NCBI GenBank assembly: GCA_000972765.1
Contig: CP011265.1
Span: 310,001-374,000 of the forward strand
Reading direction: 5' to 3'
From: Verrucomicrobia bacterium IMCC26134
Lineage (GTDB): Bacteria; Verrucomicrobiota; Verrucomicrobiia; Opitutales; Opitutaceae
DNA length: 64,000 bases
How positions within the stretch are numbered: position 1 is the stretch's first letter; each line of letters opens with the position of its first letter. The notes under the pieces were generated by a model, which saw only the letters and a list, made by a program, of their open reading frames with translations, made no database searches and was not told the origin of the DNA. This document shows positions 1-64,000 of the stretch, one piece after another. A program made the translations under genes and the position numbers.

Positions 1-436
1 GACCTTCGTGAAGGCGGGCGAAGTGGACCTGGGCAAGCGAGGCGGCGGCGACAGGGGTTTCGTCGAAGTCGGCGAAAATCTCGGAGAGGGGGCGGTTGTC
101 AAAAGCGGCGTCGAGAATGGGCCGGATCTCGGCGAAGGGGACGGGAGGGACGGTGTTGCGTAGTTTGCGCAGTTCGAGGATGAGGCCGGAGGGAAGGGCG
201 TCGGGCCGCATGCTGAGGAGCTGGCCTGCCTTGATGAAGGTGGGGCCGAGCTCCTCCAGGGCCATGCGCAGGCGGACCCACGGGGGCAGGCGCTCGGCGG
301 GGCGCGGAAGGATGCGTTGCAGGAAGCCTGCGGGCAGCTCTATCTGGTCAAGTAGATCGGTGAACCCGTAGCGGGCCACGACGCCGGTGATCTCCTTGGC
401 GCGAACGGCGTGGGCGAGGATGTTGAAGGCGATCAC
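1..436 (-). CDS. AarF/ABC1/UbiB-family protein kinase-like protein, N-terminal part (cut by window edge)
   Basis: The frame runs off the left edge, so only about 145 N-terminal residues are visible. They contain the family hallmarks: the KAGQLLSMRPD segment (KxGQ motif) followed by an alanine-rich ASLAQVH motif. Known members are atypical kinases/ATPases linked to ubiquinone synthesis or lipid homeostasis; which role applies here cannot be told. No ATG is available. The GTG at 436 follows the stop of the upstream phasin-like gene by 7 bases, so the two are probably co-transcribed and translationally coupled. The family assignment is firm; the start is a best guess. Confidence 0.85.
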   Translation of the reverse strand, partial: MIAFNILAHAVRAKEITGVVARYGFTDLLDQIELPAGFLQRILPRPAERLPPWVRLRMALEELGPTFIKAGQLLSMRPDALPSGLILELRKLRNTVPPVPFAEIRPILDAAFDNRPLSEIFADFDETPVAAASLAQVHFARLHEG

Positions 437-443
437 GTCGGCG

Positions 444-770
444 TCACGGCTCGCCGTTGCGGGTCGGGGCGGGCGGCGGATTGGCGGCGGCTTCTAGCAC
501 GGCGACACGGGCCTCGAGGGCGGTGAGGCGGGCGACTACGGCGGCGTCCTGACGGTGAAGGATCTCTTGCACTTTCACCGAGGCCTGCGCGCTCATTTCC
601 TCGAATTCCCGGCGTCCTCGCTCGGCGATTTTATCGGCGATGATGCGGGCGTCGTCGGCTTTGATTTTCCCCTGGCGCACGTAGTCATCGAGGGCGTCCT
701 GGACTTTTTCCTTGGTGATGACGGCGGCACCCACGCCGGCAAGGAGGGTTTTTTTAATGGTGTCGATCAT
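444..770 (-). CDS. Phasin-like / polyhydroxyalkanoate granule-associated small coiled-coil protein
   Basis: 108 residues starting MIDTIKKTLLAGVG. I chose the ATG at 770 because the open frame upstream is proline-rich, low-complexity sequence typical of a GC-rich shadow. The N-terminal helix (KKTLLAGVGAAVITKEKV) and the following DDYVRQGKI segment resemble small phasin-like or PHA-synthesis-regulator proteins. The rest is charged and amphipathic, predicted to form helix and coiled coil, ending in a short Pro/Ala tail. No enzyme motif is present. It sits directly upstream of the AarF-type gene. The family call rests on overall pattern only, so a general helical accessory role is as far as the sequence goes. 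Confidence 0.6.
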   Translation of the reverse strand: MIDTIKKTLLAGVGAAVITKEKVQDALDDYVRQGKIKADDARIIADKIAERGRREFEEMSAQASVKVQEILHRQDAAVVARLTALEARVAVLEAAANPPPAPTRNGEP

Positions 771-831
771 AGTGTGTAAAAGATAATGCGATGCCGCGGA
801 GGCCGCAAGCGCGGGGTTTTGGCGGGCAGTC

Positions 832-2097
832 TCAGGACGGGGCGACGGGAAAGGGTGCGTTGGTGGCGGCGTGCGGAGCGGCGGCGCGCAGGCGGTGGGC
901 GAGCACGAGCGTAAGCAGAAAGGCACCGGTCGCGATCCAGCCGACGCGACCGTAGCCGATGAGGTGGCCGGATAGATCGCGGGTGATGAGTGCGCCGCCC
1001 AGCATGTTGGCGAGCGCGCTGGCACCTTGTTGCACGGCCGAGTTTAGGCTCATAAAACCGCCGCGAAAGCGCGGTTTCACGGCATTGACGACGAGGGTGT
1101 TTGCCGGGCCGAAGCGTCCGGACATGCCGATGAAGAGCAGGGTGGTGATCGCCAACACGACAGGCAGCGGCGCGGGGCCGAGGTGGGTGACGAGCAAGGT
1201 GGCGGCGATCGCGGGCAGGCTGATCCAGGCGAGCACCTTCAATTTATCGTGCCGATCCGTGAGGCGGCCCATGATCGGCGTGGCGATGAATGTGGCTACG
1301 CCGCCGCAAAAATATACCCAGGGCAAGTGGGCGTCGGAGATGCCGACATTTGCGACCAGGCTCGGGGCCATGAACGGGATCAGGCAACCGCTGGCCGTGA
1401 CTACACCGGCAGTGACTGCGAAACCGCGCCAGTGCACACCTTCCCCCAGGATTCCGCGCATCTGGGCGATTGGGGATATGAGAGGTGCGGCCTGTTCGGG
1501 GGCGCGGTGAGGCAGAAAACGTGCGATGCCGAATCCTATGGGGATCGCCAGACCGGCAAGCAGGAAGAACGGGGCGTGCCAGCCGAAGTGGTTAACCAAA
1601 GCCAAGCCCAGGGGGACACCCGCTACAGTGGCGAGCGGAAAGGCGGACATGACAAATGACATCCCTCGACCCCGTCGTTCCGGCGGAACGACATCGGCCA
1701 CCATGGCGACAACGATCGAGCCGGCCAGGCCTCCGCAAACGCCGGCGGCGAGTCGAGCGGCAAGCAAGGCCTGGTGGCTCGGCGCGAGGGCGCAGCCCAA
1801 GGTGGCCAGGGCGAACCCGAAGTAGAGCCACTGGAGGGCGTATTTACGGTCGATGCGGTCGAGAAAAAAGCCGCCCAGCAAGCCGGCGCCGGCCGCCGCG
1901 CCTCCATAGGCCGCGACGAGATGACTAAATTGCAACGGGGATAGGTTGAACTCCCGCATGAGCCCCGCGCCGAGGGGCATCATGATCATATAGTCGAGAA
2001 TGTGGGTGAATTGGACCGCCGCGAGGGTGAGCAGGATGCCGCGCTCGGATGGATGGCGGGCGGCGTGGGCGGCCGGAGGTGGCGAGTCGGCGGACAT
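832..2097 (-). CDS. Major facilitator superfamily transporter (DHA1-like)
   Basis: 421 residues from the ATG at 2097; a GTG three codons upstream is also possible. About twelve hydrophobic segments are visible. The first loop carries the MFS pattern LDYMIMMPLGAGL, and the loop between helices 2 and 3 has the DRIDRKYAL signature; a second related motif, GRLTDRHDKLKVL, follows helix 8, as expected from the two-fold MFS repeat. This layout is typical of DHA1 drug/metabolite:proton antiporters of about 400 residues. The substrate cannot be inferred. It stands alone between the phasin-like gene and a DUF4199 gene, all on the minus strand. Confidence 0.85.
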   Translation of the reverse strand: MSADSPPPAAHAARHPSERGILLTLAAVQFTHILDYMIMMPLGAGLMREFNLSPLQFSHLVAAYGGAAAGAGLLGGFFLDRIDRKYALQWLYFGFALATLGCALAPSHQALLAARLAAGVCGGLAGSIVVAMVADVVPPERRGRGMSFVMSAFPLATVAGVPLGLALVNHFGWHAPFFLLAGLAIPIGFGIARFLPHRAPEQAAPLISPIAQMRGILGEGVHWRGFAVTAGVVTASGCLIPFMAPSLVANVGISDAHLPWVYFCGGVATFIATPIMGRLTDRHDKLKVLAWISLPAIAATLLVTHLGPAPLPVVLAITTLLFIGMSGRFGPANTLVVNAVKPRFRGGFMSLNSAVQQGASALANMLGGALITRDLSGHLIGYGRVGWIATGAFLLTLVLAHRLRAAAPHAATNAPFPVAPS

Positions 2098-2183
2098 GGC
2101 GGGCACGGTGCGAGGACTTGGCGGCGACGCAACTCGTGCATGAAGTGCTGGTCGTGCCGAGGGGGGCGGCAGCCTAGGTGCAC

Positions 2184-2744
2184 CTATTGGCCGGATGTTT
2201 TGCGAAGGACTTGATCGCGCCTCACCGATGCCCGGAATATCAACGCAAAGGCGATCGAAAGCAGGGCGGTGAAAAGGAGGGTGTTCATGCCGTAGACCAG
2301 CCCCCTGAAACCGGCCGAGGTGAAGTAATCGATCTGGCGCAGCATGTCGTCGGCCCCGTCTGCGCCTAGTTTATCAAAATCGGGCTTCAGCCGGGCGAGG
2401 GTTCCCTCGTGCAGCAGTTTGCGTATGCCTGGATTGACGGCTGCGAAGTAGGCATATTGCGAGACGCCGGCGATCAAGCCTGCCACGCCCCCGAGCAGCA
2501 CGGCGAATTTGACGGAAGGCAGCAAAGCCGTCGGAAGGTCACGGGCTGCGCAGTCCTTTCGAAAGGCACGGTGGGCAAACGAAACGATGACCATGAGCAA
2601 GACGAAGCCGATCACGTTCTCGGTCATCTGTGAGTTATTAAATCCCTCCAAGGTCTGGTGCATGCCAAGTGCGAACACTACCAGGGTGGCGAGCAACTGG
2701 GCGAGCCCGATGGCGGAGCCGTGGAGGACGGTGGATTTTGACAT
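2184..2744 (-). CDS. DUF4199-type membrane protein
   Basis: 186 residues with four hydrophobic segments, at roughly residues 8-28, 42-60, 78-100 and 145-170, separated by short loops. A charged segment (KPDFDKLGADGADD) lies between the third and fourth. The pattern matches DUF4199 proteins, which are common in Bacteroidetes and Verrucomicrobia and have no known function. The next gene downstream is the MFS transporter. The tatA gene lies only 13 bases upstream, so the two may share a transcript. Confidence 0.7.
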   Translation of the reverse strand: MSKSTVLHGSAIGLAQLLATLVVFALGMHQTLEGFNNSQMTENVIGFVLLMVIVSFAHRAFRKDCAARDLPTALLPSVKFAVLLGGVAGLIAGVSQYAYFAAVNPGIRKLLHEGTLARLKPDFDKLGADGADDMLRQIDYFTSAGFRGLVYGMNTLLFTALLSIAFALIFRASVRRDQVLRKTSGQ

Positions 2745-2757
2745 GAGGGCGGATCTG

Positions 2758-3099
2758 TTAAGCGGGAGGCTGGTTGGCCGGAGGTTCAGGCGCGAACGGG
2801 GAAGGAGGGCTCACGGCCGGTGCGGGGGGAGGAACGGGTGGGGTTGCGGGGAATCGCGGGGTGGGGCGGGGTGGCGGCGGTGGCGGCGTATCCTCCATGG
2901 CTTGTTTGAATTGCTCCTCCACGTTGGCGGTGGCTTTTTTGAATTCTCGCAAGGCTTTGCCAACGGTGCGGGCGATGTCGGGCAGGCCTTTGCCGCCGAA
3001 CAGCAGCAGACCTATAACGAAGACGAGCATCATCTCCATACCTCCTATGCCATCTAGGAAGGCCGCAGGGGGAACGCTAATGAGGTTCGATGCTGGCAT
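2758..3099 (-). CDS. tatA: Sec-independent protein translocase subunit TatA, with proline-rich tail
   Basis: 113 residues. A short N-terminal membrane helix (GGMEMMLVFVIGLLLFGG) leads into the TatA hinge and amphipathic helix (KGLPDIARTVGKALREFKKA), the defining pattern of TatA, which oligomerises to form the folded-protein translocation pore. The FG dipeptide at the helix end is present. The last ~45 residues are unusually rich in proline, including PPPPPP, and replace the usual acidic tail. tatB and tatC are not in the window. The start at 3099 keeps the conserved short N-terminus; a later Met at GGMEMM would remove it. Confidence 0.85.
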   Translation of the reverse strand: MPASNLISVPPAAFLDGIGGMEMMLVFVIGLLLFGGKGLPDIARTVGKALREFKKATANVEEQFKQAMEDTPPPPPPRPTPRFPATPPVPPPAPAVSPPSPFAPEPPANQPPA

Positions 3100-3131
3100 G
3101 AGTTGAGTTTCAAGCCTGAGGCGCTTTCCGC

Positions 3132-4070
3132 TCAGGAAGCGAGCGCGACTTGCACGACAAAGCTCTCACTGCGTCCTGGCGCGATCCAGTGGAGGCCGAG
3201 TTTGGTTTCGGGCGCATTGGGCGGTCCCATCCAAGGCTCGATACAAAAGTAGGGAGCTTCAGGCGAAGCGGACCACGTGGCAAAGGTAGCCTCGGGCGGC
3301 GGCGGAGTTTGCTTATCGAGCCCCATGCTTACGCTGATCGTTCCGGCCCGACCGCCGCCTGCAGGCGCGAGTGTGGCGACAGGCGAAGCAAGGCCTAGGT
3401 GAAGGGTCTCGATCCAGTCTGGGTTGGAGAGCGCTGCGGTAGCGGGTAGATCGGGTGCGGTGACGAGCTTGCCTTGTTTATCCTGACGCAGGCGTCGGGA
3501 CGCTGGAATGGTAAGCAAGTAATCGGCGCGGGTGCGGTCGTCTTCCCATGGAGCAGTGAAGTAAAAATGATGACCGGCGCTCCATGGAAGGAGCTTGGTG
3601 CCCAGGTTCTTGAGCACGAATTCGCAGGTAAGGCCGGCGGAGGAAAAACGGTAAATAACGCTGAATTCGTAATCGAAGGGATAAGCCTCCCGGGCGGAGG
3701 CGTCCGGGATAAGGATAGCCGCGAAGCCAGAGGCATCAGCTCGGTCCAGCCTGAATCGCGACTGCCGGGCGATACCATGCATGGGCATGGGACGGCGTAT
3801 ACCATCGGGATCGCGCCAAAACTGTGGTTCGCCGCGGTCGAAGGTGCGGGCGTTAAAGGGGAAGAGGATGGGATTGCCGCCGCGCACGTTTGGAAAGTTA
3901 TCCAGTGAGGCGAGTTCGGGCCAGTGAATGACATCACGCACGGACCCGTCGGCAAGCGTGAGGTGCCAGTTCATGAGTCTCGCGCCGTGCTCGGGCAAAG
4001 CGAGAAAGGTGGACTGGCCGATTTGCCAGCGATGAAGATGCTGACCGAGATAGGGAACGGTTTCAAACAT
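3132..4070 (-). CDS. Aldose 1-epimerase / galactose mutarotase-like protein
   Basis: 312 residues from MFETVPYLGQ. The frame is open 13 codons further upstream, but this ATG gives the usual family length. The pattern is that of the galactose mutarotase-like beta-sandwich: GGNPILFPFNARTF near residue 65, MPMHGIARQSRFR (catalytic-type His near 100), WSAGHHFYF (second conserved His) and a late glutamate in the WMGPPNAPETK region. Such enzymes interconvert alpha and beta anomers of aldoses or hexose 6-phosphates. No signal peptide is seen, so it is probably cytoplasmic. It is divergent from the nfeD cluster, with about 120 bp between the starts. Confidence 0.85.
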   Translation of the reverse strand: MFETVPYLGQHLHRWQIGQSTFLALPEHGARLMNWHLTLADGSVRDVIHWPELASLDNFPNVRGGNPILFPFNARTFDRGEPQFWRDPDGIRRPMPMHGIARQSRFRLDRADASGFAAILIPDASAREAYPFDYEFSVIYRFSSAGLTCEFVLKNLGTKLLPWSAGHHFYFTAPWEDDRTRADYLLTIPASRRLRQDKQGKLVTAPDLPATAALSNPDWIETLHLGLASPVATLAPAGGGRAGTISVSMGLDKQTPPPPEATFATWSASPEAPYFCIEPWMGPPNAPETKLGLHWIAPGRSESFVVQVALAS

Positions 4071-4189
4071 GCGTGGGCAGGTCATGAACCGGCAGGCCGC
4101 AGGCGGCAAAGGGTTTTCTTAAAGAGAAGAAAGTCGTGCCGGCTCCGGTGGCGCTTGCTAGCAAAGCGCCGCTGAATAATGATCGACGG

Positions 4190-5677
4190 ATGACCCTGTT
4201 TTTATTGCGCAAGCTGGTGGTTTTTTTGGGCGCTCTCGCGATTATGTCGGGCCTGGGCGTGGCTTCCGGGCGCGGTGCGGAACGGGATGTTTCGTCAGCG
4301 CTTGTTTCAACGGTTTCGAACGGGCCGGTGGGTGTCTGGGTGATACCGGTGCGGGATGTGATCGCAAAGCCTGTCTTTTATGTGATCCGTCGGGGCCTTA
4401 AGCAAGCGGAGGAGGCCGGTGCGAAGGCGGTCGTGCTGGATATGAATACTCCCGGCGGCGAGCTTGGCGTGACGCTCGAAATCATGAAGGCCTTGGATAA
4501 ATTCAGCGGCGATACGCTCGTGTATGTAAATGACGAAGCAATCTCGGCCGGTGCGATCATATCCTCGGTCGCGGATGAAATACACTTCGCGCCCAAGGGC
4601 ATCATCGGCGCGGCGGCGGCGGTGAGTGGCGGCGGCGAAGATATCGCCGAAACCATGAAGCAAAAAATCAACAGCTACCTGGCGGCCAAGGTATTGTCGT
4701 TTAACGAGGGAAAGGGCTATCGGGCGCAGGTGGTCAAGGCGATGATGAACGCGGACTACGAGTTCAAGATCGGTGACACCGTGATCAAGCCCAAGGGTGA
4801 ACTGCTCACGCTGACGGCGGTCGGCGCGGCCAGGACATATGGTGAACCGCCTGTTGCGCTGCTTTCGGCCGGCACCCATGAGTCGCTGGAGGCGATGCTG
4901 ACCTCAAAGTATGGCGTGAACGGATACACGTTGACCCGGCTGGAGGTAACCTGGTCCGAGCGGCTGGCGAGCGGTCTCACGGCGGCGGCGCCGATCTTGA
5001 TGGGGCTGGGGCTGCTGGCGATTTTCATCGAGTTCAAGACGCCTGGATTCGGGGTCTTCGGCGTTGCCGGCGGGGTGTTGCTCGCACTGGTTTTTTTCGG
5101 TCACTACACGGCCGGCCTATCGGGACATCTGCCGGCGCTGGTGTTTCTGCTCGGCGTGTCACTTGTGGCGATGGAGATATTTCTTTTTCCCGGCACGATT
5201 GTGCCGGGCGTTATGGGAGTCGCTTTGATGTTAAGCGCCCTGGTGTGGTCGATGCTCGATGTTTGGCCGGACAAGATGCCCCGTCTCGACGGCGATACGT
5301 TGACGATGCCTTTGCTGAATGTGGCGCTGGCGGTGGTGGTTGCAGTCATGACCGCCGTGGCGCTCGGACGGTTTTTGCCTAAAGGTTGGTTTTGGGATAA
5401 GATGATTTTGAAGACCGCCATGGGAGGTGACGCGGGGTTGCCGGCTTCTGGGATGGGCGGCTCTGTTGGCGTTGATGGTCGAGGATCGGAAGGCGTGGAT
5501 GATCTGTTCGGGGCGGTTGGTGTCGCCGTATCGGTGTTACGTCCGATGGGAGAAGTGGAGGTCTCGGGGCGGCGTTATGAGGCGCGTGCTGATTTGGGCG
5601 CGCTGGAAAGAGGCGACGCGGTGCGTGTGGTAGGCCGCGCAGGGCGAACGCTTATCGTGACATCAGAAGTAAAATAA
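4190..5677 (+). CDS. Long NfeD protein: membrane-bound ClpP-class serine protease
   Basis: 495 residues from the ATG at 4190; an in-frame ATG 54 bases upstream only adds polar sequence before the signal. After an N-terminal signal/anchor comes a ClpP-like domain (about residues 50-260) with the Ser region AISAGAIISS (Ser 119) and a lysine at MKQK (157 or 159) as the probable Ser-Lys dyad. Four or so membrane segments follow (about 270-410), then a C-terminal NfeD OB-fold (GRRYEARADLGAL). Long NfeD proteins are thought to cleave stomatin/flotillin-family C-termini. The short NfeD and floA follow at once, the classic nfeD-flotillin arrangement. Confidence 0.9.
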   Translation: MTLFLLRKLVVFLGALAIMSGLGVASGRGAERDVSSALVSTVSNGPVGVWVIPVRDVIAKPVFYVIRRGLKQAEEAGAKAVVLDMNTPGGELGVTLEIMKALDKFSGDTLVYVNDEAISAGAIISSVADEIHFAPKGIIGAAAAVSGGGEDIAETMKQKINSYLAAKVLSFNEGKGYRAQVVKAMMNADYEFKIGDTVIKPKGELLTLTAVGAARTYGEPPVALLSAGTHESLEAMLTSKYGVNGYTLTRLEVTWSERLASGLTAAAPILMGLGLLAIFIEFKTPGFGVFGVAGGVLLALVFFGHYTAGLSGHLPALVFLLGVSLVAMEIFLFPGTIVPGVMGVALMLSALVWSMLDVWPDKMPRLDGDTLTMPLLNVALAVVVAVMTAVALGRFLPKGWFWDKMILKTAMGGDAGLPASGMGGSVGVDGRGSEGVDDLFGAVGVAVSVLRPMGEVEVSGRRYEARADLGALERGDAVRVVGRAGRTLIVTSEVK

Positions 5678-5721
5678 GCTGCGCATATCAGAAATATGCC
5701 TCATGCTCGTTGCAAAGTAAC

Positions 5722-6201
5722 ATGGACACTCCTGTGCTAGTTTTATTCGCCGTGGGTCTGGTTTTGCTCGGTTTCGAGGTGATTGTGCCGGGAGCGGTGC
5801 TTGGTGTTATTGGCGGTCTGTTTTTACTCGGCGGCGTAATCGTGGCCTTTGTCCAGCACGGCTCACCGGGAGGCCTGTTGGCCCTGGCGGTTGCGGTGGT
5901 CGCGGTGATAGCGCTGCTGTATTTCGAGTTCCGAATTTTGCCGCGCACACGCATCGGCAAGCGCATGTTTTTGAAGGCCGAGATCGCAGGGACCAGCCAG
6001 CCAGCCCTCGCTCTGGATGCGGACGTAAAGGGTAAGGTGGCGCTTGCGGTCACTGCGCTTTCTCCGACAGGCCTTGTGGAAGTGGAGGGGCGGCGTTACG
6101 AGGCGCGGTGCGATACAGGTTTTGCCGAGATTGGGGCGCATTTACGGGTCGTGCGGGTTGAATCCTTCCAGTTGGTTGTAATGGCGGAACTCCCCGTGTA
6201 A
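5722..6201 (+). CDS. Short NfeD protein (membrane segments plus OB-fold)
   Basis: 159 residues from the ATG at 5722. Two to three hydrophobic segments (about residues 3-80) are followed by a soluble beta-rich NfeD domain containing GRRYEARCDTGFAEIGAHLRVV, closely similar to the C-terminus of the preceding long NfeD. It lacks the ClpP-like protease domain. It lies 44 bp after the long nfeD and 31 bp before floA. Such NfeD1b-type proteins are known partners of flotillin-like proteins in membrane microdomains. Confidence 0.88.
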   Translation: MDTPVLVLFAVGLVLLGFEVIVPGAVLGVIGGLFLLGGVIVAFVQHGSPGGLLALAVAVVAVIALLYFEFRILPRTRIGKRMFLKAEIAGTSQPALALDADVKGKVALAVTALSPTGLVEVEGRRYEARCDTGFAEIGAHLRVVRVESFQLVVMAELPV

Positions 6202-6232
6202 TCCATACTGACACCTTCGTATTTTACCTACC

Positions 6233-7237
6233 ATGAACATCGACTTCATCACTGTTATCCTAATCGCGGCCGGCATCGCGGGACTCGTCCTGCTGGGTGT
6301 CGTCTTCTCGTTTTTCAGCGTATGGCTGCGTGCTTGGCTGGCAGGTGCCTATGTAGGCATAGTCACATTGGTGGCGATGCGTCTGCGGCAGGTTCCTTAC
6401 GGATTGGTGGTGGATGCACGTATTACCGCCAAGAAGGCCGGCATTGATATCTCCATTGACGAGATGGAGGCCCACTATCTGGCGGGCGGTAACGTGGTGC
6501 CCACGATCCAAGCACTCATCGCCGCGCGCAAGGCTGGCATCGAGTTGAACTGGGATCGCGCCTGCGCCATCGATCTCGCGACCAAGGGCTCCGGTAAGAG
6601 CGTCGTCGAAGCGGTTCGCACCTCGGTGGACCCCAAGGTCATCGACTGCCCTAATCCCGCCTCGGGGCGCACGACGATCGACGGTGTCGCCAAGGATGGC
6701 ATCCAGGTAAAAGTGAAGGCACGGGTGACTGTGCGCACCAACCTGGATCGCTTCGTGGGCGGGGCCAAAGAGGAGACGATCATAGCCCGCGTCGGCGAGG
6801 GCATCGTCTCCACCATCGGCTCGGCCGAAAGCTACAAGATCGTCCTAGAGTCCCCCGACAGCATCTCCAAGGTCGTGTTGAAGCGCGGTCTGGATGTGGG
6901 CTCGGCCTTTGAAATCCTTTCGATCGATATCGCCGACGTGGACGTAGGCGAGAACGTGGGCGCCAAGCTGCAAGAGGCTCAGGCCGAGGCGAACAAGAGC
7001 ATCGCTCAGGCGCAGGCCGAAATCCGTCGCGCGGCAGCCGTCGCCCTTGAGCAGGAGATGAAGGCGCGTGTGCAAGAGATGCAGGCCAAAGTCGTCGAGG
7101 CTCAGGCCCAGGTGCCGCTCGCTTTGGCCGAGGCTTTCCGAGCCGGGCGCATTGGTGTGATGGACTACTACAAGATGGAAAACATCCAGGCCGACACCGG
7201 CATGCGCAAGGTCATCGGGTCCGACGAAAAGAAGTAA
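6233..7237 (+). CDS. floA: Flotillin-like protein FloA (membrane microdomain scaffold)
   Basis: 334 residues, the usual FloA length. An N-terminal membrane segment (about 5-30) is followed by a second hydrophobic stretch, an SPFH/PHB domain ([32 protein letters not shown]) and a C-terminal coiled coil with EA-rich repeats ([19 protein letters not shown]). It ends with the conserved [16 protein letters not shown] region. FloA oligomerises and organises ordered membrane domains. Its position after two NfeD genes supports the assignment. Confidence 0.95.
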
Positions 7238-7284
7238 CCGGCCCCGAGGTCCACTTGTCCTCTCGCGTTTCAATCCCTTCAACC

Positions 7285-7512
7285 ATGCGCACCCTTGCCG
7301 CCTTCAGTCATCCCGATCAGGCTCATTTGCTGCGCTCTCGATTGGAGGGAAACGGCATCCCTGCTACTGTGCGTGATGACAACATCGTCACGCTCGATTT
7401 TCTGGCTTCGCTGGCCGTCGGCGGAGTGCGAGTGGATGTTGCCGACGAGGATTATGCTGCCGCCGTCGCTTTGCTTGCGGAGGAAACGCCGGCCGCCTCA
7501 AACGGCGGGTAG
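7285..7512 (+). CDS. DUF2007-type putative signal-transducing protein
   Basis: 75 residues from the ATG at 7285. The single small alpha/beta domain begins MRTLAAFSHPDQAHLLRSRL, followed by GNGIPATVRDDN, GGVRVDVADEDYAAA and a short Ala-rich tail. This is the DUF2007 pattern (ferredoxin-like fold, residues for handling both termini of an EG(I)PA motif), of unknown biochemical role. It lies 47 bp after floA and 18 bp before the next gene, so it belongs to the same transcription unit. Confidence 0.75.
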   Translation: MRTLAAFSHPDQAHLLRSRLEGNGIPATVRDDNIVTLDFLASLAVGGVRVDVADEDYAAAVALLAEETPAASNGG

Positions 7513-7530
7513 TTGCACCGCTTTTTTGCC

Positions 7531-8211
7531 ATGTCCTGGGTATTTGAACATTTTCAGATCATTATCGTGGTCGCCGGTGTGATCGCTTACTGGATAAACC
7601 AGCGTGCGCGTGAAAAAGCCGGGAAGGAAGCCGACTATGATGGCGACGGATTGCCTGAGGCTCGCCCTGAAACAGCCAGACACGACGTGCGTGAACTCGT
7701 GCCGGCCTCGAGAGACGGGAGTCATCCCGATACTGACGAGCGTGTGAGACGCATCCAAGAAGAGATCAGGCGCAAGATCGCAGAGCGCCGCGGGCTGGCC
7801 GCCCCCACCTCGCCTCCTGCAGCCGGGCCGGCCCCTTATCCTCCCGACCTTCATGAACCCCACTGGACCTCGCCGCCTCCTGTGCCTCCATCCGTGCCGG
7901 TATCTTCACGTCCACAGATCGATCCATACGACGAAGCGGCAACCCTCGAACGCCAACGCAGTCTGGCCGATCAGTTGGCGAAACTAGAGGCGAAGCGACT
8001 GGAGGCGCGCCGAGTCCAACAGGCATCATCTGAGTCGGTTTCTGCGGCGGCGGAGGCGCTCTCCGCCTATGTGATTTCACCTTCTCGGTCCGAAGCTGCA
8101 GGATCGGGTGTCGGCGAGCGACGTCTGGCTGCGGAGCTGCGCGACCCCCGTGCGTTGCGTCGCGCGATGGTGTTGCGCGAGGTTTTAGGCGCGCCGGTGG
8201 CGTTGCGGTAA
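7531..8211 (+). CDS. Hypothetical protein with N-terminal membrane anchor and coiled-coil segments
   Basis: 226 residues from the ATG at 7531. One N-terminal membrane helix (about residues 8-24, IIIVVAGVIAYWI) is followed by a polar region. That region holds an ERVRRIQEEIRRKIAERRG helix, a proline-rich linker (about 90-130) and a second charged helix (RQRSLADQLAKLEAKRLEARR), and ends RRAMVLREVLGAPVALR. That closing segment is often seen at the C-terminus of uncharacterised proteins from this phylum. No catalytic motif is recognised. It is the last gene of the nfeD-floA cluster, so a role near the membrane is plausible but unproven. Confidence 0.65.
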   Translation: MSWVFEHFQIIIVVAGVIAYWINQRAREKAGKEADYDGDGLPEARPETARHDVRELVPASRDGSHPDTDERVRRIQEEIRRKIAERRGLAAPTSPPAAGPAPYPPDLHEPHWTSPPPVPPSVPVSSRPQIDPYDEAATLERQRSLADQLAKLEAKRLEARRVQQASSESVSAAAEALSAYVISPSRSEAAGSGVGERRLAAELRDPRALRRAMVLREVLGAPVALR

Positions 8212-8303
8212 AATGGAGCGGGCAACAACGGGAGCAGGTCTTCATGGGAAGTTGCGGAAAACGCCTTGGCCTGTGCGCTCTGCGTGGTTTGTCTTTAATC
8301 CCA

Positions 8304-9407
8304 ATGACTCTCTCCAGACTCGTTAATCCAAGTGTTCTAAGTCAGCCGGTCTACGAGCCCGGAAAACCTATTGAGGATGTGGCTCGTGAGCTTGGGCTCG
8401 ATCCGGCGGGTATAATTAAGCTCGCCTCCAACGAGAACCCGCTCGGGCCATCTCCGCTCGGAGTGGCGGCGGCGATGAAGGCGTTGTCGCAGAGCGAGCT
8501 TTATCCGGACGGCGGCTGCGTGGTGTTAAGGCAGAAACTGGCTGATCGCCATAGCCTTGCGCCGGCTCAATTCGTGATTGGCAACGGCTCGAATGAGCTT
8601 CTGGAACTGCTTGGGCATGTTTTTCTGCGACCGGGCGACGAGGTCGTGATGGGGACTCCCGCCTTCATCGTGTATAAGCTGGTCACTTTGCTTTTTGGCG
8701 CCCGGGCGGTCGAGGTTCCCCTTGTGAATCATCGCCATGATTTGAATGCACTGGCGGCGGCGATCACACCACGCACCAAGCTGGTCTTTTTGCCCAGCCC
8801 GAACAATCCCACCGGGACGGCTAACTCAGCCGAAGAGATTTCGACCTTTGTCCGGGGGCTTCCGGAGCACGTTGTCTTTGTGTTCGACGAAGCTTATGCG
8901 GAATTTTTGGATAATCCGCCGGACTTGCGCCCGTTGATCGCGGAAGGGCGAAAGGTAATTGGATTGCGCACGTTCTCAAAAATATACGGCCTGGCTTCGT
9001 TGCGGGTTGGCTATGGTTATGCGTCTGAGGAATTAGCTGGTTTGCTTAATCGGGTGCGCCAGCCTTTTAACGTGAATGCCATCGGCCAGGCCGCCGCAGC
9101 GGCCGCGCTCGACGACGCTGAATTTGTGATGCGCACCCGCACGGTCAATGCGGCGGGACTTTGCCAGCTCAAGGCGGGTTTTGATTCATTGGGACTGCCT
9201 TGGGTGCCTAGTGAGGCTAACTTTATGCTCTTGAAAGTGGGCGACGGAGCACGTTGGTTTACCGGGCTACAAAAACGTGGAATGATCGTGCGACCGATGA
9301 AGCCTTATGGCATGCCTGAGTGGCTTAGGGTAACGGTAGGAACCGAGACTCAAAACGCCCGCCTTCTGGCCTGCCTAAAGGAGCTGGCTGGAGAGGATCG
9401 CGTTTAG
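8304..9407 (+). CDS. hisC: Histidinol-phosphate aminotransferase
   Basis: 367 residues from the ATG at 8304. This PLP-dependent fold-type I aminotransferase shows the HisC pattern: LASNENPLGPSP near the N-terminus, PSPNNPTGT, FDEAYAEF and the PLP lysine in TFSKIYGLASLRVGYG (Lys 226). It converts imidazole-acetol phosphate and glutamate to histidinol phosphate; some homologues also act on aromatic amino acids. No other his gene is nearby. Its TAG stop overlaps the stop codon of the convergent TPR gene by 3 bases. Confidence 0.92.
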   Translation: MTLSRLVNPSVLSQPVYEPGKPIEDVARELGLDPAGIIKLASNENPLGPSPLGVAAAMKALSQSELYPDGGCVVLRQKLADRHSLAPAQFVIGNGSNELLELLGHVFLRPGDEVVMGTPAFIVYKLVTLLFGARAVEVPLVNHRHDLNALAAAITPRTKLVFLPSPNNPTGTANSAEEISTFVRGLPEHVVFVFDEAYAEFLDNPPDLRPLIAEGRKVIGLRTFSKIYGLASLRVGYGYASEELAGLLNRVRQPFNVNAIGQAAAAAALDDAEFVMRTRTVNAAGLCQLKAGFDSLGLPWVPSEANFMLLKVGDGARWFTGLQKRGMIVRPMKPYGMPEWLRVTVGTETQNARLLACLKELAGEDRV

Positions 9408-11107
9408 CTCTTTTCCGGGTGATCGGGGGCTTTCTCGATGTTTTTGCGTAGTTCGTTGAGGAGTGCGGCGCGGGCCGGCACGAAGAGGTTTTGGTCGCTC
9501 GCCAGTGTATTGTAAGAGGACGCCAGCACTTTGCGCGGTGGTTTGCGCATGGTGAGGAGTGTGCGGGTATTGGTGGCTACCTCGTCCGAGTTGCCGAGAT
9601 CAATGTCCACCTTAATAAGATTTGCGAGGGCGGTCTGGTTAAGCGGATCACTGCGCACGGCTTGATTGAGAACCTGCCGAGCCTGGCTCTTGGCGCCTAC
9701 GTTTTGAAGCCGGTTGGCCACTGCGATCAGGTTGTCTGCGCGACCGCCCGATTGGTTGAGAAAGTTATTCAGGAAAATCTGCGCGGAGGAGGTGTCATCC
9801 AGACCGTAGTTGGCGATGGCTTGTAGACCGTTGAAGACAGAGTAAAACCTTTTACCCCATTCCGGATTATCGCGCAGCATCTGGCGTGCGGCGGCAAGCG
9901 CTTCTTGATATTCCTTGGCGACGATATGGGCCTCTACTGTCATCAGCGCGGGACCGTCCCAAGGAAGACGAGTTGCCTTGCAGTGTTTATAGATTCGAAA
10001 AGCGAGTTCGGCGCGACCGGTGTTGGCTGCGAAATCCGCTAGAGCCAGCATGATTTCGCTGTTTTTGCCGTAATCTCGGAAGACACCTTCTATGTCGGAT
10101 TGGATTCGCTCTTCGTCTTTGCTCTTGTTCAGCAGATAAAGCAGGTCGATACGAGGACGGGGTTGATCCGGAAAACGAATCTGACGGAGGATGCATAGAC
10201 GTCGCAAATCGTCTTCGCGCCCGTCTTCTCTCAAGTAGGCCGCGTATTGGGTGTAGATATTGTCGTATTTGGGGTATTGGTTGGCCAGTGCCTCGAGTTG
10301 CTCGAATACATTGGTGCGATCACCGCGTTCCCATTCGATTTGAATGGCGAGCATTTTGCCGTCGGGGGTTTCTGCCAGCTGGTATTTCTTGATTGTGTCC
10401 TCGGAGGCATCGTAATTTCCACGGTAAAACAGTGCGGTGGCTTTGGCCGTGGCGATCAAGCGTGTGCGCGAGTTGAAAACAGTGCGGCTCCCTTCGTCAG
10501 CGATCAAACTGTCCGCAATTTTAATGATATCGAAATCTTCTTGCTGATGAAGCAGGTAGGTAAAGACGGACTTGATATATTCATCCACCTGCCGGTTGGA
10601 GGCCAGTCCATCCATCAAGGTTTGCCGAGCTAAGTCAGGACGTTGCCAAGCAACGTAAAACTGGGCGAGCAACATGCGCCCTTCTCCGTTTTCAGGGGAG
10701 AGTGAGGTGCCGACACGTAGGTTATAGAATGCTTCGCGATATTTTTGTTTCTTCAAGTCATCCTGTGCCTGCCGGATAAGGAATTGGCCGCGGGCTTCGC
10801 GATACTCGTCTATTTTCCAGGGTATGAATAGAATATGAATGAATTTAACCTCGTCAAACCTGCGACTGTATTTAACAAATAAATACGCTCCCACCGCAGC
10901 ACTCAACCAGCCTGTTATGCTGAGCACTACAAATGCGATCATCGCTTTGCGCCAGTAGATCCTCACTTGGGTTCCGGTGCTAGTGGGCTCGAAGCCGATC
11001 GGAATCCAGTTTTTCCAGCGCGATATGGGTGTTGAGGAAACCATGTCAGCCGGTTGTAGCTTTGCCGCAGGATTTGGTCTGGTTGATTTGGGCTGTGATT
11101 CCGACAT
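9404..11107 (-). CDS. Membrane-anchored tetratricopeptide-repeat protein
   Basis: 567 residues. A polar N-terminus of about 55 residues precedes one membrane helix (AFVVLSITGWLSAAVGAYLFV). The rest is helical with TPR-like spacing, for example DDLKKQKYREAFYNLRVG followed by ENGEGRMLLAQFYVAW, and later LNNFLNQSGGRADNLIAVANRL. TPR superhelices mediate protein-protein contacts. It is divergent from the exopolysaccharide export cluster across a 560-bp gap and overlaps hisC tail to tail, so it may scaffold the export machinery. That is guesswork from position. Confidence 0.75.
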   Translation of the reverse strand: MSESQPKSTRPNPAAKLQPADMVSSTPISRWKNWIPIGFEPTSTGTQVRIYWRKAMIAFVVLSITGWLSAAVGAYLFVKYSRRFDEVKFIHILFIPWKIDEYREARGQFLIRQAQDDLKKQKYREAFYNLRVGTSLSPENGEGRMLLAQFYVAWQRPDLARQTLMDGLASNRQVDEYIKSVFTYLLHQQEDFDIIKIADSLIADEGSRTVFNSRTRLIATAKATALFYRGNYDASEDTIKKYQLAETPDGKMLAIQIEWERGDRTNVFEQLEALANQYPKYDNIYTQYAAYLREDGREDDLRRLCILRQIRFPDQPRPRIDLLYLLNKSKDEERIQSDIEGVFRDYGKNSEIMLALADFAANTGRAELAFRIYKHCKATRLPWDGPALMTVEAHIVAKEYQEALAAARQMLRDNPEWGKRFYSVFNGLQAIANYGLDDTSSAQIFLNNFLNQSGGRADNLIAVANRLQNVGAKSQARQVLNQAVRSDPLNQTALANLIKVDIDLGNSDEVATNTRTLLTMRKPPRKVLASSYNTLASDQNLFVPARAALLNELRKNIEKAPDHPEKS

Positions 11108-11667
11108 AAACTAACCAATGGGTAAACTTCAACCGCCTGCAAATCTTGTCTCGCGGTGAGTGGATGAAGTGAAGATTTTGCAATGGGCCAAAATTCTTAC
11201 GGTTGAGGCAATCTGGAGTGCCTGCGCGCAAAGCGTATATCCAATTTTACCCGAAATCTGTTGAGCGAGCCGAGGAGAGGGCGGACAAATCTGAAGCAGC
11301 GGATCGTTTGCGAATCCACGAAATGCACCGAAAAGTGCCTTGAGCGGATAAATAAATGAGCAGATCCTTGGCAGCCTAAGCCAGATCGCGTCGATCAACT
11401 TCGAATTTTTGGTTCAACTATCATTGGGTTGGTCGAATACTTCCCGTAAGCTGGGCCTTGGCGTATACCGCCGAAGTAACGATTGTGTGAGTAAATTGTT
11501 CGGAACTTGCGTTCTCTGGTCAAAGCAAGTTTCAGGAGAATAAGACATCATTTTCCTTAAGCTTGGTTTAATTCTCAAATATTTTTCTTCCAAAATCTTC
11601 ATTTTTCAAACGAAGCTTGTCATCTCTTACGGTCGCAGACAAAGCTACAAATTTAGTTTCATCACCC
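11108..11667. other. Intergenic region between TPR gene and exopolysaccharide cluster
   Basis: About 560 bp of AT-rich DNA between divergent genes. Short open frames occur but none has a convincing start, protein pattern or neighbour support. It must contain the promoters of both flanking genes, but I could not single out reliable -35/-10 pairs. Confidence 0.5.
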
Positions 11668-12786
11668 ATGAGCCCCTCAACACGTTTAGCGCTTCTTGCC
11701 ACGCTTTCTTCAACCCCGGCTTTTGCCGCGCCATTTCTTGCGATTGGCGATAATGCCGAGCTTTATCTTACCGCTAGCACGGTGGCGCGCTATGAGGACA
11801 ACCTGAGCCTAGCCACCGATGCGCTTAAACAGTCGGACATGATCTATGAGTTCACGCCTGGGTTTGAGCTTAACTATGGAAAAAAAGGTAACTTCAATGC
11901 CCGTCTGAATGTTTTTGAGAATTTTGTTCGTTACACCGATTTTAGCAGTCTCAACAATGAACTGTTCAACGCTCTCTTCTCCTCGACTTACACAGGCTCG
12001 AAATTATCGGTAGACGCAAAAGCTGGATTCCAGCAGTTGAACCAAAACACACGTGCGGTAGCAGGTTCGATAGTCGTGCGCCGTGATATTACGACTGCTA
12101 ATATTCACTCGGAGTATGCTTTAACGGAAAAAACCAAGTTTGGGGTCGGATATGACCATGATCAAACCGCATATCGTAGTGCTGCTCTGACCGACAACCA
12201 AGCTTACACTATTCCAGTCAATTATTACTATGCCATTTCACCTAAAGTTGATTTGAGCGCGGGGTTCCGTTATCGGCAAACAAATGTTGATGGCACGTTG
12301 CAGGACACCAAAGATTTAAATTACAACGTTGGTGCGCGCGGTGAGTTCACGGCTAAACTTTCCGGGAACTTCGATGTTGGCTACACGATGCGAAACAAAA
12401 CCACGCTCAGCGACGACAGCTTAATGGCGGTAAACTCAGGATTGAGCTACGAATACTCTCCGAAAACCCAATTTACCCTTGATCTACGTAAAGATTTTGA
12501 CACCAGTGCAATAGGCTCCAGCCAACAGACTGTATCTATTAAGCTAGGTGCAAAAACAAAGCTCAATGAGGCTTTGGCGGTAAGCAGCTCACTCATGTAT
12601 GAGCGCATTAATTTTGAAGGAGGCCGTGATGATGATTTCTATTCTGCTTCTCTCGGATTAGATTACACGGTGAATAAGCATGTTAGCTTGTTGGCCGCCT
12701 ACCAATACCAGAATAACAGCTCGAATGTTGCTGTTGCGGAATTTGCGGCTAACGTTATATCTGTGTCAGCTAATTTCCGTTACTAA
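11668..12786 (+). CDS. Outer-membrane beta-barrel protein of an exopolysaccharide export cluster
   Basis: 372 residues from the ATG at 11668, giving a clean signal peptide (MSPSTRLALLATLSSTPAFA). An upstream in-frame start would bury it. The mature protein is a run of alternating polar/hydrophobic strands with YEDNLSLA near the start. It resembles the BBP2-type barrels found beside OPX genes. The last residues, SVSANFRY, end in an aromatic, as expected for a substrate of the Bam machinery. It is followed by OPX and Wzc-type genes, so it is likely the outer-membrane pore of that system, since the OPX protein here lacks its own membrane-spanning region. Confidence 0.75.
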   Translation: MSPSTRLALLATLSSTPAFAAPFLAIGDNAELYLTASTVARYEDNLSLATDALKQSDMIYEFTPGFELNYGKKGNFNARLNVFENFVRYTDFSSLNNELFNALFSSTYTGSKLSVDAKAGFQQLNQNTRAVAGSIVVRRDITTANIHSEYALTEKTKFGVGYDHDQTAYRSAALTDNQAYTIPVNYYYAISPKVDLSAGFRYRQTNVDGTLQDTKDLNYNVGARGEFTAKLSGNFDVGYTMRNKTTLSDDSLMAVNSGLSYEYSPKTQFTLDLRKDFDTSAIGSSQQTVSIKLGAKTKLNEALAVSSSLMYERINFEGGRDDDFYSASLGLDYTVNKHVSLLAAYQYQNNSSNVAVAEFAANVISVSANFRY

Positions 12787-12867
12787 CGTTTCTTTAAACT
12801 GATAGGAATAAACGGGAGAAGCATTTGTCTTCTTCCGTTTTTTGTTGTTACACAAAATTCTTTCATT

Positions 12868-13521
12868 GTGAAATCACTCATCTCATTTCTAAAATATTCA
12901 GTATTTATCAGTTTTTTTATGCTAAGTGTCGGATTTACACAATCCGATTCACTTCCTTCAGCAACAACTCCTGCGGCGGCAGAAGTATTGCCTACTATCC
13001 CTGAAGTAAGCGATAAAACTGATTATGTTCTACGGCCTTCGGATACACTGCAGGTAAGGGTTTTTCAGGAGGAGGATATCACTCGCGAAGTATCAATTTC
13101 TCAAGAATATACCATTTCACTACCTTTGATCGGGACAATCAACTTACGAGATAAGAGTGTTCGCCAGGCTGAGGAAATGATTCGGCAACTCTACGATCGT
13201 GACTTTTATGTTAACCCGCAGGTGACTCTCACTGTTCTTAGATATGCAGAGCGAACTGTCAATGTCATCGGACAGGTTAATAGTCCGGGCGCAATCCCGT
13301 TCCCGATTGAAAAGGGGTTGACTTTGCTTGAAGCGATTACGCGCGCCGGTGGATTCACTCGTATAGCGAATCAGAAAGATGTGCGGATTACACGAACTGA
13401 CGATAAAGGAGTCAGTAAGACATATTCTGTAAACGCAATTCGTCTTATTGATGCGCGATCTAGCAATTTATGGTCTTTGCAGGTGGGCGATGTTGTTTTC
13501 GTTCCCGAGAGTAATTTTTAA
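12868..13521 (+). CDS. Short Wza/OPX-family polysaccharide export protein
   Basis: 217 residues starting at a GTG. An N-terminal hydrophobic export signal (about residues 8-25) has no cysteine after it, so this is not a lipoprotein, unlike classical Wza. A poly-export domain (DYVLRPSDTLQVRVFQEED, about 50-130) is followed by one SLBB domain (VNVIGQVNSPGAIPFP, LTLLEAITRAGGF), and the protein ends VGDVVFVPESNF. The C-terminal amphipathic helix that forms the Wza outer-membrane barrel is absent. This makes it a short periplasmic OPX that probably docks on the barrel encoded just upstream. Confidence 0.88.
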   Translation: MKSLISFLKYSVFISFFMLSVGFTQSDSLPSATTPAAAEVLPTIPEVSDKTDYVLRPSDTLQVRVFQEEDITREVSISQEYTISLPLIGTINLRDKSVRQAEEMIRQLYDRDFYVNPQVTLTVLRYAERTVNVIGQVNSPGAIPFPIEKGLTLLEAITRAGGFTRIANQKDVRITRTDDKGVSKTYSVNAIRLIDARSSNLWSLQVGDVVFVPESNF

Positions 13522-13542
13522 TAGCCGTAAAAACGTAACGAC

Positions 13543-15801
13543 ATGGAACTCAATCACAAAAAATCATCTGGTTCATCCGGAAGCCAGGGCTACAGCGATT
13601 ATAATCAAGGTTACGCCGGATCCGGCTATGGCTACGGTTATGGTTATGGCGAAGGCGGAGGAGGCAGCGCCCAACGCAGTCTAAATGATTATCTGCTCAT
13701 CTTGCGTGAGCGTATTTGGTATGTAGTTGTTGTGTTCCTGGTGGTTTTTATATCTGTTTTGATACAAACTTTTGGCACCACAAAGATTTACGAGTCCTAT
13801 GCTAGTATACAAATGCTACGTGAAGCGCCCAAAATCATGCTTAATCAGCAGATTTTGGATGAAGGTATTCGCGGTAACGAAGATCTAAATACGCTCGTCA
13901 AAGTCATGGAAAGCTCCATGATCATAAAGCGTGTTGCCGAGCGCATCACCGGCGACGATCTTAAACAATTCATGCAACCTTATGAAAAGGGCGGTTGGAG
14001 TGGACCGTTAACGCCTTTGGAGGTGTTAGGTGAGAATCGTAGAATTGGAGTTGTGCGTCAAAGCCTCGTGGTTCAGGTATCTTATAGGCATCCTAATCCT
14101 GAAATTGCGGCTAAAGTCGCAAATATGTTCGTTGATGAATTTATAGGATGGAATACACGGATTCGCATTGAAGAATCGATGCGCGGAGTGGAAGATATTC
14201 AAGTTCGTATTGAGCAGCAACGGAAACGGGTGGAAGAGCAGGCTATTGCGCTACAGGATTATCGCGAAAAAAATGCCTCCGGATCATTAGACCAGCGCAA
14301 GGACATTGTGACTGAGAAGCTCAAATCTTTAAACAGTTATGTTATACAAACCGGCAACAATTTAAAGGAGGCTGAAATTCGCTGGCAGCAAGTCCAGCAA
14401 AGGTTGGAAAGCAAAGGAGATTTAAATGAATTGCAGTTTATTGCCAACCAAGGTTTGATCGCACAGTTGTCTCAGCAGATTTCAACCCAGAAAATAGCAA
14501 TAGCACAGATGCGCGAGCGCTATCGAGACAGGCATCCCAAGATGATAGAAGCGGTTAATTCGCTTCAACAGGCTGAGCAGGAAATTGATCGTGCGTTGGT
14601 ATCAGCTTCCGCCTCCATCAAGGCGCAATATGAGGGTGCATTACGTAATGACGATGAGGCAAAAGCTAATTTGGCGAAGCAGTCCCAACTGTCCGAGGAG
14701 TTAGATCGTCTTTCAATTAAATACCAGGAGCAGGAACGTGAGTTTAAAATCAACGAAACCTTTCTCGCCGAGCTAGTTGGTCGTATGCGTCAGATCAGTG
14801 CTGGAGCTAATACGGAGTCGCAAAATGCCCGTAAGTTAGAGACGGCCGTTGCGCCTGCCCGCAACCGGTATGTGGAGCCCAAGATATCATTCAACATTGG
14901 TATCGGTGTTGTAGGCGGATTAGGCCTTGGACTGGCATTTGCGTTCTTCATCGCGTTTATCGATGACCGAGTGAAAAGTGCTTTTGATATCGAGTCTGTG
15001 GTCGGTCTGCCACTCCTTGGAATAATTCCGCAGATCAAGAAAATGGAGCAGCCTGACAAGGCTCAAATCGTGGTAAACAATGCGGATCGTCAAGTTGCCG
15101 AGGCATTCCTTACCTTGCATTCCAGCTTGCGCTTACGTGACGACAGTAAAGATGCGAAGGTATTTCTTATTACCTCTACAATTCCAGGTGAAGGCAAGTC
15201 CTTTACGGCTACAAATTTGGCACTCACTTACGCCGCACATGGTGATAAAGTATGCATAGTGGATTGCGATCTTCGTAAGCCAAACATCCATAAATCATTT
15301 CGTCGCGAGAATCTTAAAGGTGTGATTGATGTGTGTTCTGGTGCTAGCACATTGGATGAGGCTTTGTTAAAAGAAGTTCATCCCAATTTAGACATTTTGC
15401 CCACAGGAGGTCGTGCAAAAAATCCCACTCATATCTTGAGTAACAAAGCTTTTGAATTAATGATCTCCGAATTGCGCAAGCGCTATGATCGGATCATATT
15501 GGACACTCCTCCTCTGGCGGCCGTTAGCGATGCGTTGGTTGTGCTTTCTTTGGTGGACGGAGCGATATTTACGATTTTCTTCAACAAAGTTCGCCGGAAG
15601 GCTGCTCAAGCTTCTGCCCGTCGTCTACTTGAGTCTAACGTCACATGCTTCGGTGCGGTTTTAAATGGGCTTAATTTGGCTGTTTCAGGTTACTATTACG
15701 CCCAGTATTATGACAAGTCATACAAGGATTACTATGTGGTCACGGCTGGCGATAAAGATCCGGTTGATGGCAAGGGTGATAAACCACCAGGCACACCTTA
15801 A
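13543..15801 (+). CDS. Wzc-type polysaccharide co-polymerase / bacterial tyrosine autokinase
   Basis: 752 residues. The N-terminus is unusual: a Gly/Tyr/Ser-rich tail of about 45 residues with GYGYGYGYG. A Wzz domain with the first membrane helix (about 60-80), a long periplasmic coiled coil (about 225-440) and a GNVR-like region with the second helix (about 450-475) follow. The cytoplasmic BY-kinase domain has Walker A (IPGEGKS, about 546), Walker A' (VDCDLRKPN) and Walker B (ILDTPP). The C-terminal tyrosine cluster (GYYYAQYYDKSYKDYY) is the usual autophosphorylation site. It controls chain length and export with the two preceding genes. Confidence 0.92.
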   Translation: MELNHKKSSGSSGSQGYSDYNQGYAGSGYGYGYGYGEGGGGSAQRSLNDYLLILRERIWYVVVVFLVVFISVLIQTFGTTKIYESYASIQMLREAPKIMLNQQILDEGIRGNEDLNTLVKVMESSMIIKRVAERITGDDLKQFMQPYEKGGWSGPLTPLEVLGENRRIGVVRQSLVVQVSYRHPNPEIAAKVANMFVDEFIGWNTRIRIEESMRGVEDIQVRIEQQRKRVEEQAIALQDYREKNASGSLDQRKDIVTEKLKSLNSYVIQTGNNLKEAEIRWQQVQQRLESKGDLNELQFIANQGLIAQLSQQISTQKIAIAQMRERYRDRHPKMIEAVNSLQQAEQEIDRALVSASASIKAQYEGALRNDDEAKANLAKQSQLSEELDRLSIKYQEQEREFKINETFLAELVGRMRQISAGANTESQNARKLETAVAPARNRYVEPKISFNIGIGVVGGLGLGLAFAFFIAFIDDRVKSAFDIESVVGLPLLGIIPQIKKMEQPDKAQIVVNNADRQVAEAFLTLHSSLRLRDDSKDAKVFLITSTIPGEGKSFTATNLALTYAAHGDKVCIVDCDLRKPNIHKSFRRENLKGVIDVCSGASTLDEALLKEVHPNLDILPTGGRAKNPTHILSNKAFELMISELRKRYDRIILDTPPLAAVSDALVVLSLVDGAIFTIFFNKVRRKAAQASARRLLESNVTCFGAVLNGLNLAVSGYYYAQYYDKSYKDYYVVTAGDKDPVDGKGDKPPGTP

Positions 15802-15830
15802 TTTAGCTAATTGCTAGTTTAGATGAATAA

Positions 15831-15866
15831 TTTTTAAGGCCGCATCATAGTGCGGCCTTAAAAATT
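15831..15866 (+). terminator. Bidirectional Rho-independent terminator
   Basis: A perfect 10-bp inverted repeat (TAAGGCCGCA / TGCGGCCTTA, 15835-15844 and 15851-15860) with a 6-base loop, flanked by T and A runs on both sides. It lies between the convergent wzc-type and Sua5 genes and reaches the Sua5 stop codon, so it can serve both strands. Confidence 0.85.
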
Positions 15867-16906
15867 TATGCCTTTGCAGATGCTCTTTTGAGCCTGTCAT
15901 TAATGGCGGGTGCCAAGCCTTCAAGACCAGGAACTAAACAAGCGTGTATAACGGACCAGTTTTCTTCGTCTAGTTTCCGCAATGTTGAGAAAAGGTTTTT
16001 AGCGATATCATTCATTCTACCGCTTTCACTTAACCAGCGCAGTTGTTTTTTAGTATCAGGTTTTAATAATTTATTAACCTGTGCGCTTGGTTTGCTTAAA
16101 AGCAGACACACTTCATTCACGGTCATATGCATGACGTCTTGTGGATGAAGACTAGTGTGTAAAATTAGTTTTGTGCGCGGGCTATAGTGGCGAGATAACA
16201 TGCCGGGAGCAGGGGCGGATTTTGCGGCGCTTATACTCTTGTAGGACGGTCTTGATAGTTTTCGTTTTAAAACCATCTCGATTTTTTCTGCTTCTATTCC
16301 GCCAGGGCGCAATAAGCGGGGTTTGTCTGGATTGCTCAAATCGACTATCGTAGATTCAACCCCCACTGAGCAATCCCCTCCATCGAGTATGGCACGAAGG
16401 CCACTGCCTATAAGACTATCCCTAACATGGACCGCAGATGTAGGGCTAATGTAGCCAAACGGGTTTGCGCTAGGCGCCGCGAGTGGGCATTTGCTCAGTC
16501 GTATGAGTTTACGAAAGAGGGCGTGATCCGGAACGCGCACCGCTACGGTCCGTCTTCCCGCAGTTACGATCAGCGGAACGATGTTTTTTTTGGGAAGCAC
16601 CAGTGTAAGCGGTCCAGGCCAAAATGCTTCGGCTAGCGCGAGTGCCGCTTCGTTCACGTGGGCCACCGTATCTATGTCATATCTAGATGCCAGGTGAACA
16701 ATGAGCGGATCGGTTGTTGGCCTTTTTTTGGCGGCAAAAATCCTCATGCACGCCTCAGGATTTAAAGCGTCGGCGGCGAGTCCATAGACTGTTTCAGACG
16801 GCACGCCTATAATTTCACCTCGTTTCAACCTCCCCGCCAACCGATTTAAGTTTAGGGGGGTCGGTCTGAAAATTCTTGGCCGCAGCAGGGGCGCTTGGGA
16901 TTTCAT
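15866..16906 (-). CDS. L-threonylcarbamoyladenylate synthase (Sua5 type)
   Basis: 346 residues, the length of two-domain Sua5 rather than single-domain TsaC. The YrdC domain (about 20-210) shows GEIIGVPSETVYGLA, the KKRPTTDPLIVH segment, CPLAAPSANPFG and GVESTIVDL. The Sua5 C-terminal domain follows a linker (SAPAPGMLSRHYSP). It makes threonylcarbamoyl-AMP from threonine, bicarbonate and ATP for t6A37 of ANN-decoding tRNAs. It is cytoplasmic and essential in most bacteria. The rpsR gene lies upstream, separated by a terminator. Confidence 0.93.
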   Translation of the reverse strand: MKSQAPLLRPRIFRPTPLNLNRLAGRLKRGEIIGVPSETVYGLAADALNPEACMRIFAAKKRPTTDPLIVHLASRYDIDTVAHVNEAALALAEAFWPGPLTLVLPKKNIVPLIVTAGRRTVAVRVPDHALFRKLIRLSKCPLAAPSANPFGYISPTSAVHVRDSLIGSGLRAILDGGDCSVGVESTIVDLSNPDKPRLLRPGGIEAEKIEMVLKRKLSRPSYKSISAAKSAPAPGMLSRHYSPRTKLILHTSLHPQDVMHMTVNEVCLLLSKPSAQVNKLLKPDTKKQLRWLSESGRMNDIAKNLFSTLRKLDEENWSVIHACLVPGLEGLAPAINDRLKRASAKA

Positions 16907-16930
16907 GGTTGGGTGCAGCCCGGATCAGAA

Positions 16931-16968
16931 AATAAAAAAGGCTGGAGCGGTATTACCGTTCCAGCCTT
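16931..16968 (-). terminator. Rho-independent terminator of rpsR
   Basis: On the minus strand a GC-rich 13-bp stem (16938-16950 with 16956-16968, one G-U type mismatch) is followed by a T-rich run. It lies 50 bp after the rpsR stop and before the Sua5 start. Confidence 0.8.
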
Positions 16969-17017
16969 ATTCTTGATCACGCTAGGTCCTCAGCGGACAT
17001 GCGTAAATTTCAATTAC

Positions 17018-17215
17018 TCAAAGTGCGACCAGCATGTTACGCGAGCGCTTGATGGTCTTGGTGACGCGGCGCTGCTGCTTGGCGGAGAGATGCGTGTATT
17101 TACGAGGGAGAATCTTGCCTGTATCTGTGACGTAGCGGTTCATCAGCTGGGGCTGGGTAAATGGGAACTCCTCAGGAGTCAGACTGCGTTGGGTGGTGGT
17201 TTCGGTGGTGCTCAT
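17018..17215 (-). CDS. rpsR: Small ribosomal subunit protein bS18
   Basis: 65 residues containing the S18 core: YVTDTGKILPRKYTHLSAKQQRR followed by TKTIKRSRNMLVAL. A short acidic/polar N-terminal tail (STTETTTQRSLTPEE) precedes it. bS18 binds the platform of the 30S subunit near 16S helix 22 and bS6. It is monocistronic here, with its own terminator, unlike the usual rpsF-ssb-rpsR-rplI operon. Confidence 0.95.
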   Translation of the reverse strand: MSTTETTTQRSLTPEEFPFTQPQLMNRYVTDTGKILPRKYTHLSAKQQRRVTKTIKRSRNMLVAL

Positions 17216-17297
17216 TTGTTAAAAAAGGTTTGAAGCAAAACCTACTACGGTTCGGCTTGTCAACCTGCATTCCTACCGGCGTTGTGTTGTCAGGTTC

Positions 17298-17373
17298 GTC
17301 CCTATAGCTCAAGTGGATAGAGCGGCCGTTTCCTAAACGGCATATCCGTGTTCGACTCACGGTGGGGACACCA
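17298..17373 (+). tRNA. tRNA-Arg (anticodon CCT)
   Basis: A 76-base cloverleaf with encoded CCA. Acceptor stem is GTCCCTA/TGGGGAC, D-arm AGCTCAAGTGGATAGAGC, and the anticodon stem GCCGT/ACGGC encloses loop TTCCTAA, giving CCT. The T-arm contains GTTCGACTC. It reads AGG arginine codons. Confidence 0.95.
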
Positions 17374-17462
17374 AATTGAGGCATGCATTATGAGTTTTCT
17401 TGGTCTGTCTCTTGTTTTTGTCTCTTGCGGCGTCTTATGACGCGTCCAAGGTCTCGACTCCA

Positions 17463-18587
17463 ATGCCCAACAGTTTTGGCCACATTTTCCGCATTACCAC
17501 CTGGGGTGAAAGTCACGGTCCTGCCATAGGCGTGGTTATCGATGGTTGTCCGCCGTGTTTACCCATAAGCCCCGCGGAAATTCAGGCTGAGCTTGACCGC
17601 CGCCGCCCAGGGCAGAGTGACATCACCACGCCGCGCAAAGAGGCCGATACCGTCGAAATACTTTCAGGTGTCTTCGAGGGGCGCACCACGGGCACTCCGA
17701 TTTCTCTGCTGGTGCGTAACACGGATCAGCGCTCATCCGCATATTCCGAGATGAAGCTGGCTTATCGCCCTTCCCACGCCGATTTCACATACGATACCAA
17801 GTTCGGTATCCGTGATCCGCATGGCGGTGGTCGTAGCTCGGCGCGCGAGACTATCGGTCGTGTCGCCGGCGGTGTATTCGCAAAAAAAATCCTCGCCGCC
17901 GCCGCGCCTTATGCGGGACGTCCTGCCACGGGGCCGGTCGAGATCCGCGCTTTTATCACCAGTATCCACGATATCGTGATGCCTTCTGCCGCTGCGGCGG
18001 AATTCCCGACTCTCGAAGCGGTCGAGGCTACGCCGGTGCGTTGTCCGCACGCGCTCACAGCCGCTGCCATGATCGAGCGCATCAAAGCTGTGCGCGCCGA
18101 TGGTGACTCCGTGGGCGGCGTCATCGAATGCCGCGTGCGCGGTCTGCCGGTCGGGCTGGGTGAACCTGTTTTTGATCGTCTCGAGGCTGATCTCGCCAAG
18201 GCCATGCTCTCTTTGCCGGCGACGAAGGGTTTCGAGATCGGCAGTGGGTTTGCCGGAACCACCCTGCGCGGCTCTGAGCACAATGATCTTTTTGAGAACC
18301 GCGACGGCCGCGTGCGCACTGTGACAAATCGCTCGGGAGGCACGCAGGGAGGTATCAGTAACGGTGAGGAACTCGTCTTCCGTGTCGCCTTCAAGCCTAC
18401 CGCCACTATCCTCCGCAACCAGTCCACCGTTGATCTCGCGGGCCATCCCGCTGAGATTATGGGCAAAGGCAGGCACGATCCGTGTGTTGTTCCCCGTGCG
18501 GTGCCTATCGTCGAAGCGATGACCGCACTTGTGTTGCTGGATCACTGGATGCGCGATGCTGCGCAGAATCACACTTTTTCGTTCTGA
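17463..18587 (+). CDS. aroC: Chorismate synthase
   Basis: 374 residues from the ATG at 17463, which gives the canonical N-terminus [19 protein letters not shown]. All three family signatures are visible: [32 protein letters not shown] and [18 protein letters not shown], then [18 protein letters not shown]. It converts 5-enolpyruvylshikimate-3-phosphate to chorismate using reduced FMN, the last common step of aromatic synthesis. No other aro gene is near. A tRNA-Arg gene lies 89 bp upstream. Confidence 0.96.
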
Positions 18588-18642
18588 GCGATTTCTTCGC
18601 TTTTGAATAAACCGCCTTTCGCTGCTTTTCGTTATTTTACCG

Positions 18643-19458
18643 ATGTTATCTGAATCTTCACCTGTTCCCTCAGTTCCGTTGGTGTATTTCGTGCTCGGCA
18701 CACCGGGCTCTGGACGGCGAGCGGTTGTGGCGGATCTAATCGGGGCCGGTCTGGATGCTGCGCATGATCGTGTTCATGTCTTTATTTCTGCCGACGAAGC
18801 AGATCAGCCTGCGGGTGCTTCTTTCTCCAGTATCTCGCGTTGGAAGTGGGATCCTGTCTCAAAGGCTGTAGTTGTTTCCGATGACGCTATGCCGTCAGAG
18901 GCAACGCATGTGTTTTTCTTGCTCGATGGTCTCTCTGATCCTGTTGATCAAATCGAGGCATTGAAACCATGGTTGGCTTCGCATGGGTGGACGGTGGCGC
19001 GTATATTCACCGTCATCGATTGTCAGCTTGCCGAAAAACATGAAGCGCTGGCTCCGTGGTTCGCGGCGTGCGTGCATTTTTCTGATGTCGTGCTGTTGAG
19101 TCGTCGCGAGGGCGTGGCGAACAAATGGATGTCTGCATTTCGTCGTTCCTTCGAAGAAGAGTGCATGCCCTGTCTCTTCGAGTTTGTGAAAGATGGCCGG
19201 GTGAAAAACCCTGCGCTGCTACTCGACCCCGCACCTCGCCGTCTCAGCCAGTATTTCGACGCTTCGGAATGGGACGGACTGGACTTTGCGGATATCGAAA
19301 TCGGCGAGTCTGATGACGAGGATGGGGATGACGTTCGCCCCCTGGCCAAAGCTGAATTGGATCCCGATGATCAGCCCCCGGTCGATCCCTACCTTGAACG
19401 TAAACAGAACGGACGTCGGGATATTGAGCTGCCCGACATCCGTAAGTTTTTGGCGTAA
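18643..19458 (+). CDS. Hypothetical protein with P-loop-like N-terminus and acidic C-terminus
   Basis: 271 residues. The N-terminus has a beta strand plus a Walker-A-like turn (VYFVLGTPGSGRRAVVADLI, about residues 14-33) where the usual GK(S/T) is replaced by GRR, so nucleotide binding may be lost or altered. The layout (GTPGSGRR, VFFLLDGLSDPVDQIEAL, TVIDCQLAEKHEAL, FSDVVLLSRREGV) recalls CobW/G3E-type metallochaperone GTPases, with a degenerate P-loop. A strongly acidic stretch (EIGESDDEDGDD) and polar tail follow. It starts 55 bp after aroC. No firm function. Confidence 0.6.
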   Translation: MLSESSPVPSVPLVYFVLGTPGSGRRAVVADLIGAGLDAAHDRVHVFISADEADQPAGASFSSISRWKWDPVSKAVVVSDDAMPSEATHVFFLLDGLSDPVDQIEALKPWLASHGWTVARIFTVIDCQLAEKHEALAPWFAACVHFSDVVLLSRREGVANKWMSAFRRSFEEECMPCLFEFVKDGRVKNPALLLDPAPRRLSQYFDASEWDGLDFADIEIGESDDEDGDDVRPLAKAELDPDDQPPVDPYLERKQNGRRDIELPDIRKFLA

Positions 19459-19472
19459 AAAGAAGGACGGGT

Positions 19473-20111
19473 TTACTTGGTGGCGTTGACGGCGGCAACG
19501 AAGGCGCGGGCCTTGGCCGTGACGGCCGCCCAGTTTTTCTCCTTAAATGCCTTCGCTTCGACCAGTGAACTGCCTGCGGCGGTCGCGAATGCGCCGGCCC
19601 GGATAAAGTCACCGACATTATCCGCGGTAACGCCTCCTGTCGGCACAAACTCGATCTGGGGGAGCGGGGCCTTGAGGGATTTGATATAGGATGGCCCGAA
19701 GAACTCCGCGGGAAAGATCTTGGCCGCGTCGGCGCCGCATTCCCAGGCGTTGACCACTTCGGTAGGGGTGAGTGCACCGCTGAAGACCGGCACGCTGTAG
19801 CGCTGGCAAAGAGTGATCACATCGGGACGCAACGCCGGGGTGACGATGAAGCGCGCTCCGGCGAGAATACCTGCGCGTGCGGTCTCGGCGTCGAGCACGG
19901 TGCCCAGACCGAAGAGGAATTCGGGCATTTCGACGGTGGCCTTTTCCAGAAGTCGAATCGCGCCTGGGGTGGTCATAGTGAGTTCGATGGAGGTGAGTCC
20001 TCCCTCGGCGAGGGCTTTGGCGCAATCTAGCAGGCCGGAGGGATTGTCGGCGCGGATAAGGGCGATGACCTTCTCGGTGCTGAGTTTTTGGAGTATGGCG
20101 GCTTTATTCAT
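19473..20111 (-). CDS. eda: 2-dehydro-3-deoxy-phosphogluconate / 4-hydroxy-2-oxoglutarate aldolase
   Basis: 212 residues from the ATG at 20111, the typical KDPG/KHG aldolase length. Conserved features are VIALIRADNP (Arg 20), GGLTSIELTMTTP with catalytic Glu 43, GLGTVLDAETA, AGARFIVTPA, and the Schiff-base Lys 131 in AAKIFPAEFF, then VPTGGVTADNV. It cleaves KDPG to pyruvate and glyceraldehyde 3-phosphate, the end of the Entner-Doudoroff and uronate routes. It would suit breakdown of uronates released by the lyase/GH105 genes to the right, but it has no copy of the operator-like motif found there. Confidence 0.9.
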   Translation of the reverse strand: MNKAAILQKLSTEKVIALIRADNPSGLLDCAKALAEGGLTSIELTMTTPGAIRLLEKATVEMPEFLFGLGTVLDAETARAGILAGARFIVTPALRPDVITLCQRYSVPVFSGALTPTEVVNAWECGADAAKIFPAEFFGPSYIKSLKAPLPQIEFVPTGGVTADNVGDFIRAGAFATAAGSSLVEAKAFKEKNWAAVTAKARAFVAAVNATK

Positions 20112-20208
20112 AGGTGAAGTCGTGACACAATGAGAGCACGCCGATGGCGGCAATCTCGACTTGGTGACTTTACTCTGTAATCAGCACAAAACCGCCTGAT
20201 TTGAGACG

Positions 20209-20229
20209 GTTTAATGCATGGCATTAAAC
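20209..20229. repeat. Perfect inverted repeat, 9-bp stem
   Basis: GTTTAATGC and its exact complement GCATTAAAC are separated by 3 bases. There is no T-run, so it is not an obvious terminator. It lies 28 bp left of a second perfect hairpin. Confidence 0.8.
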
Positions 20230-20256
20230 GGACGCCTGAGAGCGCCACCTGAACCG

Positions 20257-20290
20257 CACCTGCCTGAGCCGCATGCGTCTCAGGCAGGTG
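20257..20290. repeat. Perfect inverted repeat, 12-bp stem
   Basis: CACCTGCCTGAG (20257-20268) and its exact complement (20279-20290) flank a 10-base loop. There is no following T-run. A stem this long in non-coding DNA suggests a structured transcript or the end of a small repeat element. Confidence 0.85.
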
Positions 20291-20711
20291 CTAAACTCAG
20301 CCTTAACGGAGCCAGTGGGACATTGCGGGTGAGAGCGTCGAACGGTTCCTTGCGGACGGAGTCAGCGAACTCTGGTCTTGCGTTAGCACCAGATGCTTAG
20401 GACGGCGTCGAACGTAGGAGTTGAGTGGCAAGCACGCCTAACCGCGCGCGGGTATTGCCACTGGGTTTCACGAAGGTGAATCACGGGTTTATGTTGGGTA
20501 GGTCGATCGGAAACAGCCCGGGCACGCGCTGCTAACTTATGTAGTTTGAGCGTGATGAGGCCGGCGGGGCAGGCGAAACCGGTCGGTTTGCAGGGCGCCC
20601 CAAAGTGGTTCGAATTACCTGACTTCTGGCGGACCTGCGCGGGTTTTCGCATCCACTCCGCGTCGTGATTGATTGGTTACGTCCGTCCACGAAGTGAGGC
20701 GGCGTAAGCGC

Positions 20712-21506
20712 TCAAGTTTCCGTTGATTCTTTGAGGCTAAGTTTCCGCACACTACCGTCGAGATAGCCTCGGTTACGGGTAGACCCGTGCGCAGGTTGTT
20801 CCGCAATGAAGCTCATCTGTCCTGAGCGACTGTTGGTGCCGTCAGTCAAGGTGCGGTCACCGTCCTGCACCGTCCATATCCGGGAAAGTGTGACTGCTTC
20901 GTTGGGAATCTTTAGCTTCGACTCGATGGTATTGATATTAAAGGAAGGGCTGCCCTGATAGCCGAAAACGGTATAGCGGACGGAGCCCTCGGTGTAGCGC
21001 TGCACGTCATTGATAATGTAGCTCTGGGCTGAGTTAGCCGATTGGTCGCCGGCGCCGGTGGGATAGGGACCGGTGATGATTTTGGGACGGATCAAGGCCT
21101 CCATTGAAGGACATATCAGCATCTCGTGGACGTTGACGTTGCGGGGTGTGACCAAGCCGGTGTTGACCGGAACGTTACTGTAATAGGGCCACAGACGATA
21201 GGCGAGCTGGCCTCCGGTGCGATCAACGATTCGTGGATCAAGAACCGCAGAATTCGTGAGCCCTGAAAGGTTCGGGAGCTGGCCCTTGTTATCGTTGGCA
21301 AACAGGTTAATCTCTTGTCCGACCTGGCGTAAGTTTGAGACGCAGCGTGCAGCTTGTGCCGTGTTGCGAACCCTGCCGACGACCGGAATGATAATCGCAG
21401 CTAGAATACCGATGATGGCGATCACGGTCAGCAGTTCGATGAGGGTGAATGCCCCGTGTGCGGCTTTAAGGGGTCTGCGCAGGGGAATAAATTGAGATGC
21501 GGACAT
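20712..21506 (-). CDS. Type IV pilin-like / pseudopilin protein (HxnDG type)
   Basis: 264 residues. A polar leader ends in a prepilin-peptidase site, [20 protein letters not shown], with Glu at +5. A long hydrophobic helix and a globular domain follow, with the NLRQVGQEI segment common to PVC-group pilin-like proteins. Near the C-terminus [16 protein letters not shown] matches the H-Xn-DG pattern of DUF1559-like pseudopilins. No pilus assembly genes are in the window. A copy of the shared 15-bp motif lies 115 bp upstream, suggesting co-regulation with the glycan-degrading genes. Confidence 0.85.
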
Positions 21507-21620
21507 ACAAAGGGCTGGGTAGATGAAAACGGCTCGGGGGAGGACGCTGGATTTCGGGTATTCCCTAGACGTCGTAGGATTATGAAACTCAAAAAATGTG
21601 AATCAGGCAATCGATGCGAG

Positions 21621-21635
21621 GGTTTAGCGTATACT
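21621..21635 (+). promoter_or_regulatory. Candidate LacI-family operator, copy 1
   Basis: GGTTTAGCGTATACT matches the core GTTTA-N3-TA-WW-C shared by eight intergenic sites here. It lies 115 bp upstream of the pseudopilin start at 21506 and about 290 bp before the BNR gene at 21925. Confidence 0.55.
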
Positions 21636-21754
21636 TTCGAGCCTTTAAAATCAGGTGCTGAAAGGCTCGGCGTTACATCATTGTAAACCAGAGCAGGGAA
21701 TTTCCGCGTGTGCCTTACTTGGGTTCATTTCGTCGGGCCTCGTCGTTTGTTCCC

Positions 21755-21769
21755 GGAATACGCTAAACC
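21755..21769 (-). promoter_or_regulatory. Candidate LacI-family operator, copy 2
   Basis: On the minus strand GGTTTAGCGTATTCC, identical over 15 bases to the copy at 42849. It lies 155 bp upstream of the BNR/TSP3 gene start at 21925. Confidence 0.6.
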
Positions 21770-21924
21770 GTCTGGTTTGTTTCACTCTCTCGCTACGCGG
21801 GCAATGTCGTTTGATCTTATATTACACTCTCCAGATTCGCGCTCACTTACCCACGCGCGAGCGTTCTGGTTGCCGGTTGGACCTCCCCTTGTTCCCCATT
21901 TTCGTTCCTAGATTTATTGTCCCC

Positions 21925-24900
21925 ATGTTAACATCCGCCTGCTTCAAACGGGTGGCCCGCTTTTTGTTCGGGCTTCTTATTCTTGCTCCAGTCGCTGTTC
22001 GTGCGGGCACTATTGCGCTCGATTTGGCAGATGCGGTGAATACGAGCTCTTTTAATTCCGCCGGCAACTGGCATTCCGGCGCGGCACCTTCATCGGGTAA
22101 CACCTACGTCGTCGGCACGGGACTTCGCGTGCGCACACCGACTGGGGGAGGGAGTTATACTTTTGGCGGCGACAGTCTCGTGATCGGCAATGGTTTCAGC
22201 CTTGCCGACAGCAACGGCCCCTCCACGGGTGACTTGTTGGGCTTAACTTACAAGGGGTCCGGCTCTTCAGGGGTTATCACCGTGCCGCGGCTCGTGCTTA
22301 ACGGAGGTTCTATCAATCACCTCGCCGCCATCGGCGACGTGTTTCAGATAGCTGGAGACCTCACCGTGTCCGCGCCCTCTATTATCAGGGCAAAGCAGGG
22401 CGGTATCGTGCTTCGGGCGACCGTTGCTGGATCGGCCGACCTCTACATTGGCGCCACCGATGGCACCGGCGCCAGGACAGTGACCTTTGCGGCCGGTAAT
22501 GCCCTTTCCTTCTTCAATACCTACAAGGGCAATATAATTCTCACTGCTGCCTCCGCTGCCTTGATTCTCGATGCCGGGAGTAATCTCGACTTCGCCATCG
22601 GCAATAACGGCGTGAATAACCGCGTCTCCGGTTCGGGCATAGGAACTTTTAACGGCACCTTTCGCTTCACTTTCGATCCCGCCGCGCATCAGGCGGGAGA
22701 CAGTTGGACGCTCGTTGATCCCGCGTCCATGACCGTGACTTACGGCCCCGCGTTTTCGATTACTGGTTTTTCTGACGCCGATGGCGACAATAGCTGGGTC
22801 TCCGCCAACGGGTATTATCGTTTCTCCGAGGCCACGGGAATTTTGACCTGTCTCGGTCCAAAGCCCGACAGTGATAACGATGGGCTGCCCGATCCGTGGG
22901 AGATGACCTACTTTGGCGATCTCGCCCAAACAGCGTCAGGAGATCCGGACAATGACGGGACTTTGAATCTGGCCGAGTTTTTTACCGGCTCGAACCCCGC
23001 GGTCGTCAGTGCCGATTCCGATGGCGATGGTCTGTCTGATGAGTGGGAGCTTCGCTACTTTGGCAACCTCTCAGCCACCGCCACCGGTGATCCCGACGGA
23101 GATGGAGCGAGCAACCTCGCTGAGTTTTCGGCGGGTTCATCGCCCGTGAACCGAGCATCCAATTTGGCCGATACGGAGGGCGATGGGCTGCCTGATTCAT
23201 GGGAACAGCAATACTTCTCCACGCTCACTTACAACGCGGGCGACGATCCCGATGGCGACCACTTCGCCAACCTTCAGGAATATACCGCAGGCACGTCGCC
23301 CGCCGACCCCGCCTCCCGTCCGGCCGGCACGGCGGTCAAACTGGTTCCAGTCGACGATGGCGATGCATCCACGAGTGAATTCGGTTACGCCGGCTCTTCC
23401 GCGATTAACTCCGTGTCGTTCGTCCGCTGCTCACTCCAGACTTTTGGAAATCAGCAATTCATGACTTGGTATGGCCGCCACCAATACGACGCATCCGCCG
23501 CGTATAATAACACCATCTGGATCGGCCGCCGCGCCATTGGCTCCTCGCAATGGGAGATTTTCAAACACCCCAGCTACACCGCGAATACCATCACCGACGG
23601 CCACGACGTCATCTCATTTGGCATCGATGGCGAGGGCTACATGCATCTCTCCTGGGGTATGCACGGTGACGCTTTTCACTACGCAAAGACGACCACCCCC
23701 GTGACGGGATCCGGCCCCATCTCCCTCGGCGCGGACACCAGCATGACCGGCACGGAGAATACGGTGACCTACCCGCAGTTTCTCCGCCTGCCTGACGGCG
23801 ATTTGCTCTACCTTTTCCGGGAAGTCGCTTCCGGCAACGGCGACACCTATGTGAATCGCTTCGACATCGCCACCCACACTTGGGCGAATGTCCATGGCTC
23901 CACCACCGCGCAGTCGCCCTTTCTCAAGGGCACCGGGTGGACGCCCAATTACAACGCCTACCTCAACATGCCCCAGCTCGGCGGACCGGATGGCGAAGAC
24001 CTCATTCTTACCTGGTGCTGGCGTTTTTCCAGCGGCGCCTCGGATAACCCCGGCAGCACCGCGTCCGGCTATCAGACCAACAACCGCCTCAACTTCGGTC
24101 GATCGCCCAACGCAGGCCTGACTTGGCTTCGCTCCACCGGCACGGCCTATACTCTGCCCATTACCCGCAACGGCGAGGCCGGCGCTAATTCGACGGCGGA
24201 GGTCATTCACGACATTCCCGAGAACTACAGCCTGATTAACCAGGCCAGCACTTGTCTCGATTCGACCGGCTACCCGGTGACTGCGTCGTGGTGGGCTCCC
24301 GACACCGCCGCCACGAATTACCGACGCCAATACATGGTCGTATTCCGCCACGACAACGGCACATGGCAGGCCCGCGCTGTATCCAGTCGCAGCACCGATC
24401 CGACGAACGTTCGCTACGCCGAAAACCACGTGCGTGATCTTGGCCGTCCGACCGTCGTGCGCGACGACGCCGACCGCATCATTGTCGCCTACCGCGACAA
24501 CCAGGCGAGCAACCTCATAAGCGCCGACAACAGTCTTAGTGTTGGCGTCTCCAACGGCATTACCATCGTCCACTCCCTGCCGCGTGCCGAGGACCCCGAT
24601 CGCCTGCTTTGGATCAGCTTTGATCTCAGCGCCGAGAACCTCGGCAACTACGAGACCATGATCGACAACGAGCTCTGGGACCAGAAGCGCCAGCTCCACT
24701 TCCTCTACCAAGCCTCCGGTGGCCAAGGCTACACCGCGCCGGCCAATACCGCCTCGCGAATCTCCGTGCTCGAATGGGATGCCGCCGACTACTTCCTGCA
24801 CTCGCCCCAGCCTGGCATCGAGATGGTGAACGCCGGCGCGGGCGTGCTCATCCATTGGCGCTCCGAGCCAAGTTTCTCCTACCGGTTGATGACTACCACC

Positions 24901-25029
24901 GATTTGATCAACTGGACAGAACTGGAAACCCGGATCGGCACGGGCGCGACCTTCGAGTATACCCACACCTCTGTTCCCGGCGAGCCGAAGCGCTTCTGGC
25001 GTCTCGATCGTGCCGAGGGTGGCTTCTGA
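21925..25029 (+). CDS. Secreted BNR-4-type beta-propeller protein (polysaccharide lyase candidate) with beta-strand and TSP3-like modules
   Basis: 1,034 residues from the ATG at 21925, chosen because it gives a signal peptide ending near PVAVRAG. Residues ~30-310 form a beta-rich module shared with both giant proteins (ends TYGPAFSITGF and YYRFSEATGILT). Three ~48-residue DxDGLxDxWExxYFG repeats follow (~320-465). The propeller (~480-960) has the BNR-4 patterns DGHDVISFGIDGEGYMHLSWG and ENTVTYPQFLRLPDG. The C-terminus carries the TTDLINW/KRFWRL module. BNR-4-like propellers include ulvan lyases and rhamnose-glucuronate lyases (PL27-type), so lyase activity is plausible but catalytic residues were not assigned. 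It heads a four-gene run (21.9-32.7 kb). Confidence 0.8.
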   Translation: MLTSACFKRVARFLFGLLILAPVAVRAGTIALDLADAVNTSSFNSAGNWHSGAAPSSGNTYVVGTGLRVRTPTGGGSYTFGGDSLVIGNGFSLADSNGPSTGDLLGLTYKGSGSSGVITVPRLVLNGGSINHLAAIGDVFQIAGDLTVSAPSIIRAKQGGIVLRATVAGSADLYIGATDGTGARTVTFAAGNALSFFNTYKGNIILTAASAALILDAGSNLDFAIGNNGVNNRVSGSGIGTFNGTFRFTFDPAAHQAGDSWTLVDPASMTVTYGPAFSITGFSDADGDNSWVSANGYYRFSEATGILTCLGPKPDSDNDGLPDPWEMTYFGDLAQTASGDPDNDGTLNLAEFFTGSNPAVVSADSDGDGLSDEWELRYFGNLSATATGDPDGDGASNLAEFSAGSSPVNRASNLADTEGDGLPDSWEQQYFSTLTYNAGDDPDGDHFANLQEYTAGTSPADPASRPAGTAVKLVPVDDGDASTSEFGYAGSSAINSVSFVRCSLQTFGNQQFMTWYGRHQYDASAAYNNTIWIGRRAIGSSQWEIFKHPSYTANTITDGHDVISFGIDGEGYMHLSWGMHGDAFHYAKTTTPVTGSGPISLGADTSMTGTENTVTYPQFLRLPDGDLLYLFREVASGNGDTYVNRFDIATHTWANVHGSTTAQSPFLKGTGWTPNYNAYLNMPQLGGPDGEDLILTWCWRFSSGASDNPGSTASGYQTNNRLNFGRSPNAGLTWLRSTGTAYTLPITRNGEAGANSTAEVIHDIPENYSLINQASTCLDSTGYPVTASWWAPDTAATNYRRQYMVVFRHDNGTWQARAVSSRSTDPTNVRYAENHVRDLGRPTVVRDDADRIIVAYRDNQASNLISADNSLSVGVSNGITIVHSLPRAEDPDRLLWISFDLSAENLGNYETMIDNELWDQKRQLHFLYQASGGQGYTAPANTASRISVLEWDAADYFLHSPQPGIEMVNAGAGVLIHWRSEPSFSYRLMTTTDLINWTELETRIGTGATFEYTHTSVPGEPKRFWRLDRAEGGF

Positions 25030-25063
25030 GATAGTTGCACGATCTGCCTGTTTTCCTGTCCTT

Positions 25064-27397
25064 ATGAAATCATTTCTCACCTTCGCAGCCTGTCTCGGAT
25101 TCGCCGGTTCGTTCAATCTACGTGGACAGACGCTTCCCTCCGGCTTGTTCGTGGACATTGACGCAACCAACACGGCCGCCGTCGGCGGCACCCCCTCGCC
25201 GTTTTTCACCGATAGCGCCACCGCCTCCGGCTTCACCACCGGCCAGCTCTGGCGTCGACGCACCGGCTTCGGCTTCGATGTCACCGGCAACCGCGAGATC
25301 TACGAGAAGGATGCCAACGGCGGGATCGGCGACGCCGCCGCTTTGGTGACCACCGTCACCGGCCTCACCCCAGGCCAAAGCTACGGCGTCTATGTCGCCT
25401 ACCTCTCGGTGGCTACCGAATCATGGCAAGTAAAGGCCGGTCTCACCGCTGGTAGCCTTACGCTCTTCACCCCTTCCTCACCAGCGGGGGCAGTCACTGA
25501 TTACGGGCTCAGCACCGAGTCCGGTTCCAACCGCCGCCAATACCTTGGCTACGTAGGCAACGCCGTCGCAGATGCCCAGGGACGCTTGCTGCTTTATTCG
25601 GACGACGGTGACGGCACGGCGACCAACTGGACCTCCCGCTCGTGGCTCGAAGGATTTTTTGTCGGCGCGCCCTATACGCCGCCGCCACCGACTCCACTGC
25701 CAGGCGGCGCGGTCCAGATCGCCCCCGACGGCGCATGGACCTGGTTCAATGATGAGCGCTCGATCATTCATCAGGGCTCTCTCTATTCCGGCTATGTTCT
25801 CGCAGATGGCCGCTATGGCATCACCCGCTACGACCTGGCCGATGGTCTTGCCCGCCACATGATCATCAGCACCTCAACCTCTACCCAAAAGGATGACCAT
25901 AACAATCCATCGATCACCGTGCTCCCGGATGGACGTTTGCTCGTTATCTATTCCAAGCATATATCCGGCAGTCAATTTTACCAACGCACGTCCCTGATCG
26001 CCCAACCCGCAACCATCGCCGACTGGGGGCCCGAGATCATCCGATCTGTTCCCGCCGCCAATACTTACGCCAATACCTATCTTCTCACCGGTGAGAATAA
26101 CGCGATCTACAATTTCCATCGGTGTATCAATTTTAATCCTACGCTCACCATATCGACGAATAATGGTGTCACATGGGGAACCTCCCGCCAGCTTCTTGGC
26201 ACCGGCACCGGCAGCACGCGCCCGTATCCTCGCTACACCTCGAACGGGGTCGATCGCATCGACGCCATTTACACCGACGGACATCCGCGCGACGTAAACA
26301 ACTCCGTTTACCACATGTATTACAAGAGCGGCGGTCTCTACAAAACCGATGGCACCCTTATTTCGCTGCTCGCAAACATCCCGCTGGATCATGACGCCGG
26401 CCAGCGCGGCAATGTCATTTACCAATACTCCGACGCCGCGTGGGGGGCCGGTCAGGGACCAGACGACTGGATCCCCACCGCCCGTGGCTGGACGTGGGAT
26501 GTTGTCTACGACCGAGCCGAGAACCCTGTCTGCGTTTTTCAGGCTCAAGTCGGCACCGACGCCACCTGGTCCACCTCGCGCATTTTCTACTACTACGCAC
26601 GCTGGACCGGCACTACGTGGCAAAAGCATTTCATCGCCCAGGCTGGTCGCGGCATTTACGCCGCCGAGTCCGACTATGGTGGCGGCATGTGCCTCGACCC
26701 TGAAGATCCGCGCATCGTTTACATCTCCACCAATGCCGCCTCGCCGTTCTCGTTGGGAGACGTGAACAACGTTCCGCTTGCGACCAATGCTCGCTATGAA
26801 ATCTGGCGCGGCTTTACCGCTGATGGCGGTCTCACCTTCACGTGGACGGCGATCACCTCCGGTTCCACCGCCGATAATCTGCGTCCCATCGTGCCGTTGA
26901 ACCACGGTCGCACCGAATGCCTGCTTTGGTTCTACGGCACCTACACGTCCTATACGAATTTCTCCACCCAGGTGATCGGTCGCCTTGGAGTTCCCTCAAA
27001 GTCGCTTGGTTTCTGGGCTTCGGAAAATATCCTTTCTTCCAGTTTTTCGGCGACGAACGACACCGATGGCGACGGAGTTCCCGATCTCCTCGAATACGCA
27101 TTCGGTGGCGACCCTCGCACCGCGGCGTCCTCGCCACGAATGACCTTTGACGGCACGAGTATCGACTTTCCGATGGACCCCTCCCGTCCGGATGTCGAGT
27201 TCACGCTCGAACGTTCCGTAGATCTCGTTTCATGGAACAATGTAGCCGTGCTTCGAAGGCATGGTTTGCCCTCGGAATTCACATCAGGCTACTCCGCTCA
27301 AATCCCTGCGAGCGCGGGTAACGCGCATGTGCTCCTTGATGTCACGTCACCGGTTGCCCGTGTATTTTACCGTATCGAAGCCGGGGTAGTTCGATGA
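25064..27397 (+). CDS. Secreted BNR/sialidase-like beta-propeller protein
   Basis: 777 residues from the ATG at 25064, giving a signal peptide ending FNLRGQ. An N-terminal beta-sandwich (about 25-215, LPSGLFVDIDATNTAAVGG, GLTPGQSYGVYVAY) precedes a proline linker. The propeller domain starts GAWTWFNDERSIIHQGSLYSG and continues with HNNPSITVLPDGRLLVIYSKH and GLTFTWTAITSG, the pattern of BNR-4/sialidase-like propellers that act on glycans. After it come a dockerin-like DTDGDGVPDLLEYAFGGDP and the C-terminal module with SVDLVSWNNV and RVFYRIEAG. Its stop overlaps the next start (ATGA), so the two are translationally coupled. The exact reaction is unknown. Confidence 0.75.
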   Translation: MKSFLTFAACLGFAGSFNLRGQTLPSGLFVDIDATNTAAVGGTPSPFFTDSATASGFTTGQLWRRRTGFGFDVTGNREIYEKDANGGIGDAAALVTTVTGLTPGQSYGVYVAYLSVATESWQVKAGLTAGSLTLFTPSSPAGAVTDYGLSTESGSNRRQYLGYVGNAVADAQGRLLLYSDDGDGTATNWTSRSWLEGFFVGAPYTPPPPTPLPGGAVQIAPDGAWTWFNDERSIIHQGSLYSGYVLADGRYGITRYDLADGLARHMIISTSTSTQKDDHNNPSITVLPDGRLLVIYSKHISGSQFYQRTSLIAQPATIADWGPEIIRSVPAANTYANTYLLTGENNAIYNFHRCINFNPTLTISTNNGVTWGTSRQLLGTGTGSTRPYPRYTSNGVDRIDAIYTDGHPRDVNNSVYHMYYKSGGLYKTDGTLISLLANIPLDHDAGQRGNVIYQYSDAAWGAGQGPDDWIPTARGWTWDVVYDRAENPVCVFQAQVGTDATWSTSRIFYYYARWTGTTWQKHFIAQAGRGIYAAESDYGGGMCLDPEDPRIVYISTNAASPFSLGDVNNVPLATNARYEIWRGFTADGGLTFTWTAITSGSTADNLRPIVPLNHGRTECLLWFYGTYTSYTNFSTQVIGRLGVPSKSLGFWASENILSSSFSATNDTDGDGVPDLLEYAFGGDPRTAASSPRMTFDGTSIDFPMDPSRPDVEFTLERSVDLVSWNNVAVLRRHGLPSEFTSGYSAQIPASAGNAHVLLDVTSPVARVFYRIEAGVVR

Positions 27398-29571
27398 AGA
27401 CGTTGATGATTACATGCTCGGTTTGGCGGATGATTGCAGTCGGCGTGCTGGGAATCGCATGCTTCGCGATCAGGTGTCCCGCGCAGGATAATCTTGCCCG
27501 GCGAAGTGAGATCGAGGCGGCCATGCGGCGGGCCAATGAGTATTATCAATCTCATTACCTGCTCGGCACTGCCGTTTGGAATCGCGGCGCCTACCACGGA
27601 GGTAATCTGCGCGCTTTCCAGATGCTCGGCCTCGCCGCCGATCGAGACTATTCGATTTCATGGGCCCTTGCCAACAACTGGAGCCTCGGTCCCGAATCCG
27701 GTGGGTCGGCCGACGCCGACGCCCAGGCCTGCGCACAGACCTACTTGGATCTCTACGAGCTTGACCCGCAGCCCGTGCGAAAAGCTGCGATCAAGGCGCG
27801 CTACGACGTTCTAGTTGCCGACCCTGCCGCTGATGACGATTGGTGGTGGATCGACGCCTTCTACATGGCGGGCCCGACTTTTGCCCGTCTCTCCCGCATC
27901 GAGAACAATCCGGCCTACTTTACCCAGTTGGAGCAAATGTATGCCCACATGAAGAGCACCCGGGGACTCTTCGATCCCGCGCGCGGTCTGTGGTATCGCG
28001 ACGCGACCGCCAAAGCGCGGACCGGCGCCAATACTCCGCAATTTTGGGGTCGTGGCAACGGCTGGGTCATTGCCGCCTGCGCGCGTATTCTGGCGCAACT
28101 CCCAAGCAGTGATCCGCGTCGGACCGAGTTCTCTTCCATGCTGCAAACCATGGCGGCGGCGCTGCTGCCTTTGCAGGGCGCGGACGGGTTTTGGCGCTCG
28201 AATTTGCTCTTTCCGACCCAGTATTCCAATCCCGAGACGAGCAGCACCGCCTTCTTCACCTACGCTCTGGCCTACGGGGTGAACGAGGGTCTGCTCGATT
28301 CGGCCGTCTACGGTCCGGTCGTTGAGCGGGCCTGGGCCGGACTCACCACCATCGCGCTCAACGCCGAGGGTCGGCTCGGCTATGTTCAGCCTATCGGCGC
28401 CGCGCCCGGCGCCGCCACGTTCGACGGCCAGCAGGATTACGGCTATGGTGCATTCATGCTTTTGGGCTGCGAAATGCTCCGCTCCCTCGGCGGCCCCGCT
28501 CCTGTTTCCGCCGTGGCAGGCGCTAATCGTTCGCCAGTTGATTTGGATGCGAATTACGATGAACACGTGCTGCTCGCCGCCACTGCCTCGGTGGTTCGTG
28601 ATTCTAGCCCGGTGACTTATTCGTGGTGGCTTGGATCCATCCTGCTTGGTGAGGGCCCGGTGCTGGATGTCGCGTTTCCCCTGGGCTCTCACACGGTCAC
28701 TCTTCAGATTACGCACGGTTCAGACCCGGTCTATTCCGATTCCACGAACGTCACCGTAGCTTCCGCAACCCCGGCTGCGATCACGGTGACTGCGATTGGG
28801 AACCAAGTGGGAAACACGCCTCAAAATACGCTCGATGGCAGCCTCGCCACGCGTTGGTCCCAGGATGGATCCGCGCAATGGATCGCGTATCAATTACCCG
28901 TTACCGTCACGTTGGATCATGTCGCGATCGCTTTCTACTCTGGCGACATTCGCCGGTCATTTTTCGACCTTCAGCTTTCGACGGATGGCGTGAATTGGAC
29001 GATGGTTTACAGTGGAGCCAGCAGCGGATCGGGGCTCGGCTTGGAGACGTTTTCATTCCCCGCCCAGCTCGCCAGGCATGTTCGCTACATGGGCTACGGG
29101 AACAGCGCCAGTATCTGGAATAGCCTGACCGAGGTAAGTATACCGATGCCACAAACCACCGATAGCTACGACGGCGATGCCGACGGCGTTCCGGACGCGT
29201 GGGAGTTGAATCACCTCGGGACCACTGACCGGACCGCCTTGTCGGTTTTGGCGGGCACCGGACAGACGGTGCGGGATGCCTATATCACCGGCGCCGATCC
29301 GGCGGCGCTGCAGAACGAGTCTGCGATGTCCATCGAGGCAGGATCAGCTGATGGGTTTCGTCTTCGATTGCTTCCCTTGGCCGCCTTCGGGCCCGGCTAT
29401 GCAGGAAAGACCCGTAAATACCGCGTGGTCACAAGCACGTCGCTCACGCCGGCTACCTGGCAGGCGGTGCCGGGTTACGAGAGCATCACCGGCGATAATA
29501 TTCCGATTTTCATCCCCGTCACCGCCTCGACCGGAACGCGTTTTTATCGCGCGGTAATCTGGTTGGAGTAA
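27394..29571 (+). CDS. GH105 unsaturated uronyl hydrolase with Ig/PKD and F5/8-type C (CBM32-like) modules
   Basis: 725 residues. Signal peptide (to about 30), then a GH105/GH88 (alpha/alpha)6 barrel (about 30-375) with the catalytic-type Asp 154 in DDWWWIDAFYMAGP, FWGRGNGWVIAA and FDGQQDYGYGAFML. Known enzymes hydrate the 4,5-unsaturated uronic acid left by polysaccharide lyases. A PKD/Ig-like domain (about 375-465) and a discoidin-type sugar-binding domain (LDGSLATRWSQDG, LQLSTDGVNWTMV; about 465-590) follow, then a DGDADGVPDAWE segment and the common C-terminal module (FYRAVIWLE). Its place directly after two propeller proteins fits lyase-then-hydrolase action. Confidence 0.88.
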   Translation: MKTLMITCSVWRMIAVGVLGIACFAIRCPAQDNLARRSEIEAAMRRANEYYQSHYLLGTAVWNRGAYHGGNLRAFQMLGLAADRDYSISWALANNWSLGPESGGSADADAQACAQTYLDLYELDPQPVRKAAIKARYDVLVADPAADDDWWWIDAFYMAGPTFARLSRIENNPAYFTQLEQMYAHMKSTRGLFDPARGLWYRDATAKARTGANTPQFWGRGNGWVIAACARILAQLPSSDPRRTEFSSMLQTMAAALLPLQGADGFWRSNLLFPTQYSNPETSSTAFFTYALAYGVNEGLLDSAVYGPVVERAWAGLTTIALNAEGRLGYVQPIGAAPGAATFDGQQDYGYGAFMLLGCEMLRSLGGPAPVSAVAGANRSPVDLDANYDEHVLLAATASVVRDSSPVTYSWWLGSILLGEGPVLDVAFPLGSHTVTLQITHGSDPVYSDSTNVTVASATPAAITVTAIGNQVGNTPQNTLDGSLATRWSQDGSAQWIAYQLPVTVTLDHVAIAFYSGDIRRSFFDLQLSTDGVNWTMVYSGASSGSGLGLETFSFPAQLARHVRYMGYGNSASIWNSLTEVSIPMPQTTDSYDGDADGVPDAWELNHLGTTDRTALSVLAGTGQTVRDAYITGADPAALQNESAMSIEAGSADGFRLRLLPLAAFGPGYAGKTRKYRVVTSTSLTPATWQAVPGYESITGDNIPIFIPVTASTGTRFYRAVIWLE

Positions 29572-29591
29572 CCGCTCGTTTCGTTTTCCCC

Positions 29592-32500
29592 ATGCACGCT
29601 ATTCCCCTCACCGCTCTGCTGGCCGCAAGCCTGGTGATCTCCGCTTCCGGCTTCGCCCAGAGCAGCCTGCCCGGTTATGTCCCTGAGGTGCGTTTCCATC
29701 TCACCGCGCGCCCCTGGCGACCGGTCGGCGACACGACGCTTCATCTACTTGATAATCTGGAACCTGTCGTTCGCGCCATATCCGGCCTCCAGTATTTCAA
29801 TACGGCGAACCTCGCGGACGTGAACAACGGAGCCATCCGTGATCCCTACAACAACGCCGAGGTTCAATACTCCACGCCCTACTTTACTTTCGCCGCCGCC
29901 ACGCTGCTCGCGCACGACCGTGCGCCTGATCTGATTGCCGCGGCGGTGCGCGCCATGGATCGCTGCACCCAGGATATTTCCGATGGCAAGGCGACCGATA
30001 ACCACGGCGAGTTCTTCGTCGCGCCGATGATGAAGGCATTCCGGATTTTTAACACGCTTCAGGCAAACTATCCGGCCGAACTGACGGCTGAAAAACTCGA
30101 CCTGTGGCGCACCCGCCTTTCTTTGCCTCGCGCCCAGTTCCTGAATCTGGGTGTTAAGCAAAACTGGCGCACCTACGCTGCGAAGGGCGAGTGGCTGCGC
30201 CAGCAAGACGGCTTTACCACCGGCAGCACCGCCTGGATCGAAGGCAACTGGACCCTTGCGGGCGAAGGCGCGCAGCGCGAGCGCTTCACCCGAGCCGAAA
30301 CCCTCGGTTTTACTCCGGCGCTTAGCCTTTACCACGACGATACCGGCACGCCCGAGACCTTCGCCTACAACGGCGGCGCCGCCGGCAACCTCCTCGACAT
30401 GCTGGAGAGCGGCTACGACGGCGCTTCGGCCGCCGAGATGCGAACTTTGATTGAGCGCAACCTCTCCGCCTGCCTTCTGCTGATGGGCGGCTCCGGCGAG
30501 GCTCCCGCCGGCGGCCGCACCGGCGACCACGTGTGGAACGACATCGTCTATGGCAACGACTTCGACCTCATGGCCGAAATCGCGCATCGCACTGATGCGA
30601 CCGACCGCCGTGCCGGCCAGTTTCGCCGCGCGGCCCGTCTCGCCTTCCGTAGCGGGTGGCGATTCCAGCAGGAGGCTGGTTGGATGTCGGTGACCAAGAG
30701 CCTTTTCCCGCCCGCGCTTAAAAACCGCTACGCGACCTACAGCGCGCTCACCAACTACAACGGTTATTTCCAAATCCACAGTGCCGAGGCGATTTCCAAC
30801 CGCCGCACCGAGATACCCGAACAGGCCACGCCCGCCGAGATTGGCGGCTATGCGCTCACGCTTCCGTCCTCCTACGCCAACTCGTTTCTAAACGCGGGCG
30901 GCATGCAGCTCCAGCTCTGCACCCAGGGCCAGACCGACAACTACGCCGGTGTGCAATGGAGCACCTTGGGCATCGTTCGCTTCAGCCGTTCCGGTTGGGA
31001 CTCCAGGCTCGGCCCGGCTAATGGCGCGACCACCTCGACCTACACCAACAGCGCCGCCTTCGCCCCTGCCTTTTTGGAGAACGGCGCGTGGGTGCGCGTG
31101 AGCCAGTTTCCGGCGCGCTACGCCGGTAGCTTCACGCCGGAATTTGCGCACCCCTTGCTGGTGCGCGGCATCTACACGCTGGCGCCGCGTTCCAGCCAGA
31201 CCGGGCCGACCTTTACGATGAAGCTCACGCTCACGCCCGACGGTGCGCTCATCGACACCGTGCGGACTTCAGGCATCGAGCCCTGCGCCGTGATCTGGCC
31301 TTTGCTTGAGTTTGATGGCCGCACGCAGCTGGAGCGCACCAACACCACGGGGGTCGCCGCCACATCGTATCCAATTTCCGTCGGCACCGAGACGGTGATC
31401 CAGGCCGAGGCGGCGACGAATGTCTCAGGCGGCACCTTGATCGAGGCCAACCATGCCGCCTATCACGGCACCGGTTTCGCCAATCTTCCGCCGAGCGGCG
31501 GGGTGTTGGAGTGGGCTGGCGTGGACGGCGGGGCAGGGGGGCGCACCGTGATCGGTTTCCGTTTCTCCTACGGTGCCGGCATCGCCTCCGGCTCCACGCG
31601 CACGGTCAACCTCACGGTCAACGGCACGTCCACGCCGCTCACGTTTGTGACCACCGGCACCTTTGAGGAGTGGCATCCGATTTATGTCCCCGTGACCCTC
31701 GCCGCCGGTGCGTCCAACACGATTCGTATTACGTCCACCGGCCAGGATTCGGCCAACATCGACGAACTGCGCGTCCGTGCACCGGCACTTGTCGCAGTCG
31801 AGCCCGATCAGCAGTCCTTCATCGCCCTGCGCTCCACCCATCAACTCGACAGCTCCGCTGCCACCATGCGCACCGCCTACGGTGATGTTCGGCCGGTGCA
31901 GGTCACCGACAGCGCCGGCGGGGCGATCGAGACCTTTGTTTATCCACGCTCGGCCGGCGATCCCTCGGCTGAGTCGGTGCGCATCAGCTTCAGCCGCAAC
32001 GGAGCCGATTTCAGCTCCGTATTGGGTCGGGTGACGGGCAATCTTTACATCGGTCGCACCTCGGCCGGCGGTCGCGGGGATTCGATCGACCTGAACAACG
32101 ACGGCACTGTCGACGTAAGCTTCAGCCAGTCCTGCGACTTCGTGCTGCAGCTCGATGAGGGAAGGGTCACTGCCATCGAGGCGGATCGCGCCGTGACCGC
32201 GACCCTCGCGGGCCGCGTGGTGCAGCTCGCACCCTACGCGCCGGTGTCGGTTTCCGTGTCGGGCTACGGATCGTTTCTGGGCACCTGGTTCGACGCGGCG
32301 CAGCAGGCCGACGTCTTCACGAGCGGCCCCGCGGCCGATGCGAATGCCGACGGGGTGCCAAACCTGCTCGCCTACGCGTCTGGCCTCGATCCCTGGACGC
32401 CGGCGACCACGGAAAACTTCGGCCGGCCAGCGGCGGGTTTTTCTGCTGGGCACCTTACGCTCAGCTATGCGCGGCCTTTCGGAATTTCGGATATCGATTA

Positions 32501-32678
32501 CACCGTGGAAGTGAGCGGCGATCTCTCCAGTTGGTATTCTGGCAGTGGTCACACGACCGAACTTGGACGGGCTCCATTGGATGAAACAAGGGAGAGGGTG
32601 GACGTGCGCGACGACCTAGTCTTCGCCGACTCGCCGCGCCGTTTCATCCGCCTGCGCGTCGATCAAGTGACCCCTTAA
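29592..32678 (+). CDS. Secreted toroid-type protein with CBM35-like module, probable polysaccharide lyase or hydrolase
   Basis: 1,028 residues with a signal peptide ending GFAQ. Residues ~30-370 are helical with repeats such as PYNNAEVQYSTPYFTFAAA, NWTLAGEGAQRERF and GRTGDHVWNDIVYGNDFDL. They are followed by a beta-rich region (about 370-590), the layout of (alpha/alpha) toroid plus beta-sandwich lyases such as PL8 or heparinase-type families. I do not recognise a specific family. A CBM35/CBM6-like module (about 595-740: VIQAEAATNVSGG through NIDELRV) comes next, then a dockerin-like ADANADGVPNLLAYASGLDP and the common C-terminal module (SGDLSSW, RRFIRLRV). It ends the four-gene run that starts at 21925. 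Confidence 0.7.
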   Translation: MHAIPLTALLAASLVISASGFAQSSLPGYVPEVRFHLTARPWRPVGDTTLHLLDNLEPVVRAISGLQYFNTANLADVNNGAIRDPYNNAEVQYSTPYFTFAAATLLAHDRAPDLIAAAVRAMDRCTQDISDGKATDNHGEFFVAPMMKAFRIFNTLQANYPAELTAEKLDLWRTRLSLPRAQFLNLGVKQNWRTYAAKGEWLRQQDGFTTGSTAWIEGNWTLAGEGAQRERFTRAETLGFTPALSLYHDDTGTPETFAYNGGAAGNLLDMLESGYDGASAAEMRTLIERNLSACLLLMGGSGEAPAGGRTGDHVWNDIVYGNDFDLMAEIAHRTDATDRRAGQFRRAARLAFRSGWRFQQEAGWMSVTKSLFPPALKNRYATYSALTNYNGYFQIHSAEAISNRRTEIPEQATPAEIGGYALTLPSSYANSFLNAGGMQLQLCTQGQTDNYAGVQWSTLGIVRFSRSGWDSRLGPANGATTSTYTNSAAFAPAFLENGAWVRVSQFPARYAGSFTPEFAHPLLVRGIYTLAPRSSQTGPTFTMKLTLTPDGALIDTVRTSGIEPCAVIWPLLEFDGRTQLERTNTTGVAATSYPISVGTETVIQAEAATNVSGGTLIEANHAAYHGTGFANLPPSGGVLEWAGVDGGAGGRTVIGFRFSYGAGIASGSTRTVNLTVNGTSTPLTFVTTGTFEEWHPIYVPVTLAAGASNTIRITSTGQDSANIDELRVRAPALVAVEPDQQSFIALRSTHQLDSSAATMRTAYGDVRPVQVTDSAGGAIETFVYPRSAGDPSAESVRISFSRNGADFSSVLGRVTGNLYIGRTSAGGRGDSIDLNNDGTVDVSFSQSCDFVLQLDEGRVTAIEADRAVTATLAGRVVQLAPYAPVSVSVSGYGSFLGTWFDAAQQADVFTSGPAADANADGVPNLLAYASGLDPWTPATTENFGRPAAGFSAGHLTLSYARPFGISDIDYTVEVSGDLSSWYSGSGHTTELGRAPLDETRERVDVRDDLVFADSPRRFIRLRVDQVTP

Positions 32679-32742
32679 TTTACCGGATTCGATGGGGATG
32701 GCATGCGTTTCAAGAGAGCTTTTGAGCGTCTGTTTACCTCTG

Positions 32743-32757
32743 GGTTTACGTTAATCT
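32743..32757 (+). promoter_or_regulatory. Candidate LacI-family operator, copy 3
   Basis: GGTTTACGTTAATCT matches the shared core GTTTA-N3-TA-WW-C. It lies 130 bp upstream of the PEP-CTERM gene and is the least similar copy, in the opposite orientation relative to its gene. Confidence 0.4.
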
Positions 32758-32886
32758 TCGCGCGTTATTGCCGGAGGTGTTTTCGTCCCTCATTCGTCGG
32801 TGAGCCCATACCCCCATTGTGCGCAGACAGCTACCCTTCGCAGCACACCCGCAGCGCCATCTCTCTAACCCCAGTTATTCCAAAAC

Positions 32887-35800
32887 ATGAAGCCCAATAC
32901 ACGCTCCCTCATCGCCAGTGCCCGTCTGCATTCCGCCATTTCGGCGCTACCCAAGCTTTCCTCCGTTGGATTTGTGATTGCGGCCATGACCTTGGGTGCT
33001 TCCGCCGGTCGTGCAGCGGCTCTTACGTGGGATCTAGGCACAGGTGCCGGCATACAGACTGGTAACGGGACTTGGAGCACAAGCGCAGCCAATTGGACGA
33101 CGAACAACACCACGCTGTCCAACTGGTCGCAAACGAGTGCGACGGTTGCGACGAATACCGCGACTCTTGCAGGAGCGGACGGAAACTATGCCATCACGCT
33201 TGGCGGCGCGGTTGCAGCTCAGACACTCACCTTCAGTAACAGCGGTTATACCCTGACTGCAGCTAGTCCGCAGACACTCACGTTGACGAATGCGGGTAGT
33301 GGAATTATTTCTATTGCAGCTAACAAATCCGCCACGATTGGCGGCAATGCTACAGTCGCGTTCAATTCTGCCAGCAACACGGGCACACGAGTTGACCTTA
33401 CCAACAACGGAACACTGGAAATCGCGAGCGGGGGTGTGCTGACTCGCACGGGCCAGGTAACAACTGGGTTTAGCACTACGGGAGGAACTTTAGGTTTCAT
33501 GGGGAACGGAACCATAAATGTTGCCGGCACTCTCTCCTTCAACGTGGCTACTCCCGTTGCCAATGGCGGCATAGTCATAGCTGCTAACGCATTAAACAAC
33601 GTCACGCTGAACCTAAACGGTGGCACAGTAAATTCAAACAGCACGATTAACGGCCTCTCGCTGGTGGCCAGCGGCACGAGCGGCACCTTGAACGTAAACT
33701 CGGGTTTGGTATCTACAACTGGCACGGCCGGGGTCACATCGGGCATTAATGTGGCCAACGGAGCAGGCACAACGGGCATTCTAAACCTAAATGGTGGCAC
33801 GATCAGCACCTTCCAAATTAACAGCAACTACCTCAATGGGTCCAACGTGCTGACCACCGGAGGCAACAGCACCTTCAACTTCAATGGAGGCACGCTGAAA
33901 GCGATCGCCACCAACGCAGCCTTCATGAGTGGCCTGACTGCGGCCAACGTAAAATCTGGCGGCGCGCTGATCGATTCCAACGGCTTTAACATAACCATAG
34001 GCCAAGCTCTTCTAGATGGCACTGGTGGTGGTGGTCTTACCAAGAGTGGTAACGGCACCCTCACGCTTTCGGGATCAAATACCTACACCGGTGCCACGGC
34101 AGTCAATGTCGGCACTTTGGCGGTAAATGGTTCGCTCACTTCTAATGTTACCGTCGCCAGTGGCGCGACCCTGAGTGGCACCGGTAGCACGACCGGCTCT
34201 TTGACCTTCAACTCCGGGTCATCGTTTACCGTAAATCCTGCGGATTCGCTGGCTGCCAACGGCGTGAATTTCGCTGGTAACACCACGCTCAACTTCTCCA
34301 GCGCCCTTACTTCGGGCAGCACTTATACCGTGGTCGATTTTGGCTCCGGTTTGCTAAGCGGAGTCTCCAACATAATCAAAACTGTGCGTGGCACATTGGG
34401 CACTACCGGCACGGTTCTCCAATTCACCTCCGGGTCGGTTTCCACGGATACATGGACTGCGACAAGCGGCACATGGCAGGTCAGCACGAGCACCCCATGG
34501 TCCAACGGGAGTGACAGCGAGTTCTGGAATGGTGACACGGTGATCTTCGATGACACTCCCGGGTCTAATGCGGCAGTGACCATCACCGGTTCGCTGTCAC
34601 CCGCTGCGGTGACGGTGAGCAACACCGGCGTGAACTATACTTGGAGCGGCTCGGGTGGCCTGGCAGGCGGCGGGGCTCTTACTAAAAACAACACCGGCAG
34701 TCTGACTATCGGCACTTCCAACGGTTATACCGGCGGCACTACTCTCAACGCGGGCACGATTGTTCTTAACAACGCTTCCGCCATCGGCACTGGCGCCTTG
34801 AACATCGCAGGTGGCGCGCTTGATTCGAGCAACGGCACCACTCTAAGCACGAACAATGCGGTTAATGTGACGGGGGACTTCTCCTTTGCAGGCACAAGCA
34901 ACCTAAATCTCGGCACCGGCACCGTTACCCTGAGCGGAGAGCGCACTGTTACGGTTGATACGGGCACCCTCACGGTTGGCAAACTGATCAACACGACCGG
35001 TGGTCTGACCAAGTCGGGCGCGGGCACGTTGCAGGTTAACCCCTCTGCGGTTAGCTCCCTTAACGGCACCCTCACTGTAAGTGCCGGCACGTTTGGCATT
35101 GGAGCCCAGGATCTCAGCGTGACAGGTTTGGCCGGCAGCGGCACTATACAAAACGGCAGCGGCACCACCCGCTGGTTCTTCGTCACAAACGCATCCGATA
35201 ACACCTTCAATGGTGTGATTCAGGATGGTGGCGTTGGAAAGCTCGGTTTGAACAAGGCTGGCGCGGGTGCCCTCACGCTCGCTGGCGTGAACACCATGGG
35301 TGACGTCGTCACCGTCAATGATGGCACGCTTCGTTTCAGCGGCTCCGGCTCGTTGGCCAATGCCTCCAGCTACTTTATTAACAACAACGCCGTGATGGAG
35401 GTCAGTGCGCTCGGCCAGATTGGAACTGGTGCCATCACCGTTAACAATAACTCTATCCTGAAGGTGAATGCTTCCGGTCAAGTTGGTGGTGGGCTCCTCA
35501 CTATTTCAAGCGCCGGTGGTGGCATCGGCACCGCCAATCGTCTCGAAATCGGCGGCGGAGCCACTCTCTCGGGCCCGATCACACTGGCTCCTCGCAATGA
35601 AGCGGTGCTTAATTCGGGCGTCGCGACCGATGCGATTCGCAATACCGGTGGCGACAATACGCTCTCCGGAGTGATCACAATCGTAGCCGGGGGCAACCAG
35701 TCCCGTATTCAATCGGACGCGGGCTCGCTCACCCTGTCGGGCAACATCACCACTACGATGACCACCCCCCGTAACTTCTACCTGCAGGGTGCGGCGAACG

Positions 35801-36603
35801 GCACGGTCAGCGGCGTGATTGCCGACAACTCCGCCAATGCCGCGGGCAAAATCACCCTCTTCAAGGAGGGCGCGGGCGTCTGGACGATCTCTGGCATCAG
35901 CACCTACACGGGCAATACCACGGTAAGCGGTGGCACCCTTGTCATCGGCAGCGGCGGTTCGATCAATGGAACCGCCGGCCTTACCGTCGCCTCCGGCGCG
36001 GGCTTTAAGTATAATTCCTCCACTCCTTACACGGGCGGCGCGATTAACAATAACGGCACCATTTCCGGCATCGGTGCCCTCAACGTTGCCATTACTCTTA
36101 ACAGCCTCACCGATCACCTCGCGCCCGGCAACAGCCCCGGTGTCCAGTCCTTCGGCGCCAATCAGACTTGGTCCTCCTTCACCTATGACTGGGAGGTCAG
36201 TGACTTCACCGGCACCGGCGCTGGCACTGCGTTCGACCAGGTCGCCATCACCGGCAGCCTTAATCTCACCGGCGGCCTTGGCGCTTACGTGCTGAATGTG
36301 CTTTCCTTGGACGCGGGCAATGCCACCGGCTTGGTGCCGAATTTCAGCGAGGTTTCCCGTTCCTGGACGATTGCCAGCACGACCGGTGGAATCACTGGTT
36401 TTGACGCCGCGAACTGGACCATCGACGCCACCGGCTTCCTTAACGCTGAAGCGGGTGCCTTTACGCTGGCCCAGTCGGGTGGCGACCTCGTTCTAAGCTA
36501 TGCTGCCGTTCCCGAACCCGCCACCTACGCGGCGCTCGCCGGTTTGGGCATGTTGGGCTTCGTCGTCTATCGCCGCCGTCGCAACGCCAAGTGCGCCGCC
36601 TAA
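32887..36603 (+). CDS. PEP-CTERM protein with autotransporter-associated beta-strand repeats
   Basis: 1,238 residues with a long signal peptide (ends GASAGRAA). The body is Thr/Asn/Gly-rich right-handed beta-helix sequence with many autotransporter-associated strand repeats (for example GGLTKSGNGTLTLSGSNTYTGAT and GGLTKSGAGTLQV). The C-terminus is a textbook PEP-CTERM signal: VPEPATYAALAGLGMLGF followed by YRRRRN. Such proteins are cleaved by an exosortase, not encoded here, and released or attached to the cell surface. It is probably a surface adhesin or matrix protein. It is monocistronic, followed by its own terminator, with an operator-like motif 130 bp upstream. Confidence 0.92.
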   Translation: MKPNTRSLIASARLHSAISALPKLSSVGFVIAAMTLGASAGRAAALTWDLGTGAGIQTGNGTWSTSAANWTTNNTTLSNWSQTSATVATNTATLAGADGNYAITLGGAVAAQTLTFSNSGYTLTAASPQTLTLTNAGSGIISIAANKSATIGGNATVAFNSASNTGTRVDLTNNGTLEIASGGVLTRTGQVTTGFSTTGGTLGFMGNGTINVAGTLSFNVATPVANGGIVIAANALNNVTLNLNGGTVNSNSTINGLSLVASGTSGTLNVNSGLVSTTGTAGVTSGINVANGAGTTGILNLNGGTISTFQINSNYLNGSNVLTTGGNSTFNFNGGTLKAIATNAAFMSGLTAANVKSGGALIDSNGFNITIGQALLDGTGGGGLTKSGNGTLTLSGSNTYTGATAVNVGTLAVNGSLTSNVTVASGATLSGTGSTTGSLTFNSGSSFTVNPADSLAANGVNFAGNTTLNFSSALTSGSTYTVVDFGSGLLSGVSNIIKTVRGTLGTTGTVLQFTSGSVSTDTWTATSGTWQVSTSTPWSNGSDSEFWNGDTVIFDDTPGSNAAVTITGSLSPAAVTVSNTGVNYTWSGSGGLAGGGALTKNNTGSLTIGTSNGYTGGTTLNAGTIVLNNASAIGTGALNIAGGALDSSNGTTLSTNNAVNVTGDFSFAGTSNLNLGTGTVTLSGERTVTVDTGTLTVGKLINTTGGLTKSGAGTLQVNPSAVSSLNGTLTVSAGTFGIGAQDLSVTGLAGSGTIQNGSGTTRWFFVTNASDNTFNGVIQDGGVGKLGLNKAGAGALTLAGVNTMGDVVTVNDGTLRFSGSGSLANASSYFINNNAVMEVSALGQIGTGAITVNNNSILKVNASGQVGGGLLTISSAGGGIGTANRLEIGGGATLSGPITLAPRNEAVLNSGVATDAIRNTGGDNTLSGVITIVAGGNQSRIQSDAGSLTLSGNITTTMTTPRNFYLQGAANGTVSGVIADNSANAAGKITLFKEGAGVWTISGISTYTGNTTVSGGTLVIGSGGSINGTAGLTVASGAGFKYNSSTPYTGGAINNNGTISGIGALNVAITLNSLTDHLAPGNSPGVQSFGANQTWSSFTYDWEVSDFTGTGAGTAFDQVAITGSLNLTGGLGAYVLNVLSLDAGNATGLVPNFSEVSRSWTIASTTGGITGFDAANWTIDATGFLNAEAGAFTLAQSGGDLVLSYAAVPEPATYAALAGLGMLGFVVYRRRRNAKCAA

Positions 36604-36651
36604 ATCGAGCGCTCTGATCGGTCAGGTTTTCGCGGAGCAATCCGCCTTCTT

Positions 36652-36685
36652 CCCGCTGTGGGTGCCCGGCACCGCAGCGGGTTTT
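36652..36685 (+). terminator. Rho-independent terminator of the PEP-CTERM gene
   Basis: Stem CCCGCTG (36652-36658) with CAGCGGG (36675-36681), followed directly by TTTT. It lies 49 bp after the stop codon. Confidence 0.75.
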
Positions 36686-36705
36686 CTGTGTCTGGATGCG
36701 GGCAC

Positions 36706-36737
36706 AAAAAAACCGCGGACCTACAGGCCTGCGGTTT
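36706..36737 (-). terminator. Rho-independent terminator of the downstream pseudopilin gene (minus strand)
   Basis: On the minus strand AAACCGC pairs with GCGGTTT, followed by a T run. It lies 44 bp beyond the pseudopilin stop at 36781. Confidence 0.8.
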
Positions 36738-36780
36738 GAGGGAGCGTGGGCGCGACGGGAGCGCGCGGGTCGCGGGTGCT

Positions 36781-37602
36781 TTACCAGAGGAAGGTCGCTC
36801 CGCCTTGCAGCGGCACGGTGCGTGAGCGGGGGAAGCGGCCGCCGTTTAGCTCCGTCATCTCCGAGACCGAACGCCAGGCAACGTGGCCGTCCACGAAGGC
36901 GATGTTCGCTCCGCTGGCGATGGTGCCCTCGATGTGATTGGAGCGCTTTTTGAGGGATGCCGTGGTCCAGTTCCAGTTGTTGGTTCCCACGATTGCAAGA
37001 GCATCAACGACCAGTTCCCGCCGGCTGGGGGGAACGGTGGTCAGGCCGCTGCCGGCTTTGAGATCCAGGGTGGTGTATTCGGCGCGGATGCGGTCGCTGT
37101 AGTAGGCGTTGGGCGGGGAGTTAATCACTCCGACCGGGCCGGCGCCGGACTCACCGACCAGCAGGATGTAGTCGATGGTCGCGTAAGCGTAGGTGGTGAA
37201 GAGCGAGTCGTCGTCAAACTTGAGCGCGGATGGACAATACATGACGTCCCGGCCTGCTCCTTTGACCAGATCGGAGATGGTGAATTGCCTGGAGGGAGTC
37301 GAGGGGCTGCGGTCGCGGACCACATCCCACGGGAGCGCGCCGATGGTAGCGGCGGCCTTGCCCGGTTCGGAGGGTGTGCCGATCGACGGGAATCGTTGTT
37401 GGCGGTCCTCGTTCGCGGCGGCGACAAGGGAGGCGGCGATCTGGCGCACGTTGCTCTGGCAGCGGGCCCTTTGGGCTTGGGTGCGCACCTTGCCGACCAC
37501 GGGGATGATGATGGCCGCCAGAATGCCAATGATGGCAATGACGGTGAGTAACTCGATAAGCGTGAAGCCGAGGGGGCGACCGGTGGGGCGGAGCTGGTTC
37601 AT
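36781..37602 (-). CDS. Type IV pilin-like / pseudopilin protein (HxnDG type)
   Basis: 273 residues from the ATG at 37602. The open frame extends upstream but only as antisense-like Pro/Ser sequence inside the neighbouring gene. The short leader MNQLRPTGRPLG precedes [18 protein letters not shown] with Glu +5, the prepilin peptidase site. The globular part includes RCQSNVRQIAASLVAAANEDRQ, and near the end the pattern RSNHIEGT...NIAFVDGHVAWRS is the H-Xn-DG feature of PVC-group pilin-like proteins. It starts 76 bp after the stop of the giant repeat protein on the same strand with no clear terminator between, so they may be co-transcribed. Confidence 0.88.
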   Translation of the reverse strand: MNQLRPTGRPLGFTLIELLTVIAIIGILAAIIIPVVGKVRTQAQRARCQSNVRQIAASLVAAANEDRQQRFPSIGTPSEPGKAAATIGALPWDVVRDRSPSTPSRQFTISDLVKGAGRDVMYCPSALKFDDDSLFTTYAYATIDYILLVGESGAGPVGVINSPPNAYYSDRIRAEYTTLDLKAGSGLTTVPPSRRELVVDALAIVGTNNWNWTTASLKKRSNHIEGTIASGANIAFVDGHVAWRSVSEMTELNGGRFPRSRTVPLQGGATFLW

Positions 37603-37674
37603 ATTTGTGGGAGGTTCCTCGATCGGAGTGGTGCGAGGTATGCCGTCCAAACGGGCAAGACCGCGCACCAGCAC

Positions 37675-40517
37675 CTGCTTACTGGGCGGAGACCGAGAGG
37701 CGGAGGAAGCGGCGGGTGGTGGAGCCGAGGGTGGTGGTATCGGTGTAGGTGATGGTGCCTGCGCTGGAGAGCCCGGTGTAGGTCTGGGCAGGGGCCCAGG
37801 TGGAGAGATCGGAGCTGGCTTGAACGACATAGCTGAGGGAGGGGTCGGCGATGGTGTTGAAGGCGAGGGTGAGGAAGGAGCCCGAGGTGGAGAGGGTGAC
37901 GGGAGCGTTGGTGTTGGCCGCCATGGGATCGGAGCCGAGGGCGTATTCGAGGAGGTTGGAGCGGCCGTCGCCATCGGGGTCGGCGTTGTTGGCGCCGGAG
38001 GCGGAGTTGGCGCTGTCGCCGAAGTGGATCACGCGCCAGGACTGGAGCGCGCTGAGGGGGGGCGCGGTGACGCTGAGGGTGCTAGTGGCCTCGTCGTATT
38101 GGTAGCTGCCGGAGGTCCACTTGCGGGCGCCGAGCGCGCCGGCGTCGGCGGTAAAGCCGTTGACGGTGAAGGTGGCGCCGTAGGTCTTGGCGCCGCTGGT
38201 GGCGACGAGCACCCAGCTCGAGCCCGAGACCGTGCTGGTGGCGGAGGTATCAATGGAGAAGGTGCCGTTAAGGAAGGCGGGATTGGTGCCGGTGATGGCG
38301 TTGGTGATGCCATTCGCGGCGGGGGCGAAGGTGAGGGTGCCGGTGCTCGCCAGGGTGAAGCCGGCGGTATTCAGGAGGCTCAGGCTGCCCTTGTAGGTGT
38401 TGGTGCCGGCGAAGGTGACCGGGTTTGGACCGGTGAAGACCAGGTTACCCGTGCCGGAGAGCGCGGCGGTGATGGTGATCCCGCCGTTTTGGGTGTAGAT
38501 CTCGGAAGCGCTTCGGACGTTGATGGCGCCGGCGATCGTGGCGACGACGTTGCCGTTGGTGGCGTTGTGCAGGCGGCCGCCGTCGAGCACGCCGTTCGGC
38601 AGGGTGATGATGCCGGTGCCTTTGACGAGCAGGTTGCCGCCGGTGAAGATCACGAGGTGGTTGCCTGCGAAGGTGTAGTCCAAGGCGTCGGCGGGGGTGC
38701 GGAGGCTTTGCACGTCCACGAAGTAGTTTTCACCAGTAGCGGGGGTGACGGTGCCTTCCCAGTTGAGGCCGGCGTTGAAGGAGGTGGTGCCGACCGTGTC
38801 GCCGGTCAAGAGGCGGTGGCCGTCGGCCACGCCGTCGCCGTTGATGTCGCCGGGGACGGAGGCGGCGAGGGCGGGGTTGGAGCGGGCGGCTTGCTCGGCA
38901 AGGTTGTCAAAGGTATCGGAGTCGGAGTCGGTGGTGCCGTTCTGGGTGGTGATGCTGGCGAAGTAGGTGAGTTCCCAGGTATCGAGCAGGGTGTCGCCGT
39001 CTTTGTCGGTGATGGTGGCGGTGGCGAGGTTTCCAAAGGTGGCGAGCTCCCATGAGTCCTTCACGCCGTCGGCGTCGGTGTCGGGCCAGGAGGTGTCGAG
39101 AATCGGGTTGGTGCCGGCGGTAAATTCGGCTGCGTCGGTCGAGCCGTCGCTGTCGGTATCGGCGGAGCCGTTGTGGCTGAGGTCACCGAAGTTGGAGATT
39201 TCCCAAGCGTCGGTGAGGCCGTCGTTATCCGCGTCGGGGTTGGTGACGACGGTGACGGTGCCGGTGGCCTCGTCGAAGCGGTAGAAGGGAGCGGAGCCAA
39301 GGGATGACCACTTGCGGGCGCCGACGGCGGCGCCGTCAGTGACGTAGCCGGTGACGCTGAAGGAGGCGCCGTAGGTCTTGGCGCCGCTGGTGGTGATGAG
39401 CAGCCAAGTATCGCCGAGGGTGGCGCTGGCGCCGGTGACATCGAGCGAGAAGGCGCCGTTGAACACGACCGGGCCGGTGCCGGTGACGGCATTGTTCACG
39501 CCGGGAGCGCCGAGGACGAACTTCATGGCGCCAGAGGAGGCGAGGGTGAAGCCGGCGGTGTTGCTGACGGTGAGGTTGCCGGTGTGGGGGTTGACTCCCG
39601 CGAAGGTGACGAGGTTGCCGCCTGTAAGGGTGAGGTTGCCTGTGCCGCTGATGGGAGCGTTGACGAGGAAAGCGCCGTTGTTGGCCCAAAGGGTGGAGGG
39701 CTTGGTCACAAGCACGCTGCCGTTGATGGCAACGGCGGCGGTGGTCGCGGCCTGGTTGATCATGCCGCCGTCGAACTGGAGGATGGGGAAGGTGGCGGCG
39801 CCGGTGGTCTTCCAGATGAGGGTGCCGACGTTGGTGCCTGCGGTGGTGAGGATCAGTTTGTCGCCAGCGAAGGTGACGTCGCCCGTGGCGGGAGTGCGGA
39901 GACCGTTGAGTGCGACGACGTAGTTCGCTCCGGCCAGGGGCGTGGCGGCGTCTTTCCAGTTGAGGCCGGTATTGAACGAGGTGGTGCCTATGATGTCGCC
40001 GGTGATGAGGACGGTGCCGTCGCTCACGCCGTCGTTGTTGATGTCGCCCGGAATGGAAGACTGAAGGGCGGGGTCGGTGAACAGGTTGTATTCCTGCAGA
40101 TTGGTGAAGCCGTCGGCATCGGGATCGTCGGCGGTGGCTTGGCGGGCCAGAATCGCGGAGGAGTTGGCCAGGCCGGTCTCGCCGGCGAGTTTGAAGTAGT
40201 GGATCTCCCAGCCGTCAGGCAGGCCGTCTGCGTCGCTATCGCCGCTGGAACGGTAGTCGGCGGGATTGGTGCCGGCGAACTGCTCGGTGTAGTTGTCGTA
40301 GCCGTCGTCGTCCGGATCGTCCGACAGGCCGGAGTCGAGGTTGCCAAAGTAACGTATTTCCCAGGCGTCGTTCAGGCCGTCGAAGTCGGTGTCGGGGTAG
40401 CTGGAGTTGCTGTTGGGAACGGAGCCGGCGTTATACTCCTGCAGATTCGTGGCACCGTCGGCATCCGGGTCGGCGGCCGCGCTTTGGGCGAGGTTGCCGA
40501 AGTAGCTGATTTCCCAG
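37675..40517. repeat. Near-identical 2,843-bp direct duplication, copy A
   Basis: This block matches 55918-58760 at a constant offset of 18,243 bases. The only mismatch I found is C at 40442 against T at 58685, 75 bases from the right boundary. It starts 4 bases beyond the stop codon and covers the C-terminal ~950 residues of both giant proteins. Outside the block the left flanks are unrelated and the right flanks are homologous but clearly diverged. Confidence 0.95.
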
Positions 40518-42658
40518 TTATCAGGCAGGCCGTCGCCATCTACGTCGGAGGGGATGGAAGCGGTGACGGTGGGGTTGGAACCGCCGGTGTATTCGGCGGC
40601 GTTGGTGAAGCCGTCGCTATCAGGGTCGGCGGTGCCGGATTTGGTGAGGTCGCCGAAGTAGGCGGTTTCCCAAGGGTCGCTGAGGCCGTCGGCGTCGGTG
40701 TCGACAAAGGTGAAGGAGTTGGGGCCGGCGAGCTGGTAGGTGTTGATGGCGTCGTTGGTGAGGGCGCCGTTCCAGATGCGGACCTCGTCGTAGGTGGCGG
40801 CGGCAACGTTATCGCTGGCCCACATGGAGCGGCCGAGCCAGTTGTTGACGTCGTTGAGGTTGGCGAGGGTGTTGGCGGTGTCGAAGGTGCCTTTGGCGGA
40901 GAGGCCAGTGGTGGTGACGGCGGAGGCGACATACCAAGTGACGCGGGTGCCGCTGGCGAGGGATCCGCCGGTGTAGGCGGCGGGGGTGAGGGTCAGGACG
41001 ATGTGATATTTGGTGCCGAGGGTGTAGCCGAGGACGGTGTCTGAAACGCCGGTGTTCACGCCGTCAACCCACTCGGCGCGGTCTTGGGCGGCGGCGGTGC
41101 CGCGGGTCCAGGACATGAAGAGATACTCGGTGGTGGAGCTGCCGAAGTCGAAGATGCGACCCCAGTTTTGCACGGCGTTCTGGGCGGCCCAGAACTCGAG
41201 CGTCACGGGGGCGGTTTTGCCACTGAGGAGGCTGGTGCCGAGTTTGACCGCGGCAGAACTGGTGGAGGCGCCGCCGGTGAGGGTGACGGCAGTGGAGGTC
41301 TGGGTGACGGTGCCGCCGACGGCGGAGTTGGCGTCGGGGTCGACGATGGTGGCATTGGAGCCGCCGACGCTGTCGGTCAGGTTGCCATCGAAGCTCCAAC
41401 GATTGGCTAGCACGGCTTGAGTGGGGGTCCAGTTGACATTGGTGGGGCTGGAGCCGGCGGCCATTTCGGCGGCGTTGGAGGCACCATCGGAGTCTGCGTC
41501 GCCGGAGCCGTTCTGGGCGGCGATGGTGCCGAAGAAGCGGATTTCCCAGGCGTCGTTCAGGCCGTCGGCATCGGAATCGGGGGCGGAGGCGGCATTCGCG
41601 GGGTTGGTGCCGGCGGCTTGTTCCTGAAGGTTGGAGGCGCCGTCGCCGTCGGGGTCGCCGCTGCCGGACTGGGCGGTGCGGTTGACGAAGTAGGTGACTT
41701 CCCAAGTGTCGGTGAGACCGTCGGCGTCGATGTCACTTGGGGTTGAGGCGAGATTGTTGGGAACGGAGCTGGCGGTCTCCTCCTGCTCGTTGGTGAAGCC
41801 GTCGGCGTCAGGGTCGCCGGCGCCGTTCTGCGAGCTGGTGTTGCCGAAGTAGAAGATTTCCCAAGTGTCGTTCAGGCCGTCGAGGTCGGCGTCGGTGACG
41901 GCGGCGAGCGCGGGATTAGTCAGGTTGGGGGTGACGGAGGTATCGACGTAGATATCGTCGAAATAGATGTTAGTGGTGGCGCTGTTGGAGAGGATCACGA
42001 AGCTCGTGAGGGCGGACGCGGCTGAGGCGTTACGAAAGTTCCAGGTGCCGTCTGAGGAGGCGATTTGGGTCTGCGTCGCATAGGTGGCGTCTCCGTCACG
42101 CTGGACGTAGAGCTGGTAGCTGTCCGCGGTCGTGTTGATCACATACCAGACGTTATACCAGGAATTGGCGACGAGGTTGAGGAGCGGGGAGCGGTTGGTG
42201 GCTCCGTCGCGTGAGCCGAAGTTTCCGTTGGTGCCGGTGATGTTGCCCTGGATCTCGTAGCCGGTGAAGGCGGTGAGGGAGGCGGGATTGACGTAGGAGA
42301 GGCCGAAGGAGACGTCGTTGGTCAACCCGCCGATCCGGATGCGGTAGAATAAGGTGCCGCCCGAGGCGTCGGCGATGGCGGTGGGGAGGGCTTTGGCGGC
42401 GTCTCTGACGCCGGCCATGGCTAGCACTTTATTGACCGCGTCGGCGGGGTCGGCCGCGACGGCGGGGGCGGCGGTGGTGCTCTCGGTTGATACGGCCCAG
42501 CCGTTCTGGCCCCCGAGCGCGCCGGTGTTGAGGTTATTGAAGGTCTCGACGGCTTGATAGGCTGCATGGGCGGTCCCTAGAGCGCCGGTCAGGGCGAGAG
42601 CGGCGGTGAGTTTGAGGTAAGCGAGCGAACGTTTCACGGGGTGAGCTGAGGGGGTCAT
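37679..42658 (-). CDS. Giant secreted repeat protein A: LamG-like domains, TSP3-like repeats and beta-strand modules
   Basis: 1,659 residues from the ATG at 42658, which gives a signal peptide (ends GALGTAHA). Order: N-terminal jelly-roll region (~30-245, ends TNIYFDDIYVDTS), three DxDGLxDxWExxYFG repeats (~255-410), a LamG domain (~416-650, RWSFDGNLTDSVGG to YDEVRIWNGAL), four more repeats, beta-strand module 1 (~880-1140), two or three repeats, beta-strand module 2 (~1275-1535), then the shared C-terminal module (DPDGDGRSNLLEYALGSDP, SSDLSTW, RRFLRLSV). The acidic repeats look Ca-binding. No catalytic domain is seen, so glycan binding or surface display is likely. The C-terminal 950 residues are almost identical to protein B at 55922. 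Confidence 0.85.
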   Translation of the reverse strand: MTPSAHPVKRSLAYLKLTAALALTGALGTAHAAYQAVETFNNLNTGALGGQNGWAVSTESTTAAPAVAADPADAVNKVLAMAGVRDAAKALPTAIADASGGTLFYRIRIGGLTNDVSFGLSYVNPASLTAFTGYEIQGNITGTNGNFGSRDGATNRSPLLNLVANSWYNVWYVINTTADSYQLYVQRDGDATYATQTQIASSDGTWNFRNASAASALTSFVILSNSATTNIYFDDIYVDTSVTPNLTNPALAAVTDADLDGLNDTWEIFYFGNTSSQNGAGDPDADGFTNEQEETASSVPNNLASTPSDIDADGLTDTWEVTYFVNRTAQSGSGDPDGDGASNLQEQAAGTNPANAASAPDSDADGLNDAWEIRFFGTIAAQNGSGDADSDGASNAAEMAAGSSPTNVNWTPTQAVLANRWSFDGNLTDSVGGSNATIVDPDANSAVGGTVTQTSTAVTLTGGASTSSAAVKLGTSLLSGKTAPVTLEFWAAQNAVQNWGRIFDFGSSTTEYLFMSWTRGTAAAQDRAEWVDGVNTGVSDTVLGYTLGTKYHIVLTLTPAAYTGGSLASGTRVTWYVASAVTTTGLSAKGTFDTANTLANLNDVNNWLGRSMWASDNVAAATYDEVRIWNGALTNDAINTYQLAGPNSFTFVDTDADGLSDPWETAYFGDLTKSGTADPDSDGFTNAAEYTGGSNPTVTASIPSDVDGDGLPDNWEISYFGNLAQSAAADPDADGATNLQEYNAGSVPNSNSSYPDTDFDGLNDAWEIRYFGNLDSGLSDDPDDDGYDNYTEQFAGTNPADYRSSGDSDADGLPDGWEIHYFKLAGETGLANSSAILARQATADDPDADGFTNLQEYNLFTDPALQSSIPGDINNDGVSDGTVLITGDIIGTTSFNTGLNWKDAATPLAGANYVVALNGLRTPATGDVTFAGDKLILTTAGTNVGTLIWKTTGAATFPILQFDGGMINQAATTAAVAINGSVLVTKPSTLWANNGAFLVNAPISGTGNLTLTGGNLVTFAGVNPHTGNLTVSNTAGFTLASSGAMKFVLGAPGVNNAVTGTGPVVFNGAFSLDVTGASATLGDTWLLITTSGAKTYGASFSVTGYVTDGAAVGARKWSSLGSAPFYRFDEATGTVTVVTNPDADNDGLTDAWEISNFGDLSHNGSADTDSDGSTDAAEFTAGTNPILDTSWPDTDADGVKDSWELATFGNLATATITDKDGDTLLDTWELTYFASITTQNGTTDSDSDTFDNLAEQAARSNPALAASVPGDINGDGVADGHRLLTGDTVGTTSFNAGLNWEGTVTPATGENYFVDVQSLRTPADALDYTFAGNHLVIFTGGNLLVKGTGIITLPNGVLDGGRLHNATNGNVVATIAGAINVRSASEIYTQNGGITITAALSGTGNLVFTGPNPVTFAGTNTYKGSLSLLNTAGFTLASTGTLTFAPAANGITNAITGTNPAFLNGTFSIDTSATSTVSGSSWVLVATSGAKTYGATFTVNGFTADAGALGARKWTSGSYQYDEATSTLSVTAPPLSALQSWRVIHFGDSANSASGANNADPDGDGRSNLLEYALGSDPMAANTNAPVTLSTSGSFLTLAFNTIADPSLSYVVQASSDLSTWAPAQTYTGLSSAGTITYTDTTTLGSTTRRFLRLSVSAQ

Positions 42659-42848
42659 GAGGGTGTGGGAGTATAAAACGGAGGACGTGGTGAGGGTGTG
42701 TTGGTTCACTTTAGGGGCAGGGGGTGGGCCCCGGCTTCGTTTCGCTAATTCAGGGGGGGGAGGTTACTAGAGTTAGGGGCGCGGGAAGCGCGTGGGGGGG
42801 TGACTGCAGTAGTGTCCATTTAAGGGGCGCTCAGGCAACGTGGTCTTG

Positions 42849-42863
42849 GGTTTAGCGTATTCC
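42849..42863 (+). promoter_or_regulatory. Candidate LacI-family operator, copy 4
   Basis: GGTTTAGCGTATTCC, identical over 15 bases to the copy at 21755 (opposite strand). It lies 190 bp upstream of the giant protein A start, in the gap after the GH128 gene. Confidence 0.6.
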
Positions 42864-42934
42864 AAAACGTGACGTTCGGCTAGATGGCTCTGCGTCGTGA
42901 TAAACTGCGCAGAGCTGACGAGGGCGAGGACCGC

Positions 42935-45900
42935 TTACGGCGAGGTGACGCGCAGGCGCAGGAAGCCGCGGCCGGTCGGCGAGTCTTCGACGGGGGTTTT
43001 AAGGACAAAGGTGCGAATCTCAAAATCGCCGTCGTCCACCCGGGTGTTTGTTGGCGAGACGTCGGAGGCCGCCGCAGGCAGGGAAAGACCGTCCAAGCTC
43101 GTCGCTCCCTCGGGAATGAGGGTGAGGCCGGTGAAGACTTTACGCACGCGGGTCTCGAGCGTGAGGTAGTGTTTGCCAGTGATGGCACCGGTGAGCTCGG
43201 TATCGGTGAGAGTGCGGAGCGCCAGCGCGGGACCTGCGGCGGGATTGGTGGCCAGGGGATCTCCGCCCGAGAGCCACTCGAAAGCGTTGGCAACCCCGTC
43301 GCCATCGGGATCGGAGGCGAGGTCGGAAGTGCCTTGCGGCAAGGCGTAGGTGGCCGACCAGCCGGCGTAAGTGGAGACGAGGGCTTTAATGGTGAGGATG
43401 CCGGTCGTGGTGAGTGCGGTGGTGTCCCACTCCAAGCCGGCGGCGAGGGTGGGCAGGGTGAGCGCGGCAAACGTTCCAGAACGCGCGCCGGAGGTGAACA
43501 GCGTGTAGGTGTCGCCGGCGGAGAGGGTGCCGCCGAGATTGGAGACGACGAGGGTGCCGCCGTAAATGAGAGTGCCGGAGACGGCGAGAGTGTCGTGGGT
43601 GTTGAAGGTGCGATTGAGTTCGATCCGGGTGAAGGAACCCGACTGCAGCACGACGTTGCCGGCCACGGTGAGCGTGCCGACCCCGGCGCCGGGGGCGAGG
43701 GAGCCACCAGCGAGCACGTTGACCGAGCCGCCGACGGTGCCGTTGCCGCCGAGGGTGGCGGCGCTGGCGACGGTGACGGTGCTCACGGCGGTGGAGCCGT
43801 TTATTCGCAGGGTGCCCGCGCTGACGGTGGTGGCGCCGGTGTAGGTATTGGCGCCGGAGAGGGTGAGGGTGCCCGAGCCGACCTTGGTGACGGCGATGGA
43901 GCCGCCGCCGCCGCCGATGGATCCGGCGAAGTCGGTCGAAGCGTTAAGGGCGCCGACTTGAAAGGTGTTGGAGGCTGTGACACTGAGGCTGTTGCGCAGA
44001 ATGGAGCCTGGGACGCCGCTGAGGGCGCCGAAGGCAAAGGTGTTGGTCCCGCTCGCGACGCTGGCGATGATGCCCTGGAACGAAGCGGTTCCGACCGCGA
44101 TATCGTAGCGGGCGGAGGCGCTCACGGAGGCGGTCGAGGCGATGCCGGTGGACGAGGCGCCTGTATTCAAGGTGTAGTTACCGGTGAAGCCGGTGAAATT
44201 TCCGGAAAGGGTGGTGATGCCGCCGTGGGACACGATGGCGCCGGAGCCGCTGATGGTCTGGGAGAGCGTGGACGCGGTGTAGAGGTTGAGGGACGTGCCG
44301 GAGGCGAGCGACAGGGCGCCGGTGCCGAGGAGGCCAGAGCCGGTGAGGTTGAGCGATCCGCCGGTGACGGTGGTGTTGCCGGTGTGGGTGTTGGCAGCGG
44401 AGAGGGTGAGGATGCCGGCGCCATTCTTGGTGATGGAGATGCCGGTGGTGGCGCTGCCGTTGGACAGCGGGCCGGAGAGGGTGAAGTTACCTGTGCCGGA
44501 GAAAGTGAGGATGCGGGAGCCGGTGGCGAGGGAGGTGAGGGAGCCGCCGAGGGTGAGGGTGCCGGCGTCGGACTGGAGGTAGTAGTTGCCGCCGCCGGCA
44601 TTGAGGGTGAGGCCGCCGGTGATGCTGTTGTCGCCGGCGATATTGCGGAGGGAGACGACAGTGTTGTTACGGCCGCTAAGCGTGAGGGCGGCTTGGGTGA
44701 TGATCCCGCCGAGGGTGCCGTCGAGTTCAAGCGTGGAGCTGCCGGCGTTGTTGTCGCGAATCTGGATGGCAGTGACCAAATCCAAGGCGTCGGGGTGGGT
44801 GGCGCGCACGATGCCCTCGGCGGTGGTGGTGCTGTTGGTGTCGATATAAACGGTGCCGGAGAGGGAGCTGGCAGCGGCGAGGGCCAGGGTGCCGGCGCCG
44901 CTTTTGGCAAAGCCGTTTACGCCGGCGAGCGGTGTGGCGAGGGTGACGGTGTTTTGGTTGACGACGAGGGAGGGCGACGTGGTGGTGCCGGTATCGAGGG
45001 TGAGGACGGCGCCCGAGGCGGAGTCCAGGCGCCAGTTTTGCGTGCCGGAGGTGTCGCCGAAGCTGAGGGTGCCGATGGAGCGGGAGCCGTTGAGGGTGAC
45101 GGTGCGGTCGGCGGTGATGTTAATCGCACTGAAGTTGGCGGAGTTGCCGGCGCCGTTGGCGGGGAAGGCGCCATACCATTTGGTGGTGTCGCTCCAGTTT
45201 GCGTTGGAGTCCGAGGTCCAGGTGCCGTTGCCGAGCACGACGGTGGGGAGCTGGATGGAGAGGACGGTGAAGTGGGTGGCGCCGGCGGCATCGGTAGCGC
45301 TGAGGGTGAATTCCTGGGCGCCCTCGTCGTTGAAAGTAGGGGTGCCGGAAAGCACCCCGTTGGCGGAAACCTGGAGCCAGCCGGGGCCGCTGGCCTTGGC
45401 GTAGGAGACGGTGTCGCCCGGATTGGTGTCGGTGGCGGAGCCGGCGACGGTGCCGGAGTAGGCCTGGCCCTGCGTGGCGGCGGAGCCGGTGAGGGCAGTG
45501 GAGCTGAACTGGGGCGGGGTGTCGGTCACCAAGGCGGCGATCTGGGTGGCGCTGAGCGCGGAGTCGGCGAGGCGGACATCGTCGAGCAGGCCGTTGAAAA
45601 GCGGGTCCGCCGGCCACTGGCTCTTGCCAATGTAGTTGTAGTCGGTGGCGGATACGGTCGGCGTGGTGATGGTGCCCGAGACCTGGAGGACGCCGTCGAG
45701 GTAGATCTTGGCGGTGGTGCCGGACATCGTGACGGCCACGTGATGCCAGGCGCCGGAAGCGAGGGCGCTGGTTTCGATTGTGGCGGTCGCGGCGGAGCCG
45801 TTTCGAACACCAAACCGCATCTTGCCGCCCGAGCCTGGGCAGAGGTAAATGAACTGGGTGGTGTCGTTGCCGAAGTCGAAGATACGCTGGTTGTCGCTGC

Positions 45901-47497
45901 CGCCGTTCCAGAGCACCCAGGCGGAGAAGCTGAAGGAGGCGCTGTTGGCCACGGAGCCTGGAAGCTGGAGGTAGTTTCCGCCATCCAGCTGGACGGCCTG
46001 GCCGCGGTGGCCGGTGACGTAGGAAGGGACGCCGACGGCGAGGCTGTTGTTGCCGTAGCCGGAATTGTCGATCGCGTCGCCATCCAGCGGGAGTTGTGCG
46101 ATGCCGCGTCCGACGGCGGGTGGCATGGCCTGAACGTAGGCGATGGGGGACGCCTTGTCGCGATAAACGATGCCAGCGGGGGTGAGCGCGCCGGCGTCGT
46201 CGACCATCATGCGGGTGGCGCCGACCCAGTTGTAGATGGAGTAACGCTCGACGAAGGGGGCGCTGTTCATGACGTCGAGGAAGCCGTTGATCTCGGAGGC
46301 GTTGGAGGCGAGGGAGGGGAGTTCGGTGGTGTCGGTCCAGTTGGCGCCGTTGTTGAACTCGGTGACCCAGACGGGGAGTCCGGTGCGGTCGTGGATCGAT
46401 TTGAGCCAGCTGTAGAGTTGGGAGGAGGACCAGTTGCCCTTGTAGAAATGGACGGGCACGTAGTCGACGCGGAGGTTGGCTGCCTTGGCGGCGTCGATGA
46501 AATCGTAGAGCCAGGTGAGGCCGGTGCCGGCGTCGCTGGGGGCGGGGGCTCCGAGGCGGAGACCAGATTTGAGGAGGTTGGGCCACTGGGCGAGGGCGGC
46601 CTCGACGGTCATGTTGGCCTGGTCGACCTTGTCGGGCTCATTGAAGCCAAGCGCGTGGGTGGAGCTCTGTTTGGAGTCGATGTTGGAGTAGGCGTTCCAG
46701 GTGGAGTTGTGCCGCATGGGCACGTATTCGGTGTTGGGGGTGGAGCTGGTGGAGTTGTCCCAGTCGTAGGACCAGAGCGGATCGACGAGGGGCTGGACTG
46801 CGCCGGCCCAGCCTTTTTTCCCCGTCCAGCGCCAGGGGACGACGCGGACGAACGCGGCGGAGTTTTGCAGGCCAATCGGCATGACGCCGATCTGGATATC
46901 GCCGTCCTGGGCGACGAAGACGCGACTGGTGCCGGAGCCGTTGGCGTTCTGGGCGAAGGTGGCGGAGTAGCCGCGTTTCAGTTTAAAGGAGCTGATGGTG
47001 CGGTTCATGGTGCCGAGGGCGGCGGCGGTGTTGTAATAAGTGTATTGACTGAGGTTGACCGAGTTGCCGGTGAAGCACGGGCCGGTGAAGACCTGGAGTG
47101 GCTGGAACGAGGAGGGGTGCGGGATGACGACGGTGCCGACTCCGTATTCGACGACGCGGACATTGGTGCCGGAGACTGCGGAGGCGCCGCTGACTTTGAT
47201 GCGGGCCAGAAAGGTAGACGTCACGGTGGCCGGGCGGATGTTATCCAGGAAAAACCAGGCGTCGGAGGAGTTTAGGTTGATCGTGGCGGAGGGAATGGGG
47301 TCGCCGGTGCCTGTGACGTGCAACTCGGCGCGACCGGTCAGGGTGGCGACGGTGCCGGAAGCCAGACTGGCCACGGTTTGCGAGTCGTCGGTGACGGTCA
47401 GTGTCTGGGCGACCAGGCCGGACACGATGAAAAGCCAGCAGGTCATGCAGATGGCGCGGGCGGCGAAGCGGGTCGTGAAAGAGGGGGCGAAAGGCAT
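42935..47497 (-). CDS. GH128-type beta-1,3-glucanase fused to LamG, Ig-like and beta-strand repeat domains
   Basis: 1,520 residues with a signal peptide (to about residue 31). A beta domain (about 35-170) precedes an Asl1/GH128-like TIM barrel (about 200-430): ALGFNEPDK with acid/base Glu near 287, VDYVPVHFYKGNW and PVWVTEFNN with nucleophile Glu near 380. Known GH128 enzymes cleave beta-1,3-glucan. A LamG domain (about 465-650) is followed by a cadherin-like Ig domain (about 662-755) and a long autotransporter-type strand region (about 760-1370, with SGAGTLALAAAS and GTLTLSGANTYTGAT). It ends with a dockerin-like DPDGDGVANAFEWLSGGDP and the C-terminal module (GFLRLRV). A catalytic domain on a passenger-like stalk is unusual. 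Confidence 0.82.
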   Translation of the reverse strand: MPFAPSFTTRFAARAICMTCWLFIVSGLVAQTLTVTDDSQTVASLASGTVATLTGRAELHVTGTGDPIPSATINLNSSDAWFFLDNIRPATVTSTFLARIKVSGASAVSGTNVRVVEYGVGTVVIPHPSSFQPLQVFTGPCFTGNSVNLSQYTYYNTAAALGTMNRTISSFKLKRGYSATFAQNANGSGTSRVFVAQDGDIQIGVMPIGLQNSAAFVRVVPWRWTGKKGWAGAVQPLVDPLWSYDWDNSTSSTPNTEYVPMRHNSTWNAYSNIDSKQSSTHALGFNEPDKVDQANMTVEAALAQWPNLLKSGLRLGAPAPSDAGTGLTWLYDFIDAAKAANLRVDYVPVHFYKGNWSSSQLYSWLKSIHDRTGLPVWVTEFNNGANWTDTTELPSLASNASEINGFLDVMNSAPFVERYSIYNWVGATRMMVDDAGALTPAGIVYRDKASPIAYVQAMPPAVGRGIAQLPLDGDAIDNSGYGNNSLAVGVPSYVTGHRGQAVQLDGGNYLQLPGSVANSASFSFSAWVLWNGGSDNQRIFDFGNDTTQFIYLCPGSGGKMRFGVRNGSAATATIETSALASGAWHHVAVTMSGTTAKIYLDGVLQVSGTITTPTVSATDYNYIGKSQWPADPLFNGLLDDVRLADSALSATQIAALVTDTPPQFSSTALTGSAATQGQAYSGTVAGSATDTNPGDTVSYAKASGPGWLQVSANGVLSGTPTFNDEGAQEFTLSATDAAGATHFTVLSIQLPTVVLGNGTWTSDSNANWSDTTKWYGAFPANGAGNSANFSAINITADRTVTLNGSRSIGTLSFGDTSGTQNWRLDSASGAVLTLDTGTTTSPSLVVNQNTVTLATPLAGVNGFAKSGAGTLALAAASSLSGTVYIDTNSTTTAEGIVRATHPDALDLVTAIQIRDNNAGSSTLELDGTLGGIITQAALTLSGRNNTVVSLRNIAGDNSITGGLTLNAGGGNYYLQSDAGTLTLGGSLTSLATGSRILTFSGTGNFTLSGPLSNGSATTGISITKNGAGILTLSAANTHTGNTTVTGGSLNLTGSGLLGTGALSLASGTSLNLYTASTLSQTISGSGAIVSHGGITTLSGNFTGFTGNYTLNTGASSTGIASTASVSASARYDIAVGTASFQGIIASVASGTNTFAFGALSGVPGSILRNSLSVTASNTFQVGALNASTDFAGSIGGGGGSIAVTKVGSGTLTLSGANTYTGATTVSAGTLRINGSTAVSTVTVASAATLGGNGTVGGSVNVLAGGSLAPGAGVGTLTVAGNVVLQSGSFTRIELNRTFNTHDTLAVSGTLIYGGTLVVSNLGGTLSAGDTYTLFTSGARSGTFAALTLPTLAAGLEWDTTALTTTGILTIKALVSTYAGWSATYALPQGTSDLASDPDGDGVANAFEWLSGGDPLATNPAAGPALALRTLTDTELTGAITGKHYLTLETRVRKVFTGLTLIPEGATSLDGLSLPAAASDVSPTNTRVDDGDFEIRTFVLKTPVEDSPTGRGFLRLRVTSP

Positions 47498-47672
47498 GGT
47501 CGGCTGACGGAGGCGCTGGTCGAAAAAGGCTCCGCCGAGGGTGAGGCGAAAAAAAGGGGGGGTGCTAATGGCAAAAATGTCTCGTCAACGGTCGGCTTGG
47601 CAAGCGACCCCTCCGCCATTCGGTCGCGACCGCCTGCCTGTGTGTGATTGCCTGTCGAGGTGGCAGCTTGAG

Positions 47673-47687
47673 CGTTTACGTTATACC
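47673..47687 (+). promoter_or_regulatory. Candidate LacI-family operator, copy 5
   Basis: CGTTTACGTTATACC matches the shared core. It lies 176 bp upstream of the GH128 start at 47497. Confidence 0.5.
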
Positions 47688-47711
47688 AAAGGGGTGCCCA
47701 GAGGCACGGGT

Positions 47712-47726
47712 TGTTTACGCTAAACA
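47712..47726 (+). promoter_or_regulatory. Candidate LacI-family operator, copy 6 (palindromic)
   Basis: TGTTTACGCTAAACA is a near-perfect 15-bp palindrome: both half-sites are TGTTTA around a 3-base centre. It lies 175 bp upstream of the GH30 start and is one of two copies that define the dyad symmetry. Confidence 0.65.
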
Positions 47727-47901
47727 GCACCAGTTTAATTTGTGTCTCGCGCCCGAGTAGTCGTCTGCCTCGCAATCCGAAACACGGTATTGTCCGCTGC
47801 CTACCCCTCATCCGAATTCCAAATTCGCCATCGACCCTTCTTGTCCGGGCCATGGTTTTATAGCCTCGTTCAGCCTTCTTACGCCCCCCTAAGTTTAGTT
47901 C

Positions 47902-49413
47902 ATGCCGAATCCTGTCATCACATTAATCGGGTTGTTGATCAGTGTCGTCGGCATCTGCGTCGGAGCTCGTGCGGAAAAACCGGATGTTCTGCCGCCGGTC
48001 ACCAGTAGTGTTAAGATCGACCCGACCGCCACGCAGGGGGTTTGGGTGGGGTGGGGCACGTCGCTGGCTTGGTGGGCCAAGGATTTCGGCCACCGCGATG
48101 ATATCGCCGACTGGCTATTCACCACCGGCACCGTGCAGATCAACGGCAACACCCTCCCGGGTCTCGGCATGACTATTGCCCGCTACAATGCCGGCGCCTG
48201 CAGCTCCGCCGAGATCGACGGACGTCGCATGGTCGTATCCCGATCCATATTGCCGTTCCGCCAGCTCGACACTTTCTGGCTTGATGGACGCGACCGCGAC
48301 CCTGCCTCCGCGAGCTGGGACTGGAGCGCAGACGCCAACCAGCGCGGCATGCTCCAAAAAGCCCGCGACCGCGGCGCCAATCGCTTCGAACTCTTCTTCA
48401 ATTCCCCTCCTTGGTGGATGTGCGTAAACGACAACCCTTCCGGCGGACCCAAGGGTAATGCCGAAAACCTCCGTGCCGATATGCGCGAGTCCTTCGCCTA
48501 CTACATCGCCACCATCGCGCGCCGCGCCGCCGATCACTGGGGGCTCGCCTTCACCTCGGTCGCCACGTTCAACGAGCCTTCCTCCGACTACTGGTTTGCC
48601 AACGGCAAACAGGAGGGCGCTCACTTCTCCCCCCGCTCCCAAGCCGAGATACTGCCTCTCGTCCGTGCCGCCCTTGACCGCCAGGGGCTCGCCACTCTCG
48701 CTCTCAGCGCTTCCGACGAGACGTCTTACGACCATGCAGTGAATGCCTGGCGCATCTATCCGCCCGAGGTGCGCGCAATCGTCGCTCAGGTCAACGTCCA
48801 CGGCTACCAAGGGCTCAACGGCAACCGAGCTGCTCTCCGGGCAGAGGCTGCCATCCGCGACGGCAAACCCATCTGGAACTCCGAGCACGGCGACCGCGAC
48901 GCAGACGGCCTGCACATGGCCCGGGTCCTCCATCACGACATGGCGGTCCTCCGTCCTCTCGCCTGGTGCTACTGGCAGCCCATCGACGGCGGCCTCGGGG
49001 GAAAAGGCGGGAGCGGTTGGGGCTTCATCGACGCCAATATGCTCTCTCCAAAGCTGGGCAAAGTGAACGCCAAGGCGCATGTCTTTGCTCAATACAGCAG
49101 ACACATCCGTCCGGGTATGGTGATTTTGACGACGGGCAGCGAACACGTCACCGCCGCCTACGATGCGAAGGCGCGCAAGCTGGTAGTGGTCGCTTTGAAT
49201 GAAGGCGACTCCGCTCGCGAGATCGCCCTGGATCTCGCGATGCTGCCAAGCGCTGCCGGCCGCGTTTCCCGCTGGTTGACTTCACCCTTCGCGACCGAGC
49301 GCTATGAACGGCTTGCGGACGAGCAGCTGAAGACCACGAAACCTTCGTGGACAATCCCGGCGAAGAGCGTGCTCACGGTTGAGGTCCAAGCATCAGTCCC
49401 TGATTCACGCTGA
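47902..49413 (+). CDS. GH30-family glycosidase, GH30_5-like endo-beta-1,6-galactanase
   Basis: 503 residues with a signal peptide (ends GARA). A (beta/alpha)8 barrel with attached beta domain begins GVWVGWGTSLAWWAKDFG, the typical opening of GH30 beta-1,6-galactanases. The acid/base Glu 225 is in TFNEPSSDYW and the nucleophile Glu 328 in WNSEHGD. Known GH30_5 enzymes cut beta-1,6-galactan side chains of arabinogalactan proteins. The C-terminal beta domain (about 390-500) is present. It heads an operon with a BNR protein and two GH43 enzymes. The subfamily is assigned from motif memory, so 1,6-galactanase specificity is likely but not certain. Confidence 0.85.
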   Translation: MPNPVITLIGLLISVVGICVGARAEKPDVLPPVTSSVKIDPTATQGVWVGWGTSLAWWAKDFGHRDDIADWLFTTGTVQINGNTLPGLGMTIARYNAGACSSAEIDGRRMVVSRSILPFRQLDTFWLDGRDRDPASASWDWSADANQRGMLQKARDRGANRFELFFNSPPWWMCVNDNPSGGPKGNAENLRADMRESFAYYIATIARRAADHWGLAFTSVATFNEPSSDYWFANGKQEGAHFSPRSQAEILPLVRAALDRQGLATLALSASDETSYDHAVNAWRIYPPEVRAIVAQVNVHGYQGLNGNRAALRAEAAIRDGKPIWNSEHGDRDADGLHMARVLHHDMAVLRPLAWCYWQPIDGGLGGKGGSGWGFIDANMLSPKLGKVNAKAHVFAQYSRHIRPGMVILTTGSEHVTAAYDAKARKLVVVALNEGDSAREIALDLAMLPSAAGRVSRWLTSPFATERYERLADEQLKTTKPSWTIPAKSVLTVEVQASVPDSR

Positions 49414-49446
49414 CTCGTTTTCCTGCCGCGCCGCTTTTATTTGACC

Positions 49447-50850
49447 ATGTTTCACTTCATCCGACTTCTCCTTTTCCCGGTTCTTCTTTGCGCAGCGGAG
49501 CCGTCGCCATCCGTCACACAACCGGCGTCCATTCTGGCTGAGTTGCCGGTGGACACGGTCTGGTCGGGGCATCCGGTGACCTTTGCCTTTCTGACCGAGC
49601 GCGGACATCAGTTCATCGCCTACTACGATGCCGAGCGCCGCATCACCGTGGCGGGACGACGGCTCGACGAGACCGGGTGGACGAAGATGCATCCCGAGGG
49701 TGTCGCGCTTCCGAATCGAGACGGTCGTGCGTCAAATATCACGGGTTGGGACAGTCACAATTACCTCGCCCTCGTTCTCGACCGTGACGGTTACCTCCAC
49801 CTTTCGGGTAACATGCACAACGACCCGCTCTGCTATTACCGGTCTAGCCGCCCGTTTGACGTCTCGTCGCTGGAGCGCATTGAGCGCATGACCGGTGCGC
49901 GCGAAAGCAGCGTGACCTACCCCGTGTTTTTTAAAAACGCCGCCGGCGACCTTCTCTTTCGTTACCGCGACGGTTCAAGCGGCAACGGCAGCGACATCTA
50001 CAACCGCTACGACACAGCAACTCGAGCTTGGGCCAACCTGCTCGAAACGCCCTTGCTCGACGGCCAGGGCCAGCGCAACGCCTACGCTATGAGCCCCGTG
50101 CTGGGGCCTGACGGACGTTTCCATCTGGTGTGGATGTGGCGCGAATCGCCGGACTGTTCCTCCAATCACACCCTCTCCTACGCACGCAGCCCCGATATGA
50201 TCCACTGGGAACGTTGTGACGGGACGCCTCTCTCTCTCCCGATCACGCTGAAAACCGGCGAGGTGATTGACGCCGCCCCGGAAAAACAGGGGTTGATCAA
50301 TATGACCTTTAATCTCGGCTTTGATGCCGGAAACCGCCCCGTGGTGGTCTATCATCGTTACGATGCGAAGGGCAAATCGCAGGCCTTCGCAGCCCGGCCT
50401 TCCGCCGACGCCTCCAAGTGGGAAACCAGTCAGCTCAGTGACTGGGATTTCCGCTGGGGCTTCTCCGGTGGAGGCTCGATCATCGCTGAGGTCACGCTCG
50501 GCGCGGCTACAATCCAAACAGACGGGAGCCTGCTCGTCGACTTCTCCACCACGCACGATGTCGGTGCCGGTCGCTGGCGCCTCGATCCGGCCACTCTGCG
50601 CCCCCGAACCACCTTGCCTCCACCCGCGAACGTATTGCCCGCCTCGCTCGCTGCACCCGTATCGGTCACTCCGGGCATAGAGGTGCAGACCGCTGTTTCT
50701 CGAGAAGGAGGCCGCCGCTGGGTGCTGCGCTGGGAGACCCTCCCGCGCAACCGTGATCGCCCTCGCGACAGTGCTCCGCTTCCCACTGCACTGAGCGTCT
50801 ATGAACTGCCAGACGCCGACACCGGCGGTGCCCTGCGCGTGGGCTCTTAA
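49447..50850 (+). CDS. Secreted BNR-4-type beta-propeller protein (polysaccharide lyase candidate)
   Basis: 467 residues from the ATG at 49447, two codons inside a TTG-initiated frame, with a signal peptide ending LCAAEP. The single propeller domain shows the BNR-4 patterns HNYLALVLDRDGYLHLSGNMH, ESSVTYPVFFKNAAGDLLF, RDGSSGNGSDIYNRYD and PVLGPDGRFHLVWMWRES. It is a stand-alone version of the propeller in the gene at 21925. Relatives include lyases that remove rhamnose from glucuronate caps of arabinogalactan (PL27-type) and ulvan lyases. Between a GH30 galactanase and a GH43 galactanase, the arabinogalactan role fits best; catalytic residues were not assigned. Confidence 0.78.
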   Translation: MFHFIRLLLFPVLLCAAEPSPSVTQPASILAELPVDTVWSGHPVTFAFLTERGHQFIAYYDAERRITVAGRRLDETGWTKMHPEGVALPNRDGRASNITGWDSHNYLALVLDRDGYLHLSGNMHNDPLCYYRSSRPFDVSSLERIERMTGARESSVTYPVFFKNAAGDLLFRYRDGSSGNGSDIYNRYDTATRAWANLLETPLLDGQGQRNAYAMSPVLGPDGRFHLVWMWRESPDCSSNHTLSYARSPDMIHWERCDGTPLSLPITLKTGEVIDAAPEKQGLINMTFNLGFDAGNRPVVVYHRYDAKGKSQAFAARPSADASKWETSQLSDWDFRWGFSGGGSIIAEVTLGAATIQTDGSLLVDFSTTHDVGAGRWRLDPATLRPRTTLPPPANVLPASLAAPVSVTPGIEVQTAVSREGGRRWVLRWETLPRNRDRPRDSAPLPTALSVYELPDADTGGALRVGS

Positions 50851-50869
50851 AATCTCGGCCAATCTCGCG

Positions 50870-51895
50870 ATGAAAAGCCACCGGCAGCTGCTTTTATTCA
50901 TCCTTATTGGTCTTGGTCCAATCGCCATACTCCACGCCGACTCAAGCGCGTCACCTCGCACCAGTATCGTTCCTGGTGCGGTCTGGCCCGATGATCGCGG
51001 GCACCACATCCAGGCGCATGGTGGCGGCATCCTGAAACTGGCCGAAACCTACTATTGGTTCGGCGAGGATCGCGGCGGCGAACGGGGCGGTAAAAAAGCC
51101 ATCGAACGCAAGGTGGCCTGCTACGCCTCGAAGGATCTCATAAACTGGGTCTTTCGCCGCCAGGTCATCCGAACGGGTCCGCCCGAGACCGGGTTAGGTG
51201 TTCCCTTCGTTTTAGAACGACCAAAGGTTTTTCACAACGCCCGCACCGGCAGGTTTGTCATGTATGTCCACCTCGATGACAATGCATACAGGCTGGCCCG
51301 CGTCGGCGTCTACGTGAGCGATACTGTCGACGGTGATTACGCCTTCGTGCGCAGCTTTCGCCCCCTCGGCGAGGAGAGCCGCGATATCGGCCAGTTCGTC
51401 GACGACGACGGCTCCGCCTACCTTATTTTCGAGGCCCGGCCGACCAAGGGGTTTTATATCGCTCGGCTCTCCGACGACTATCTCAACGTCGCAGAGAAGG
51501 TCTGCTTTATTCACACACGCCTCGAGGGTGGAGCGCTCGTGAAATACGACGGTCTTTATTACATCATCGGCTCGTGGATGAGCGGTTGGGCTCCAAACAA
51601 CAATCAATACGCCACCGCAAAAACTCTCGCCGGTCCGTGGTCCGAGTTTCACGAGATCGCACCGCCCGAGACCAAAACCTATGGATCGCAATCCACCCTG
51701 ATGCTCAAGGTCGTCGGCTCGAAAAAAACCTCGGTGATCTTCATGGGCGACATCTGGCGTCCCGGCGACCACCAGGACGGTCGCTATCTCTGGATGCCGC
51801 TGGAAATCGGCAACGGCCGTCTCTGGCTCCCGAAACCGCAGGAATGGTCCATCAACGTGCAGACTGGCGAAACACGTATCATCTTGCCCAAATGA
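50870..51895 (+). CDS. GH43 glycosidase, GH43_24-like exo-beta-1,3-galactanase
   Basis: 341 residues from the ATG at 50870, with a signal peptide ending ILHADS. The five-bladed propeller begins WPDDRGHHIQAHGGGILKLAETYYWFGED, whose IQAHGGGI(L) element is characteristic of exo-beta-1,3-galactanases of GH43_24. Later features are ERPKVFHNARTGRFVMYVH and FVDDDGSAYLIFEAR. Some members of this subfamily lack the usual catalytic base and work by a substrate-assisted route; I did not assign the residues. It removes galactose or side-chain-bearing units from the beta-1,3-galactan backbone. Its stop overlaps the next start (ATGA). Confidence 0.85.
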   Translation: MKSHRQLLLFILIGLGPIAILHADSSASPRTSIVPGAVWPDDRGHHIQAHGGGILKLAETYYWFGEDRGGERGGKKAIERKVACYASKDLINWVFRRQVIRTGPPETGLGVPFVLERPKVFHNARTGRFVMYVHLDDNAYRLARVGVYVSDTVDGDYAFVRSFRPLGEESRDIGQFVDDDGSAYLIFEARPTKGFYIARLSDDYLNVAEKVCFIHTRLEGGALVKYDGLYYIIGSWMSGWAPNNNQYATAKTLAGPWSEFHEIAPPETKTYGSQSTLMLKVVGSKKTSVIFMGDIWRPGDHQDGRYLWMPLEIGNGRLWLPKPQEWSINVQTGETRIILPK

Positions 51896-53322
51896 ACCTC
51901 GTTCACGTCGCAGCCATGACTGGTGTTTTTATGCTCGGCGCCCTTACCCGCGATCAGGGGGCGGTCGCAGCCGACGCTCCGCGCCAGGCCGAGCAACCTC
52001 ACGCCGCCAATCCCATTCTTCCCGGCTACTTTGCCGATCCCTCGTTGGTGAGGTATGAAGATAACAACTACATTTACGCCACGCTCGACCCTTGGGGTGA
52101 CGCCACCCTCGGTTGCTGGGAATCGCGCGACTTTGGCAATTGGAACTACCTTGAACTCAACTGGCCGACCAAACGCGCATGCACCAGCCCGACCTCGCAG
52201 AGTTCGAAGGTCTGGGCTCCCTCGGTCGTCCGGGCCGGCGACGGGCGCTTTTTCATGTATGTCTCGGTCGGCAGCGAGGTCTGGGTCGGTGTCGCCGACC
52301 GTCCGGCCGGGCCTTGGCGAAACGCCCTCGGTGACCGCCCGCTCATCCCTTCCAACTACAAACCCGGTTACCACATGATCGACGCCGAGGCCTTCATCGA
52401 CGAGGATGGCCAGGCTTATCTCTATTGGGGGTCGGGTTGGAACTGGACCAACGGTCGTTGCTGGGCGGTCAGGTTGAAGCCTGACATGGTCACCTTCGAT
52501 GGCGAGGTGCACGACGTCACCCCGGCTAACTACTTTGAAGCTCCTTTCCTCTTCAAACACGCGGGACGATACTTTCTCACCTACTCGCGAGGCCGGACCG
52601 ATCAGGACACTTACGAGGTCCGCTATGCCGTCGGCGATTCCCCCTTTGGCCCCTTTGTCGACGCAACCAACAACCCGCTACTCACCACCGAAAAATCCAG
52701 CGACGTCATCTCGCCTGGTCATCACGCGATCTTCATCCGCGAAGACCGCGCCTACCTGCTCTACCATCGGCAAAGCATCCCCTTCGTTCCGACTTTTATC
52801 GGCCGGCAAACCTGCGTCGATGAACTTACCTTTCGTGCCGACGGTCTACTGGAAAAGGTCACGCCCACTCATCATGGCGCAGGCTTTCTCGCCGGTCTTC
52901 GCAACCGTCGGGGAGACTCCCCGAACTTGGCCGATCCTGCGCTCGGCGCCAGCGCCACCGCCTCTGGACAACGCGCGCCCAATGCCGGCCCCGAACGCGC
53001 GCTCGACGATAACTACGCCACCCGCTGGGCCGCTCCGACCGACGCCAAGGGCGGCTGGCTGAAGATCGACCTCGGCGCCATCCGCGACTTCACCCGGCAG
53101 GAGATTCGCTTCGAGTATCCTTGGAGAACTTACTGCTACTCGCTCGAAACCTCGTCTGATGGGGTGAACTGGACCAAGCCAGTCGCCGTTAAAGATGGCC
53201 AAGCTCCGGTCGGATCCCCCGTTGTCATTCGACACCCCGCGCGCGCCCGCTACCTGAAGCTCGTCTTCCCCGAGTCCGGGCGAGGGGCGGATCTCGCGGT
53301 CATCGAATGGGCTGTTTTCTAG
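51892..53322 (+). CDS. GH43-family glycosidase with C-terminal F5/8-type C (CBM32-like) domain
   Basis: 476 residues from the ATG at 51892, overlapping the previous stop by 4 bases; the frame is open further upstream but that part is antisense-like. Signal peptide, then a five-bladed propeller (about 40-330) starting NPILPGYFADPSLVRYEDNNYIYAT, with catalytic-base-type Asp in the FADPS motif, KVWAPSVV, IDAEAFIDEDGQAYLYWG and FEAPFLFKHAGRYFLTYS (acid-type Glu). A discoidin-type domain (about 355-476: ALDDNYATRWAAP, SLETSSDGVNW) probably binds galactose-type sugars. GH43 activities range over arabinofuranosidase, xylosidase and galactosidase; arabinofuranosidase would suit an arabinogalactan. 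Confidence 0.85.
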   Translation: MNLVHVAAMTGVFMLGALTRDQGAVAADAPRQAEQPHAANPILPGYFADPSLVRYEDNNYIYATLDPWGDATLGCWESRDFGNWNYLELNWPTKRACTSPTSQSSKVWAPSVVRAGDGRFFMYVSVGSEVWVGVADRPAGPWRNALGDRPLIPSNYKPGYHMIDAEAFIDEDGQAYLYWGSGWNWTNGRCWAVRLKPDMVTFDGEVHDVTPANYFEAPFLFKHAGRYFLTYSRGRTDQDTYEVRYAVGDSPFGPFVDATNNPLLTTEKSSDVISPGHHAIFIREDRAYLLYHRQSIPFVPTFIGRQTCVDELTFRADGLLEKVTPTHHGAGFLAGLRNRRGDSPNLADPALGASATASGQRAPNAGPERALDDNYATRWAAPTDAKGGWLKIDLGAIRDFTRQEIRFEYPWRTYCYSLETSSDGVNWTKPVAVKDGQAPVGSPVVIRHPARARYLKLVFPESGRGADLAVIEWAVF

Positions 53323-53344
53323 CTGCTACGTTTCCTGCCCCACT

Positions 53345-53713
53345 ATGAAACCACCTCTCCCTTTTATCGCCCTCGCGTTCGCATTGCTTCTATCCGGCTG
53401 CTCGACCTATTCGCATAGACATCCGTCAACGGAGACGTCCATCGAAGCCTCGAAGTCGACCGATTGTCTTATCATTTCGGCCACGTATGGGTCTGGATCG
53501 CACTTCGCCGATGTGACGAATCGCGTGAACGACCTGTTGCGGCAGACAAACACGCATTTCTGGGCGAAGCCGAAATGGCTGGGAGTGGATCCGGCGCCGG
53601 GCTGGAACAAGGCGCTGGTGATCGTTTACGAGCATAAGGGGAGGAGGCGGATTTTCACGACCGGCGAAGGCGGCACGGTCAGCATCGCGCGTCTGCTCAA
53701 AAACAAAGCGTAG
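53345..53713 (+). CDS. Small predicted lipoprotein, last gene of the GH30-GH43 operon
   Basis: 122 residues. The N-terminus is a lipoprotein signal with lipobox LLSGC (Cys 20). The mature part has a single small domain: CLIISATYGSGSHFADVTNRV, FWAKPKWLGVDPAPGWNKAL and VIVYEHKGRRRIFTTGEGG. It resembles the small beta domain (DUF3395-like) sometimes found attached to glycoside hydrolases and J-proteins, where a YGxGxxxxDVT stretch is typical. It lies 22 bp after the GH43-CBM32 gene. Function unknown; a membrane-anchored glycan-handling or accessory role is possible. Confidence 0.7.
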   Translation: MKPPLPFIALAFALLLSGCSTYSHRHPSTETSIEASKSTDCLIISATYGSGSHFADVTNRVNDLLRQTNTHFWAKPKWLGVDPAPGWNKALVIVYEHKGRRRIFTTGEGGTVSIARLLKNKA

Positions 53714-53733
53714 CCTGACAGAACGGCCGACGT

Positions 53734-54594
53734 TCAGGGCTTGGTTTGGTAGACGCGGACCCAATCGATCTCGAACTTCGCGGGGAGCGAACTCTCGGGC
53801 AGGGGGCCGCCATTGTCGCCGCCGAGAGCGAGATTGAGGATCATGTAGTGCGGCTGGCGGAAGGGCATCTTGCCGTCCGGGTTCCTGGTGTCCTTCAGCT
53901 TGGTTTCGTTGAGCAGTCGGTCGTCGAGGTAGAGGCGGATGGTGTCGCGCGTCCAATCCATGCGTCACACATGGAATTCGGCGGCCCATTTGTCGCCTCC
54001 GAGCTCTGCGACCGGTTTGGTTTCGGAGTGCCATTTGGCTTTGAAGCGTTCCGTGGTGCCGGAAGCCACGTTGGCCAGCACTTTGCCACGGTAGTATTCC
54101 ATGATGTCGATTTCGCCACTGGAGGGCCATTCGCCGTCCACCCCCAGCGTCCACCATGCGGGCCAAAGGCCGGCGCGCACATCAATACGGGCACGGAGTT
54201 CGAACCGGCCGTATTGCCACTGATGCAGCCCGTGTGTGAGCACGCTAGCTGAGGTGTAGGTGGACCTCGCGGCCTGGTTTTTCCAGTTGGTTGAGCCCGG
54301 TTCGTGGCGCGGGTTGGGCACCGACTCTCGACGCGCCTCGATGACGAGCAGACCGTTCTTCACCCGTGCGTTGTCAGGCTGGTAGAACTGCGCCTCGTGG
54401 TTGCGCACGAAGCCGCGTTCAAAGATCCAGCTGGCGGGGTCGGGCGGCCCGTCGACGTTAAATTCGTCCGACCAGACAAGGTTATAGCCGGCCGGCGGGA
54501 GCGCAGGCGTGGCGAGGCGGCTCGACGGGCTTGCCCACAGGGTCAGAATAGGAGCGAGCCAAAGGAGCTGGAGCAGTGCGCCTTTCAATTTCAC
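53734..54594 (-). pseudogene. GH16-family beta-glycanase interrupted by one in-frame TGA stop
   Basis: Reading from the GTG at 54594 gives a signal peptide and a full GH16 jelly-roll of 286 codons, but codon 210 (53965-53967) is TGA. Before it lie NLVWSDEFN, WPSSGEIDIMEYY with the catalytic ExDxxE triad (Glu 161, Asp 163, Glu 166), and EFHV. After it the frame continues without shift as RMDWTRDTIRLYLDD to the normal end FEIDWVRVYQTKP. Family members usually have FHVWRMDW here, so the stop replaces Trp (TGG to TGA). The remaining codons show no decay, so the mutation is recent, a sequencing error, or read through. It follows the dehydrogenase gene, separated by a terminator. Confidence 0.85.
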
Positions 54595-54630
54595 GATTTT
54601 AAAAGAAATATTCCGGAGCGGGCGTTGACG

Positions 54631-54653
54631 AAAAATCCCGAAAGTTTTTCGGG
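54631..54653 (-). terminator. Rho-independent terminator of the 2-hydroxyacid dehydrogenase gene
   Basis: On the minus strand CCCGAAA-AAC-TTTCGGG is followed by A and a TTTTT run. It lies 10 bp past the dehydrogenase stop and just upstream of the GH16 start. Confidence 0.85.
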
Positions 54654-54662
54654 ACCGGAGAC

Positions 54663-55676
54663 TCAGGCGCAGATGGCGAGCTGGGTGCGGATGAACTCTC
54701 CCTGAAGCGGCTGACCGGCGGAGTAGCGGGCAATCTCTTCGATCATGGCGCGCGACATACGAAGGCATTCCGGGCCAAGGCTGCCGGCCAGGTGGGGCGT
54801 CACGATGACATTGGGCATGGCGGGGAGAACTGCGTCCGGGGCCGGCGGCTCGACGGCGAGCACATCGAGCAGGGCCCAGAGGTCGGGACGGGTGGCGAGG
54901 ACCTCGGCCAGCTCGTCCTCGCGGACAATGGCGCCTCGCGCGGTGTTGATGAAGGTGGCGCCGGGGCGCATGGCGGCGAAGTGCTCTCGGCGCAGCAGCC
55001 CGATGGTATCGTCGAGCAAGGGTATGTGGCAGCTGACGACGTGCGAGCGGGCGAAGACCTCCTCCATGGAGACGAGCTCGACATCCAGCGCGGCGGCTTC
55101 GGCGGGCGAGACGAAGGGATCGTAGGCGATCACGGATACATCCAGGCGGTTAATTTGCTCGCGCACGAGCCGGCCGGTGCGGCTGAGTCCGAGCAGTCCC
55201 ACGGTGCTGCCGGCGGCACCGACGAGCAGAGGATCATCGGGCAGGTAGAGTCCCGCCTCGCGCTGGGCCGTGATGCGCGGCCAGACGCGTTTGAGGGACA
55301 AGACGATCATCGAGAAGGTGAACTCGCCGACGGGGCGGGCGTTGATCTCGGCGGCGCTGCTCACTCGGATGCCGCGATCCCAGAGCTCGTCTGTGACGAA
55401 GGATTTCACCGAGCCGGCGGCGTGGAAAATGGCGCGCAGGGAGGGAAGGGCGGAGAGCATGCGCGCATCCATGCGCGGCAGACCCCAGCCGGAGAGGATG
55501 ATTTCTGCCTGGCGGAGTCGCGGGTCATCGAGGCTCTCGTCGGTGGGGAATTCGTCCTGGCGTATATCCAGCACCTCAACGACCTCGCGGAGGCGCTCAA
55601 GTTCCGCCTGGGACAAAACCTGGTCTAAAGCGTAGGGCTTCATCCAGACGATGGCTTTGAGACGAGGGCGCGGCAT
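54663..55676 (-). CDS. D-isomer-specific 2-hydroxyacid dehydrogenase (NAD-binding)
   Basis: 337 residues from MPRPRLKAIV; the frame is open 40 codons upstream but those lack a protein pattern. It has a flanking catalytic domain and a Rossmann domain: VGLLGLSRTGRLV (a GxGxxG variant), then the catalytic set Arg in NTARGAIV, Glu in LDVLAVEPP and His in VTPHLAGS. The enzyme reduces or oxidises a 2-keto/2-hydroxy acid with NAD(H); the substrate is unknown. No signal peptide is present. It has an operator-like motif 127 bp upstream and sits among glycan-degradation genes, so sugar-acid catabolism is a reasonable guess. Confidence 0.88.
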   Translation of the reverse strand: MPRPRLKAIVWMKPYALDQVLSQAELERLREVVEVLDIRQDEFPTDESLDDPRLRQAEIILSGWGLPRMDARMLSALPSLRAIFHAAGSVKSFVTDELWDRGIRVSSAAEINARPVGEFTFSMIVLSLKRVWPRITAQREAGLYLPDDPLLVGAAGSTVGLLGLSRTGRLVREQINRLDVSVIAYDPFVSPAEAAALDVELVSMEEVFARSHVVSCHIPLLDDTIGLLRREHFAAMRPGATFINTARGAIVREDELAEVLATRPDLWALLDVLAVEPPAPDAVLPAMPNVIVTPHLAGSLGPECLRMSRAMIEEIARYSAGQPLQGEFIRTQLAICA

Positions 55677-55802
55677 AGGTGGGTGGGACGGCCTGCAGGT
55701 GAATCGGGGCCGGAGGTTGAAGGGGAGAATAGAGTTTTCGGCGGGGATGCACCGCAGATTTGACAGGATGTGCCGGCATGGCCGGGGGACCAGCATCGCG
55801 AT

Positions 55803-55817
55803 TGTTTATCGTATTCC
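55803..55817 (+). promoter_or_regulatory. Candidate LacI-family operator, copy 7
   Basis: TGTTTATCGTATTCC matches the shared core and keeps the TATTCC end of copies 2 and 4. It lies 127 bp upstream of the 2-hydroxyacid dehydrogenase start. Confidence 0.55.
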
Positions 55818-55917
55818 GGCGGCTGGGACGTGTGGTCTGTCGCGACGCCACAGGAAGAACGACCGCCTGTTTTACGGGCGGCCGTTCCGTGGGAAACGGT
55901 GGCTTTTAACGGTCGCG

Positions 55918-58760
55918 CTGCTTACTGGGCGGAGACCGAGAGGCGGAGGAAGCGGCGGGTGGTGGAGCCGAGGGTGGTGGTATCGGTGTAGGTGATGGTG
56001 CCTGCGCTGGAGAGCCCGGTGTAGGTCTGGGCAGGGGCCCAGGTGGAGAGATCGGAGCTGGCTTGAACGACATAGCTGAGGGAGGGGTCGGCGATGGTGT
56101 TGAAGGCGAGGGTGAGGAAGGAGCCCGAGGTGGAGAGGGTGACGGGAGCGTTGGTGTTGGCCGCCATGGGATCGGAGCCGAGGGCGTATTCGAGGAGGTT
56201 GGAGCGGCCGTCGCCATCGGGGTCGGCGTTGTTGGCGCCGGAGGCGGAGTTGGCGCTGTCGCCGAAGTGGATCACGCGCCAGGACTGGAGCGCGCTGAGG
56301 GGGGGCGCGGTGACGCTGAGGGTGCTAGTGGCCTCGTCGTATTGGTAGCTGCCGGAGGTCCACTTGCGGGCGCCGAGCGCGCCGGCGTCGGCGGTAAAGC
56401 CGTTGACGGTGAAGGTGGCGCCGTAGGTCTTGGCGCCGCTGGTGGCGACGAGCACCCAGCTCGAGCCCGAGACCGTGCTGGTGGCGGAGGTATCAATGGA
56501 GAAGGTGCCGTTAAGGAAGGCGGGATTGGTGCCGGTGATGGCGTTGGTGATGCCATTCGCGGCGGGGGCGAAGGTGAGGGTGCCGGTGCTCGCCAGGGTG
56601 AAGCCGGCGGTATTCAGGAGGCTCAGGCTGCCCTTGTAGGTGTTGGTGCCGGCGAAGGTGACCGGGTTTGGACCGGTGAAGACCAGGTTACCCGTGCCGG
56701 AGAGCGCGGCGGTGATGGTGATCCCGCCGTTTTGGGTGTAGATCTCGGAAGCGCTTCGGACGTTGATGGCGCCGGCGATCGTGGCGACGACGTTGCCGTT
56801 GGTGGCGTTGTGCAGGCGGCCGCCGTCGAGCACGCCGTTCGGCAGGGTGATGATGCCGGTGCCTTTGACGAGCAGGTTGCCGCCGGTGAAGATCACGAGG
56901 TGGTTGCCTGCGAAGGTGTAGTCCAAGGCGTCGGCGGGGGTGCGGAGGCTTTGCACGTCCACGAAGTAGTTTTCACCAGTAGCGGGGGTGACGGTGCCTT
57001 CCCAGTTGAGGCCGGCGTTGAAGGAGGTGGTGCCGACCGTGTCGCCGGTCAAGAGGCGGTGGCCGTCGGCCACGCCGTCGCCGTTGATGTCGCCGGGGAC
57101 GGAGGCGGCGAGGGCGGGGTTGGAGCGGGCGGCTTGCTCGGCAAGGTTGTCAAAGGTATCGGAGTCGGAGTCGGTGGTGCCGTTCTGGGTGGTGATGCTG
57201 GCGAAGTAGGTGAGTTCCCAGGTATCGAGCAGGGTGTCGCCGTCTTTGTCGGTGATGGTGGCGGTGGCGAGGTTTCCAAAGGTGGCGAGCTCCCATGAGT
57301 CCTTCACGCCGTCGGCGTCGGTGTCGGGCCAGGAGGTGTCGAGAATCGGGTTGGTGCCGGCGGTAAATTCGGCTGCGTCGGTCGAGCCGTCGCTGTCGGT
57401 ATCGGCGGAGCCGTTGTGGCTGAGGTCACCGAAGTTGGAGATTTCCCAAGCGTCGGTGAGGCCGTCGTTATCCGCGTCGGGGTTGGTGACGACGGTGACG
57501 GTGCCGGTGGCCTCGTCGAAGCGGTAGAAGGGAGCGGAGCCAAGGGATGACCACTTGCGGGCGCCGACGGCGGCGCCGTCAGTGACGTAGCCGGTGACGC
57601 TGAAGGAGGCGCCGTAGGTCTTGGCGCCGCTGGTGGTGATGAGCAGCCAAGTATCGCCGAGGGTGGCGCTGGCGCCGGTGACATCGAGCGAGAAGGCGCC
57701 GTTGAACACGACCGGGCCGGTGCCGGTGACGGCATTGTTCACGCCGGGAGCGCCGAGGACGAACTTCATGGCGCCAGAGGAGGCGAGGGTGAAGCCGGCG
57801 GTGTTGCTGACGGTGAGGTTGCCGGTGTGGGGGTTGACTCCCGCGAAGGTGACGAGGTTGCCGCCTGTAAGGGTGAGGTTGCCTGTGCCGCTGATGGGAG
57901 CGTTGACGAGGAAAGCGCCGTTGTTGGCCCAAAGGGTGGAGGGCTTGGTCACAAGCACGCTGCCGTTGATGGCAACGGCGGCGGTGGTCGCGGCCTGGTT
58001 GATCATGCCGCCGTCGAACTGGAGGATGGGGAAGGTGGCGGCGCCGGTGGTCTTCCAGATGAGGGTGCCGACGTTGGTGCCTGCGGTGGTGAGGATCAGT
58101 TTGTCGCCAGCGAAGGTGACGTCGCCCGTGGCGGGAGTGCGGAGACCGTTGAGTGCGACGACGTAGTTCGCTCCGGCCAGGGGCGTGGCGGCGTCTTTCC
58201 AGTTGAGGCCGGTATTGAACGAGGTGGTGCCTATGATGTCGCCGGTGATGAGGACGGTGCCGTCGCTCACGCCGTCGTTGTTGATGTCGCCCGGAATGGA
58301 AGACTGAAGGGCGGGGTCGGTGAACAGGTTGTATTCCTGCAGATTGGTGAAGCCGTCGGCATCGGGATCGTCGGCGGTGGCTTGGCGGGCCAGAATCGCG
58401 GAGGAGTTGGCCAGGCCGGTCTCGCCGGCGAGTTTGAAGTAGTGGATCTCCCAGCCGTCAGGCAGGCCGTCTGCGTCGCTATCGCCGCTGGAACGGTAGT
58501 CGGCGGGATTGGTGCCGGCGAACTGCTCGGTGTAGTTGTCGTAGCCGTCGTCGTCCGGATCGTCCGACAGGCCGGAGTCGAGGTTGCCAAAGTAACGTAT
58601 TTCCCAGGCGTCGTTCAGGCCGTCGAAGTCGGTGTCGGGGTAGCTGGAGTTGCTGTTGGGAACGGAGCCGGCGTTATACTCCTGTAGATTCGTGGCACCG
58701 TCGGCATCCGGGTCGGCGGCCGCGCTTTGGGCGAGGTTGCCGAAGTAGCTGATTTCCCAG
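55918..58760. repeat. Near-identical 2,843-bp direct duplication, copy B
   Basis: Partner of 37675-40517 in the same orientation. The T at 58685 is the only difference I found; it is synonymous in the minus-strand protein. The left boundary lies 4 bases beyond the stop codon at 55922 and the right boundary falls inside a TSP3-like repeat. Confidence 0.95.
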
Positions 58761-61066
58761 GCGTCGTTCAGGCCGTCGGCGTCGGTGTCGAGGGGGGTGA
58801 AAGCCTGGATCGCGGGGTTGGAACCGCCGGTGTATTCGGCGGCGTTGTTGAAGCCGTCGCTATCGGGGTCGGCGGAGGCGGTCTGGGCGAGGTTGCCAAA
58901 GTAAAGGGTTTCCCAAGTGTCGGGAAGGCCGTCGCTGTCGGTATCGTCGATGGAGAAGGCGTTGGGGCCGGCGACCTGATACTGGTCGATCTCAGTGGAG
59001 GTGAGGGCGCCGTTCCAGATGCGAACCTCGTCATAGGAGGCGGCGGCGACGTTATCGCCGGCCCACATGGAGCGACCGAGCCAGTTGTTGACGTCGTTGA
59101 GATTGAGCAGGGTCATCGTGGTATCGAAGGTGCCCTTGGCAACGAGGCTGGAGGTGTTGGTAGCGGGTGCGGTATACCAAGCGACGCGGGTGCCGCCGGT
59201 GAGGGCGCCGGCGGTGTTCACGGCAGGGGTAAGCGTCATGACGATGTGGTATTGGGTGCCGAGGACGTAGGGTTGGTTGGTGTCCGGCTTGTTGGTCGTG
59301 GTGCCATCGATCCACTCGACCTGGTCGGTGGCGGCGTTGGTTCCGCGGGTCCAGGACATGAAGAGATACTCGGTGGTAGAGCTGCCGAAGTCGAAGATGC
59401 GGCCCCAGTTTTGCACGGCGTTCTGGGTGGCCCACAGCTCGATGGTCACCGGAGTGGTTTTTCCGCCGATGAGGTTGGCGCCGAGATTAATGTAGGCGGA
59501 AGTGGTGGAGGCGCCGCCGGTGAGGGCGACGGCGGAGGTGCCGGCGGTGGCGGTGCCGCCCACTGCGGCGTTGGAATCGGGATCGACGAGGGTGGCGGTG
59601 GAGGTGCCGACGGAGTCGGTGAGGTTGCCATTGAAACTCCAGCGGTGGGTGAGGACGGCGTGGGTGGGGGTCCAGTTGGCGTCGACGGGGCTGGACCCGG
59701 CGGCCATTTCGGCGGCGTTGGAGGCGCCGTCCGAGTCTGCGTCGATGTTGCCGGTAGCGAGGTTGCCGAAGTAGAGAATTTCCCAGCCGTCGTTCAGGCC
59801 GTCGGAGTCGGTGTCAGGGGTGGAGGCGGCGCTGGTGGGGTTGGAGCTGCCGGCTTGTTCCTGGAGATTGGTGGCGAAGTCGCGGTCGGGGTCGCCGGAG
59901 CCGTTTTGGGCGATGATACTACCGAAGTTGGTGATCTCCCACGTGTCGGTCAGGCCGTCGCCGTCGGTGTCGGACGGGGTGGAGGCGAGGACGGTGGGGC
60001 TGGAGCCGGCGGCGAGTTCGGCGGCGTTGTTGAAGCCGTCGCCATCGGGGTCGCCGGAGGCGGTTTGGGTGAGGTTGCCAAAATACTGGATTTCCCAGGC
60101 ATCGAGGAGGGTGTCTCCGTCAGAGTCGCCGGGGGCGGTGGTGAAGATGAACTCGGTGGCGGCGCGGGCGACTTTGCTCACGCGACCGGCGTCGAGCAGG
60201 CCACGCACGCCCTCGCTCATGCCGCCATTGGTGCGGCCTTCGTTGCCGAAGACGAGGTTGGCACTGGTCGCGGCGGCAAAGCCGGTCATCGGCTGACTGG
60301 AGAGGGTGTAGACGAGATTGGCCTGCGTGGCGCCGCTGTCGACGCGGGTCCAGTAGAACTTGGTGGAGGCGGGGTTCGCGCCGTCGTAGCTGTAAGTGAT
60401 GGCGACGTGGAACCAGGTGTTGGCGGCGAAGGCGTGGGTGCCGGTGACGGTGTTGAGGTCGAAGCTGGCGTCGTAAGCCGACGCGCCGAGAGCGGCGGCG
60501 TCGAAGCGGAGCACGCCGCCGTTTTCGATACGGAATTGGAAGGCGCGGGTGCCGGTGGCGGTGTCGGAGCACCAGATTTCCTGGTGAATGCCTGTGCCAG
60601 GGGAGAGGGTAGGGATGTAAACCATCGCCTCCAAAGTGAAGGCGCCGACGCCGGTGACGGTGTTGGTGAAGAAGGCGGAGGCGACGTTGAAATCGTCCTG
60701 ATTGGTGCTGCCGTCGTAGTTCCAGGCGTTGTCGTTGCTGACGTCCACGCCTACGCCGTAAAAGCCGTTGGAATTGGAGAAATTATTGAGGGCGTTGCCA
60801 AAGCCCGCGTAGCTCGGCACGACGGCCGGAGTCGCAGAGGTGGCTGTGATCGGGGTGGCGGTAGAGGAGCCGTTCACGTAAATGCCGTCGTTCACGCTGG
60901 AGGTGCTGGCGCTATTGGCGATGACGCTTCCGGAGATGGAGTCGAAGTTGTAGAGGATGAGGGTATTGGCGTCGGTGGTATAGGGGGCGACGGAGGCCTG
61001 GGCCTGCCAAGCGGAGCCCAACAGGATCGACACGGCGGGCGTGAGGAGGATGCGGATCAGTTTCAT
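55922..61066 (-). CDS. Giant secreted repeat protein B: LamG domains, TSP3-like repeats and beta-strand modules
   Basis: 1,714 residues with a signal peptide ending SAWQAQA. Order: LamG domain 1 (~30-310, LILYNFDSISGSV to GLLDAGRVSKVA), three DxDGLxDxWExxYFG repeats, LamG domain 2 (~470-700, RWSFNGNLTDSVG to YDEVRIWNGAL), four more repeats, beta-strand module 1 (~935-1195), two or three repeats, beta-strand module 2 (~1330-1590) and the shared C-terminal module (SSDLSTW, RRFLRLSV). From about residue 770 on it is practically identical to protein A at 37679, while the N-terminal part differs. It is likely a glycan-binding or surface-display protein. It is divergent from the LacI-type regulator across 195 bp holding an operator-like palindrome. 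Confidence 0.85.
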   Translation of the reverse strand: MKLIRILLTPAVSILLGSAWQAQASVAPYTTDANTLILYNFDSISGSVIANSASTSSVNDGIYVNGSSTATPITATSATPAVVPSYAGFGNALNNFSNSNGFYGVGVDVSNDNAWNYDGSTNQDDFNVASAFFTNTVTGVGAFTLEAMVYIPTLSPGTGIHQEIWCSDTATGTRAFQFRIENGGVLRFDAAALGASAYDASFDLNTVTGTHAFAANTWFHVAITYSYDGANPASTKFYWTRVDSGATQANLVYTLSSQPMTGFAAATSANLVFGNEGRTNGGMSEGVRGLLDAGRVSKVARAATEFIFTTAPGDSDGDTLLDAWEIQYFGNLTQTASGDPDGDGFNNAAELAAGSSPTVLASTPSDTDGDGLTDTWEITNFGSIIAQNGSGDPDRDFATNLQEQAGSSNPTSAASTPDTDSDGLNDGWEILYFGNLATGNIDADSDGASNAAEMAAGSSPVDANWTPTHAVLTHRWSFNGNLTDSVGTSTATLVDPDSNAAVGGTATAGTSAVALTGGASTTSAYINLGANLIGGKTTPVTIELWATQNAVQNWGRIFDFGSSTTEYLFMSWTRGTNAATDQVEWIDGTTTNKPDTNQPYVLGTQYHIVMTLTPAVNTAGALTGGTRVAWYTAPATNTSSLVAKGTFDTTMTLLNLNDVNNWLGRSMWAGDNVAAASYDEVRIWNGALTSTEIDQYQVAGPNAFSIDDTDSDGLPDTWETLYFGNLAQTASADPDSDGFNNAAEYTGGSNPAIQAFTPLDTDADGLNDAWEISYFGNLAQSAAADPDADGATNLQEYNAGSVPNSNSSYPDTDFDGLNDAWEIRYFGNLDSGLSDDPDDDGYDNYTEQFAGTNPADYRSSGDSDADGLPDGWEIHYFKLAGETGLANSSAILARQATADDPDADGFTNLQEYNLFTDPALQSSIPGDINNDGVSDGTVLITGDIIGTTSFNTGLNWKDAATPLAGANYVVALNGLRTPATGDVTFAGDKLILTTAGTNVGTLIWKTTGAATFPILQFDGGMINQAATTAAVAINGSVLVTKPSTLWANNGAFLVNAPISGTGNLTLTGGNLVTFAGVNPHTGNLTVSNTAGFTLASSGAMKFVLGAPGVNNAVTGTGPVVFNGAFSLDVTGASATLGDTWLLITTSGAKTYGASFSVTGYVTDGAAVGARKWSSLGSAPFYRFDEATGTVTVVTNPDADNDGLTDAWEISNFGDLSHNGSADTDSDGSTDAAEFTAGTNPILDTSWPDTDADGVKDSWELATFGNLATATITDKDGDTLLDTWELTYFASITTQNGTTDSDSDTFDNLAEQAARSNPALAASVPGDINGDGVADGHRLLTGDTVGTTSFNAGLNWEGTVTPATGENYFVDVQSLRTPADALDYTFAGNHLVIFTGGNLLVKGTGIITLPNGVLDGGRLHNATNGNVVATIAGAINVRSASEIYTQNGGITITAALSGTGNLVFTGPNPVTFAGTNTYKGSLSLLNTAGFTLASTGTLTFAPAANGITNAITGTNPAFLNGTFSIDTSATSTVSGSSWVLVATSGAKTYGATFTVNGFTADAGALGARKWTSGSYQYDEATSTLSVTAPPLSALQSWRVIHFGDSANSASGANNADPDGDGRSNLLEYALGSDPMAANTNAPVTLSTSGSFLTLAFNTIADPSLSYVVQASSDLSTWAPAQTYTGLSSAGTITYTDTTTLGSTTRRFLRLSVSAQ

Positions 61067-61230
61067 GGGGTGAAAAAAGGAGGCGTGTTTGGGTGCGGGT
61101 CTTCGTGCTAAGTGCAGCTATAACTGCGGGTGGCGTGAAAAAGCTTTGGGGTGGAACGGAGCTCGATTTGAGACTTCCTAGGGTATGACTTGATGCTGTT
61201 TCTACCCCTAGCCCTTACAATCCATCTTGA

Positions 61231-61245
61231 GGTTTATCGTAAACC
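61231..61245 (+). promoter_or_regulatory. Candidate LacI-family operator, copy 8 (palindromic)
   Basis: GGTTTATCGTAAACC has matching half-sites GGTTTA around TCG. It lies 16 bp before the LacI-type gene and 165 bp upstream of giant protein B, so it can serve autoregulation and the divergent gene. Confidence 0.7.
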
Positions 61246-61261
61246 CTAAATAGTTCGGGAT

Positions 61262-62353
61262 ATGGACAGCTCCCCCCCTGAGTTTCTCGATCCTTCCTTG
61301 CCGCCGCCCCGGGTAAGTATTCGTGATGTCGCCCGGGAGGTGGGGGTGAGTATCATGACGGTGTCCTTGTCTTTGCGAAACAACCCGAAGATTTCTGATG
61401 CGACGCGCCGTCGTGTCCAGGCAGCGGCAAAAAAACTGGGTTATCGCCCGGACCCGGAAATCGCGCGCTTAATGACGAGATTGCACCACCTTCGGCAAAC
61501 GAGCGATTCGCCGCCGATGGCTATAGTGGATCTGTCGCCGATGCGTCTCCCGCCCGGAACGGAAGATTACTGTGAAATGGTGCGTCGGGGTGCGGTCGCG
61601 CGCGCCGAGTCGCTCGGCTATATCGCGACCTGTTTCCATCAACTGGATTATGAGGGTGACGTGCAACGCCTGCTCAAGGTGTTACGCTACCGTGGCATTC
61701 GTGGCATCTTGCTACTGCCGCCCCTTCGGCCGGTCGAGTTGCCGGCAGGACTGGATTGGGCGCCGTTTTCAGTCATCGTGGCTTCGTATGCGATCACGCC
61801 CTTACAGTTTCACCGCGTCGTGCCTCATCAGTTCGTCGATATGTGCCGTTTGATAAAGTTGCTCGAAGGGCGCGGATTTCGGCGAATCGGGGCGGTGTTT
61901 GAGGAACACTACGAGGAGCGGATTCAGTTTCATTTTACCGCAGCCATCAAGTTGCTCGATTACGGCGACAACATCCTGCGGGTGAAGCAACAGGACTCTC
62001 TTTCTCGTGAGGAATTGGTGGATTGGATCAAGCGCAAGCAGCCTGATGCGCTGGTGTGCCCGTTCGCGCTTAAATTGGGTGATGCCCTCCCGCCTGAGTC
62101 TCCCACCTTTCGTCGTCCCGTGATCATCAGTCTCCGGGCTTTGCGCGGGACCACCTTGTCCTATTGGGACGAGCGACCGGAGGAAATCGGTTCCGATGCC
62201 GCCCTCTTACTCGCGGGTATGATCCAGCACAATGAAACCGGCGTGCCTGATTCGCCGCGAACGAGCCTTGTTCACGGTGTTTTTCACGATGCTACGATGC
62301 CCCCCGAGAAGGCGAAGCCCGCCAAAAAGAAAAAGCCGGCGAAGAAGAAATAG
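61262..62353 (+). CDS. LacI-family transcriptional regulator with lysine-rich C-terminal tail
   Basis: 363 residues. The N-terminal HTH (about 18-70) reads SIRDVAREVGVSIMTVSLSLRN followed by the hinge-helix region AAAKKLGYRPDPEI, the LacI pattern with Ile-Met in the recognition positions. A periplasmic-binding-protein-like sensor domain follows (about 80-340, RYRGIRGILLLPPLRP, RGFRRIGAVFEEHYEER). The last ~15 residues, EKAKPAKKKKPAKKK, are histone-H1-like and not part of the usual family. It probably senses a sugar released from the glycan and binds the palindrome 16 bp upstream. Genes controlled are inferred from the eight matching sites. Confidence 0.9.
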   Translation: MDSSPPEFLDPSLPPPRVSIRDVAREVGVSIMTVSLSLRNNPKISDATRRRVQAAAKKLGYRPDPEIARLMTRLHHLRQTSDSPPMAIVDLSPMRLPPGTEDYCEMVRRGAVARAESLGYIATCFHQLDYEGDVQRLLKVLRYRGIRGILLLPPLRPVELPAGLDWAPFSVIVASYAITPLQFHRVVPHQFVDMCRLIKLLEGRGFRRIGAVFEEHYEERIQFHFTAAIKLLDYGDNILRVKQQDSLSREELVDWIKRKQPDALVCPFALKLGDALPPESPTFRRPVIISLRALRGTTLSYWDERPEEIGSDAALLLAGMIQHNETGVPDSPRTSLVHGVFHDATMPPEKAKPAKKKKPAKKK

Positions 62354-62494
62354 CCGGGGCTCGCGTTCACCAAGTTCACTAGAGACGCCATCAACATTGT
62401 TGCCGGTCGTTTCGGGCAAGGATCTCACTCCCGGTATTTGCCCCGAGGATAATAGCTTGTCGAAGCCCCCGGTTTAGTCGCTGCCGTCCGAAAA

Positions 62495-62579
62495 TGGTGC
62501 CCGGGAACGGACTCGAACCGTTACACCTTTCGGCACAGGCTTCTGAGACCTGCGTGTCTACCAATTCCACCACCCGGGC
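62495..62579 (-). tRNA. tRNA-Leu (anticodon CAG)
   Basis: An 85-base class II cloverleaf with encoded CCA. Acceptor stem is GCCCGGG/CCCGGGC, the anticodon arm CAGGT-CTCAGAA-GCCTG gives CAG, there is a long variable arm (TGCCGAAAGGTGTA), and the T-arm has GGTTCGAGTCC. Confidence 0.95.
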
Positions 62580-62677
62580 TAAGAGGCGAGCGGTGACAGC
62601 ACGCATCTTGCCCTGACCATGCAAGCTTGGATTTCACCTTCCGCACTTACAGGACAACCGGCAACCCTGCATCTCAT

Positions 62678-62956
62678 TCAGCTCGTAAAGGCGGCCAAGT
62701 CCTGCCTCGCGCCCGTCATCTCTGCCAAAATCACTGCGGTTCGTTGCAGAAGCTGGATTCCCGCCGGTGTAATCACAACACTACGCCCGACGCGCTCGAA
62801 TAGCCTGCACCCCAAGTCCCGCTCCAACGCTTTGATGGCATGACTCACCGCCGATTGCGTCAGACCTAATTCTTTGGCGGCATGCGTGAAGCTAAGAACC
62901 CGGGCCAAGGTGGAAAAGGCCAATAATTTACGACTGTCCAGGATGGTCGGTGGCAT
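62678..62956 (-). pseudogene. LysR-type regulator fragment (HTH domain only)
   Basis: 92 residues containing a complete LysR HTH and linker helix (LLAFSTLARVLSFTHAAKELGLTQSAVSHAIKALE...GCRLFERVGRSVVITPAG) but no effector-binding domain. LysR regulators are normally about 300 residues. The frame ends DLAAFTS, at the start of the missing domain, followed by about 100 bp and then tRNA-Leu. It is probably a truncated remnant, perhaps from a recombination at the tRNA gene; a functional HTH-only protein cannot be excluded. Confidence 0.7.
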
Positions 62957-63091
62957 AGGTTCGAATCTCGCTTGAAGTTATCTGGTATTAGCATGATTCA
63001 AGCCACCCTGCTTATTTACCGCCGTGATGAATCATTTTCATGGCATTGCCAGTTCGTCCCAGACCTTGTGCGTTCAGCCTCCGCACAACTC

Positions 63092-64000
63092 ATGGCAGAC
63101 GCCGCCACACCTTCCCCTGACTTTCCTTTTAGGATAAATTTCCCGCCCGAGCTGCCCATCAGCGAGCGTGCCGGGGAGATCGTGGACCTGCTCGGCAAAC
63201 ATCAGGTCATCATTCTCGCCGGTGAAACCGGTTCAGGCAAAACCACCCAAATTCCAAAGATGTGCCTCGCTGCCGGTGGCGGCACCCGCGGCCAGATCGC
63301 CTGCACCCAGCCACGCCGTGTTGCCGCCTTGTCCGTCTCTCGCCGTGTCGCCGAGGAGCTCGGCGTGCAATGGGGGCGCGAGGTCGGCTGCAAAATCCGT
63401 TTCGAGGACCGCACTTCCCGCAATACCGTCGTCAAGTTTATGACCGACGGCATGCTGCTCGCCGAGGTCCAGTCCGACCCTCTGCTGCGCGCCTACGATA
63501 CCGTCATCCTCGACGAGGCGCACGAGCGGTCCCTCAACATCGACTTCCTCCTCGGCCACCTGCGCAATCTCCGCTTCAAGCGCCCCGAGCTGCGCATCGT
63601 CATCACCTCCGCCACGATCGATACGGAGGTTTTTTCTAAAGCGTTCGACGACGCTCCCATCGTTCAGGTTTCCGGCCGCACCTACCCCGTCGAGGTCATC
63701 TACGCCCCGCTGGACTCCCTCGGCTCCGACGCCGCCGAGGGCGACGAACCCGCTTCGCGTCCCGAATCGCTTCACTACGTTGATGGCGCGGTCGAGGCGG
63801 TGGAGCGCATTCTTGCTGGCGATAAAAATAGCCCTTCCTCCGGCGGCGACATCCTCGTCTTCATGCCTGCCGAGCGCGATATCCGCGAGTGCTGCGAAAT
63901 CCTCGAGGGCCGCCACCGCTCCGCCGAGGTGATTCCTCTCTTCGGCCGCCTCTCCCAAGCCGAGCAACAGCGCATCTTCGCCGAGTCCCGCCGTCGCAAA
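63092..64000 (+). CDS. hrpA: ATP-dependent RNA helicase HrpA, DEAH-box (N-terminal part, cut by window edge)
   Basis: About 303 residues are visible from the ATG at 63092. Helicase motifs in order: I (GETGSGKTTQIPK), Ia (TQPRRVAA), II (DEAH), III (SAT), then the second RecA domain with GDILVFMPAERDIRECC and the start of the following motif (IPLFGRLSQAEQQ). This is the DEAH/HrpA pattern of 3'-5' RNA helicases involved in ribosome rescue and RNA processing. The open frame continues to the window end. Confidence 0.92.
   Translation, partial: MADAATPSPDFPFRINFPPELPISERAGEIVDLLGKHQVIILAGETGSGKTTQIPKMCLAAGGGTRGQIACTQPRRVAALSVSRRVAEELGVQWGREVGCKIRFEDRTSRNTVVKFMTDGMLLAEVQSDPLLRAYDTVILDEAHERSLNIDFLLGHLRNLRFKRPELRIVITSATIDTEVFSKAFDDAPIVQVSGRTYPVEVIYAPLDSLGSDAAEGDEPASRPESLHYVDGAVEAVERILAGDKNSPSSGGDILVFMPAERDIRECCEILEGRHRSAEVIPLFGRLSQAEQQRIFAESRRRK

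Follow-up and report, generated by a model that had tools for sequence, protein, structure and literature searches.

Probable recent gene conversion between two giant repeat genes on either side of a carbohydrate-utilisation cluster in an Opitutaceae genome

Two large repeat genes and the cluster between them

The window, by which we mean the whole stretch of 64,000 nucleotides of Verrucomicrobia bacterium IMCC26134 that was analysed, holds two large genes, here called A and B, with a carbohydrate-utilisation cluster between them:

37679-42709, minus strand: gene A, a 1,676-aa open reading frame; the likely start at 42658 (MTPSAHP...) gives 1,659 aa
55922-61066, minus strand: gene B, 1,714 aa, with an N-terminal domain unlike that of A, TSP3 repeats, LamG (PF13385) and an A-type tail
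42935-55796, no strand assigned: the genes between A and B (GH128-like, GH30, BNR_4, GH43, an interrupted GH16 and a 2-hydroxyacid dehydrogenase)
39245-40015, minus strand: predicted solenoid module 1 of the gene A tail; in B at 57488-58258, and lacking in the B orthologues
38069-38818, minus strand: predicted solenoid module 2 of the gene A tail; in B at 56312-57061 (tail residues about 567-816)
37682-38065, minus strand: shared C-terminal domain ending RRFLRLSVSAQ; in B at 55925-56308

Both genes are full-length, and each has its own distinct signal-peptide-like N-terminus (read by eye). The protein of gene A comprises TSP3 repeats, a LamG-like domain, two beta-solenoid modules and the C-terminal domain of a larger family; in Pfam, the TSP3 repeats of both proteins are the bacterial PF18884, and PF13385 is above cut-off in B. 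The tail that the two proteins share consists of TSP3 repeats, two strand-rich modules and the C-terminal domain. The AlphaFold model of this tail, which is partial (mean pLDDT 56), contains two beta-strand-rich, solenoid-like modules, and module 1 (tail residues about 168-424) is mostly strands, with pLDDT mostly 60-86 from about residue 198. A Foldseek search of the tail against the PDB returned weak matches only, headed by autotransporter passengers of the beta-helix type, such as antigen 43 (E 0.002, probability 0.5), and a sequence search against the PDB gave no useful relative, only weak EF-hand/lanmodulin matches of the TSP3 repeats. The tail modules are predicted to be beta-solenoids, and the products of A and B are probably large secreted multidomain proteins bound to the surface, which may serve in polysaccharide use, either at the surface or in secreted form.

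The first-pass annotation had placed GH128, GH30, GH43 and GH16 genes between A and B. Pfam identified the first three, the GH128 as GH128-like (PF11790), along with BNR_4; the GH16 assignment comes from alignment to an intact homologue, and its frame is interrupted by a stop. This frame (about 53734-54768, minus strand) carries TGA at 53965-53967, a codon that is TGG (Trp) in the intact gene of the relative; the two align over 776 bp without a gap and the remaining frame is open, so that the gene looks intact but for a recent nonsense mutation or a base error. The break was considered as a clue to assembly error and rejected, since a base substitution (TGG to TGA), and no indel, accounts for it in this gap-free alignment.

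A near-identical tract and its counterparts in relatives

The 3′ ends of A and B are nearly the same, and the features of this shared tract are as follows ("A-type" and "B-type" refer to likeness to the orthologues A′ and B′ of a related genome):

37675-40517, minus strand: copy 1 of the tract, the 3′ end of gene A and putative donor; one mismatch to copy 2; A-type when compared with the orthologue
55918-58760, minus strand: copy 2 of the tract, the 3′ end of gene B and putative acceptor; A-type, the rest of gene B being B-type
40442 (C) / 58685 (T): the sole inter-copy difference; CTG versus CTA on the coding (minus) strand, synonymous Leu
40262-40297, minus strand: a 36-bp B-type patch (DNYTEQFAGTNP) inside the tract, in gene A; in B at 58505-58540
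40518-41500, minus strand: the homologous-but-diverged flank in gene A; partner 58761-59743; 66-94% identity per 100 bp

On pairwise comparison, the match between the two copies spanned 2,843 bp, its offset constant at 18,243, without indels and with the one mismatch, exactly as the first-pass annotation had reported. Its observation that the match is blind to codon position was borne out as well (0, 0 and 1 differences at positions 1, 2 and 3), as were the abrupt start of the tract and its end inside a repeat in which the genes remain homologous but diverged. The start at 37675/55918 is sharp, with no A/B homology before it, and the end lies at 40517/58760. On the genes' 5′ side the tract has A/B homology next to it; on their 3′ side such homology stops with the stop codon, so that only one of the two homologous flanks usual in a conversion is visible. 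In the diverged flank, which extends to about 41500, the longest exact A/B runs are 35 and 34 bp, and no exact run outside the tract exceeds 35 bp; a 75-bp run is the tract's own first part, up to the mismatch. A whole-genome search found the tract at just two places in the single-contig 4.0 Mb genome, the next-best matches being about 69-73% over 200-360 bp. A near-identical tract within otherwise diverged paralogues, as seen in A and B, is one of the patterns by which ectopic gene conversion is recognised.

The nearest genome with the tail, G005, belongs to the same genus; two of its contigs, C201 and C65, align collinearly to 36343-62339 with an identity of about 80%, and the cluster at 42935-55796 falls on C65. 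Both genes are in place there in the same order, together with a pilin-like gene downstream of A and a dehydrogenase gene downstream of B; the first-pass annotation had proposed looking for the same pair in related genomes, and the pair of genes was indeed found, but with tails that are unhomogenised. A′, which is split across two contigs and was joined with one inferred base, encodes 1,658 aa, compared to 1,659 aa for A. B′ encodes 1,297 aa with one beta-solenoid module, whereas B has 1,714 aa and the two modules of A; module 1 is missing from B′ and also from the B-type gene of a second relative, G004. A′ and B′ have exact runs of 20-49 bp in common, of a kind that could seed recombination. 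The polarisation that follows rests on G005, the sole close relative in which both genes are intact enough. In G004 (contigs C245 and C247; L044 and L045) the locus is rearranged, with the A-type gene adjoining GH43, the B-type one-module gene adjoining a pilin-like gene, and the GH128-like gene in the opposite orientation to the genes beside it.

Direction of copying and alternative explanations

In the LamG segment, outside the tract, identity is 88.6% between A and A′, 86.9% between B and B′ and 79.1% between A and B. Inside the tract, in module 2, A and B are 100% identical to each other and match A′ at 86.9% and B′ at 73.8%; there, B′ falls into a group with G004's one-module gene. The AU test rejected a grouping of A with B before the tract (p about 2e-5), and within the tract it rejected both the pairing of orthologues (5e-67) and a B-type origin (5e-10); the trees inside and outside the tract are thus in significant conflict, as is looked for in ectopic gene conversion. 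Moreover, in the unconverted genome G005 the tract is A-type in A′ only, B′ being B-type, and the tract has its match at the source gene only. Most of the tail in A and B is of A-type ancestry, and the number of modules in B has changed. Since the tract is A-type in both copies, and module 1 is missing in B′ and in the B-type gene of G004, A appears to be the donor and B the acceptor, which gained a module. The copies differ at a single site, compared to 507 of 2,826 aligned sites between A and A′ over the orthologous stretch, indicating that the copying took place long after the two species had separated. As the two genes already stood in this order before the divergence from G005, we infer a conversion, that is, the replacement of an existing 3′ end, and not a duplication into new sequence. 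The first-pass annotation had left a choice between recent duplication and gene conversion while dismissing selection; recency and the dismissal of selection stand, and the choice narrows to conversion from A to B.

We consider it very probable that a recent, directional, ectopic gene conversion from A to B, between two old paralogues, replaced 2.8 kb at the 3′ end of B. A and B are old paralogues flanking the carbohydrate-utilisation cluster on either side, and in a very recent non-reciprocal homologous recombination the 3′ 2.8 kb of A would have been copied over the 3′ end of B, from a starting point among the TSP3 repeats common to both as far as the stop codon, where A/B homology ends. The one-solenoid tail of B would thereby have been swapped for the two-solenoid tail of A, leaving B longer by about 417 aa, in frame. 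The mechanism was presumably of the RecA type, the large copy presumably took place as one event, and the product of B is presumably still functional. The copied DNA may have come from the same cell or from a near-identical sister cell.

An assembly artefact, in which an assembler or polisher put the tail of A into B, or a mis-join arose at the repeat, has to be weighed against this, as 2.8 kb exceeds the span of short reads. The copies, however, differ by one base, the genome is a single contig with an estimated completeness of 100%, G005 has the same gene order and the same two outer junctions, and the reading frame is kept at both joins; furthermore, had B carried a true B-type tail, there would have been little to misassemble on, given the shortness of the exact A/B runs outside the tract. 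Such an artefact is in our estimation unlikely. New duplications, too, look like near-identical direct repeats, so that B or its tail might be a new copy of A in new sequence, yet both genes occupy the same places in G005 and the parts of A and B outside the tract have diverged like those of old paralogues, which renders a recent segmental duplication very improbable. That A and B are both intact genes would suit an old duplicate kept identical by strong purifying selection, an idea that we consider to have practically no chance of being correct, given that synonymous sites are identical as well, against 507 sites that separate the tract from its orthologue.

The conversion from A to B does not account for every part of the tract. 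The 36-bp patch is 81% identical to B′ versus 52% to A′, although it is preceded by sequence with more identity to A′ (73%) than to B′ (65%) and followed by an A-specific stretch. Over the last ~130 codons the tree has no resolution (A′-B′ 80.8%; focal tail 77.6% to A′ and 80.6% to B′), and the final ~35 codons have 14 informative sites of B-type versus 8 of A-type. GCAG, the 4 bases past the stop codon that are included in the match, also follows the stop of B′ but not that of A′, and can no longer be read, as in the first-pass annotation, as a sign of copying beyond the gene. All three features would agree with a conversion from B to A, or with exchanges in both directions that were similar in extent; the larger part of the tract is nevertheless A-type, the extra module with it, and a B-type origin of module 2 was rejected, making either course unlikely. 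The putative donor, gene A, has kept its A-type tail, yet it bears the B-type patch and an end that lacks tree resolution. A single event is too few to explain this mosaic in detail, and the conversion from A to B was likely preceded by one or more smaller exchanges from B to A. A broader notion, that the A and B tails swap repeatedly in both directions and that Opitutaceae diversify surface proteins via C-terminal solenoid blocks, as mycobacteria do with PE/PPE, strikes us as doubtful.

The two copies of the tract now stand as 2.8-kb direct repeats on either side of a polysaccharide-utilisation cluster, which could be lost or duplicated by recombination. The first-pass annotation had expected recombination between the copies to delete or invert the DNA between them; deletion holds and inversion does not, direct repeats deleting or tandemly duplicating one 18.2-kb unit.

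Known systems and the family of the C-terminal domain

In antigenic-variation cassettes, such as pilE/pilS of Neisseria, part of a surface-protein gene is replaced from another copy. The A/B pair is similar in this respect, but A and B are both full-length and without silent partial cassettes. Programmed antigenic variation by silent cassettes was rejected for the same reason, and because the tract occurs just twice in the genome.

Conversion between paralogous repetitive surface-protein genes was reported for PE_PGRS17/18 (PMC1762029), conversion of PE/PPE genes was seen with long reads, in both directions in one pair (PMC12046097), and a later preprint counted over 300 events (PMC13061034). 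The A/B case resembles these PE_PGRS/PPE cases of M. tuberculosis in its presumed non-reciprocal copying between neighbouring or distant paralogues that encode repetitive secreted or surface proteins (PMC1762029, PMC12046097, PMC13061034), one pair there having been converted within the repetitive C-terminal part, and in that the converted genome has two exact matches and the unconverted genome one. It differs from them in phylum and protein family, in that 2.8 kb were copied to the gene's 3′ end, and in the change in solenoid module number. For tufA/tufB in Salmonella, which are nearly identical (12 differences), a quantitative model of conversion is available (PMC5485169); the likeness lies in the intrachromosomal conversion of duplicate genes, with mostly contiguous tracts bounded by loss of homology, whereas the divergence between the A and B orthologues is about 20-30% in the converted part and beside it.

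That paralogous genes for repetitive surface proteins undergo conversion is already established in bacteria, and the A/B pair answers to the main tests used there; distinctive are the length of the tract, the polarising relative and the change in domain number. A literature search for Opitutaceae and gene conversion found no paper in the collection searched. The pair offers a clean, relative-polarised case in which ectopic gene conversion has altered the domain make-up of a giant secreted protein in an organism other than the pathogens usually studied; it also shows that comparing orthologues of such repeat proteins may be misleading if conversion goes unchecked.

The ~130-aa C-terminal domain, with an end motif like (R)RFLRLxV plus a few residues, recurs at dozens more places in the genome. 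It sits at the very C-terminus in 29 of the 30 family members checked, all large proteins of this genome, and a Pfam search gave it no above-cut-off match; perhaps it represents an Opitutaceae domain, as yet undescribed, that sorts or anchors these proteins. When 30 loci with this domain were compared all against all, A and B alone were near-identical over a long tract, the other matches being tandem repeats internal to a gene and, between two loci, a single match of 139 bp at 91%. The internal repeats are 80-96% alike in L052, L054 and L074, and recent within-gene expansion may be common in the family. A PEP-CTERM protein with autotransporter-type beta-strand repeats (TIGR02595, TIGR02601) lies at 32887-36603, so that an exosortase-type system probably exists alongside the other C-terminal domain.
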